Below, one piece after another: positions 1 through 64,000 of a DNA stretch of 64,000 bases. Each line of letters starts with the position of its first letter. Within the stretch, counting starts at the first letter, position 1. The translations under genes were made by a program, and so were the position numbers. Source of the DNA: Branchiostoma floridae (taxonomy: Eukaryota; Chordata; Leptocardii; Amphioxiformes; Branchiostomatidae); contig NC_049995.1 in NCBI RefSeq assembly GCF_000003815.2, positions 13,731,551-13,795,550 of the forward strand, written 5' to 3'. The notes beneath the pieces are model-generated. The model was not told where the DNA came from and made no database searches. It saw only the letters and a list, made by a program, of their open reading frames with translations.

Positions 1-87
1 ATCCACAACGGTAACGTGTACAGGAACGGGCAGGCTTTTGTTGACCCTGAGACATGTGATCAGCGCTGTACCTGCAAGGATGGGGAC
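1..87 (+). CDS. Exon: first half of VWC module (partial)
   Basis: The frame is open from base 1 to a GTGAGT donor at 88. The peptide has the VWC-like beginning with G-x-V-Y and the cysteine pattern DPETCDQRCTC. It continues in phase 0 into the exon at 528. The true start of the exon lies outside the window. Confidence 0.75.
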
Positions 88-3000
88 GTGAGTATTTTAT
101 GACTCTACTCTTTATCTACTCTTTATCTACTCTTGCAAGACGATGTCCTTTAAAGTTGCAAAGGTAATGATAATGAAAACTAGTACTGGCAATATTGCTA
201 GAAGCTAGAAATAAACTACGTATCGTTTGATGAAAGAAAAGACTGTAGTACTTGACCATAACGGGAATGGTCTCGTTCATCACACCTGGACTAGGACGTA
301 AGAATAAACATTTTCTCATCATAATGTTGAAAAAAAACTTTGCATGACATTGATTACCTATCATTATAGGAAATATTACTAAAATCAGATTGTACTACCT
401 TGATAACGAAACACCTTCTTTCAATATGCCTTGAAGTGGGCTTAGAAATACGTTAATTCTGGTAAAAAAAATTGAAAATTTGTACAATAACACACTTATA
501 GGCTGTACACATTGTGTTATCCCACAGGTGGTCTGTGAGCTGTACTGCTCCGCGGGAGACGCCCCTGCTGAGGACTGTTTTAAGCTGGAGCTGCCCGGAC
601 TCTGCTGTACCAAGTGGGTCTGCAGTGAGCAGGAGATGTACGCCACATACGACGAGTTTGGAATACAAGGTACATCAATCCCAGAATGTTATAAGACTAC
701 TTAATTGTTATGCGAAGACTCTCTTTGGCAACACAAAACTACCAATACCAAAGACTTAGTTCCCCTGTCTGTTCGTTAAACTGCCAAAACCGGATATATC
801 CGGCATACATATACATGTCCTGTGTGCCGTGCCCGGTTATAACCGGGATAGCCCATTACCCCGAAGTAGCAGCTTTAATTTGCGCGCGCGTAGCGCACGA
901 ACCCCGGAAGTTAGGGACTTCGGCCTTGTTCGGGTGTCTCTTTTCTGGGGTCAGCGGCCAACCCTGGCACTGATAGCATTTTATAGGGCTGAAACTCTGG
1001 CAGTTTAAGGGTTAAGGAACAGTTGCAGAGACTATAGCTAGAACGTATTTCTTTTGAATGTGTTTTTACTTGTCATTGATATAAAGAATAAGACAATAGC
1101 CAGCAAGCTCATTTTTGTTATTTTACCATTTTATATTGAAAATAGATCTACACCACGTGGGTAAAGGTTAGACATACATGTGGACATAAGATGGGCCAAA
1201 TAACAGTTACTCTAGCAACTGGCCGTTTCAGGTAGGATACACTACTTTTGTCAGAGCAGTATGTAAACCCTAACTATGAATTGATATGTCAAGGATATAA
1301 AGAAAATACATAAATTCATGTTTGTTATTAACTTTTTACATTGCTTAGTGAACCGGAACGTGGATGGATCCACCCTGACTGTGTTTGTGGTGAGGCAGAA
1401 CAGTCACCACATTGCGGCAGCGGGCGAAGGCAAGTAGTTCAGGGCTTCCGTGGAAGTGTATATCATACATCTGATCTGATTGAAAACAATTTTTCGGTTC
1501 TGAGCAAGAATTCACGCAATTTCAAAACATTCCAGCTTCTAAGTTTATCATATTGCCAAAGAAACGGAAAGGAAAACATGTATGCGATGGTAACACTTTT
1601 TTTTTTTAAATTTCCTTCTCAGAGGAAACGCCGTGTGAAACTGCCCGAACCACAGCCTTGAACACCAACGATACCTTGACCGGTGGTTACGTGCCGACCT
1701 GCTCGGACACAGGCGCGTACATGCCCGTACAGTGTCACGGGAGTACCGGGGAGTGCTGGTGCGTGGACGGGCAGGGACAGGAGGTGTCCGGCACCAGGGT
1801 TGGAGCTGGATACGCCCTACCTGACTGCTCCGGTACGAAAAGTTTAAAGCCAATCTGTAGTTAGATACTTAGAGATAGGATAGAAATAGAATTCGTACAA
1901 ATTTCAGAAGCAAAATCTATATTGATAACTTCTGAAAATAATTTCATCAGGTTGGTAGAATATAGGATACAAGAGAATTCTTATAGGATAAAAGAGAATT
2001 CTTTTTACATTGCCAGGAAGTACTTTTCTTACGTTTCTATGTCTCTCAAACACCTTCCTCAGAGATCCGTAAGCAAAGTAGGTACTTACTTGTTGTGTAA
2101 AAAGAATTCTCTTATATCCTATATTGAGAACTTAAGTTTTTTGTGGATACGTAGCACAGTGTTTCCTTGACAAAAAAGCACACCTAATTAAAATGTTGCT
2201 TCGTTGTTGCTTGCAATTTGTTCATTACTAAAGTTCTATGGATGCATACAAGATTGCTTCTAACTCCCTGTTTTCTTTGAAGAAATAAAAGCCTTTTAGC
2301 CATCTTACACAAAACGCCCACGTCAATATGCGAGGCGCATTATTACTTGATATCCACCACTATCACTGCGATAAAGACTAAATAATTAGAATTCTGGACC
2401 AAAAAACGTGCTGCCAACTAGGCTTGGCGTTAGTTTGTAATTGATGGATCAAAAGCTGTCATAAAACAAAATTATATAAATCATAACAAACGGCATACTG
2501 TGATTTTGCCAATTGAGGCTTTTATCTTCGGTAATTCGCTTAATTTATCGTTCATTGGGGCTTTTATGTCATTTCCCGTTACTGTAACCTAATTAGCAAC
2601 TGCTGCATCGTTCATTACGGTCGATCCAAACAGATCACTACAGGAATATTGAATAGGTTTCTCGACCAAGACATTTGTCTTTTTTTAATTTCTGTAACTT
2701 TTCAGTCATACTTTTTTTTCAGCTATGACTGTATGTCCATAGATCAGGAACTATTCATCAAAAGTATCAACATTAGAAGGAGGAGATTCTTTCCTACGAA
2801 ATATCATACAAGGATTATAAACTTCATTTGTATAAAGTGTTGTCTAATAATGTTCAACATTATAACGGTAATCTTTTACATGTTATCTTAAAAACGACCC
2901 CTTATGCATGTACAAAAGTGAAAGACATAGCAATACTTAGTGTTAGTTGTACCAAAATACAAGCAAGTGTATACGTAGTTACAGCTTGATGAAAACTTGG

Positions 3001-6000
3001 AACGAAATTTACAACGTATTAAACTGCTAAATTCGGAAGAGATAAGCCAACATGTATGTTTTGCACCTAACATAAGATTTGAAAAAGGGGAAGACGCGTC
3101 AACTATAATAATGGTTTACGATTGCTTAAATCCCCTTCACTTCCTGATTGCAGACTACACCGTCTTGTCCTGCCGCGTAAAGTTCTGCACTGTGACGTGA
3201 TAGGCCCATAATAAGGTTTTGCACCGAAAGTTACATAAAAACAGCGCAACAGTCGTTATACCCCCCTCACATTAGACGCGATTCGATCAGACGACGAGTC
3301 TGCGAGCTCTAAATTACGAGGAGGCATGACCCTGACGGGAAGGGGGAACTCTGCCATTTCTTCGTCGGCATTAGCGTCATGCCTCCTCGTAAATTTGAGC
3401 TCGCAGACTCGTCGTCCGATCGAATCGCGCCTAATGTGAGGGGGTATGAGTACGAACAAAAGGTGAGAAAAAAGTCAATTTAATTATGATTTCCGATTGC
3501 TTAAACCCTTCCACTGTTTGCAGACTACACCGTCCTGTCCTGCCCTGTCAAGTTCTGCACGGTGACCTGTCAGCACGGGTTCGCAGTAGGAGAGGACGGC
3601 TGCCACACGTGCGACTGTAAAGCTGAGCCAGGTCAGCTATCAGTTAACAAAATTCTTGTTAACAGTAAAAGTTTATAGTGAAAGAGATTTCAACATTGTT
3701 CACAAGTTATCGAATCATATACATTTCGGCAACAAGTAGCAAGATTTGCAATGGATATTGCACTTTAAATCTAAAAAAAGCTGCATTTTTTTCGAAAACG
3801 GAATATTCATTCTATTCCTTTATTGCAACGTCTTATAGATCACATTCTAGATTGTATCATATCATTCATACAAACAGTATAGTTTTCTTCAATATCAAAC
3901 ATTTTTTTAAATGCACGCCATTGAGATATTCCCAAACCTTGCTGTTTCAGGACCCCTGGGTCACCTGGTCTTCACCATTGACTTCCCCGGGCTCGGTTAC
4001 ACCAGTGATATGGTGGACACCTCTTCAGCAGCCTTCCTGGGAACAGCTCAGGAGATAGAGACCAACGTAAGACGCCGTGTTATAGAATGATAATCTCCAA
4101 GAAGATCTTGCTGTGGTTTAAGACAATATCATAAGCTTGGGAAGGAGTTTAGCCGGCAGACGAGTTTTATCGTGGTAGAATTAAACTCCTCTGCAGGCTA
4201 AACTCCTTCCCCAGCTTATGATACTGTCTTAAACCCCACAAGATCTGCTTGGATATCAATAGAATGAGGCAGCTTTGTTCACTTAACGATCTGTAAATGA
4301 TGTACAGATTGATTTATTTCTTTATGTTTGCATATCTATGAAAATGTCTATTTGCTTTATAACACGAGTTAACTTTCGCATTTCGAGTTAGTTATTCGTA
4401 TACTACCAAGTGAAATTGACGGCGACGATGACAATAACGAATACGAATCGTTTAGAGTTGATGGCATTGCTATTCACTTGCAAAAGCATTAGGTGGTAAG
4501 CAATGTTACAAAAACTATTGCCCAACGTTATCTTCTGGTCAAAAATATACGACTGGTTAAAATGTGACAGTTCAACCCCATCACTTACTGTGGGTAATTT
4601 GCTAGGTCTAGTTTCTGATCCTTGTATTTCAGCATCAAAGGACCAACATTCAAACTGTAAGGAAAATACGGGAATGATAACAGAGATATTTTCAATGCTG
4701 TTTATTAAACCCTTAAACTGCCAAAGCCGGACATATCCGGCACACATATACATGTCCTATATGCCGTGCCCTGATATATCCAGGATAGCGTATTCTCCCA
4801 AAGTAGCAGCTTTGCACGCGTGTAGCGCACGAACCCAGGAAGTAAGGGACTTCGGCCTTGTTCGGGGGTTTCTTTTGGGAGGTGAGCGGCCAACCCTGGC
4901 ACTGATAGCATATTTTCTAGGGCTGAAACTCTGGCAGTTTAAGGGTTAAAACTCACCAAATGTACACTAATATGTTACGGATATTCTTCACAGATTAAAA
5001 GTGAGCTACTCTCCAACACAACCTGCTACGGAGTCTCTGTTTCATCGCTGAGGTAGGACCATCATTTTGTTTTCTACCTGCGCTGGCGGTTGAACGGGAA
5101 TAAACTTAAGGCAGATGATGATGGTGACAATGATGATGATAATGATGGTGATGTTGTTGTTTATGCTGCTGGTGCTGTCGTTTATTGTAATATTGTTTGT
5201 GATGATTATGTTGATGGCCATGATGACAAAGATTATGATGATGAAGATTTGATTACAATGTTGTTTGTGATGATGATTTAGCCTGGGTACCATCCGGAAA
5301 GTAGTTCGCTCCGACGTTCATCATATACTATATGCAGTCGCGTCTAGCTCTGACATTCATTTTGCACTATATTCAGTCGCTTCTTTGCTGTTCCGTCAAG
5401 GAACCCTGATCATCTTAACGTCTGGAATCGTTCAAATTTTGGACGCAGGCGCTGATTGGTCCCTACACATGAGCGAATTATAGAATGGGTTCAAGCGCTC
5501 GTTCGAACCGGTGTTCCAACACCCGAAACGCCCTCCATCCGCTTGCCGGAGAACTTGTTGTCATCGAACCAGCGCTCTAGAATCCATTCTTGATTCGCTC
5601 ATTAACCGCTTGTACCCTTTTTTGACCAAACGGTTTAAATGGACAGGTCTCCAGATGGATAGCAGAAGCGAACATAGGAGCGAACTACTATCCGGCTAGT
5701 ACCCAGGCTAATGATGATTATGGTGTAGATGTGATGATGGTTGGGATTATTATGGTGATTGTGATTATGAAGATGATGATAATGTTGATGAAAAAAAATG
5801 CAATTCGTCGTGTTCCTCCCGGCAGCAAGGGCACCGGAAACGTCGGCGTTATCGCTTCCGGTGCGATCACGGCCGGGGAGGATGAGATGACGCCTGCGCA
5901 CACCCTCCTGACCATGTCGTCACTAACTGGTCACGTGGGTAGCCTACAGATGGGTAACGTGGGTGAGGACAGTCAGTCTTCTCTTGGCTCGTAATAAGTA

Positions 6001-8847
6001 GGAGTTCCCAGCTTGAGTTACAAAAAGATGAAAGGATACCATTCTTTGTGCAATATTTGAGTTCATTTTTATCAATTCTTTTAGAAACTTTCTACGAATA
6101 TATCATTGAAAATCACTACAGATGGGTAACGTGGGTGAGGACAGACAGTCTTCTCTTACATGTAGCTCGTTATGAGTGGGTTGCTAGCCGGAACTTTAGA
6201 CAATTAAAGGATAGCCTTTCTTCCTGCCTAAGGGTTCAGGCAAGAGACTGGCCCCATACTCCTCTCCGTAGGGCTCTCCATGTTTCACGGTCCTTTACAC
6301 TTTGCACTAGTAATTTTGTATTTCATTTTAATGTAAACGTTAAAGGATTTCATTCGAACATATAATTGAAAATCCCTTAGTTTAAAACAAAATAAAAGCC
6401 ACATGGACCTAACGTACTACTGTCTCTAATGAAACCTTTTAGAATCCACTTACATTTACCAGTACACCAGCCTGCATGTGGTATGGCATAAAGATCTGAG
6501 GTATGATATAAAGTCTTTGATAATGTTGTGCTTCATCCAGACTTCCCTGACGCCAGCTGCTGTCCCAGCGGCTTCACACATCGTAACGGTTCGGGCAGGT
6601 GCTACAAGTTTGATATGGTAGGCTGACAGGTTCTGGATAAATAACACTTATCTAAATCAATATTTGAAACACTATTCAAATATATATTTGTATCCACTGT
6701 CTTCATCCTGTATATCATTATGTAGATAGCCTAGGATGCCTTTGTTGTCGCAATAGCTTGTTCGTGTGTTTAAGACCATTGTAAAGTACTGCTAGGTGCT
6801 TTAATACAGGCGTCGAAGAAAGTGTAGACTTCACCCCAACGAAATATACGTTATGATAAATTACTGAATGACAGAAGACTTTCAATTTACGCAGACTAGT
6901 ATACTCACTGGTATAGATATAGATCGCAACAAAAAGATAGCTGATCGATTCATAATATACATACCTAACACATAGAATTACATCCTACTGAGCGAGTTCC
7001 ATTTCTTTTCGCTTTTTTTGTGACGGTTAAAATGTAGGAATATTTTGCAACAAAATATATGTCTAAAATCATTAGTAGTGTGAAATATTGTGGGTGTGAA
7101 GTAGTGAAGCTTGAGTTTTCTCAGTATATTCAGTTATGCTCTCCCTACCTTCTGTAGAATAATGAGTTCCTGAGCTGGGAGGACTCCAAGGCGCTGTGTG
7201 AGGCTGCCGGAGCCGACCTGCTCAGTATCGAGGATGAGGACGAGAACGCTTACATCCATCACTATGTGGTGGAGAACATCCTGTCGGCTGGTGGGCATCA
7301 AACATCCTAAATTTCTATCACAATTCATACTGCGAGACAAGTTCAAATGAATCAAATATAACTTTCAGACATTCTTCAAATATACTTACATGTTGTATTA
7401 GAAAACAAACTGAACGTATGAGATCACATACATAAACAAAGCTAGGAGGCATTTTATTCAGATTATTGTGGAGAACATTATATCGGCTGGTGAGCACTAA
7501 ATCCCCTGGCAATTTTAATCATTCTTATCATACCTTCCTGTCCTTATAGACAGAGTTACTGTGAACCCTGAGATATCGCTCTACTATATGTTTGTGTACT
7601 TTGTATATCTAATGATACATATTAATAGATTTGTTTGGACTCGATGTAATCGAAGTAATCTGTTATATCTTATCTGAACCTTACGTCCCGCATTACCGAT
7701 TGGAGCTTTCATGAATAGATAACGGTGTAAACAAACAACAATGAAGAAAGTGAACTCACCGTAGCGTTTTATTTCGGTAATACGTGTTTCTATTTCAAGA
7801 TGAAATAAAGATTAAAAATGGCTTCTTGCACAACGCCATATGCATTTCAAGAATGTGTTTTTCTAAACAGACCACCCTCAGTACATCCACTGGACCAGCG
7901 GTAACGACCTGCAGCAGCAGGGGCACTTCGTGTGGGCGACGGGAGGAGTCGTCAACTACCGCCGCCGGCCTGGCGACTCCGTCCGGGACTACGCCGAGAA
8001 AACCGCCAAGCGCTGCATCGCAGGTAATTGTGTGGGAGATTTCATTTTCAACTTCGTCTTCAAAGAAGATGTCAAACTATGGGCAGGAATTTGCAATAAA
8101 CCTTCACATTGTAGTTCTAACATAATCAACAACATGTTGGACTGCTGGCCCTGACAAAGTCAACTCCACAGTTTCCCAAAGCATCTCTTTCGTCTTTATC
8201 TGTTGACGTTACACAAGTCCTGGATGTACATTAACATGTATATCCATCCTTTTGATAACCTGATCAAGTTGATCGAGGCCAACACCTTGTTCCGTTTTTT
8301 TTGGCAAAAAAAAATGATATAATGCAAAAATTATGAAAGTAAACACCTAAATTTCTTCTTACGTAAGGTAGTTCCAGGTGGAAGGTGTTAACATATGGTA
8401 TTGCCCTCCGTAATTGGTGGACATCCCAAAAAGTTCGAAACTGAATCGAAAAGTGACGAATATTACTTCCTTTGCTCTTTCAAACCATCCTTATAATTTC
8501 GGTCTAGTTGCCCGAACAACATTAACCTGCTAAATATATAAAAGGTTAGTGTGATACACGTAGATGCATGCATCGTAGAGGGAGGCCATGCACCAGGTGG
8601 AGAGACAACTTGCAGAAGTACCTAGGCCCCACCTGGCCACAGACTGCAAGATGCAGAAGAGCCTGGAGTAGTTCAAGTGAGGGGTTCCTCAGAGACAATG
8701 CCCTGTGATATACACATCTCTATGTATGTTTTCCAATCAGGAGGTGACCTTGTAGCCGCAGCCACCCTGGACCAGACCCGCTGCAGCTTCCAGCTGTACT
8801 ACATCTGTGAGAGGGCTTCTCTCTGTCCCGCACGCTGTGCACCGTGA
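1..8847 (+). CDS. Secreted VWC / thyroglobulin-1 / antistasin / C-type lectin mosaic protein (5' partial)
   Basis: Eleven exons: 1-87, 528-669, 1623-1832, 3524-3631, 3951-4066, 4994-5052, 5826-5953, 6541-6617, 7158-7290, 7871-8023 and 8741-8847. All have AG/GT borders and join in one frame to give 439 residues and a TGA stop. Domain order: a von Willebrand C module (exons 1-2, ending CCTKWVC), a thyroglobulin type-1 repeat (exon 3, CWCVD core), an antistasin-like cysteine module (exon 4), a roughly 80-residue segment that may be SEA-like (exons 5-7), and a C-type lectin fold (exons 8-11, ending CSFQLYYICE). Most modules are bounded by phase-1 introns, as expected for exon shuffling. The product should be extracellular, but no signal peptide is visible because the 5' end lies outside. 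The lectin domain shows no EPN, QPD or WND motif, so calcium-dependent sugar binding is doubtful. I do not recognise an orthologue. Confidence 0.85.
528..669 (+). CDS. Exon: second half of VWC module
   Basis: Acceptor cccacag precedes 528 and a GTACAT donor follows 669. It encodes eight cysteines in VWC spacing, including the CC-x-x-W-x-C ending, and leaves in phase 1. Confidence 0.8.
776..1015. mobile_element. TTAA-flanked MITE (piggyBac-like), copy 1
   Basis: This intronic element of about 240 bp ends in GGCAGTTTAAGGGTTAA and starts with TTAAACTGCCAAA, an inverted terminal repeat. It matches the copy at 4705-4949 along its whole length. TTAA target sites and CCCTTAA ends suggest a non-autonomous piggyBac-type transposon. 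No transposase is present. Confidence 0.75.
1623..1832 (+). CDS. Exon: thyroglobulin type-1 repeat
   Basis: A complete 70-residue thyroglobulin type-1 module lies in one phase 1-1 exon. Visible hallmarks are C-x-x-A-R near the start, YVPTCSDTGAYMPVQC, the CWCVD core with following G-x-x-V-x-G-T-R, and PDC at the end. In other proteins this module binds or inhibits cysteine proteases; no inhibitory role is shown here. Confidence 0.93.
1958..2126. repeat. Small inverted repeat in intron
   Basis: Two adjacent motifs containing ATAGGAT...AGAGAATTCTT face an inverted AAGAATTCTCTTATATCC about 110 bases later. It could fold into a hairpin or be a MITE relic. The rest of the intron 1833-3104 holds nothing I can name. 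Confidence 0.5.
3105..3200 (+). pseudogene. Truncated copy of the antistasin exon
   Basis: The polypyrimidine tract, AG acceptor and about 48 bases of coding sequence of the exon at 3524 are repeated here, beginning at the same attgcttaaa landmark. The copy hits a TGA after CTVT and then diverges. It is an intronic pseudoexon, not a second module. Confidence 0.8.
3257..3448. mobile_element. Fold-back MITE, TATACCCCC family
   Basis: This 190-bp palindromic element has arms of about 75 bp that are inverted copies (CACATTAGACGCGATTCGAT against ATCGAATCGCGCCTAATGTG). It begins TATACCCCC and ends GGGGGTAT. Its ends resemble those of the element at 42373-42590. It sits in the intron before the antistasin exon. 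Confidence 0.8.
3524..3631 (+). CDS. Exon: antistasin-like cysteine module
   Basis: Acceptor tttgcag and donor GTCAGC bound a phase 1-1 exon. It encodes seven cysteines in the pattern C..C..C..GF....GC..C.C, typical of antistasin-like or short VWC-like modules. A broken copy of its first half lies upstream at 3105-3200. Confidence 0.75.
3951..5953 (+). CDS. Three exons: cysteine-poor segment, possibly SEA-like
   Basis: Exons 3951-4066, 4994-5052 and 5826-5953 splice in frame (phases 0, 2 and 1). They give about 100 residues with the hydrophobic start LVFTIDFPGLGYTSDM, an alternating strand/helix look and a single cysteine. The opening resembles SEA domains, but I see no GSVVV cleavage motif, so the domain name is tentative. 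The acceptor for the third exon (ggcag before 5826) has a weak pyrimidine tract but is the only one that keeps frame. Confidence 0.65.
4091..4258. mobile_element. Fold-back MITE with 8-9 bp target duplication (hAT-like), copy 1
   Basis: The long inverted arms run tctccaagaagatcttg...aaggagtttagcc and back. The sequence ATAGAATGA flanks both sides (4082-4090 and 4259-4267), which fits an 8-bp target-site duplication of hAT-type elements. Related copies lie at 8857-9027 and 42606-42790. Confidence 0.75.
4705..4949. mobile_element. TTAA-flanked MITE (piggyBac-like), copy 2
   Basis: The termini TTAAACCCTTAAACTGCC and GGCAGTTTAAGGGTTAA are near-perfect inverted repeats bordered by TTAA. Internal sequence matches copy 1, including the tagcgcacgaaccc and gacttcggccttgttcgg blocks. 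The open frame through the element is not a gene. Confidence 0.8.
5085..5790. repeat. GAT-rich trinucleotide microsatellite, split by a TIR element
   Basis: Degenerate gatgat/gttgtt repeats occupy about 5110-5278 and resume at 5711-5790. They are interrupted by the element at 5279-5710. They lie in the intron before the exon at 5826. Confidence 0.8.
5279..5710. mobile_element. 432-bp element with about 40-bp terminal inverted repeats
   Basis: The left end TAGCCTGGGTACCATCCGGA and the right end TCCGGCTAGTACCCAGGCTA are inverted, and the similarity continues through agtagttcgctcc. ATGATGATT occurs on both flanks, but since the flanks are GAT repeats this may be coincidence rather than a target duplication. 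No coding capacity is seen. Confidence 0.75.
5945..6210. repeat. Partial tandem copy of exon edge and donor (exon 5826-5953)
   Basis: The block starting ctacagatgggtaacgtggg, which spans the exon end and GT donor at 5953, recurs at about 6117 with the next roughly 90 bases of intron. The copy keeps an intact donor but no exon body. Confidence 0.75.
6541..8847 (+). CDS. Four exons: C-type lectin-like domain and stop
   Basis: Exons 6541-6617, 7158-7290, 7871-8023 and 8741-8847. The fold is recognisable from C-x-x-G-F....CYKF at its start, W-x-x-A/S-x-x-x-C (WEDSKALC), A-x-L-L-S-I, a central HWTSGND/FVWATGG stretch, and the final C-x-x-x-x-x-Y-I-C. The EPN/QPD and WND calcium/sugar motifs are absent. 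A short tail with two more cysteines precedes the TGA at 8845. Confidence 0.85.
7291..7870. repeat. Intron with a partial copy of the lectin exon end
   Basis: About 7464-7500 repeats the last bases of exon 7158-7290 and its donor (gtggagaacat...tcggctg|gtgagc), followed by a similar tail. The remainder of this intron is featureless AT-rich sequence. Confidence 0.65.
8574..8708 (+). pseudogene. LINE reverse-transcriptase C-terminal fragment
   Basis: An open frame reads RGRPCTRWRDNL...LGPTW...EGFL and stops at TGA 8706. This matches the familiar tail of non-LTR retrotransposon polyproteins (RGRP.TRW.DD...G..W...A.DR..W). It is a truncated insertion in the last intron of the lectin gene. Confidence 0.7.
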
Positions 8848-8856
8848 GACGACACT

Positions 8857-9027
8857 AATCTCCAAGCAGATCCTACAATGGCATAAGATAGTACCAAGCT
8901 GGCCAAGGAGTGTAGTCACACAAAAGGTGTCCATTTGCCTTGTAGCGAAACAAACTCCTAAGCCGGCTTCACTCCTCTGGCAGCTTTTGATACAACCTAA
9001 TGCTAACGTAGGATCTGCTTGGAGATA
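8857..9027. mobile_element. Fold-back MITE (TCTCCAAGCAGATC family), copy 2
   Basis: It begins taatctccaagcagatccta and ends taggatctgcttggagata, inverted ends of the family seen at 4091-4258. It lies just after the lectin gene stop, so it would be in the 3' untranslated region. Confidence 0.75.
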
Positions 9028-12000
9028 AAGACAACACAGCAGCAGGGAAACTTCAGCAGTGAGAAACAGAAAGTAACACTGCAACTGGACAAACAGTAGA
9101 ATACCCTACTTTACTTAACTTTGGACGCTATACTATATGTCATCTTCCACTCCACGTTATTCCCCATCAGGGACTTGATTTTATTCACCTTAGTCAGGTT
9201 GGTTTTAGTTCTTTTGTTGTCAAGAAAGGTTATGTGTAGCCTTTCCATTGTTTTTTTTTCTTGCATTTAATAACTTTGAAGCTATAACGTCAGGGAGTCA
9301 GATACAACGAGCTTTCCAGTCTTCTTCTCATTATCTACACTGTCACTTATTGAAAACAATTACATAACTTCTTATAAGAAAGAACAAATCCCATTGTAGT
9401 ATTCAAATAAACATTCTCATGAAAGTTAGCTCTCATTATCGTTTTGGTGACGATAGCAATCCTCGTCCCTGATCAGGCCAAAAATCAATAACCTAACAAT
9501 CATCTCTATCAATAACTTAAACTACATAGAAATGGACGAAACTAAGACATAGATTGACCTCACGTTAGAGAACGTTGGCAAGGGAACCGCTAACTAAAGG
9601 CCCTAATCATTGAAATTACAGGAAAACGTTGGGAATACTATTGAGGTACTATTCAAAGTGTCAGTGTAATCAGCACATACTGGTCTAATCATAGTGATAT
9701 GATCTTAAATAGATTATGATTGCTTGGATTTCAAACCTTTTCCCGTGTTATGAAAAGGTCATCAGCTTTAATCTAGATATATAAATGGCATCAATATGCA
9801 ACATTACAGGGTAAGGCTGAGGAAACTAGCCCGGCAATAAGAACACGTGGGTAGGCCCGGTCCCTCTACTACCTCATCATATCCATTATCACTGTGATTA
9901 TGTTCCCTTGTGATTAAAAGCCATAACTTGTATCCATCAAATACTGCAATGACCCACTGTAACAGACATATTCACATGTACACTATATACTGTAGGTCAT
10001 CCGTCAGAAACTTTAAACCGGTATTTCTTAAATTATAGGAGAGAAGCACATATATAATCAAACGTGCATTAAATGTGTTAGACGTGTAACTGGGAGAGAA
10101 AATTAAAGTAATGCTCTGTCAATAAAGACTACAAGACGTAAACTCCCTTAAGGTATTGTAACGTAACTGATACCTATCAGATAAGGACACGCTAATGTAG
10201 CAGAAATACTCACAGGTACCACAAACATACAACGCTAGTTCACCTTAATCCGGTGGGTAACCTAGATTCGTTGTTGTAAAAAATGAGTATTTAGAGATTT
10301 CAGGTCAACGACGTGGGTTTCAAATGTCAACATTTTCAATTATTACAATGCGAAACTACCTTCCGTCGACTAAACGATACTCAAATACCCTATTTTTATA
10401 TACAACGGATAGAGGTTACCCTACGGATAAGGGTGAACTAACGTTACGCCATTCATACAGTTGTGATTCATTTGAAATATTTAATCCGGTATAATTCTAT
10501 GAGAAAAGCACATATATAATAAAAGGTGCATAAAGTATGTTAGACGTGTAACTGGGAGATAAAATTAAAGAAATACACTGTCAATAAAAACTACGAGGTG
10601 TAGAACACTCTTAAGGTATTATACACGCGTACCCCTTTTTCGTGTTTCTGTGTGTCAATTATTTGGTCTTCGACATAAAGGTGGTATCTCACTACACTTG
10701 GAACACCGATGCGGCACTGTCGAGTTCGGAGTTTCAGAGATGGAGAAAGAATTTTGTTACGTTTTTTGTATTCGGTTGTCTTCTAAGTCATCCGTTAATG
10801 TATTATGCAATATCTAAATTATAAAGAATCGATGAAAATAACACACCAATGCCGCAGTAAACGGACCCCGCAGTGCCGCACCGGTGTCTCAAGTGCAGTG
10901 AGATACCACCCTAACACACCCACGTCAGAGGCAAATGGTGTTGACCAATTAGTATTACACTGATTGGAATCACCTGTCCCACCTGATCCTCGTGTATCTA
11001 AGGCCACAGCAAGAAAATTTTCTGGATGACATCAGCGCGCGCATTAATTTTCGCCTGATTTCAGACAAAAAGACAATAATTTTTTTCTTCTGTAGGGATG
11101 GTCAACATTACGATAAAGTACCAAAATGAGCAAATATGTTGTGTTGTAGCTTAATAGTTGTACTTGTAGAAGTGACACTTGCAAGGTACCCGAGACTGTA
11201 GTTGTAGAAATGAAACTAATTGGATAGTTGTAAAAGTGACACCAATATAGAAGCTATGAGTGTGGTTACCAGTTTTGTTAGTGATGCCAGTCTACCACAC
11301 TAGTGTCACTTTTACCACACCAGTACATGTCTTAGATATAGGAATGATTGCCTTGTTGGCTCTGATACCATGTTTTGTCCCTTTAATTCTTTTTACAACA
11401 GTCATCACAACTTTATGGTGCCTATTTATGAAAATGTAGCTATCTTGTTTTTTTTCACCCATCTTTTTTTCGCCCTATCGCACTATTTTTGCAATCTGCA
11501 GAGGATGTCATCCATAAAATTTACTTGCTGTGGCCTAATCAAAAGATGTTAGAACCAGTAAATGCTCTACGAGAAAAAAAAGAGTTCCATTTTGTGTAAA
11601 TGCTTTAACAGAGTAAACACGATCACGATATTGACTTTGGCTGGGCATCTTGAAACCTGCGCGATGGAATTGAGACCTTGTTCTCTTTAAAAACGTGAGC
11701 AGTTAGATCTTGCTTGTTTTAAGTTTTCCACCTTATCATATTGTCAAGTATTTCCATGCAAAGGTAAACGCAATTTTAGTTTTGTTTTTACTTGGGCACT
11801 TGGACCTTGATCGCTGGCATTGTAAAAAAAATTCCACGTAATAAATTCGAGGAAGTAGAGGGTCGAGGAAGTCATGGAAGTCCTTACTGTGTTGGTGTCA
11901 AACGTGGCAGCAAAATGGGTTGTACAGCTTTCGTCTTGCCCGGTAAAATCTGCGTGGCCTACTTTCTCTCGGACGTGCCAAAAACTGACGTCACATGACA

Positions 12001-12380
12001 TCTTGTTACGTCATGTTCTACAAGAGCTGTGCAAGGGTGACATTTTCTAATCCACTCTGGCAAAAATTCTTGGGGTTGTGAATATGTAAAAACCTGCACG
12101 ATCTAACGCATATCTCTTGTAACCCCTAACACGATCAATATATAGCTAACGCTACGCGCAACAAGCCGGCAGCAACTACCATGGCAGACCCACTCTTATC
12201 TAGGAAAAGGATGCTTGAATCTTTTTTTCCTTCATCTATCAATACTCTATCAGATGGATAAGGAATTTTAGCATTTATCTTAGCAGGCTAAAATATTGAG
12301 AAAAGCAATTCAACATGGACGGAGCCAATCTATAGCTGACGACGTCGACCTCGTCTGATATGCAGTGATTTTTTTACTTA
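9028..12380. other. Intergenic region between lectin gene and CRH gene A
   Basis: I see no gene here. Contents: a direct repeat of about 125 bp (10037-10160 and 10498-10622, both containing gttagacgtgtaactgggaga); a fold-back element at 10678-10913; short repeats of gtagttgtaraagtgac around 11150-11310; otherwise AT-rich unique-looking sequence. Confidence 0.6.
10678..10913. mobile_element. Fold-back MITE
   Basis: Arms at 10679-10724 and 10869-10912 are inverted copies (ggtggtatctcactacact against agtgcagtgagataccacc), separated by about 145 bp. No coding sequence is seen. Confidence 0.75.
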
Positions 12381-12530
12381 CTGGTCAACACATAACATGA
12401 CCCGAAGGCCCCCTGACGGTGTGATCCGAAGGCCGTTCCAGGGTTACGGTTTACATTTTGTGGATGTAACAGCATCTTTTTTCCCACGAAGTCGGAAACA
12501 TGATGACTGAGACCAGCTCAATAGTTCACT
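12380..12530. repeat. Direct repeat shared with 15300-15445
   Basis: This roughly 150-bp block contains gaaggcc...ttccagggttacgg...gtaacagcatctttt...tcatgactgagacca-like motifs. It recurs diverged just before exon 2 of CRH gene A. One copy lies upstream of the promoter and one at the end of the first intron. Confidence 0.65.
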
Positions 12531-12990
12531 AAGAATGAGAACATGCTTACCTTAAACGATAAGCATCTCATTGATGTCCGTATCTGAAAGAATAGGGTAA
12601 TTAGAAAGTCCGTGAACTTGTTTTTAAATACATGTTGACATTTGTTTCCAATTTTGAAATAGTAGCATGACTTTGCGGTATCTGTGTCAGTATCATAAAG
12701 GCCGAACCTACTTGCAGAATCGCTTACAAAAGTTAACACTATGACTTTCTGTAACTGTATCTTAACTGGGGCAAAATTCTTTTCCCGCTTCGTTATATAT
12801 AGAAAGTAAACTCTTCATAATCTACATTCACGACGACAAGAAAACTGCTGTCACTTTGAAAGAGCTTCCGCACTCCTCGGTTCTTAAGAGAAGGGAAGTA
12901 CCTTTCTCTAATGGTCTCCAGAAAAGTGTCCGCCTCTCGCACTGTGGGGGTGATAATAGCATCACCGTCACCTGTCATTCTGAAGGGAAA

Positions 12991-12997
12991 CACGTCA
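12991..12997. promoter_or_regulatory. CRE-like site upstream of CRH gene A
   Basis: CACGTCA (TGACGTG on the other strand) lies about 55 bp upstream of the TATA box. Vertebrate CRH is a classic cAMP/CREB-regulated gene; function here is inferred from position and motif only. Confidence 0.4.
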
Positions 12998-13051
12998 TGA
13001 CCTGATTAACAGAACTTCTGACCGACATGCAAATAAAGCGGAAAAGAAACG

Positions 13052-13059
13052 TATAAAAG
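13052..13059 (+). promoter_or_regulatory. TATA box of CRH gene A
   Basis: TATAAAAG sits about 30 bp before the expected transcription start near 13080-13085. The following sequence runs into a GTGAGT donor at 13168, which fits a short noncoding first exon. Confidence 0.65.
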
Positions 13060-13081
13060 GCGAGAAGGACGATGAGGAAGT

Positions 13082-13167
13082 GCAGTAGGAGACCAGGTGG
13101 ACACGGCAATCCCCGGTGAGGCTTCAAAGACTTTGAAGAAGCGGATCTTCTAGCAGTTAGACAAACC
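13082..13167 (+). other. Predicted noncoding exon 1 of CRH gene A
   Basis: The start is estimated from the TATA box. The end is a consensus donor (aacc|GTGAGT). No ATG-led frame runs out of it. It would splice to 15499, so the gene has a 5' UTR intron like vertebrate CRH genes. Confidence 0.5.
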
Positions 13168-13900
13168 GTGAGTATTCACTGCGTTCATTTCATTGCAGGC
13201 GTTTTTTGCTAACAATTCTGTATCTTCGTTGGCGAAGAAAGCCAAGACGTTAATTTCAACAATTTCGTTTTAGTAGGGCTTATGATCATACGCAGCATGG
13301 TGATGTGCTGCAATGCAAAAGTAGAGGTAGAAGCTGTTGACCAAAGCGTATTAAGTATTCACTACGTTTATTCCATTGCAGGCGCCTTTTTTTGCTGAAA
13401 ATTTTCGTATCTTCTTTGCGAAAACAAGCCAAGATGGTGTTCATTTTAGTAGGGCTAAGCCACAGCCAGGTGATCCACAAAGTGATACAATGCAAAACAA
13501 ACTATAGGTATATCCAATGTCTTGACTTTTCTCTCGCTTTTCAAAGTATTTGTCAGAGTCTAAACGACTCATCAAATCTTCCCATTACCTACACATACAT
13601 GACATTGTACTTAACATTTTGTTTTGTCATCTGCTATGTGTAGTGATTTATGTGGCCGTAGAAGAGTACCTAGATTGATTATTTCTTTGATTGTGTCATC
13701 AATTCGTTGGCAAAGAATAGGCAAACGGCATAGAACATTGAAGATTGTTTAGCTTAGTAGAGTATGTGACTGTTCATGCGCTGCTCTGTGTTCCACAGTC
13801 TACTGTGATTGAAATATGGTCACACTTACAATAGGTAGATCCAATGTCACTACTAATGTCTTCCGTTAACGCGTATTTTTGTCTGAGTCTAAACCACTCG
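13168..13900. repeat. Three diverged copies of a roughly 180-bp unit in CRH gene A intron 1
   Basis: Copies begin near 13168, 13346 and 13665. Shared blocks are gtattcactacgttyatt, cattgcaggcg, tatcttcg-tggcgaaga, agtagggct and tagatccaatgtc. The rest of the intron to 15299 is AT-rich with nothing I can name. Confidence 0.65.
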
Positions 13901-15519
13901 ACAAATCCGTTTTCCATGACTTACATAAAGCTCCTTTAGCTTTTAGAGATGGCTATGTTTACCGAAATGTGATTAGCTCTTGCCACAGACGTAATATAAC
14001 TTCCTTGCACTTTCCATGATGATATTTCCGAATGGTGATATTTCATATCTTACAGTAGCGTTTGCCATTTCATGAAATGCTATTTATCGTAATTCGAAAA
14101 TACATTCGTGTAACATTGGATGCTAAACTAATCTGCCATTAGTAAAAGTATCTATGTTTGAGTTGCACGTCGTAGCCATTAATAGATTAATAGATCTTTC
14201 GTCTGAAACGTTTGCGTCTTAGTGAAATCCATCCAGTAGCTTGATACTTTCTTTATTAAACACCTTCTAACCTAGACGTCTAAGCTGTGTTCAAGTATCT
14301 TTCTAGGTTTGTTCAACAACGAAAAAAACAAACATATACAACCCATTCGTTGGCACCCTGTTTGAAATTTATAGCACTTTTATAGGCATTTGTTACGATA
14401 TCGATTTCTTAACATTTATAATGAATAGTTGGTGCATTTTCATTCGATTTCTTGATTCATAAATGAATAAAGCCAGCTGTATTGTGCTGAAGAATTGTGG
14501 CATTTGCATTGGCTAAAATACGTTTATCTTGGCGTTCTGTGGTTAACCGAAGATACGGCTGAGAAAATCTTGTAAGAAAATATATTAATTAAGCTACTTT
14601 TCGTGTTTCATTCAAAACAAAAAATGCTTATACATGTGTTTTTTGCACATTTTTTTCTTCCTGCTATCAACATCGATTGCACACCTAAAAGTCTACTACT
14701 GCTGTTTTTTTCTTCTTTATAATTTCCTTGCTAGGGCAATGCCACCTTATACGCATGCTTTCCCGAAACTCTACCAAAGTGAGTGATCTAATTACGCAGT
14801 TTAAGTGACAGGGCGTGAACACCCTTTTACGTCGGTGTAAAACAGCCAAGCCGTCATTAGCGTGACGAGTCGTTGACACCTCCGTAACGTCGACGTCATG
14901 GCAACTACACCTACTCTGTTACCATGGCAACTGTAGGTGTTAGAGGGCGACTTTATAAATGGATTATTGCTGATTCCCTAAAATCAGGTAGGATTAGAAA
15001 AGTATGATTGCAGTTCAGTCTATTTTCTTTTCAATTTTGTGACCCAACCTCGGAATTAACTGAACTATGTAGATTAGTTTCATATTCCGTATGCTCAATG
15101 TACTTTTAGTAAGATTCCCCGCTAAGTTAGGATTGGAGTAGATGCATAATTAATAACCAAGACTACGACCGGAGTCTCAGCCCCGAGCCAAGTCAGATGC
15201 TCATTAATGTCAAGTTGCAAAGACGGCATTTTGTAAGGAAAAATATCATGTTTGGTATGCCTCTAAAACGTACAGGCGAGACTTTTTTCATTATTCAATT
15301 AATGGTCACCATATACCACGGGGCCACATAAGGCCAACAACAAGACCTGAAGGCCACTCCAAGGTTATGGGTTACATTGTAACTGTAACTGTAACAGCAT
15401 CTCTTCTCACTAGGTCAGAAATATCATGATTGAGACCAGACCACTTAGACTAACTGACCCAATATGTGATTTTCATGAGTTAATCGTCATTTTTGCAGGT
15501 CTACAAAACAGAGTACGGA

Positions 15520-16395
15520 ATGGCTCACTCGTTGCTACTCGTTCTCTTCATCGCTGTCGGCTGTTCGGTCTGCCTGGTCCATTGTGTTCCCGCGCCCGCC
15601 TCAAGGTCTCGCGAGAACTTGCGTATGGCGAAGCTGCTGATGCGAGACTTGGAGAACATGGGGCACGACGACAGGCACAAATTGTTTGAGGACATCCGAA
15701 CGCAGAGTCTACATGAGACGTCACCGTATCTCATCACAAGAGGTAAATCCAAACGTATTTTCTTTTAAATTCTAGGGGAAAACATAAGGCCTTGTCCTGA
15801 TACAGCTTGACGTAGGAGGGAGGGTACAAAAAATACTGTAAGTACTTCCCGTGTTACCATAAGAAGGAACAGTCTGTTTTATCTTTGAAAACAATAGAAA
15901 ACTGTACTGTGAAAGCTTTTCAAGAGTATGGGAAATCATCAAACCATTACTATCATATAAGATTTACTTCAGGGCGTTTTGAGTTACATCAATCACTCTT
16001 CTTCATTCTAGTGACGCTGAAGAAGAGTGATGAATGTCATTCAAAAGGTCCGGAAGTATTTCTCCGTTTTTATACAGCTATAGGGATTGAATTGTATCAA
16101 TTTTTTACCTGCAGATGTTACCTTCCTTTAAATAAAATATCCGTTTTATTGTTCAGTCCCGCTGCAGATGAAACGCCAGGCAGAGTCTCCGGAGTTGTCT
16201 ATCGGGGTGTCTGTGGCGCTGCTGCGGGACTTGGTTAGACTGCGCGAGGAGAGTCAGGTCAGGGAGGCCGCCATAGAGGCGAACGAGGATGACTTGGAGG
16301 AAATAGGAAAAAGAAGGTATAATTGTATTCACTTTAGTAGTAGTAGTAGTGATGGTGATGGTAGTGGTAGTAGTACGAGTAGTAGTAGTGGCAGC

Positions 16396-16429
<34 letters not shown>

Positions 16430-16914
16430 ATAGAAGTAGTAGATGTTGTCACTTTACATCTTTTCAACAACATAGTACAGGAAGCAGAGGTGATGCACTA
16501 TAGCAGCCAGCGAATTGCGACATCGCCTCTCAAGAAAAAGAATATTACAACTGACAGAGATAAATACCAACGCGTATCTTCTTATTCCCTACATTCGCAG
16601 ACATGTACAGATCCAGCCTAATTCCATTCTGTCATATAGCTTACGGCTGGTTGGCAACATATACATACGCAGTAAAACAACAAAAATTAAAATCAATGGC
16701 TAGGTTATAGAAGATGGGAGGAAAAATGTAGTTATCGATACATTGAAGAAACAGTGTCTACTATAGGACACTGATAGCGGATGTCCGGATAATGGTTACT
16801 GACCCTTATAAAAGAAACTCTCTAGACATTCGCAGCTGTTGTGTCTATCTGCCGGACAACACGGCTATATTCAACTCTGACATCACCTCTATTCTCCTCT
16901 ACAGATTCGACTGA
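15520..16914 (+). CDS. CRH/urocortin-family neuropeptide precursor A
   Basis: Coding exons are 15520-15742 (exon begins at 15499), 16157-16316 and 16905-16914; the phases agree and give 130 residues. The start ATG opens a signal peptide (MAHSLLLVLFIAVGCSV... to about residue 25). The propeptide ends in M-K-R and is followed by a 43-residue peptide starting QAESPELSIG and ending EANEDDLEEI, then G-K-R-R. The first residue could form pyroglutamate, and the glycine gives a C-terminal amide. S-P-x-L-S-I, A-L-L-R-D-L-V and the N...L-x-x-I-amide end match the CRH/urocortin/sauvagine/DH44 pattern. The peptide should be secreted and act on class B CRH-type receptors. The last exon adds only R-F-D before TGA; if the donor at 16317 is not used, the frame runs into serine repeats up to 16503, which I consider less likely. 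Confidence 0.87.
16157..16316 (+). CDS. Exon encoding mature CRH-like peptide A
   Basis: The acceptor is ttgttcag at 16156. The nearer AG at 16167 would break the frame. A prohormone convertase site M-K-R lies before Q, and amidation/cleavage signal G-K-R-R lies at the end, next to donor GTATAA. Confidence 0.87.
16330..16445. repeat. AGT/GTA trinucleotide microsatellite
   Basis: About 115 bp of near-perfect agt repeats lie immediately inside the intron after the mature-peptide exon. They would encode poly-serine if the intron were retained. Confidence 0.95.
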
Positions 16915-17354
16915 CCAACAGCTGCCCGGACGTTTCCATGACAACGACTTTTATCGTTTCCTCTCACACAAAGAGGATTTTTTTTGCCGATGACATCAAC
17001 GCTCATCAATGCACGGTTCCGTATCTTATCAATGAATAGCGAGTCTATATGAGTAAAAAGGCGAAGCCAGCTGCAACCGAATTCAAATCGGTCTGGTAGA
17101 AAGCTATGTTGGAACTGATAGGAACAGCAAACCCATACAAACAAAAACAGAAATGTTACATAAAGTACTAGGATGTACAGGGAAAAAAGTAGCTGGCAAG
17201 CCATGTTCTGTATAGGGTTGAGGATGTGTTAGAACAAGTAGACAACACGCAGTGTATGTAGACCGGATTGTTCTATAGCATTCTGTGAAAGCCTTTACAG
17301 AACAGGATTGCTTGGCTATCGAAAAAAAAAAATAACCCTTTAAGAAAGATGTAC

Positions 17355-17430
17355 AATAAAGGGTATAGGAATAAAATATCAGTGAAGAATTGAAATCCGT
17401 TCTCTGTGTGTATTTGATGCTGGAAATAAA
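17355..17430 (+). terminator. Polyadenylation signals of CRH gene A
   Basis: AATAAA-type hexamers occur at 17355, about 17370 and 17425, roughly 450-520 bp after the stop. One of them probably ends the transcript. Confidence 0.5.
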
Positions 17431-17924
17431 GTTTACAAAGTTGTTTGGTTAATCTCAGTGTTTTGGTGTATATTTCAGGGTAATATATGGCAGAACATGC
17501 TTTTAGAGGAGTACCTTTCCTTACCTCACTTAAGCCTAAAGTGCAACTGACAATTTCTCTAGAAGACGATGCAGAACATTCTATAGATTATACATTTTAC
17601 CGTCTTCTCATTGCATCGTTGAAAATATAGGATAAACATATTCTTAAGTTAAACACAAATACACAATATTCTTTTTCAAGTAATGGTCAGATATTCAAAG
17701 TTTTCAGATGCGATTCATAATAATATCTTATCACTAATTTATGTGCAACTACGATCTGCAATAAAATGTACTTTGCCCTCAACAATATCAAATCAACGAA
17801 AACAGTTATAAATGATAAGAATAAATTTTCATTAAGAGGACTTGGTGGAATAATAACTAGTGCGATGAAACAAAATAACCTAAATGTAACCTATTTACAT
17901 AATATACATCATCTATATATATGA

Positions 17925-18030
17925 GAAGATGCTACCTGCTCGGCTGAAGATCTGCCCAAGGCTACCATGCAAGGATAGGGAAGGATGGAGGGATGTCCGT
18001 GAAACCAGCATGACCGGATGATGATGATTT
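17925..18030 (+). pseudogene. LINE 3'-end fragment
   Basis: The sequence aaggctaccatgcaagg...atggagggatgtccgtgaaaccagcatg...gatgatgat reads as the W-R-x-x-V-R-E-T-S end followed by gat repeats, typical of non-LTR element tails. Confidence 0.5.
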
Positions 18031-19144
18031 ACTTGAAACCATAAATTCCATAGTACCCATCACAGGATTACCTCTTGCGGTGTCATTTATTCACGGACCT
18101 AATTATGTTTACATAATTCCTGCGAAGAGTTCTCAAGGTGTGACATAACAGTCTTACATTAAATATCAACCATCCATTAATACCGGCACTTATCAAATTC
18201 CTTTAAATACGTCGATCAATGTTTAGCATGAATGTAGATCATTGTGTTATACAAGTAGTCATTAGGTATCATTTCTAGTGTGAATCACTGAATGCATCCG
18301 GATTGACATTTTAAGAAAGGTGATAGTCACCTGTTAGGTCAATTCTTCCACAAACGTGGTAAAACGAAATAAACAAAGTATGGTGAATATGACTGTGTCT
18401 CAAGGGAATAGATTCTGACACCTAGTCTTCGGTTTGATATCGCCACGGCTGATCAAAACATTATAATAATTTATGGAGCTAGAGAATGCGTGGGAAGCCA
18501 GGATGCGTCATTCCGCCTTTTTCACCTCCATCACCATCGATATTAACATACAGATGATTCATCTCGACAAGAATCTGTGCGGGTATCTTAAAGCTTAGAT
18601 TATATTACTGCCTCGCCGGAGGGAAGATATAATTTTGCTGTAACATAAAATTAATCCATATTATTACGATTGTATATCATAAGACATTTCTACAGCACAA
18701 TGTAATAAAATTTGTTTACATATATTAATTTTTTTATTAGCTTAGGGCATTTTGTTTACCACCTTACTGTCCTTAAGGAAAAACATATTGGAATTACAAC
18801 CGAGATTAATTTCGCAATATCAAAAAAGTATGCTAACCAATTAGCAAACAGTAATAAAAATGCAGTACCCTTGCCGAACGTGATATTTCATGTTTGGACA
18901 GCGGGAGTTGGTATTCAATATGATACCTCGCTGTCGGACCCTATCACAGTTGTGCCCTCTGGCGATTTTCCTGCGTATTTCCGTCTATCATCGGCCAGTA
19001 ATATTACGAAATAACTGCTGTTTATTCGGTAATATAACCGCATGTGCTCTGCATTATTTACCAATAAGTCATTGTGAAATATATTGAAAAAATTGCTATG
19101 TTTTTTTTTTTAAAACAGTTGACGTGGATATAAAAATGTACATG

Positions 19145-19625
19145 CAGACAGCATATTTGTAGCGTTGGCAGTTTTGCAGTTCATGGCTTGAAACCTAACA
19201 CAGACCAACTCCCCCATACACAAAGTAAACAGTTCAGAGTCCGCATTCTGTATTATCCTTGTCAGCAGGGCTAGCCTTTTGACATAACCAACCGCATGTC
19301 CTTTACAGCCAAACACATAAACACAGAAGGGAAAGACTCGAGCAGTTCAATGTGCAGAGGTTGCCAGTCTTCTGTACAGTGTTATTTTTCCACCAGCCCG
19401 AAACCTACCATAGACGACCCCCCCCCCCCCCCCATGTAAAAAGCAAAGAGTTCCGGGTCCACGTTCCTGTATTGTCTTTTTCCTTGTCAGTAGGGTTAAC
19501 CAACCCTTTCTGCAAGTCTTTCAGAGCAAAACAGATAAACAGAAGGGATAAAGACACGAACGGTTCAAAGTCCGTAAGCTACCAGTCTTCTGTGTAGTGT
19601 TGTTTTTTCAGCAGCCTAAACTGAC
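19145..19625. repeat. Two copies of a roughly 230-240 bp direct repeat
   Basis: Shared blocks include gaaacctaacaca/gaaacctaccataga, gagtccgcattctgta/ggtccacgttcctgta, cttgtcagyaggg and ccagtcttctgt. A poly-C tract (about 19420-19434) interrupts one copy. Confidence 0.7.
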
Positions 19626-19739
19626 GTCCTTATCTGCTTGACTTGAAGTAATTGGTACTTAAAAAGCAATAGGCGTCAGTAGAAGTGCAGTGTAGACATT
19701 AGTAGTACATTAAAGGATTTGAAGAGCGCTCTTTGATTC

Positions 19740-20720
19740 TACACGACTTAAGTCGATATGTTTGTGACTATAGAACAAGAAAGTTTCCGAAGCTAGAAGA
19801 TTAACAACATCAAGCAAGTCCACCATTTCTTCACTGTAGTCTAGATTTGAATGTGTAAAAAGACGAAATAACATGAGACCACAACAAGGTTAAAGGCACC
19901 ATTGCCTAATGATCGTCTCTACATCACTGTCACAAACATTAGAGATTTTATAGAACAAGGAAGTTTTAGAAGATAGAAGATGGACATCACGTCAAGCGAA
20001 TACACCATTTCTTTACTGTAGCCTAGAATTGAATCTGTATAGATATAAGTATTAAACACTGAGCCGGATGACTTCTTGAGGGGGTAAAGAAGGCCATCTA
20101 CATAATCAGCCGACACTCAACGAAGACGGGGGCTGATACAGCTTGCCAGCCAACTACGATTCATTACTCGAGTCACATGCCCCTAGGTCAAGTGCTCATA
20201 GTAATCAAATCACCACTCCTGGCGAAGGTCGACAGATCTGTGACCGAAAATTCGAGGCAAGCAATTTGTTGTATTGACTGACAGTAACAAACTTCAATAT
20301 GAATTATACCAACACAGATGAGCTATCATGTTAGTGTATAAATCTAATATGAACTGATATCACTACAATGTTGCAGGCGCCAGTTGCCTAATAATAACTC
20401 CTAACACCATCGATCGTAATTATAGAGCAGGCAGTGGTTACAAGAGTTATCTGCTTGTTACTTAATAACTATACTGTCACTAACACTATAAACCAAGAAA
20501 GTTTGAGAGGCTTGAAGGTTTATATATATCAAAATTGCAGACAATGCAGTACATGGCAAACCCAGTCAGCTCAGCTGATTTTGGTTACCAAACATACATT
20601 TGAATGTGTACAAATATGTAGTCTAATGATGTGTGTAAATATAATATGGAATGATATCACAACAATATTTCAGGCGCCGGTTGCCTAATAATCTCCCCTA
20701 ACGCCATCGATCCCGTCGCA
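19740..20720. repeat. Irregular tandem array of 190-310 bp units
   Basis: Repeated landmarks are tatagaacaagraagttt, ggcaccattgcctaatgatc/ggcgccggttgcctaataat, ccaacaccatcgatc-like blocks and gaatatggaatgatatcac. At least four diverged units are present. Confidence 0.65.
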
Positions 20721-21299
20721 CCTCCGACCTGCCGCCGACCCAGTGGCGAGGCTGCTGACGTGTTTATAGCGGCACCGATAAAACTCGACCCCAGGTCACC
20801 GCTAATCAAACTAACAAGATTAAGTCTTCAAACATGAGGACATGGGAGAGGAATGTGCCTGTTTGGACTAGCCTCCGTGGTAGTCTCCGAATGGGACTGT
20901 TTTTACTACCCCTGTCACATTATCCACGATCTTCGGAGGTATCGATGGCAAATCGGCCATAATTCGTGAGGCAGTGGTAGTCTCCGAATGTTTTTAAGGG
21001 GGGAAGGGCTAGTTCGCTTGGCTGTTTTTAGGGGGGGGTGTCATTGGTTTACAATTTTCAACGTTAGCTTGGTTAGCTTATGCCGGGGGCTTCCTTCCAA
21101 GGCAGACTCCTAGGAGAACCTAGCCAACGTTGACAATCGAGAACTAGACCCCCACCCACACACACTAAAAAAGAGAAAAAAAGAGCGCCCAGAACCAGCG
21201 CCCCCTCCCCGCTCCAAAAGGCCCATTACACGACTGCCAAGGAGGCCGTATGTGTACACTGTTACCTGCCTCGTCAGCGTAGCAACAGTGGCAGACGGG

Positions 21300-21920
21300 G
21301 ACAGGTACATTTATTTGTGGAAGTTACGTGGCCACTTTGGTATGCCGAAAGGCATCACCTTTTTCTGATAGGTGACATAGGTTGACTCAACTATCGAATG
21401 GTTGTCGAACAGATGCTACTGGGAAGAGAAGTGGATGTTATTTGGTAAGATAAAAATATCCAACTTAAACCTAAGTATGGTCCATTTGAACAGGTATGTG
21501 GGTGTATTTGCAGAACATTACGTTGACTTTGTGGTATGACGAAACGCATAACCTTATCAACAATAGTTGACCTTTGTTTCAGTAATTGTGGAATTATTGT
21601 TCAACAGGTTCTGTTGGACATAGAAATTGATGTCAGTGATATATGTAGATTTAACTTTATCAGTCTTTGTACAGGTGTACATGTGTTTGTGGAACATTAT
21701 GTCTTCACTTTGGTATGCTAAGAGGCATCGCCAACTTGCTGACTATTGACTTAGGTTGCTGTAATCATGGAACTGTTCAACAACAAGTTTTAATGTACAG
21801 GGTTGTATGGCATATCGTACAATAAATGTTTACATTTGAATGTGACAAATTGTCTCTTTGAGTTTACAGAGCCTTACGTCGACTTCTTGGTATGCTGACA
21901 GACGCTTAACCAACATTATG
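21300..21920. repeat. Roughly 185-bp tandem repeat, four copies
   Basis: Units begin near 21301, 21490, 21672 and 21860 with acaggt...tttgtggaa(c/g)att, followed by actttggtatgcy-aaggcatc and a gttcaacarg block. Divergence is high, so the array is old. Confidence 0.75.
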
Positions 21921-22497
21921 GTGCAATAGAGTATATGGTAGAGTTGGAGTTGAATGCCTTATCTGAAAATAAAGATTACAATTTTCAAAATCGATCACCG
22001 TTCCTTTGTGTAAGAAATAAACTGTAGTTCCTTTGTAAAGACTATCAAATAGGTATTGAGTGATCACCCTTTGCCGAGTCACTGGCACCCTCAGGAGTTG
22101 GAAAGTTTACAGAATAGTTTTGCAGCAGCTTCTATTACGGAAAGGAAAGGGCATATCAGACAATGACCATTTTGAACTTAACCACTGACTCCTTTATCAT
22201 GTTGACTTCATACTTAAAGGTAAGCTTACTTTGTATTTACAAAGCTAATACCAAATCGCTGACATTTGACATGAATTGTTCTCATTATTGATCGACGATG
22301 CAAAATTCTTTGATGTGTGAAGGGTCAACGACACATCGGTCGATTAAAATCAATCGCTTGAACTTGGACTTCGTGTACCATCCGATGTATTCCCACTGTC
22401 TTGCTTTCCTGAAAGCTAGGTAAAGTTGGCACAATCAAACATTGCGATTTTTTACCGCAACATCTGTGGAGTCGTGTGGCGTCACTGCATGGTATTT

Positions 22498-22830
22498 GGC
22501 CCTGAAGCATGAGGCCCAGGGTACAAATCCTATCATGCTACTGATCTCTGCTTTTGGGAAAAGGCACTTAACATGAATTTCCTCGCTTCAACCAGGTGTG
22601 AAAACGGGTACCTGACTTTGTCTTGGGAGATAAAGGCAGTGGAAGGAGAGGGATGGACTCCCCCTTCCAACACTATATACACGAGACACAGGGAATAAAA
22701 AACCACAGACCTAACGACACCAAAAAGACCTTAACATTCTGTCAGTAATGTGTATGTAGCAATGAAGGATAAGTCACAAACTTGGGTGCAGTGCAATGTT
22801 GTCCGTGTCTGTCTTAAAGGAAGTATGAAA
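22498..22830 (+). mobile_element. tRNA-derived SINE, diverged copy
   Basis: A degenerate B box (gggtacaaatcc) is followed by a body with gggaaaaggcactt, ccaggtgtgaaaacgggtac and gggtgcagtgcaatgttgtcc. These match the better copy at 26030-26290. The tail overlaps a 114-bp tandem duplication. Confidence 0.65.
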
Positions 22831-22988
22831 ACATTTGCTAGGAGATTAGAGAATCACAATGACTTTGCACAAACATGCAAAGGATAAGTCACTTACTTGG
22901 GTGCAGTGTAACGTTGTCCTTTTATGTCTTAAAGCAAGCATGAAAACATTTGCTAGGAGATTACAGGATCAGCATGACTTTGCAAAAA
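22759..22988. repeat. 114-bp tandem duplication
   Basis: Two copies (from 22759 and 22873) share aaggataagtcac...cttgggtgcagtg and gaaaacatttgctaggagat. The unit appears to derive from a SINE tail plus flank. Confidence 0.8.
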
Positions 22989-24726
22989 TAAACGTGCACT
23001 TAAGACTTTTACAATGGGCTACACTAGTCTACAAATATATCAATTCTTAAGATATATTCCCCCCATAAAAGAGCTATTTGAGCGCACATTAGGAAGATGC
23101 AACCAGATTGCGCAGTGGTTATCTGTACAGCCGAGACTATGATGTATGTATCCGGTGGCCAGAGACGAGGAATACGTGCTCCCCAGTGAAGGCACTATCT
23201 AGTGATGATAAAGATGAATAATAACTCATAGAGAAGAATACATGCTATCAACAAGTGAAACTGCTACATTATAAGAGATTTACAGAGTATAAGTTTCTAG
23301 AATAGGTAAAAACATTTCAATTGCTATTTGTTTTTCTATAGCTGTGTGGCTGTGGATTTTTGGACAATGCATAGCGAGGCGAGTCTTCTTTTTGGTTTTG
23401 CCATAGGCATTATGATCATAGGCATTGACTGGCATTTCAACGTTCAGCGATGTAACAATTTCATACATGATATACTAGAGACCACTTGGCGTTCACCCCT
23501 GCTCTATGATATGCTCTAATTTCGGAGAGGACCCATATCTATAGAATGCCTGTCTATCGACTGCCTTCGTACGAAAGAACCTTGACTCTGCTTTTTCTGT
23601 ACTTCGTACCTTAGATACACCTAAAACCAACAACAAAAATTGAATTATCCATGAATTAGCCCTGACCACTATTTACCTACTTGTACTTTACTCAATTAGA
23701 TCTCAGATTATTGAACACACAGTCACGACGGACTTCTGTGACTTTATGCAGTAGGTGAAATGTTATGCCTAGGTCTGTATACGGTACCGTTTCTTTCCTC
23801 TTGGATCCGGCCACAATTTCTAACAAGCTTCTACAGTCAAACTTAGCCTAAGTTAACGGAGGGTTGAAGACAGGTCTTTAAAACGCCAGTTAAAGGCGGT
23901 CACTGCAACTCACAAAATCCTCTGTAGCGAAAATGACCATTGTTTTAACCCATTCACAAGTTTGCACAGATAATTAGGTCCAGGTCCGGCCATGGACACG
24001 ATCCTCTTAACCTGGGTCGTACCTGTACCAGTACCCACCCCTAGACGTAATCCAAATCATTCTCACTCAACACCATCTGACAACGACACCGCATAACGAA
24101 AATGACGTAACCTTTACATGCACGACGCACGTGACCAAGAGGGCGTCGACACCGGCGTCACCGCTGACCTAATCCCTGATCATCAGACACCAAAAAAAAA
24201 TCGATGATCACATGCCTAAAATATTTCCCAGCTATTGTGACATCGCCGACCACTGCCCTATCCTCCCTTGAACCTCCCCGCACACTACAGGGGGATATCA
24301 ACCCTTTGTAATGCACCTCGTCGCGGTCTCAACGACCATAATAGCATCTTTAATAAGTAATGATGTACATGCTAAAGATCAGTTTTTTCGATAACCTGAT
24401 TGTGAGTTGTAAATGCGGCGTTACTAAGATAAGATTCTCGGCTTTTAGTAAGTCCGTTCCCCAAAGAAGGGAGTCTAATTATACCCCCGACAGTAGGCCC
24501 GACCAGCGAAGGTCGCCCGGACCTTTGTCCGCTGTCAGGGGCAACCTGTAATAACACTACAACAGCCAGGCACGTCCCGTGTGGGTACAGTACATAACGT
24601 ACGGACTAACACCGCGCCTGCTATTCTCCGAGTCGGATGGAGATGAAAGGAGATCTACATAATACATCATCTTCCTCTTCCTGGAGATAGTGACGGCATA
24701 CTGCAGTCTGGCTTCGCGGCTTCCTC

Positions 24727-24734
24727 TGACGTTT
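24727..24734. promoter_or_regulatory. CRE half-site upstream of CRH gene B
   Basis: TGACGTTT lies about 145 bp before the TATA box. It is a possible cAMP-response half-site; this is motif evidence only. Confidence 0.3.
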
Positions 24735-24871
24735 TGCCTCGAGCTAAACTACGCATTACCGCCAATTTGCGGAGACCCTCTCCTGTGAATACCTGTGAGT
24801 AGGCGAGGATTCTCATTCAAGTTCGGCCTTTGAAGGATCGGAAAAAAACTTTTCTTGACGACGACCGCGGG

Positions 24872-24878
24872 TTATAAG
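24872..24878 (+). promoter_or_regulatory. TATA-like box of CRH gene B
   Basis: TTATAAG lies about 95 bp upstream of the start codon chosen here, leaving a short leader from about 24900. The frame-compatible ATG at 24855 lies upstream of this box and was not used. Confidence 0.5.
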
Positions 24879-24968
24879 ACGACCTGCGCGAGAGACTCGG
24901 AGACTAGAACATCATTCTGTTCTTTGGCGTGCCGCGGGTATTTGCTAAAGAGTAAAAACGCTAGAAAC

Positions 24969-27900
24969 ATGCGAGGAAAGTGTTTACTGTTAGCGGCGGT
25001 GTTGTTGAGTGTTTGCGGGGACGTGTTGAACATGTACGCGGCAGCGGCACCGCGAAGGTCAAGGGAAGACGCACGGAGGATGGAGGAGTGGACTGCTGCA
25101 CTCGTGGGGCGGAAACCCGTGCGGTATAACCGGGCTCAGGCTGAGGAAGATCGTAGAGAGACGGGAGAACTTCAGATCGGCAGAGCAAGAAGAGGTGTGT
25201 TCTCGTTATGTTTTTACATTGTCTGGTGTTTCTGTTGTTCGCATGACTCTCTTACTCTCTTCGTTACAATGCCTCAATTTCTCCGCTCTCTTTGTTTTTT
25301 ACCTTCACCAAGAAGGTTATGTTTTTTATGTTTGTATGTATTATTCTCTTTACTCTAAGTGCGCTTTGAAACTTCATGTACTACATAAGATTGCAGGATG
25401 TGTCTTTCTACCTTGTTCTGTTTCTCCGTCTGTTTTGTATTGCGGGTTATTTGTCCCTCTCTTGTTTGTTCAAGGTGGTTGTTTGTCTCCTTTCTTTTCC
25501 GTGCGTTCTGCATACACTTGGGATAACAGTGTGTGGTCAAACAGGTATCATTCTCTGTTTTGTTGTACTCAAAAGTGCGAGAAGTTGTCCCCGTACACTA
25601 GCCCTGCTTGTGTTCTATTTTTCGTCAACATGTTTTCGGTCGCTGGTGACAACGACCTATATATAGCAGATCGGAGCACCTAACGTATTTTATCATCATA
25701 AAAGCAGGTAGCTATCTTAGCGACGTTTCAAAGGTTAGACAAAGTTTTCTGTCCACACACACGAAGTGAGATAGGCGCAGATATGTCTCGTAACCGCCGG
25801 TATTTGAATCCAGGGCGTTACCACAAGTCCAGGCATCGGGTACGGTACGTTTTGACGTATCCAACCAGTGGATTTATTCCGTCAGACTGTATACACGTAT
25901 CAATCATCAAGACTTGTCGCAGGATCCCAATTTAGAACATGGTATAAATAGATTGGTCAAATACGGCGGGGACGTGTGTCCTTACGGAATGACAAAGGGG
26001 GTAAACACCTTGCTTTAAGTCGTGGCGTTGCGTGTGGCTTAACTGGTAGAGCGTTCGACTTGAAATCTAGAGGTTCCGAGTTCGATACCCGCGGTGCCCT
26101 CGACGGTGTGCCCTTGGGAAAGGCACTTTTTGAAGACCGTCTTCACTTCACCCAGGTGTAAAAATGGGTACCTGACTTCGGTCGCGGAGGTTTAAGAAAA
26201 GATTAGTACCTTTACCTCCTGCCTGTGTATGTAGCACTGTGAATATAAGTAACTAACTTGAGTGCAGTGCCCCATTGTGCTCGTCTGTCCAACAAGCAGA
26301 TAAAAAACACCTTATTCTAGAAGGCCAGGTAGACAAGAGGGCAGGGCGAAGAAAGACGCGTTCGTGAAAGCATGCGACGCCGAGAAACTCAAAAGACTTT
26401 AATGGTCCGGTATTTGGACTTACGGGGTGACTAGGAGGTAAATACCTTGTTATAGACTGTCAGGTGGATCGGGCAGGTGAAAGAAAGACGCGTTTGTGAA
26501 AGAATGTGACCAGGAGAAACGTAAAGGACTTTAAAAGTCCGGTATTCTGCCTTACGGGATGACTAGGAGGTAAACACCTGGTTAAAGAACGACAGATGAA
26601 GCGGGCAGGTGAAAGAAGACGCGCTCGTGAAAGTATGTGACGCGGAGAAACTTAAAAGACTTCAAAAGTCCGGTATTTGAACAAGTTGATGGTTTGAGTT
26701 AAGCTCGCGGATATAGAAGTGAAAGCAGGTCTTAACAAAGTATGCTTGATGTATCCTGTTTACCCGAGAGAAGGAATGTTAAACGGACCCGTTAAACGAT
26801 TTGACGGTGTGTAAATGAGGCTGACGTAATCCAAGCCTCTGGGGTTCGGGGTTTGAAGCCCGGTTAACTGACGTCATGTTCCATGCAAGAACCTGGTGAC
26901 TGTTTTGTACTGGAAACGAAGTAACCAATGCCTAAATACTTATAAATAGCTATATAGGGAGTAGTACTATATACAGACTAATTATCTAGCCACAGTATTT
27001 AGCTAGGCGCATGGGTAAGCCCCTATATTACACACTAACGCCCTTACGCCCTTACGTTGTTCTGGAGTCGCCCGGCCGGGTCGTTTGCGAAAATGAAAAA
27101 TGTAACATGAAAGACAAATTAACTACTTGGAGCACAATTTGTGATATTTATGGAATTAAACTTTTACTGTTCAATCCCAAAAACAGCGAGATGATAGTAG
27201 ATTGGCAAATTTTACGCATAGTATACGCCAACTAAAATTGGTCTTACTTACCCACAGACTTGACTATATCGTTGCTTTTGCATTTGCAATGATTTATCAG
27301 TTATGCGAATGTTCAAAAACCAAATGAAGCGGTTTTATCAGTTTAACTTTCATATCTGCATTCTTAAAAGGACTTAACAGACACATTATACAACACAACG
27401 AGGTTACATCGACATCGGTATTCGGACATTTTATCACCGTTAAAAATCAAGATATCATTTAACTAAGTTTTACAGTAGCAAATGTCAGAAAGCCCACGCC
27501 ATACACAAACCTGACAAAACAGTTTGTCTTTTCTACGTACAAACCTCGCCATATGGTGGTGATTATGGGATTTTTACGTCAATTGCGGTGGGAGTTGCCA
27601 CAATTTGGCGATCTTAGCTACATCCCGAAGCGTTGTCGTGAGTGGTTCCCTACCCGGTTGCCTGGATGTCAAACCTTCCGTCAACACCGTCCATACAAAC
27701 GTGTACAAATAACGGACTACAAGAACTTTATAAAGTAAACTTCGCCACAGCACATTAGAAATGGCATTCCAAAGTAGATGCCTTTCTTTGTCAATATTGC
27801 GCCCACCCTCAAAAAATCGTGACAAAACGACAAAACTATAAGTGCAGAATCGTTCCAAATCCTCTCAAAGTTTGAGTTGTTACGTTACGGGAAGATTTTT

Positions 27901-28557
27901 GCCTAGATAAGAAAGGCTACTCTAATTTTGAGAGCAAATTTCGATTTAAAGATAAAACAAAGTTCTCATCATAGCTTGGCTTACAGTTCTTTAATGCGTA
28001 GTCAGTCTCTAAGGAATTTTCTCAGTTTAGAAATTGTTCTTATCTTCTCATGAACGTTAAAAACACACCCGGAGCCGGATCACGTGGGCGTGCACAGAAA
28101 ACGCCCTTAACAAAACGTAATGACGTCATGAGAAACCTTCGCGTGTTTCCGCCGATAGCCTGCTGTCGTGACTGCTACACAAATAGCAAACGTAGTTAAA
28201 GGTCGGCTCTAAATGAATCAAAGGCGACCAATAATATAAAAATCCATGATATATCATACCAAAACGGTTAAAGTACTTTTGTATTGATTTGTATATTTGA
28301 AAGTTGTGGACATACGTTCCTAGTAGAACAGCGCCTAACATTTGATATAGTTGTCAAATTGTTGATACACTAGAGCTAAACTTTATACAAGATAAAGAAA
28401 TAGGTCAACCATGCATAACGCTTTTGACACACACACACACACACAGACACACACACAAATATATACACATACGCACACACACAAACACACATACACACAC
28501 ACACAAACACAGTCAAGCACACACACTCACACACACAAACACACAAGGACACACACA

Positions 28558-28588
<31 letters not shown>

Positions 28589-28599
28589 TGCTTTTGACA

Positions 28600-28643
<44 letters not shown>

Positions 28644-31600
28644 TATATATAGAGAGAGATAGAGAGAGGAGGAAGGGGCAGAGAGAGTTTGTATTAGATT
28701 ACCTACATGACTAGATATCTGATCCTCATGAAATATTAATAACTTAGGGTGATATGATCTGTATGACAGCGAGCCACACATTACAAGATTGATACATATA
28801 GATAACAGTAGGACAGGAACTAAACATCATCATACAGCTTTATAGGACGCCTTGAGAATATTGACTCCCTTTAGCGGAAAAGCCGAGCCTTCAAGTTTTA
28901 CATTACTAATACTTCATCATCATTCTCATCCATCCTCTTGTGAGGTGGAGCAGACGAAGTTAGACCTCTAGAACTGCTTGTCTTTCATCGCAGAGAGTAG
29001 CCCTTGCCATTACAGCCCTGTTTCGTCCTGAATGAGTTTCTTAAGAGTTGTGTTTGGGCGGCCGACCCTTCTCTTAAGCTTAGTGTCGGGGGACCACAAC
29101 AAGAGTCTTCTAGCTGACTCGTTGCTACGACTCGAGCGACATGCCCCGCAAGGCACAGCCGACGCTGTTTCACTTTTGTAGAGACTTTTGGTTGTGATCC
29201 ATACAGCTGTAACGTACTTATCTTATACTTGATAAGCCAAACAACTTTAGAAAGTCTACATTGACTCTCCAGTTCTACCGTTATCAGTGACGTTGATAAA
29301 TTATTTCTTTAATTCAATGACATCACGAAGATCTAAACAGCTCTATTTGGCCCTTTCTTAAGTATTCCCCACTTACACAGACCATCTACGTGATTATTCA
29401 ACATCATCACTTATAATCAATCACTTAGATAACATCGAATGATGTTAGTAGATGATTCGATACACACCGGAAGGCATGCAAAATTTGCAAATACTTGCAT
29501 CTGATATGATAACTCAACGCCATCACACAGAAACATTTTGTTGCAAGTATTGCATGTTCCTTGATATCATATTTTGAAAATTTTTCCACTAAAAATACAC
29601 GCAAATATGACGAACATTTCTGAAAACGCGTTCTCATCCCTAATTTACTGTAACTGTACAAAAGGGTGACACGCCTACAAGGTACTTTATCTTGAGTAAT
29701 GACTACTCTACTCTTAATTGCTACTAACCGATGTATATAGCACCGTTACCCGCTGTGGTAGTCCTATATGATTGTATCCACCATGTATAATGGGTCCATA
29801 AAGTGCGATTGGAAGGTCCTCTGGAACCCTGTTCTTTCATTCCCTTGTCGTCGATACGCCTCACAATTGCTACAATGTAGCACTGTAGGATTATGGACAT
29901 CTTACGTTAGTTTCTATGTGCACATGCGGTAAAACCTATGCAGTTGTGAACAATACTCGAGTCCTCAAAATCTTCATTTATTTGGGAACTTGCTTCCACA
30001 CGGAATGTTTTCCAGTTCAGCCTAAGACTGCCATACGTTTTATTTTGCAACTCTGAATATTGAGGACCTAAGAAGGTAACCGAACTCGAGGTCATAAAAT
30101 CGTATCTAAACCGTCTTAGCTGCATAAAGTGCCAATCAGAGACAATCTTAAAACAGTAATTACTTGTAAGCTCTTTTTTTATTCCCAAAATACCATTAAC
30201 AACATCTTGTAAAGATAACACATTCATCAAAGCAAAGAACAATACTGGACAATTCGGGGCAATTATCGCAAAAACATCACTTCTACAAAAGGAGCCCATA
30301 CTCCATAAGCGAGGATGAAAGACCCTCTAATTCTTATCTTCAGCAATTGGAGAAGTTTCTAAAAGCAGACATTCTAACTTAAACTGATTTCTTGCAACAT
30401 GTGCCTTCAAGGCATTCATCAAACAACGTCAAACCTAACAAAACCAACCATAGGTTTGCCAGACAAACGTATCAGTGCCTCAAGCATGTAACATTCTCCA
30501 CCGCAAATTCACCTCCACAAATGTACAAAGGTTTAAAGCCCTCGCGTAGGTTTCATGTCCGACAGGAGACTCCCAGAAGTGCGCGGTGGAGTTGTAGAAA
30601 CCCTTACGTAAATCCACCAAGGGTATACTAAGGCTGAAGTAGAGTTCTTATTGGCCAATTAGTAGTGTGAATGGGACATCTAAACAGCTGGTATTGTCAT
30701 GTATAGTATGTAGTAATCTTGTACTACTTTGAAACGTATTGAGTCTCTCAGTGGGTGTTAGATGGTGAATGGTGCATCCAAACACAACTGACAGCCGGTG
30801 TTGCCATGTACTATAGTTCTGCACTAGTTTGAAACGAATTGTCTTTTACACATCACGAAAATTTAAACGCTTATAAAGAAACTGATCAAATCATCAATAG
30901 GAAACAAATAATTCAACATATGCACAAATAACAACATGAAAGCTAACATGTAAAACCAAATCGTCAAATTAAAGTTGTAATCACAATCCGAATCCATCAA
31001 CCCCATTCTTACGTGAAATATCGTTAGCATTGGAGGTCATGATCAGTGTTCAATTTCTCATGATATATAGCAACATTCATAGTTTAAATGATACTGTATC
31101 TTCACATTCTACGCATTGATAAAAACAGAATATTTGCAATGATTTGCAGGAACATTGTGAGTATTTTGGTAACCATCTCGCCACAGAGTATAGCTACCCA
31201 TTACAAAGTAAAGGGTCTTCAAAACTATAAAGCTATATGAAATCATCGTCATATCATCACTAGCCTCAGGGTTCTTAAAAGTACAGGTCTGACCAGTAAA
31301 TGTCTGATTCAGCCACTAAAATGCTTTTCTTGATCCAATCTTACTTATAGTAGATAAAACAGGACCTTTGATGTCCTCTAAAAGCACATGAGTGGTCTGA
31401 AAGCCGATTTGTTTTCTTTGATTTGATCCTAATGTGATCCTACAGTCTGTTCTAACATCAAGGGTTTTACACTAGTGCACTGACCTCCGCTAGGTCATGA
31501 AAATATGTTACGCTTAAGGCTGGGTATTCAGGCTGAACTATACACTCAGGTGCAAAATGAGCAAAATGTTTCCGTACATTGAAAACATATCGCAAAATGG

Positions 31601-33050
31601 ATACTAATCCTAGTAGTTGACTGCCAAAAACAATGTCAAGGCCATGTGCAGGTCAGCCAAACAGGTCAATGCCTGTCTGCCTGCTCATCTGTCGAATCGA
31701 AAGGAGAATTCAGAAAAAAATTCACTCAGGTACAGGTGATAGTAACATACAGTTGTAGAACCAATTTCACTTTAAAAAGTTTTACTTGCTGTTAATGTCT
31801 ACAAAACACGAATGCTCTTTCACATATAGCTGGGCGAGTCTAGCTGGAAATGAGATCCGAAAGTGTTGGAGTATATCCAACTTAACTCTGGCAATGTCCT
31901 ACAAACAGCTTTGCCAATGAAGATAAGATGTTACGCAACACACATGGGAAATAAGCTCAGCGTAAGAAAATAGCGGTTGGAGCTATTTTGCTCACCCAAG
32001 GCCATGTTGATTAGATTATACGGATGGCATTAGTGACCTTGTCACGTTTCGTCCGCGTGCAGCCACAAAATGAGCAAATAAGTACGTTGAACACATATCG
32101 AAAAATGGATACTAATGCCGTAAAATTCCAAAGACAATTTCAAGTCAAGTAAGATGTAAAATGACGAATCTTTTGTTTAGTATTCCATAGGGTATATTGA
32201 GCCATTGGTTCAATCTTCGAGAACACTAAAATACACTTCTCATTAGTTTTGAGGTTTCCAAGACAAGCATAGAATACAAGTACAGACAGTAGGGTCGTCA
32301 CGTAGATCGTCTCTACTACGTGGCAACGCCAGCTCTACTCTAATTGCACTCACTGTTCCTATCTTCTGTTAAGATTGCACGTTTTGCCCTGTATTGATCT
32401 CTGTCTAATTGTGCTGGTGACTTGTAACTGTATATTGTACGTCTGTCATGGTAAAAACTGCAAACATGATCTGTGCGTTTGAAAAGTTTGCTCTTCAGGA
32501 AAGTTGCTGAGTTCCTTTTTCTCTTCTTTTTATTTTTTTCTTTTTATTTTCTTTTTATTCATTGATGTGAAAGTTTCAGTCAGTATTTTAGTCAGTGTTC
32601 GGTACATGTTATCAATATTTAAGCTGAATATTATCAGCATCGGTCGACGTACTTACGCACGACATCAGACTTATACATGCCCTTATGGGGTGATATACCC
32701 TTTCGCAAGCTTACTACAAGACGGGGATGCGCCAGGTCCCCGTCCGGGGGAATGGTGTAAATCACCGTATGGCCAAAAATATGTCGTAAACAAGCTGGAA
32801 ATCTTCGAACCTCCTAGGGATGACATTTGATTTCGTATATTGATGTACATTTCTGTCTGCTGTTTTTTCTGCAGGCGTGAGAGAGTCCGAGACGGGAAGA
32901 GTCCGTATCCCCCGGCAGGTGCAGGTGTCCACCGACCTGTCCATGATCCTCCTACGGGAGATGCTGAAGGAAGCCCGGCAGAAACTGGAGGAAGAGTACC
33001 GGTCCAGATCCCGCAACCACAACCAGAACCTTTTCAACAACATCGGATAA
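24969..33050 (+). CDS. CRH/urocortin-family neuropeptide precursor B
   Basis: Two coding exons, 24969-25194 and 32875-33050, join in phase 1 and give 133 residues. Exon 1 encodes a signal peptide ([20 protein letters not shown]...) and a basic propeptide ending in R-A-R-R. Exon 2 opens G-V-R-E-S and encodes the hormone. Cleavage could follow R-A-R-R or the internal I-P-R; the latter gives a 43-residue peptide beginning Q-V-Q-V-S. The core [15 protein letters not shown] and the end [10 protein letters not shown] followed by a last glycine (amide donor) and TAA are a close match to the CRH/DH44 family. No basic residues follow the glycine, so amidation needs no further trimming. The intron is 7.7 kb. 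Confidence 0.9.
26030..26290 (+). mobile_element. tRNA-derived SINE
   Basis: The A box (TGGCTTAACTGG) and B box (AGTTCGATACC) are spaced as in a tRNA, but the acceptor arms do not pair, so this is a SINE head rather than a tRNA gene. The body contains gggaaaggcacttt, cccaggtgtaaaaatgggta and gagtgcagtgccccattgtg, shared with 22498-22830. Confidence 0.75.
26331..26690. repeat. Roughly 130-bp tandem repeat, three copies
   Basis: Units share gggcaggtgaaagaa-gacgcg, cgtgaaagyatgtgac, gagaaac and agtccggtatt, with cttacgggatgactaggagg between them. A similar block at about 25979 lies on the other side of the SINE, so the SINE may have inserted into the array. Confidence 0.8.
28425..28660. repeat. 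CA-dinucleotide microsatellite with CT and TA tails
   Basis: About 220 bp of (CA)n with interruptions is followed by tatata and gagaga. All open frames across it are artefacts. Confidence 0.97.
28915..29180 (-). pseudogene. Degenerate LINE reverse-transcriptase tail
   Basis: On the minus strand the frame reads [12 protein letters not shown], then after one frameshift [18 protein letters not shown] and [13 protein letters not shown]. This is a common ending of chordate non-LTR retrotransposon proteins. It is broken by at least one frameshift and stops. Confidence 0.75.
32875..33050 (+). CDS. Exon encoding mature CRH-like peptide B
   Basis: Acceptor ttttttctgcag precedes 32875. D-L-S-x-I-L-L-R-E-M-L is the receptor-activating CRH signature, and N-L-F-N-N-I-G is the amidation end. 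The final codons and the next roughly 120 bases are repeated twice downstream. Confidence 0.92.
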
Positions 33051-33480
33051 AAAAACTGCTAACACAGGGGAAACATCGACTGACTGTTCAGGACTCTTCT
33101 GAGCTATCATGAATTTGTTGAAGTTTGTATTCTTTAAACATTTGGGGGTTAAAATTTGTTGTTGCCTCGCCCGCAACCAGAGCGTTTTCAAAAAGATCGA
33201 ATGAAAGAACATTGCCACGGGCAACACAGGAAATAAATGTTTCATGAGTCTTCTTAGCTATGATGAATTTTGGAAGTCTGAAATGTTGACAGATTTAGGG
33301 TCAAAATTAGTTGCAATCTTGCCTTTAACCAGAGCCATTTAAAAGAGATCGGACTACCACAGGCAAAGCAGCGAATATGTGTTTCAGAACCCTTCTTATT
33401 TATCGAAATTTGTCAACTTCTTCATCGTTAAAGCATTTTGGACCAGAATTAGTTGAAGTTATCGCCCCAAACCAAACTCA
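33012..33480 (+). repeat. Three tandem units containing the CRH B peptide C-terminus and 3' UTR
   Basis: The unit beginning at 33012 (CGCAAC..., coding R-N-H...I-G-stop) recurs at 33172 and, more diverged, near 33324. The spacings are 160 and about 152 bp. The second copy would read R-N-Q-S-V-F-K-K-I-E-stop, so the amide-donor glycine is gone. Both extra copies lie after the stop codon. Confidence 0.85.
33231..33236 (+). terminator. Polyadenylation signal of CRH gene B
   Basis: AATAAA lies 181 bp after the TAA, inside the second tandem unit. Confidence 0.5.
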
Positions 33481-33618
33481 CTTTAGCGTAAAAACACCAG
33501 AGAATGTCAAGGACTGTACATTAGCTGTATTGACGATGCGAGTACCTGGACACGGGACCTAAGTGCTTTATTCTATATTTGGAAACATATGAGGTTAACA
33601 TTTGCCATGCCCAGGGTA

Positions 33619-34196
33619 CGAGGGGCGTGCAATAAGTAATGGTCCTGACCCACTTCCAGTTGTCTAATCTAAATGAAATTTTGTATGTGTAATAATTCAT
33701 ATCTCTATGGGTTATGTTGCAAAAGACAGCTCTGAACTAATTGTGGTTTCTGATTTACTGGTGTTTGAACTTAGTCAGGTGCGAAATGGACCAGGTGTGA
33801 AATGGAACCAGTTGAGTGTCGCGCAGTGATCCGGTTTTTGTATTTGAAAGGACGCACACCAAAGGGGACTTTTGATGAAATAAATGAAACTTATGGTGAT
33901 GATGCCCCATCATATGACCTTGTAAAACGCTGGCATCCTGAATTCAAACGTGGCTGGAAGTCTGTGGAAACAGCTCCCAGACCTGGTCGTCCCCCTTGTG
34001 CCATTGATGAGGCATCAGTTGGAGGACCAACCTGGGGTGTCCTACAAAATCGGTGTCCAGAGCTGCATCAAACGATGGGAGAAATGCATAACTCTGGGTG
34101 ATTCCTATGAAGAGAAAGACTAATAACTGTGCCAAGTTTCATTAATCTCCTGCTATGGGAAATGGGTCAGGACCATTACTAATTGCACGCCCCTCG
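33619..34196 (+). mobile_element. Internally deleted mariner transposon
   Basis: Terminal inverted repeats CGAGGGGCGTGCAATAAGTA / AATTGCACGCCCCTCG are bordered by TA target duplications (33617-33618 and 34197-34198). The frame from 33802 encodes the mariner helix-turn-helix region (AVIRFLYLKGRTPK, APSYDLVKRW, PRPGRPP). In another frame near 34060-34121 the C-terminal motif CIKRWEKCITLGDSYEEKD is visible. The whole catalytic region is missing, so it cannot move itself. Confidence 0.92.
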
Positions 34197-34281
34197 TATA
34201 TATGTAAGGAAGAGCCGCTGGAAACACTTAGTGTTCTGACAGTTATCATTTTGAATGTTCTCAGGTTTTATGTATCTTAAG

Positions 34282-34607
34282 CTAAGGGCACAACCCGCCG
34301 TACGTGCAATTTGTCCGTACGTTTTTGGGAGGCTACATCCGACACGTTTTTCCGAAAACGTCCAGGCTGTACAGGGCAGGCGCGTCGCCCGTACTAGCAC
34401 GTACGGGGGGCGAATCCGCAGCCCAATGGCACACAAAGTTTTGCCTGCACGTAAAGTTCTACGGCGTGTCTGTGTGCTCTAAAATTCGTCGGATTCCCTA
34501 CGAGTTCGTACGGAGGTGGTACTTACCGATTACGGATCCCAAAAGATTGCCCACGTTTTAGCACGTAGACAGCACGTATTTCAACGTACGGTGGGTTGTG
34601 CCCTTAG
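34282..34607. mobile_element. Inverted-repeat element CTAAGGGCACAACCC, copy 1
   Basis: It begins CTAAGGGCACAACCCGCCGT and ends ACGGTGGGTTGTGCCCTTAG. CTTAAG on both sides (34276-34281 and 34608-34613) may be the target duplication. It is very rich in tacgt/acgta motifs. No protein is encoded. Confidence 0.8.
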
Positions 34608-35560
34608 CTTAAGGAATTTAAGGAATTCTGTGACGGACCATTTAGTCTATTTCAGTAACATGTTCTACTGTTGATACTTTCAGCTTTTTTGAGCAGTGTC
34701 TCATTAAACATAAAGCTACTTGTTTTCTCAGATACTTTAAACGTTTAAGGACGCATCTTACAACGGTGTATTTGAGTATTTGTGGATTAGTTTATTAGAA
34801 TCAAACAGATACTTTTATTTTGTATATCAGGGGCATTTAAGGTTTAAAGGAGTCCCCTTAAAAGAGAAGAATTTATATGGATCTGTCAGATATCAATACT
34901 ATGAATATTCAGACCATATTCTTTGTCAGTATCAGGGTATATACCAACGATAAAGTTGGTGATGTTTTCATTTAGAGATTATGTCAGACTGATCTAATAT
35001 GTACCGTTTTAAGTCAATGTATCTGCATTTTGTATGCATTCCAACTTAACTGTTTAAAACACACAACAGAAAAGAATCGGACCCAGCTGACAGAAATTTA
35101 CAAATAACGCTATTATGTTGACGAAAAACATGCGTGTAACTCACACGTGCTTTCAAACGGTTTATTTATTTGACGACTCGTTCGAACGCTTTCGACGAAA
35201 GTATTTATTGTGATGCCACTTCGAGTAGGCACATCACTTTTTTTACAACAGAGGTCTTTTTGAGAGGTCCTACAAAAATGTTAAGGTTTTGATGAAAAAT
35301 TTGTCAACCTTACAGGTTGAATTGCTGAAAACTATATGTATCAAACTGTTAACAAATTAAGTTCTTGAATAAAGATGGAAGACAATAACAACTTAGCATT
35401 TGTTTCATGGTGTGGGATGTCTTATGTTGTTAACGTATAGGGTTACCTTAATTATATCATATCAAGCAATGCATGGGAAATAACGGGCAAACATCCTCTA
35501 GCCCTTATACAACTGCATATAAGGTATAAGGATATGGAACTTTCATTATAATGGTATTGT

Positions 35561-35757
35561 ATTACATTAATAAATGAATGAAAGACCTTTATTGTACATT
35601 CATGCCTCGACGGGCTAGGTACAGGTCACTGATAACAGACATAACAGACATATGCAGGGACAACAAGATACAATTTAACTAATTGAAGGTACTAAGCTAA
35701 CAGGATGGTCGACATCTTCTCGCTTCTTTGTACAGGTGTAGATATAGGAACAAATAA
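35561..35757 (-). mobile_element. LINE-like 3' end, minus strand
   Basis: Reverse-complemented, the sequence ends in caataaaggtctttcattcattt, a LINE-like 3' terminus. Bases 35641-35757 are almost identical to 59040-59156, which marks a dispersed repeat. Confidence 0.5.
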
Positions 35758-37549
35758 TTAATGTACCAACGTCACCTGGTATCGTTACTAGTCAACAGTC
35801 ACAAATCACAAGCACAATTAGATACTTAGTCGTACTGCACGAGTCATCGTCTAATTTTAGAAATCTTATTATGTGTAATGTCTGCAGTTTTAAGCACTAT
35901 CGCAAGGAGGCGTCAATAGTCAAGGGCAAGTGTGGCCACAAAAGGTAAAATTCAATAAAAACAAATTGAGACTAATTTTGACAGAACATCGGACTTTTAA
36001 TTCAATGCCTGATTCATATTCAACTATTCCATACACCGAACATGTTAAAACAAGAAATTCCGGTCGATCTAGAGTACAGAAAGTGGGAAATCTAAAATTG
36101 CCCTCTAGCGGAAATATTCATACTGCTTTCAAATGCATTACTTGCGCGTAAAATGGGGAGGACATGTTTCGAAGTGGAAAGTGCAAAGATCAAGCTTCAA
36201 ATGAGACGAAAATTCCAAAGTCATGATCTTGAAGGTAATACCGCGTGTACACTGCTTACGCATTGGGATCAAAGACTACCCTCTAAATTCTAATACTACT
36301 GAACTTCTGGGTCACCTGTGTGTGATAGAACTTCCTTAAAAGAAAATCTTAAGGACTTTGCTCAATGATATGTCGTTTTTACACTGTTTAAATGTTAAGT
36401 AATCACAAAGCACGAGCACTGTAACATCAATGCAATTCATTCCATTGGACTGCAAGATTGATTCGAGCAATAAAATCTGCATCCTATGTCTTGTCTTCAA
36501 AATTGGAAAGGAATCGATAAAAAGGCAGAAAAATGACGGGGTTTCTAACAGGTGCCAGCCAATTTGCCGGTAAGGATGTAATAATGCCTTATGTTAGCGG
36601 CACATCAAGATATAAAAATACGTCACTAAGGTTTTTTGTCCTTATCCGACCGTATGGGGCCCGTTTGGATCCGAGGCGTATATGCCATATCAACACCGTT
36701 AGCTGAGATTTGCCCATAGCTGTAGAAGTATAATTTGAAAGTTTGCGTGTGGTTCGGCATGGTACATAGGATTAATCCATCAAAGTTTGCCTTGCAAACT
36801 ACGCATTATCTAACACTTCCTACTAAATAACATGCATCTATTATATTTTCTAGTATAGCAGCAAGTTACATAATATAGGGTAAATGACCCGCCCTTATAC
36901 TTATAGGTGTATACTGTGCCATAGTTCTAGCCTCGACCAGGCCTTTCTGTCCTACGGGGATGCGGTGATCACAGAATTCAGCAAGAAAATCGGGAAGGTG
37001 GTCAGGGGAGTCAGTCCCCGCTAAGGTTCATACTTCCCTTCCAGCATTTATTCACGCTTTGTTGTATAACAATTCGCTCAAGCGGGTTTAATCTATATGC
37101 AAAACAACAACCCTCTGATGTTAGATGACAAAAGATTCCTTAACGTTATGACACCACATATGCCGTGCGCCGAGGGTTTGAATATCAAAAGGAAGCTCCC
37201 GTTGTAGACATTAGCTAGGCATGCAGTAGTCCAAGACCATAGTGATGAATTATTTGATGACCTATTTGGACGGAAAATTCTTACACGATACATTCAGCGA
37301 AATGCCCTCTTGCAGGCAGTGGCTTCTTTGAACAAATGCAAATTAACAACAATCGCAAGTCTTGTGTTTGACTTTGCTTTGCCCCTCAAGCGACTGATGG
37401 GGTGTGGGACATGTCCATAACGACATGCGCGAAGAGGTTTTTTTTTTTCTTTTTGCTGTACACTTTCTCATTTGTTTCCTCTGCCGACATCCCGTCGGAT
37501 CTTTTTAGCTACTACCTTTATGTTCTACGTCGGAGACAAAATATGAGGC

Positions 37550-38135
37550 CGTTCACCTAAGAAAACTACCTCCATTATCTCAAAAAGTACAGCTGTTAGG
37601 TATTGTGCTACTTCTTTCAACCGCTCAATAAACCACTATAATAAGCAGTGAACAGTGAAAGACGCCACTGATATCTCAGCTGCGAGCGGCCTCACGTACC
37701 ACCGGCCCCTGATCCCTTTGTTTGTTAGCATGTCCTTTTTGAGTGCGATAGCTTCAATCGTCTGGTATAGTTCGGTGAAAAATAAAAGTCTTACGAAGTT
37801 TTCTAGCTCTATCGGCTTGTAAAACAATTCAATGTGTATTTTGCTGTACACTTTCTCTTTTTCTGTGCAATCCACGTTTCGTTAGCTGCTCTACTGCCTT
37901 GATACTCTTTGTCGGGAAAGTTTTAAAAAAGTAAGGCCATTCACCCAAGAAAACTATCTCAAAAAGTACATATGTCAGGTATCATGCCACTCAATAAACA
38001 AGTACTACAAGCAGTGAACAGTGAAACACGGTGGTAATCCCCCAGCTGCGGACAGACTCACGTAGTACCGGCCCCTGATCCCCTTGCTTGTTAGCATGCC
38101 CTTGTTGAGTGCGATAGCTTCAATCATCTGTAATC
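37550..38135 (-). repeat. Roughly 390-bp duplication carrying a short conserved minus-strand frame
   Basis: Two copies on the minus strand encode IEAIALNKGMLTSKGIRGRY (about 38060-38130) and IEAIALKKDMLTNKGIRGRW (about 37695-37755). Each is followed by TAC GTGAG, which could be a splice donor. Many differences change the amino acid, so selection is not obvious. I do not recognise the sequence. Confidence 0.5.
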
Positions 38136-39987
38136 CAAGCCGCTCCTGTTCACGCACTTGGGTGGGCCATCTGCGTCAGACTACGGAAACGAGCCCTCCA
38201 GTTTAATAGGACAGCAGAAGTGGAACTGCATCGTCTGATTCCGCACCTGCGAATGTCTGACGCATTAGAGAAAAATATGGCAAAAAGGTGGATGATATAA
38301 GACGGCAACTGCGCATACGAAGTCTGATACATTGGCAGTAAGTTGTCTAAGGCCACACCGACTTAAATATATAGATGACATCCTCTGGAGACCCCCAAAC
38401 TAATGCGTGCCGGCGAAAAAAAAAAAAGACGGAACAAGGGCGCTGCGTACCACGGAAACGAGCCCTCCAGTTTAATAGGACAGCGAAGTGGAACTGCATC
38501 GTCTGATTCCGCACCTGGGAACGACTGACGCATTTAAAAAATACTGAAAAAATGGGATTATAAGAAGGCCGATGGTCTAAAGTGCGCATACGCAAATATG
38601 GTTAGTTGCCTAAGGCCACACCGACTTAATTTTATGGATGACATCCTCTGGAGGCCCAAAAACTAATGCGCGCGGGCGAACAAAAATCCAGCAAAACGGC
38701 TGGGGACTAAACATCCAGACCTTTCTTTCCATGGCTTGTTTTGTCTTGTGTTCACCTCCAGTAAGACTGTAAGGGAGACAATCGTCGCCTGTTCATTTCA
38801 TTCATGTTTATAATACCTTTCTTATCTTCGAAGAAAGAAGGGCACTGTGGCCCCATGCCCTGGAGAGCAGATCCTCTGGAAAGTATGAAATTCTAATTGC
38901 TGATTGACAAGGGATGCTGTTGTGTAACATGTGGCCACAGCTGTTTTTAAAGAACAGGCAATACGAGCGCGGAAGTTATCAATAAAATTAAGTCAGTGTG
39001 ACCCAGGTCGAAGAACTTTAAGACATTTCAAACACTTTAAAAACGCCACGATACCGACAAGAACTGAAAAAAGATTTAGGGCCCAAATTAGATCTAATGC
39101 ATACGCATTGTGAGCCATGAATATACGATTAATCTAACACTTATAATTACGATTAGCCAATGGCGTAAGACTGGGCCGACATTTTGGTCATCTCGTACAG
39201 GTCAGGTGGACCTACTACCTCTACTCTTATCGATACGTATGTCGGGTTCTTTAACAAGCTGGTTTACTCCTTAGGGACTTAATCATTGCTAAGTTGCTAA
39301 ATCTTTTTCGCTCAGGCTATAACACAGGCAACTTCTTTGGTCGTACGCAGAGGTGCAGCTCTCCCGAACTAAGCCATAGATTTATGACCCTTTTCAGTTT
39401 AATGGGTTTCAAATCTTTATGTCGAGTCTTGTATCTACTTACACTACATCAAGCACGTTATATACACACAAATGACACGTATCACAAGTAAGAGCCAGCT
39501 ATGAAAATATTGATATCATGTTAAAGACAAAAGCGTCGGATGTTTGCAAATAACAAAGGGTAACGTGCTCATCAGTCAAGCCGCCCTAGACCAAATAACC
39601 TGTTACGAGTGAACAAAGACAAAGGCATAAGTATCCTGTCCTGGTCCAATTCTATTTGTATTGTCTCCGTTTTTGTCAGCGGCCTTGCCCTTTGTAATAT
39701 CCAAAAGCTAGTTCAAGCAGCCCTGGCTGTGCGTACTAAACAACCAAACCAATGAATAAATAAAAAAAAAGAAGATCCGGAAAATCATGATATTTCAATA
39801 TGAATCAGTTGTTCTTATAGCTCCAACGCCCTGGATCACTACACTCGAGAAACATCAACAACGTTCTACTTAACATTATATGTTCATGTTCTATTGTATA
39901 TGTAATTATATGTTTGTTGTCACGATAACGGCCTGCTGCCTAGTGACACAGGATGTCATCCACAAATTAGGTCGGTGTGGCCTTACG

Positions 39988-40318
39988 CTAGGGGCACAAC
40001 CCGCCGTACGTGCAAATACGTATTCGCTGTCTACGTGCCAAAACGTGAGCAATCTTTTGGGATCCGCAAGTGGTAAGTACCGCTTCCGTACGAAGTCGTA
40101 GAGAATCCGACGGATTTTTGAGCACACAGACACGCCGTAGAACTTAACGTGCAGGCAAACTTTGTGTGTCATCAGGCTGTGGATTCACCCCCGTATGTGC
40201 CAGTACGGGCGACGCGCCTGCACTGTACAGCCTGAACGTTTTCAGAAATACGAAGCGGACGTGGCCTCCAAAAAAACACGTACGAACAAATTGCACATAC
40301 GGCGGGTTGTGCCCTTAG
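39988..40318. mobile_element. Inverted-repeat element CTAAGGGCACAACCC, copy 2
   Basis: Same family, internally in the opposite orientation to copies 1 and 3. It abuts copy 3 across a short tagct repeat (40316-40340). Confidence 0.8.
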
Positions 40319-40338
40319 CTTAGCTTAGCTTAGCTTAG

Positions 40339-40622
40339 CTAAGGGCACAACCCACCGTATGTGCAATTTGTCCGTACGTTTTCGGGAGGCCACGTCCGCT
40401 ACGTATTTCTGAAAACGTATGGGACGACTGGCAAGAGCAGGGAGGGAGTACGTCAACACGACAACATAAGGTTCTGCTTGCACGTCAAGTTCTACGGCGT
40501 GTCTACGTGCTCCAAAATCCGTCGTACGTATTCCCTACGAGTTCGTACGGAGGCGGTACTTACCACTTACGGATCCCAAAAGACTGCCCACGTTATTTGC
40601 ACGTACGGCGGGTTGTGCCCTT
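40339..40622. mobile_element. Inverted-repeat element CTAAGGGCACAACCC, copy 3
   Basis: Same orientation as copy 1 with a short internal deletion (no ctgtacagggcag block). It is arranged head to head with copy 2. Confidence 0.8.
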
Positions 40623-41881
40623 AATCCCCCGCTCCGAATGGGAAAATTCTTCGATCCTCAAGGTACAGCTGACCTGGGAGCCTAAAACACTTTGAGTCAC
40701 AGGACAATTACCCTTTTTGGAAGTCAAGATTAAAATCAACATGTCGAGAGTTGAAAAATGAAGCTACTTACACTTTGCCAAGTACGTTATACAAGCATGA
40801 ATTACACATTTTACAGGTAAAAACAAAAACAACCATAGAAAATATTTTTACCATATTAATAACAAAGCTTCGGATGTTTGCAAATATCAAGACCTAACTT
40901 GCTCTTCAAACAAGCCGCCCTAGACCAAATAAACAGTTATGAATGAATCAAAGACAAAGAATGATCTGCGAAAATTATAACAATTATATAAATCAGATGT
41001 TCTTATAGCCAACGCCTTGAATCACAACACTCGAGAAACATCAACAACATTTTGACTACTGGCGAAACAAGATAGATGGATAAAAAGTTTTCTTAACCCT
41101 GGATATCAACGACGTAATAAATACCATTTTATCAACGTATTTTTCGTACAAACCTTTAACCTAGATTCTATTCCTCTTTTCTTAGAAAAGGTATTGATGT
41201 CGTTATTGATATAGAGTAGACTAGAGTAGAAATACCTTAATTCCAGGTTATTAATAGTGTGGCGAAAATAGAAATACCACAATTCCAGGACCCTGACATG
41301 AATACATAAATGGTGGTGTAAATCGTTTCCGCAAATTAAGTTTATGTAATTCTACGTCGGACAGTTAGAATTTACCAAAAATAAGTTCCTGTTCCTTAAT
41401 GAACGAGATATTTACTGATGGCTATGTATGAATTCCATGCACCCTTGCCAAAACTTAATGCGTCATTGATCATAATACATAAAATATGAAATTTAAAAAT
41501 TTAACAACAGATCAAAAAAATATTTGACCCCAAAAACGCTAATTTACTGTTCAATCGAAGATTTGTGATCAGCTATCAATTCCTTCTATTTCATAAGAAC
41601 CGGCATATTAAATCTGATTTTGATATTAAAAAAAAATAATTTGGCGCTGAAGTTGCCATTAGAAAATACCAAAAATATTCAGTCCACAAGAAGCACCAGT
41701 CAAATCGTAGGATACCTCCTAAGCAAAATATCCACTCGGATCAATGATACTGACAAAAGTTGTCGACATCCTATTACAAACTTTCTATAGTCTCCAACAT
41801 GGATTGTTCTTACACAGATGAGCTTCCATGCAAACTTTCTACAGGTTAAGGATAAACTGTGTGGGTGTTGCAAATCGCATG

Positions 41882-41889
41882 TGCGTCAT
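41882..41889. promoter_or_regulatory. CRE/AP-1-like site upstream of CRH gene C
   Basis: TGCGTCAT lies about 120 bp before the TATA box. This is motif-level evidence only. Confidence 0.3.
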
Positions 41890-42006
41890 ATCCGATACGT
41901 TTGTGAATGCCGATTGCTTTATTCATTTGTATTGTGTTCGTAAACCAACGTGTTATATTACACATCAGCATTGGTGGCGGTCGCCGCATCTAATTACAGA
42001 CGGAGA

Positions 42007-42013
42007 TATAAAG
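42007..42013 (+). promoter_or_regulatory. TATA box of CRH gene C
   Basis: TATAAAG lies 114 bp upstream of the ATG and predicts a start near 42037 and a leader of about 90 bases without an intron. Confidence 0.6.
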
Positions 42014-42126
42014 TTAGCGTGGTTTAGCAAGCTGCTGAGAAGAGGCTTGACTTGACGCACGAACGGCAAGACTGAGAGTTAGACGACTTCATAAGACAGC
42101 CTACTGATAACTGGTCAAGAAAAAAC

Positions 42127-45100
42127 ATGTCGCCGAAGCTGATTCTGGTCATCTTCTGCCTGAGCTTCCTCGCCATGCTCCTGGGCAGTAGCGGGGCGGT
42201 CCTCCGAGGTGTCGGGGCCGGGTGTGAGGGGTGCGGAGAGGAGGAGGCGCTCGACAGTTTTCTCGGCTACGATCGGTACGATCGAGCGTACGGCGGAGAA
42301 GGGACGAGAAGAGGGAGCGAACTACTGAACATGCTGATGAAGAAAGCGATCGTTGGTGAGTTCGGCTTTTTAATACCCTGTCACATTATCCACCATCTTC
42401 GGGCTTATTAATATAATATTTAAGATCGACAAAGGATTTAGCGTATTTTTACCTGAAAACCTGTCACATATAAGCCATACTTTGTACCTTGTACAACTGT
42501 TGTGCAATAAAGTTATCATTATAAGCGAGGCTCGGGCGATCGCCGCAGAATCGTCGTCCGGTCGATTTTCGCCAAACGTAACAGGGGTATAAAATTCATA
42601 GGTAATTTCTGAGCAGATCCTACAGTAACATATACATATAAGATAGTATTAAAAGCTGGCAGAGGAGTGAAGCCGGCCTAGGATTGCGTTTACCTAATAT
42701 ATGGCAAATCTACACCTCTTGGCTGACTACACTCATTGGCCAGTTTAGTACTATTTTATATCATCGAATGATCTGTTGGAGGTTGATTTATAGGAACTGG
42801 TAATAGAGCCAGAAGCAGAGGGCCGCACTGGGCACAATCTTACACAAGTTTATTTGAGACTTGTAAAAACTGTCAGTGGAAGCACTGCCACTACAAGGTT
42901 TTGCAGTGCAGTCCGAAAGCAAGATGGTGGTTTAAACGATAGGGATAGCATCCTCAGAAAGTAGATGAAATGTCAGCTATACATTCATTGTCGACTCTAT
43001 TTTATTATTAGCGAACATTATCGAACATAATTAACCACTATCGTATAATGGTAGTAGAAATACCGTCAAACCGTCTACACCAGACATTCGGCACAACAGA
43101 AGGTATAGATGCATGTCAAGAAATCATAGATATGAAACGATTTTCAAAAATTGAGAAATACTACAAGATTTTCTTAACGGAAGAATATACGTCGCCCCAG
43201 TAAAAGCCAAGCATGTACTGTAAATGAGTTCGCGGGGATTTAATTTCGCGATAGCGGGAAAAGGGAGTTTTCGTGGTGGTTTTAACTTCGCGGTAGCACC
43301 ATGCACTGTAGTCTCTTAATGCCATAGAAAAATGTTCTCGGTGGTTTTAAGTTCGCGGAGAAGCAGTCACCGCGAAAACCGCGAACATTAAACCACCGCG
43401 AACATTTCTTCATTTACAGTATTATGCGACAGACCCCGGGCCATGGCCCTTTCCCAACGTAATGATCACACGGGTAAGTTTTTCTGGAAAGGGCACGTAT
43501 CAGCGACCTAGGAGTCAAAACCAAACGTCCTCATCTGTTGCTCTTCACCTAATGACCAGATGGGATACCCTGTTATTTAGGCTGGAGCAGGAAAGTCTGC
43601 CCACTTACCATCGAACCTTATCCTTACAGAAGAGGCCTACGACCTTCTTTAACATATATCCTTTCGTGTATAAAACCACTACCCGTCAATTTTACTAAAC
43701 GCCAACACTTCGTAATTTGAAACTGCACAAAGCCGGCTTTTGACGATGGTTCTTGACCGCTGCATAAATGTTTGCAAGCAAAGTAGTGCTTGCTATCGTT
43801 GCTATCGTGACCTGCCCAGCCTTTGAGTTTTATTACTGGTTTATTCAAAATAGTATGCTTTGCAGCAAAAACTGGCTGAAACTTTAAAACTATATATCCG
43901 TGAATAGGTTCTATCATCAGGTTGGTACGTCATTGAATAAAGAGACTCTTTTTACACAACCAATGCTTTATCATCACAGACTTTTCGGTGACCGTCCGTC
44001 ACCTTCTTCCAAATTTACGAAATAGCCAGAATTACCCTGAATCTGATTTAAGAAAGTTTTTCATTCTGTTTGCCGTATGCTGGGGAGAGGGGTCGTTGGA
44101 CCTCTCTGTAATACTTCTAGTGTTTTCTTTTTGAAGAGATGTAGCAGACATACGTGGTATTTGCATACACAGGCATTCTTAGGGAGGTATAAACCGTTTA
44201 CAATTATGCCTCTGTCGGCATTCTATCCACATAAAACATGACCGGTCTAGAAGTTTCTGAAGTAGCAAGCTATTTATTTAGCAAATAAATGGTTTGCAAA
44301 ATTCGTGTTTAAATCAAGAAGAATATTTTGACAAAGACATCGTTTGTTATGTTTCTAAACCTCCAAATGCTTTTATCTTATTTTCACCTTACTTAACGAG
44401 AAGAAAAGTATGAAACTTGTGGATTTCAAGCTTAAAGTTTACTTTAAGTGAAGATTCAGAGGGTCATAACGCTCTGTCAACACAAGCATACATGTTTAAG
44501 GGATGATTGTACAGCAAACCACCCGTGAGATCGGCAATTACTTTTGAATAATGACGAGTGATTGAAGTAAACCACAGACGACATGCGGAGGGCTCCCCTA
44601 ATACCTGGATATTTCACCGCCAATTTTGCCTTTTATTTGTCGGTCATGAAACAATAAATACCATTAAAGTAATGCTTGAAGATTTAACGAAGAAGAAAAT
44701 GATCCACCAAAAAACTATAAACACGTTTGTCCGCTTCCTGTCCATTTATCCTGGTAAATACATCTAGACGTCACGCTATGTCTGAAGATGTATAGTGTTT
44801 CAAAGTATCAGACCAGGCATTCGTGTTATACAAGCAACAGGAATAAAACTTGATTAACATGTCAAAAAAATCTCCATACCAATTGACATGTATAATCCTT
44901 CCAGGTTTAACAGCAATTAATGTGTGGCTTTACTCCTACGGGTGTCACACGTCACCAGTTGGAATTGTTCTTTGATCTGAGTTATGAAAATCCTGTTGAC
45001 CTAGTCTGACCTAATATTACTACTTGTCAGGTATTAAAGCATCTTTACCCGTATCTTTTCTGTCTCTAATACTTTCTAAGCTTGCAGACAAGGCCGAATC

Positions 45101-48100
45101 TTTACCTGACCCAGTTTCAACCACTTGTCATGTAAGTTCAGGCCAAGCCACTCAAAAGATTATGGTCATTTTCTACTGAACCTGCAGAGATTAAATATAT
45201 CAATAGAGATGTATAGTTATGTAAGAACTACTATAATCTAGCAAGATACAGGGTCTCAAAGATATTATTTTGGAATAGATTCCATTAAGTGCATCCCTGC
45301 CATGGAACAAGTGATAAAGTGTAAAGCCGATTTACATGACAACAAATAAAGAAAGAACTTGCTGTTTGACGTAGGACGCAATAAGCACCGATTTGTGTCA
45401 ATATTATTAATGATAATAACTTCATTGTAATTTCATGCCCAAAGGCTAATTGCAAAGAAACTAAAGCAGTGGTATACAGTATTGTATACTTAACAAAGAA
45501 GGAATATGTGATTTATAGACAAATCAAAAGTGAAATATAATCTATTCTAAATCCATCTCTACTTAAGCCTCTACTTGCTCTACTAAATTTGTGTCAATAG
45601 TCAAAAGCCGGCTAATTGCAAACAAAGTAAAGCAGTGTTGTCCTTAAATGTATACCTAACAAAGAAGGGAAATTTATAGACATTTTATTTTTTAGATTTG
45701 TGTCAATAGTCAAAAAAACGGAAAGGGATAGGCTCATTCTTTCAACACTATGTCTGAAGAACAGTAGATGATCATAAAGTTTTTTTCATTCACTTCGTTT
45801 TTCCTTCGTTTGTTTACTATTTTTTTTTGCGCACCACCACCTGCCACACTAGCTGCACCTTGTTTCCCAGGACGCGATGTGCCGTGAGACACTTTGTCAT
45901 GTACTGTGTAGAAGGAGAAGTATAGGTAGAAATAAAACGATAGCTTTTAGCAGTCAAGTAGCCGAGGAAGAAAATATAAGTTCGACTTCTTCACTCCGAC
46001 CGGATGAAAAAAAATTGCGATTGGGGAGGAAAAGAGGTGGGAGGAGAGGAAAGGCCTCGACCTTCCAACACCTTTCCTGAAGAACAGTGGATACACTAAA
46101 TTCAACTATTGTATATTTCGCTTTCATAACAAACCCTCATCTGTGCTTCGTGGCTGAATAGAAAAGAAAAAAAAAACATACTATTGACTTTACTTCCAAA
46201 TAACATCGTCTTGACATCATGTGGTAAGAGTTTCTTAGCCCATGGCTACTTCCCCTCAGCCAATGAGGAGCCCCCATTTTCTGTTGATATATCCCATAGT
46301 ATGGTGCTACGAAAAAAACTGTGCTGCTATTTCATGCAAATGAGGAAAAAACTGTGGTGATATCAAGAAAACTGTGGTGATATCAGCCTGAAAAGTGTGG
46401 GTGCTATACGCATGTGACCTGTTCTGACCAACCCTAGCTTACCTTTGAGCCCATCTTCTGGGACTAGAATTGTGTCATGTGATAACTGACCAATCCCACT
46501 CTTCACTTCTAATTGCCCAGAGGAATATCACCAGACTTTCTGTCTCTCCGGGTACCTTGACCGGGAAGGTCTTGACCGTGTGTTGTTACATCCTGACACT
46601 GTCTGTCACAGCTTTTCAAGCAATAACAAGAAAGATTGTGGACTTTTAGGACAAAATAAAGTAACATTTTGTAAAGCTGATGAACTAGAAAAGCTTCGGG
46701 GAGGTATGCCATGGGCTAAGTTAGTTACCCCATGGCCTTGGGCTCGTTTTCTGTGTATATCACCAGGCCCTCCACCTAGAAGGTGTCTCGGGGAGACTAG
46801 AAACCCCTCGATGGGCGGGCCTGGTGATATATACAGAAACCTCGCCCCGCCCATGGGGTAACTATTACATGTTCAGATAATCTTTACATCCTGTTGACAA
46901 CATACAGTGTTTATAGGAAGCTCGTGTTCTCCACCTACGTGCATTTTCTAAATATGTACAGGAAGATCTATCGTTAACAACTATGAATATCCGTCTAGAA
47001 TGTCATGTTTGAGACATTCACGGATGGAAGCGATGAAGATTAATGAAGAACGGAAACAGAGTCGTGCTTTAGGAAGCTTGTGTACGTCTGTTGGGTGGAT
47101 CAAAACGTCGCTTGGAGGTGGTTATTTTTACATTATCACCTGAGATACAGGAAGAGAAGGTCTCTCCGTACAGGGCACAGTGCCAAGGTCTGTCGGCAAG
47201 TGTGGCTCCACTTCCCGCTTACACATATGAAGAGGGGAAAGACGAGTTTTAATTGGGTCCGCTTGAGATAAACCAGATGGGTGCGCGTGGGCACGGTTGC
47301 AAAAACGCCGCACCTTAGAACTATAACACTCCTATTGTGCTGAACTGTAATTATATTATAGTAGGGTGCAATAGATGCGTGATTCAGAAATGAGACAGTG
47401 TAACTCATTGGTCTTCAAGTCCCTAGAACTGCGAACACCTAGGGCATTGTAAATTGTCGATGTTGACTATAAAAACACGGCACCTTAGAACTAAAACACC
47501 CGCATTGTGCTGAACTGTAATAGTAGAGTGCAACAGATGCGTGATTTGGAAATGAGACATTACACTCATTGGTCTTAGCCCCCCAAGTAGGGTTGTGGCC
47601 AGAGGCGAGCGCCGAATGCGGTTGCCAAACTAGGGATGTCTGGGGGCATGATCCCCGGGAAAATTTGAAAATCCAAAAAACTCTCTAAAACGCAAGTTTA
47701 TGTATTTTCATAGGCAAAACTTCATTTCACTTCAACTTCAACTTCAAAGCCAAGACACCTAAGATATTGTGAATGGACGACGTTGACCATACATCATCCA
47801 GCCTTAGCTTTTGTTTAAAGATAACGGAAAATATGAATGGTAGTAGCTATAGCTGAGATATGAGTTTGAATGACGTCATAGATCGCATCTATACCATTGC
47901 ACATAAACATCATGTCACGTCGATGATATTGTCTCTTATTTTTCCTGTTAACATGTTTATGTATAGGCATGATATGGTCTTAACGTTTGCACTGTGATAA
48001 GGTATATTTATAGATACTTTCCGCATGTTGCTAAGACACATACTCGCTCCCGACTTGTTGATTGCTGATCAATTGTTCGATCAATGAATTGATTGGTCAA

Positions 48101-49043
48101 TTGACTGATTGGCCGATTTTTTTGTGGCTACACCAAATTGGCTGGAGAAATCCATTGCAATGCGTAAATGAACACCTTACTGGGAGAACTTTTTGCCACT
48201 GATTGATTGAGCAATGTTTTGATTTATTTGTTGACTTATTGATTGACAAATTAATTTATCTTTACGTTTCAAGGCCCCATTGTAAGGCGTCGATGAATGT
48301 TTCTATCACATGGCAGGCTAGGCAGAATATTTAGCCACTAAGTGATTTATTCATTGCTAATTTATTGATTGATTAATAACACATTGCAGGGAAAAAAAAC
48401 AACAGTTGCCACTAATTGATTGAGTTACATGTAAATATGAAATAACATCTATCTGCAAAGCGTTCTTTAAAACTACTCAGAGAAGATGCCTCTACTGTAC
48501 TTGGTGATAACAAATTCCACTCTACGATAGTTCTAGGAAAGTATGATTTTTTTTAAACACATCAATCCTAGGTTCGACTTGATAACTCTAGATCTGTTAT
48601 TTGAAGTCATGGCTGTTTCTTGTTCTTTTTTGAGCTGGTATTAGATACTTAAAGCTTATCAGTTGGTACGTCAACCAGTTTATTGGTCATTTTGTACATC
48701 ATGGAAAGTCTGGACATTTTCTTCTGTCATCAAGTGACATCCTCTGCGTAAACATTGACTCTCGCTCACTCTCACTTATCCTCGCCGCATATCAGACTTC
48801 GCTGAGGCGGGCCGTCATTGTTCTCCAAACATTGACTAATGTGTACATTGATTGATTAATTGATGTATTGATGTATTGATGTATTGATCCTGTGTTTCAG
48901 GTGCCCGTGCCCGACGGAACCCCCCGCACGTGGCCATGGACATCTCCACCATGCTGCTTGGTGAGCTGCTGGGAGCTGGAGGAGACGGTGAAAGGGCCAC
49001 CACCGATCACAACATAGACCTGTTCCGCCAGGCAGGGAAGTAG
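42127..49043 (+). CDS. CRH/urocortin-family neuropeptide precursor C
   Basis: Exons 42127-42355 and 48901-49043 join in phase 1, at the same place as in genes A and B, giving 123 residues. The signal peptide is MSPKLILVIFCLSFLAMLLG with cleavage near S-S-G-A. The propeptide ends R-A-R-R, a furin/convertase site. The predicted 39-residue peptide starts NPPHVAMDISTMLLGELL and ends DHNIDLFRQA, followed by G-K-stop, so it should be amidated on alanine. P-P-x-x-x-x-D-I-S-x-x-L-L is CRH-like. The usual arginine after L-L is glycine, and the middle of the peptide is glycine-rich (GAGGDGE), which would weaken the long amphipathic helix of the family. Secretion and receptor type are inferred from the family. 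Confidence 0.83.
42373..42590. mobile_element. MITE inserted next to the CRH gene C donor
   Basis: It begins ATACCCTGTCACATTATCCA about 17 bp after the splice donor and ends GTAACAGGGGTAT. Its ends resemble the 3257-3448 element. A truncated relative is at 20905-20960. Confidence 0.65.
42606..42790. mobile_element. Fold-back MITE (GAGCAGATCCTAC family), copy 3
   Basis: It shares gagcagatcctacagta, aagatagta and gctggcagaggagtgaagcc with the copy at 8857-9027. The right arm is diverged. Confidence 0.65.
43215..43421. mobile_element. Inverted-repeat element TACTGTAAATGA
   Basis: The ends TACTGTAAATGAGTTCGCGG and CGCGAACATTTCTTCATTTACAGTA-type sequence are inverted. The inside is built of ttcgcggtggtttta motifs in both orientations. 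Confidence 0.8.
46712..46864. mobile_element. Palindromic element TAGTTACCCCATGG
   Basis: The roughly 65-bp arms (tagttaccccatgg, gtatatcaccaggccc) are inverted around a short loop. The two sense/antisense ORFs across it are symmetry artefacts. Confidence 0.8.
48901..49043 (+). CDS. Exon encoding mature CRH-like peptide C
   Basis: Acceptor tgtgtttcag ends at 48900. The exon begins with G-A-R-A-R-R and ends G-K-TAG. The amidation signal and the N-x-D-L-F C-terminal pattern resemble peptide B (NQNLFNNI). Confidence 0.83.
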
Positions 49044-49084
49044 ACAGGAGAGACAGGACACGGCTGACGGTTACATGGGAACAA

Positions 49085-50350
49085 AGAACTCGACTATTGC
49101 TTCTTAGTTTGTTTAGACTATGAGCAAAACGATGTCAGGATAAGATGAAGCAAAGATGAAGCAGATTCAATAGCATTTTCGGAGCCTATGATGACTGGTT
49201 ACTTACCTCAAGTAGTGATTTCTCATTTTATTTAGACTACGAGCAAATGGTGTGAAGATAAGATGAAACAAAAAGATTAGCAGATGTTGATGATTTTATG
49301 GCATGTTAAGACTCTATGGATAAGACTCGACTACTTCTTAGTTTGTTAAGACTACGAGCGAAATGATACCAGGACAAGATGAAGAAAAAGAACGAGTAGA
49401 TTTGAGTAGAACTGCAAGTTTATACCATACGGATAAGATACCTCAGTTAGTGATTTCTTACTTCATTAAGACTTGGAGCGAAATGTTGCCAGGATATGAT
49501 TTTGAAAATTCTATGGCATGTCTAGACTCTACGGATGAGACTCCACTACTTCTTAGCTTGTTGAGACTGCGAGAAAAAATGATGCCAGGACAAGATGAAG
49601 AAGAAGCACATTTGATTGCATGTTTAGACCCTGGGATAAGATGTCTGATTAGTTATAGCAAAAGTCTATCTCAGTTTGCAATTTTCTACTTTACTGAATT
49701 TAGACTACAAGCGAAATGATGCCAGGACAAGATGAAGCAAAAGCTTTGATGAGACATATTTGATAGCATGTTTGGACCCTATATGGTCCCTGGTTACGTA
49801 CCTCAGTTAGTAATTTCCCACTTTATTCAGACCACGAGGGACATGATGGCAGTATTTGATGCAGGAAAAGAAGCAGCGGATTTTGAAGATTTTATGGCAT
49901 GTTTAGACTCTATGGGTAAGACTCGACTACTTCTTAGTTTGTTGTTTAGACTACGAGCAAAATGATGACAGGACAAGATGGGGAAGAAGCACATTTCATA
50001 GCTAGTTAAGACTCTATGGATGAGACTCGTTGTTACTTAAAGCGAAAGTCTATCACAGTTAATGATTTCTCTCTTTATTTAGACTACGAGAGAAAGGATG
50101 TCAGGATAAGATAAGGCAAAACAGGAAGCAGATTTAATAGCATGTTTAGACACTATGCCTAGGGATAAGATGCCTGGTTACGTAAAGCAAAAGTCCATCT
50201 CAGTTAGTGATTTCTCAATTTATTCAGACTAAGGGCGAAAATATGCCAGGGTAAGATAAAGTAAGAGGATTAGCAAAAAATAATGATTTTAAAGCATGTT
50301 TAGACTCTATGGAAAGACGCCTGTTTACTTAAAGCGAATTTCAGTCTCTT
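49085..50350 (+). repeat. 110-150 bp minisatellite, about ten copies, after the CRH C stop
   Basis: The repeated core is gactacgagcgaaatgatgccaggacaagatgaag; its start occurs near 49118, 49237, 49350, 49469, 49565, 49702, 49830, 49950, 50082 and 50227. No AATAAA is seen between the stop and 50566, so the array would lie in the 3' UTR. Frames of 65-118 codons across it lack a consistent phase and are not taken as genes. Confidence 0.85.
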
Positions 50351-50552
50351 CTCATGCTTTCTCGTTTTATTTAGATTACAGAACAGTACATTTTATGCTA
50401 CGATATCTGCGCATTCAGAATGTTAAAGTTATAGCAGCAATGGGAGATCGTAAAGTACGCTTAAAGACATAACATTTCACAGATTAATGACGCTTCATGT
50501 TATGTTCAAATGTCAGCCTTTAATGAATGATTAAAAAGAAACAAATGAAATC

Positions 50553-50558
50553 TTTATT
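50553..50558 (-). terminator. Polyadenylation signal of the VWD gene
   Basis: AATAAA on the minus strand (tttatt on plus), 278 bp after the VWD gene stop. It lies 8 bp from the convergent CRH C signal. Confidence 0.45.
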
Positions 50559-50565
50559 TTCATGA

Positions 50566-50571
50566 AATAAA
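50566..50571 (+). terminator. Polyadenylation signal of CRH gene C
   Basis: This is the first AATAAA found after the stop at 49043, which implies a 1.5-kb 3' UTR. Confidence 0.45.
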
Positions 50572-50835
50572 ACATTGGAGTTTGCTTCTACTGCTTACAA
50601 GTACTATTTGAATTGCGTTTATGTGTGTTATCTATAAATGCGAGACTATACAGTAATTTAAGGTTAATATGTTTGGTCTAAACTATGCTATGTGATTATT
50701 TGACAGGAACAGCGTTCGTTTTACAATCTACATGTAGAGTAGAGTTGAAGTCGAAAAGTAAACATGTTCTTGAGGCGTGTAGTCGAGAATCGAAGGCGTG
50801 TCTTTTAGACGTGGTTAAGTCGATGCTTTGGATCT

Positions 50836-63637
<12,802 letters not shown>

Positions 63638-63879
63638 CTGAAATGAAATTAAAAGTATGATAATCAATGTAACTTTTATCCTCATAGAAGTATGTAGTCA
63701 AGCAGTCATCATTGCTGCCATCTTATTCATCTAACGGATGTCTGGCTGTTTGTCATATCTTATTTTACTGTACCATAGAAAGAGTCCGTACCTTTGATAA
63801 GTATTGCTATAGATAAGAATAAATTGAAAGCTAGCTTGCATTTTTGCTTTAAGTGACAAATTCAAATGTACAATATAAC

Positions 63880-64000
63880 TTTGGCACTTGTTATCTTGTT
63901 GTTTTTATGTATGCACATGTGCCCAGGATTGCCTGAAAAACAGGTCTACGCTGACCTGAGATGTATTCCTGGTAAAATAAATAAACTAAACTAAAACTAA
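63880..64000 (+). mobile_element. LINE-type 3' tail
   Basis: The sequence acaggtctacgctgacctga...tcctggtaaaataaataaac resembles the AT-rich 3' ends of CR1/L2-type elements. The copy runs to the window edge. Confidence 0.4.

Follow-up and report, generated by a model that had tools for sequence, protein, structure and literature searches.

The window analysed here, a stretch of 64 kb from the lancelet Branchiostoma floridae, contains three predicted genes on the plus strand, named A, B and C in their order, with predicted coding parts at 15520-16316, 24969-33050 and 42127-49043; all features described below lie on this strand. An earlier sequence-only reading had placed three head-to-tail genes here, and the gene models, with a common strand and the order A-B-C, agree with it. 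We regard the locus as a likely tandem cluster of three paralogous neuropeptide precursor genes of the CRH/DH44 type.

Gene A appears to begin with a good TATA box at 13052 and a probable 5' untranslated exon (13052..13167) with the donor ACC/GTGAGT, both read from the sequence. Its first coding exon (15520..15742) has a signal-peptide-like start followed by propeptide, ends in phase 1 at AGAG/gtaaat, and has a GC content of 0.55 against 0.38 in its flanks. The second coding exon (16157..16316) holds a KR site, a predicted peptide of 43 residues (16177-16305) and then G-KRR, and closes at the likely donor AAG/gtataa. The open frame extends to 16503 across a trinucleotide microsatellite (GC 0.37), a stretch which is probably intron, and no last exon was found downstream of the likely donor at 16316. 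In gene B, signal peptide and propeptide are predicted in coding exon 1 (24969..25194), which ends at a phase-1 donor, and coding exon 2 (32875..33050) comprises RIPR, a predicted 43-residue peptide (32916-33044), a glycine and the stop, with a possible polyadenylation signal at 33232. Gene C has a TATA-like box, TATAAA (42007..42012), a first coding exon for signal peptide and propeptide (42127..42355) with the phase-1 donor GTTG/gtgagt, and a second coding exon (48901..49043) with GARARR, whose G is split by the intron, a predicted 39-residue peptide (48918-49034), GK and the stop; possible polyadenylation signals follow at 50530 and 50566.

The sequence-only reading had ascribed to each gene a signal peptide, a phase-1 intron in the propeptide, a basic cleavage site with one amidated peptide of 39-43 residues, and a TATA box. 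The first three hold throughout: the N-termini are hydrophobic and signal-peptide-like, as judged by eye on the translations, the phase-1 intron lies shortly 5' of the mature peptide in all three genes (at 15742, 25194 and 42355), and the predicted boundaries are KR and G-KRR in A, RIPR and G-stop in B, and RR and GK-stop in C. The TATA box stands for A and C; in B, no TATA[AT]A occurs within the 199 bases upstream of the ATG. A screen for hydropathy and phase-1 donors lists B and C and misses A, because A's donor GTAAA falls outside the donors which the screen accepts. The composition of the six coding exons is coding-like, with a GC content of 0.55-0.64, which places them in the top 0.3-2.2% of slices of the window, and a GC3 of 0.68-0.73.

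From the gene anatomy and the sequence similarities, we infer how the precursors would be spliced, processed, amidated and linked to signaling. The signal peptide would direct each precursor into the secretory pathway, prohormone convertases would cut at KR, RxxR or RR, and the C-terminal glycine would be converted to an amide, leaving a single peptide of 39-43 residues per precursor. Such a peptide may act on a class B1 receptor of the CRHR/DH44R type, usually via cAMP. In the text available from PMC7481443, secretin-type receptors are described as not identified in B. floridae, and the available part of PMC7251081 reports a functional family-B1 receptor, PACAP/GCG-like, in this species.

Family membership of peptides A and B

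The sequence-only reading had proposed a CRH-like pattern for all three peptides, and for A and B this is upheld by profile comparisons and by hhalign. In the comparison with shuffled peptides that had been named beforehand, none of 1,000 shuffles of A and 4 of 1,000 shuffles of B scored as high against the family profile. A blind profile built from 11 references placed A first and B second among the 5,046 scored of 6,805 segments from 264 kb, with weak E values (0.50 and 0.61) and a narrow margin (9.1 and 8.8 bits, the next segments having 8.6 and 8.5). When the other two lancelet peptides were added to the profile in leave-one-out fashion, B reached 15.1 bits (E 0.006; next other segment 9.1) with A and C included, and A reached 12.9 bits (E 0.03; next other segment 9.6) with B and C included. 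Comparison by hhalign with nine references gave E values of 4.3e-6 (87%) for A and 1.1e-5 (82%) for B. Three residues are invariant in the nine references, namely the serine of LS/IS, an asparagine near the end and the glycine that serves as amide donor; A and B have all three. A search of PDB sequences with B returned a single match, 2l27_B ('peptide agonist', E 0.55), which by its letters is a CRF-type peptide, and the same search with A and C returned none.

All three peptides fall below the curated cut-off of 22.1 bits of the Pfam model PF00473 (CRF), whereas six of six known peptides score 45-63 bits. This shortfall reflects the model and not the biology of the family. Taken as sequences, A and B are well supported as CRH/DH44-type peptides.

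Peptide C and its link to the family

For C, the proposed pattern is reached indirectly, through pairwise scores and through B. On its own C does poorly in the profile tests: in the shuffle comparison named beforehand it is no better than shuffled sequence, 101 of 1,000 shuffles matching its score, its rank is 607, rising to 111 once A and B are added, and hhalign gives 0.8% against known members and 9.7% with A and B included. In addition, C has two of the three invariant residues, with alanine in place of the serine, and its middle is glycine-rich, with a stretch, GAGGDG, whose helix propensity is low. These features would suit a reading in which the CRH-type genes A and B have a chance neighbour in C, either an amidated neuropeptide gene of unrelated origin or a copy in decay.

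We consider this chance adjacency unlikely. C matches A and B in strand, intron phase, exon plan and position of the peptide, and it has in common with them the LL, the asparagine eight residues ahead of the amide glycine, and that glycine itself. In a single BLASTP comparison, B and C match nearly end to end with an E value of 3e-5, and the summed score of C against the references is equalled by 0.15% of 2,000 shuffles. The intact frame and high GC3 of C speak against decay. The propeptides weigh the other way: B-C alone gives a hint of similarity (16 of 1,000 shuffles do as well), and A-B and A-C give none (190 and 582 of 1,000).

The peptides were also set against chance in 264 kb, namely the window and 200 kb of flank. 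A scan of all six frames gave 65 peptides that lie between a cleavage site and an amidation signal, and A, B and C rank 1, 2 and 3 of these when the similarities to 11 CRH/DH44 references are summed. A second filter, for a phase-1 acceptor followed by a cleavage site and 31-47 residues ending in glycine and a stop, retained three of 3,506 acceptor-like sites, which are B, C and one place antisense to exon 1 of gene C, the 200 kb of flank yielding nothing. Both filters were designed with the three genes already in view, and each accepts PR so that the monobasic site of B is included. We retain C as a probable paralogue of B, judged by sequence, short of a proven family member.

Origin and age of the cluster

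Local tandem duplication, as the sequence-only reading had proposed, is the natural reading of the head-to-tail order and the single intron phase. Old local duplications of one ancestor, which already had the phase-1 intron just ahead of the mature peptide, would have given rise to A, B and C, and C would be the most diverged copy, with its glycine-rich middle and its alanine for the invariant serine. When the plus strand was compared with itself by blastn, none of the 53 matches (E <= 1e-3) links coding exons of two genes, which argues that the copies are old and are not haplotypes.

The expansion had further been read as probably independent of that in vertebrates. Peptide trees weakly favour such a lancelet-specific origin: the best tree unites A, B and C with support of 68/77 and pairs B with C (87/76), both values being short of strong. 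Alternatively, the cluster could correspond, in the lancelet, to the local duplication behind CRH1/CRH2/UCN1 and UCN2/UCN3, which would place more than one CRH-type gene in the chordate ancestor. Published work lends this some ground, since in the available parts of these sources a single ancestor is described as locally duplicated before the vertebrate genome doublings (PMC9353778), and the founding duplication is placed well before the agnathan-gnathostome split (PMC7406891); the age of the present lancelet copies would fit as well. Against it stand the union of the three peptides in the best tree and the constrained trees: one that joins C to UCN2/UCN3 is disfavoured (AU p 0.028), and one that joins A and B to CRH/UCN1 nearly so (p 0.062), although the tree is so weak that even the vertebrate peptides fall apart in it (p 0.125 when they are constrained into one group). 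Orthology of the lancelet genes to UCN2/UCN3 or to CRH/UCN1 is thus unsupported by the constrained trees. Moreover, the exons flanking the cluster code for domain-shuffled extracellular proteins, and the text available from PMC7406891 reports no conserved synteny in the cephalochordate. We find such a counterpart improbable, and hold the same low expectation for its fuller form, in which the trio keeps a pre-vertebrate duplication, two or more CRH-type genes were already linked in the chordate ancestor, and both vertebrate lineages derive from members of such a cluster.

Lancelet genomes are highly heterozygous, which favours an assembly artefact such as haplotypes of one gene placed in tandem, but haplotypes would be nearly identical, whereas peptides A and C are just 27% and 31% identical to B and the coding exons of the three genes are linked by no DNA match, so that this last explanation is rejected as next to impossible.

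Relation to known CRH-type systems

The available parts of two recent papers credit amphioxus and tunicates with one CRH-family gene each (PMC7406891, 2020; PMC8533218, 2021), whereas the present locus suggests a lancelet with three neighbouring CRH/urocortin relatives, two of them clear and one very divergent. The published lancelet gene, GI:260786674, is perhaps one of A, B and C, although this is a guess. Scores below the Pfam CRF cut-off and an intron just ahead of the peptide suggest how copies could escape notice. A tandem trio in a lancelet would undo the one-gene baseline for the CRH family, would mean that the family also expands locally outside the vertebrates, and would supply definite genes for dating the split of CRH/UCN1 from UCN2/UCN3.

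As in vertebrate CRH, UCN1 and urotensin I, a secreted precursor is predicted to carry one amidated peptide of about 40 residues at its C-terminal end; the LS/IS-x-D-L...LLR core and the asparagine eight residues before the glycine are common features, and the alignments of A and B cover almost the whole peptide. The human genes have a 5' untranslated exon, and gene A seemingly does likewise. In vertebrates, lamprey, hagfish and Ciona, however, the precursor is encoded by one coding exon, according to the available text of the same source (PMC7406891), so that the common phase-1 coding intron of the three tandem genes would set the lancelet cluster apart. Among the insect DH44 peptides, Manduca DH41 gives A its top pairwise score of the 11 references (61), and the SPELSI start of A resembles PSLSI; long insect DH44 forms carry extra residues which A does not have. 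A lineage-specific expansion in an invertebrate deuterostome is likewise indicated for the ophiuroid Ophionotus victoriae, with four CRH-type precursors known, in the part of the report available, from transcriptomes (PMC5627052), whereas the lancelet genes are seen in tandem in the genome.

In the whole genome (513 Mb), in which the window lies on contig C17, the Pfam CRF model found nothing above its cut-off. Two weak places, on contigs C13 and C18 with E values of 5.1 and 5.8, match the model over a short part, and in one of them a reading by eye revealed no CRH peptide. Genome searches with the exons of A, B and C returned those exons alone, the three genes missing each other, and a search with fish urotensin I, insensitive to copies so divergent, returned no match. 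Since the first step of this search misses copies as divergent as A, B and C, a fourth CRH-type gene may lie elsewhere. A search for the CRH-binding protein family gave no match, and its controls were equally unmatched. The lancelet-like character that the sequence-only reading gave to the locus is supported by two KR-SFRNGVG-KR repeats within one open frame of the same genome, since this stretch agrees with the NG-peptide precursor of B. floridae reported in the available part of PMC5818035.

Gene structure and predicted products

The three candidate precursor genes of the CRH/urocortin family, genes A, B and C, lie head to tail on the plus strand and form a real cluster with two clear members (A and B) and one probable member (C). 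As read from the sequence, gene A comprises a TATA box at 13052 with a probable 5' untranslated exon, a coding exon at 15520-15742 and a next exon starting at 16157, whose probable donor is AAG|GTATAA at 16316; the open frame continues beyond KRR to 16503, through a low-GC serine-coding microsatellite. The coding exons of gene B are located at 24969-25194 and 32875-33050, and those of gene C at 42127-42355 and 48901-49043. In all three genes the coding intron is in phase 1, has GT and AG ends and lies 5-13 codons upstream of the mature peptide, in agreement with the shared intron position proposed in the sequence-only reading. The GC content of the six coding exons is 0.55-0.64, compared to 0.36-0.44 in the flanks, and GC3 is 0.68-0.73 once the coding parts of each gene are joined (with A truncated at KRR).

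Peptides A (QAESPELSIGVSVALLRDLVRLREESQVREAAIEANEDDLEEI) and B have 43 residues each and peptide C (NPPHVAMDISTMLLGELLGAGGDGERATTDHNIDLFRQA) has 39, each with glycine next. Judging from this anatomy and the known family, the precursors would be secreted and then cut by convertases, the amide would be made from the C-terminal glycine, and the peptides would act on a class B1 receptor of the CRHR/DH44R type. According to one report, secretin-type receptors have not been identified in Branchiostoma floridae (PMC7481443); another describes a functional family-B1 receptor in this species (PMC7251081). Peptides A and B start with Gln and could carry pyroglutamate at that end. Separate promoters are presumed for the three genes, which may permit expression at different places and times.

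Family assignment of the peptides

Family membership was assessed in 264 kb, covering the window and 100 kb per side. A blind profile of 11 CRH/UCN/DH44 peptides without lancelet ones, run unfiltered on 6,805 six-frame segments (5,046 scored), placed peptide A at rank 1 (E 0.50), peptide B at rank 2 (E 0.61) and peptide C only at rank 607, or at rank 111 once peptides A and B were added. Since the segments after peptide B (8.8 bits) follow closely at 8.6 and 8.5 bits, the blind ranking of A and B alone is suggestive only. Upon addition of peptides A and C to the profile, peptide B reached 15.1 bits (E 0.006; best other segment 9.1), and upon addition of B and C, peptide A reached 12.9 bits (E 0.03; best other segment 9.6). 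Using hhalign against nine reference peptides, A obtained 87% (E 4.3e-6), B 82% (E 1.1e-5) and C 0.8%. The sequence-only reading had named the profile score against shuffled peptides as a test; with 1,000 shuffles each, this set apart A (0 as good) and B (4), but not C (101). None of the three peptides reached the Pfam CRF cut-off, which 6/6 known peptides passed with the same tool at 45-63 bits. By these sequence comparisons, peptides A and B are each very probably of CRH/DH44 type.

Two further filters were designed with genes A, B and C in view, the monobasic site of B being admitted on purpose. The 264 kb contain 65 peptides with a cleavage site on one side and an amidation signal on the other. 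When their pairwise scores against the references are summed, peptide A (470) leads, B (427) and C (278) come next, and the fourth reaches 246. Requiring a phase-1 acceptor, cleavage site, peptide, glycine and stop kept three places, namely B, C and one antisense to the first exon of gene C.

Peptide C fits best as a paralogue of B that has diverged strongly, and gene C is likely to be a CRH-type paralogue. With peptides A and B added to the hhalign profile, C rose to 9.7% (E 0.0033, 38/40 columns aligned), and its summed score against the references was matched by 0.15% of 2,000 shuffles. Its pairwise score with B was equalled by none of 1,000 shuffles, and a single BLASTP comparison of the two gave E 3e-5. 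Both contain D-[LI]-S-x-x-LL-x-E-[ML]-L, the amide signal and an Asn placed eight positions ahead of the amide glycine. Their propeptides match weakly at the same place (RYNRAQAEE in B, RYDRAYGGE in C; 16/1,000 shuffles as good), a match not seen for A-B (190/1,000) or A-C (582/1,000). Peptide C differs in having Ala where Ser is otherwise invariant, and its GAGGDG stretch has low helix propensity. Because the middle of peptide C probably does not form a single straight helix, we would guess that this peptide might be weaker, or more selective, as a ligand.

Origin of the cluster

Haplotypes are ruled out: comparing the window with itself on the plus strand (53 matches, E up to 1e-3) gave matches between intergenic stretches but none between coding exons of two of the genes, so genes A, B and C are old copies. 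In the peptide tree (14 rows, 44/49 columns), the lancelet peptides A, B and C join at 68/77, and B and C at 87/76. None of the branches attains the level taken as strong, the vertebrate peptides fail to group together, and A and C are long branches. AU p values were 0.028 with C constrained to UCN2/UCN3, 0.062 with A and B constrained to CRH/UCN1, 0.125 with all six vertebrate rows together and 0.347 with A constrained to insect peptides. A lancelet-specific expansion of CRH-type genes is the favoured interpretation of these sequences. The proposed independence from the vertebrate CRH/UCN expansion gains from the joint grouping, but, the branches being weak, is only weakly favoured.

Our search of the open literature, with subscription papers and database gene models outside its scope, found no description of a lancelet CRH-type cluster, and earlier annotation is possible. 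Previous reports mention a single CRH-like gene in amphioxus, as in Ciona and others (PMC7406891), "a single CRH/Urocortin peptide" in amphioxus (PMC8533218), one cited B. floridae precursor (PMC4772807), and one gene in invertebrates, with a local duplication preceding the genome doublings (PMC9353778); an ophiuroid has four CRH-type precursors (PMC5627052). According to PMC7406891, precursors of gnathostomes, lamprey, hagfish and Ciona occupy one exon, and conserved synteny was not found for the cephalochordate. The coding part of lancelet genes A, B and C is split by an intron, a feature that distinguishes them from the vertebrate and Ciona genes. Genes A, B and C add members to a known family at an informative place.

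Neighbouring genes and repeats

Of ten open segments flanking the cluster, nine matched Pfam domains, and these neighbours provided no usable synteny. The plus-strand exons to the left, at 1610-7307, encode thyroglobulin type-1, antistasin and C-type lectin domains. To the right, at 55463-63697 (minus strand), exons for VWD, VWA, TIL, C8 and K319L-like PKD (two PKD matches, one under its Pfam cut-off) probably belong to one or two large extracellular proteins. Within the latter region, 182-base units are repeated in tandem at 60404-61132 (4.2 copies); by eye, the array includes stretches resembling partial VWA exons on the minus strand.

Directly behind gene B, an open frame at 33802-34098 (plus strand) matches the Mos1 transposase HTH domain (PF17906, E 4.3e-10) and is, on this match, a mobile element or its remnant inside the cluster. 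The intergenic stretches 34280-34567, behind gene B, and 40337-40605, before gene C, are 76% alike and probably represent a dispersed repeat. A recent repeat links two same-strand 118-base stretches at 35641-35758 and 59039-59156 (99% identical). After the stop codon of gene C, its presumed 3' untranslated part carries an array of diverged repeat units at 49088-50380, about 65-78% alike.

Elsewhere in the genome, at about 13,999,700-13,999,900 of the sequence C4, part of an NG-peptide precursor is encoded, in which two KR-SFRNGVG-KR units lie 153 bases apart in one open frame. An earlier report describes SFRNGVamide in two copies within a B. floridae protein (PMC5818035). The lancelet-like character proposed in the sequence-only reading is well supported by this match. 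The SFRNGVG DNA pattern occurs at five places in the genome, two of them the C4 copies, and the reversed control pattern at two.
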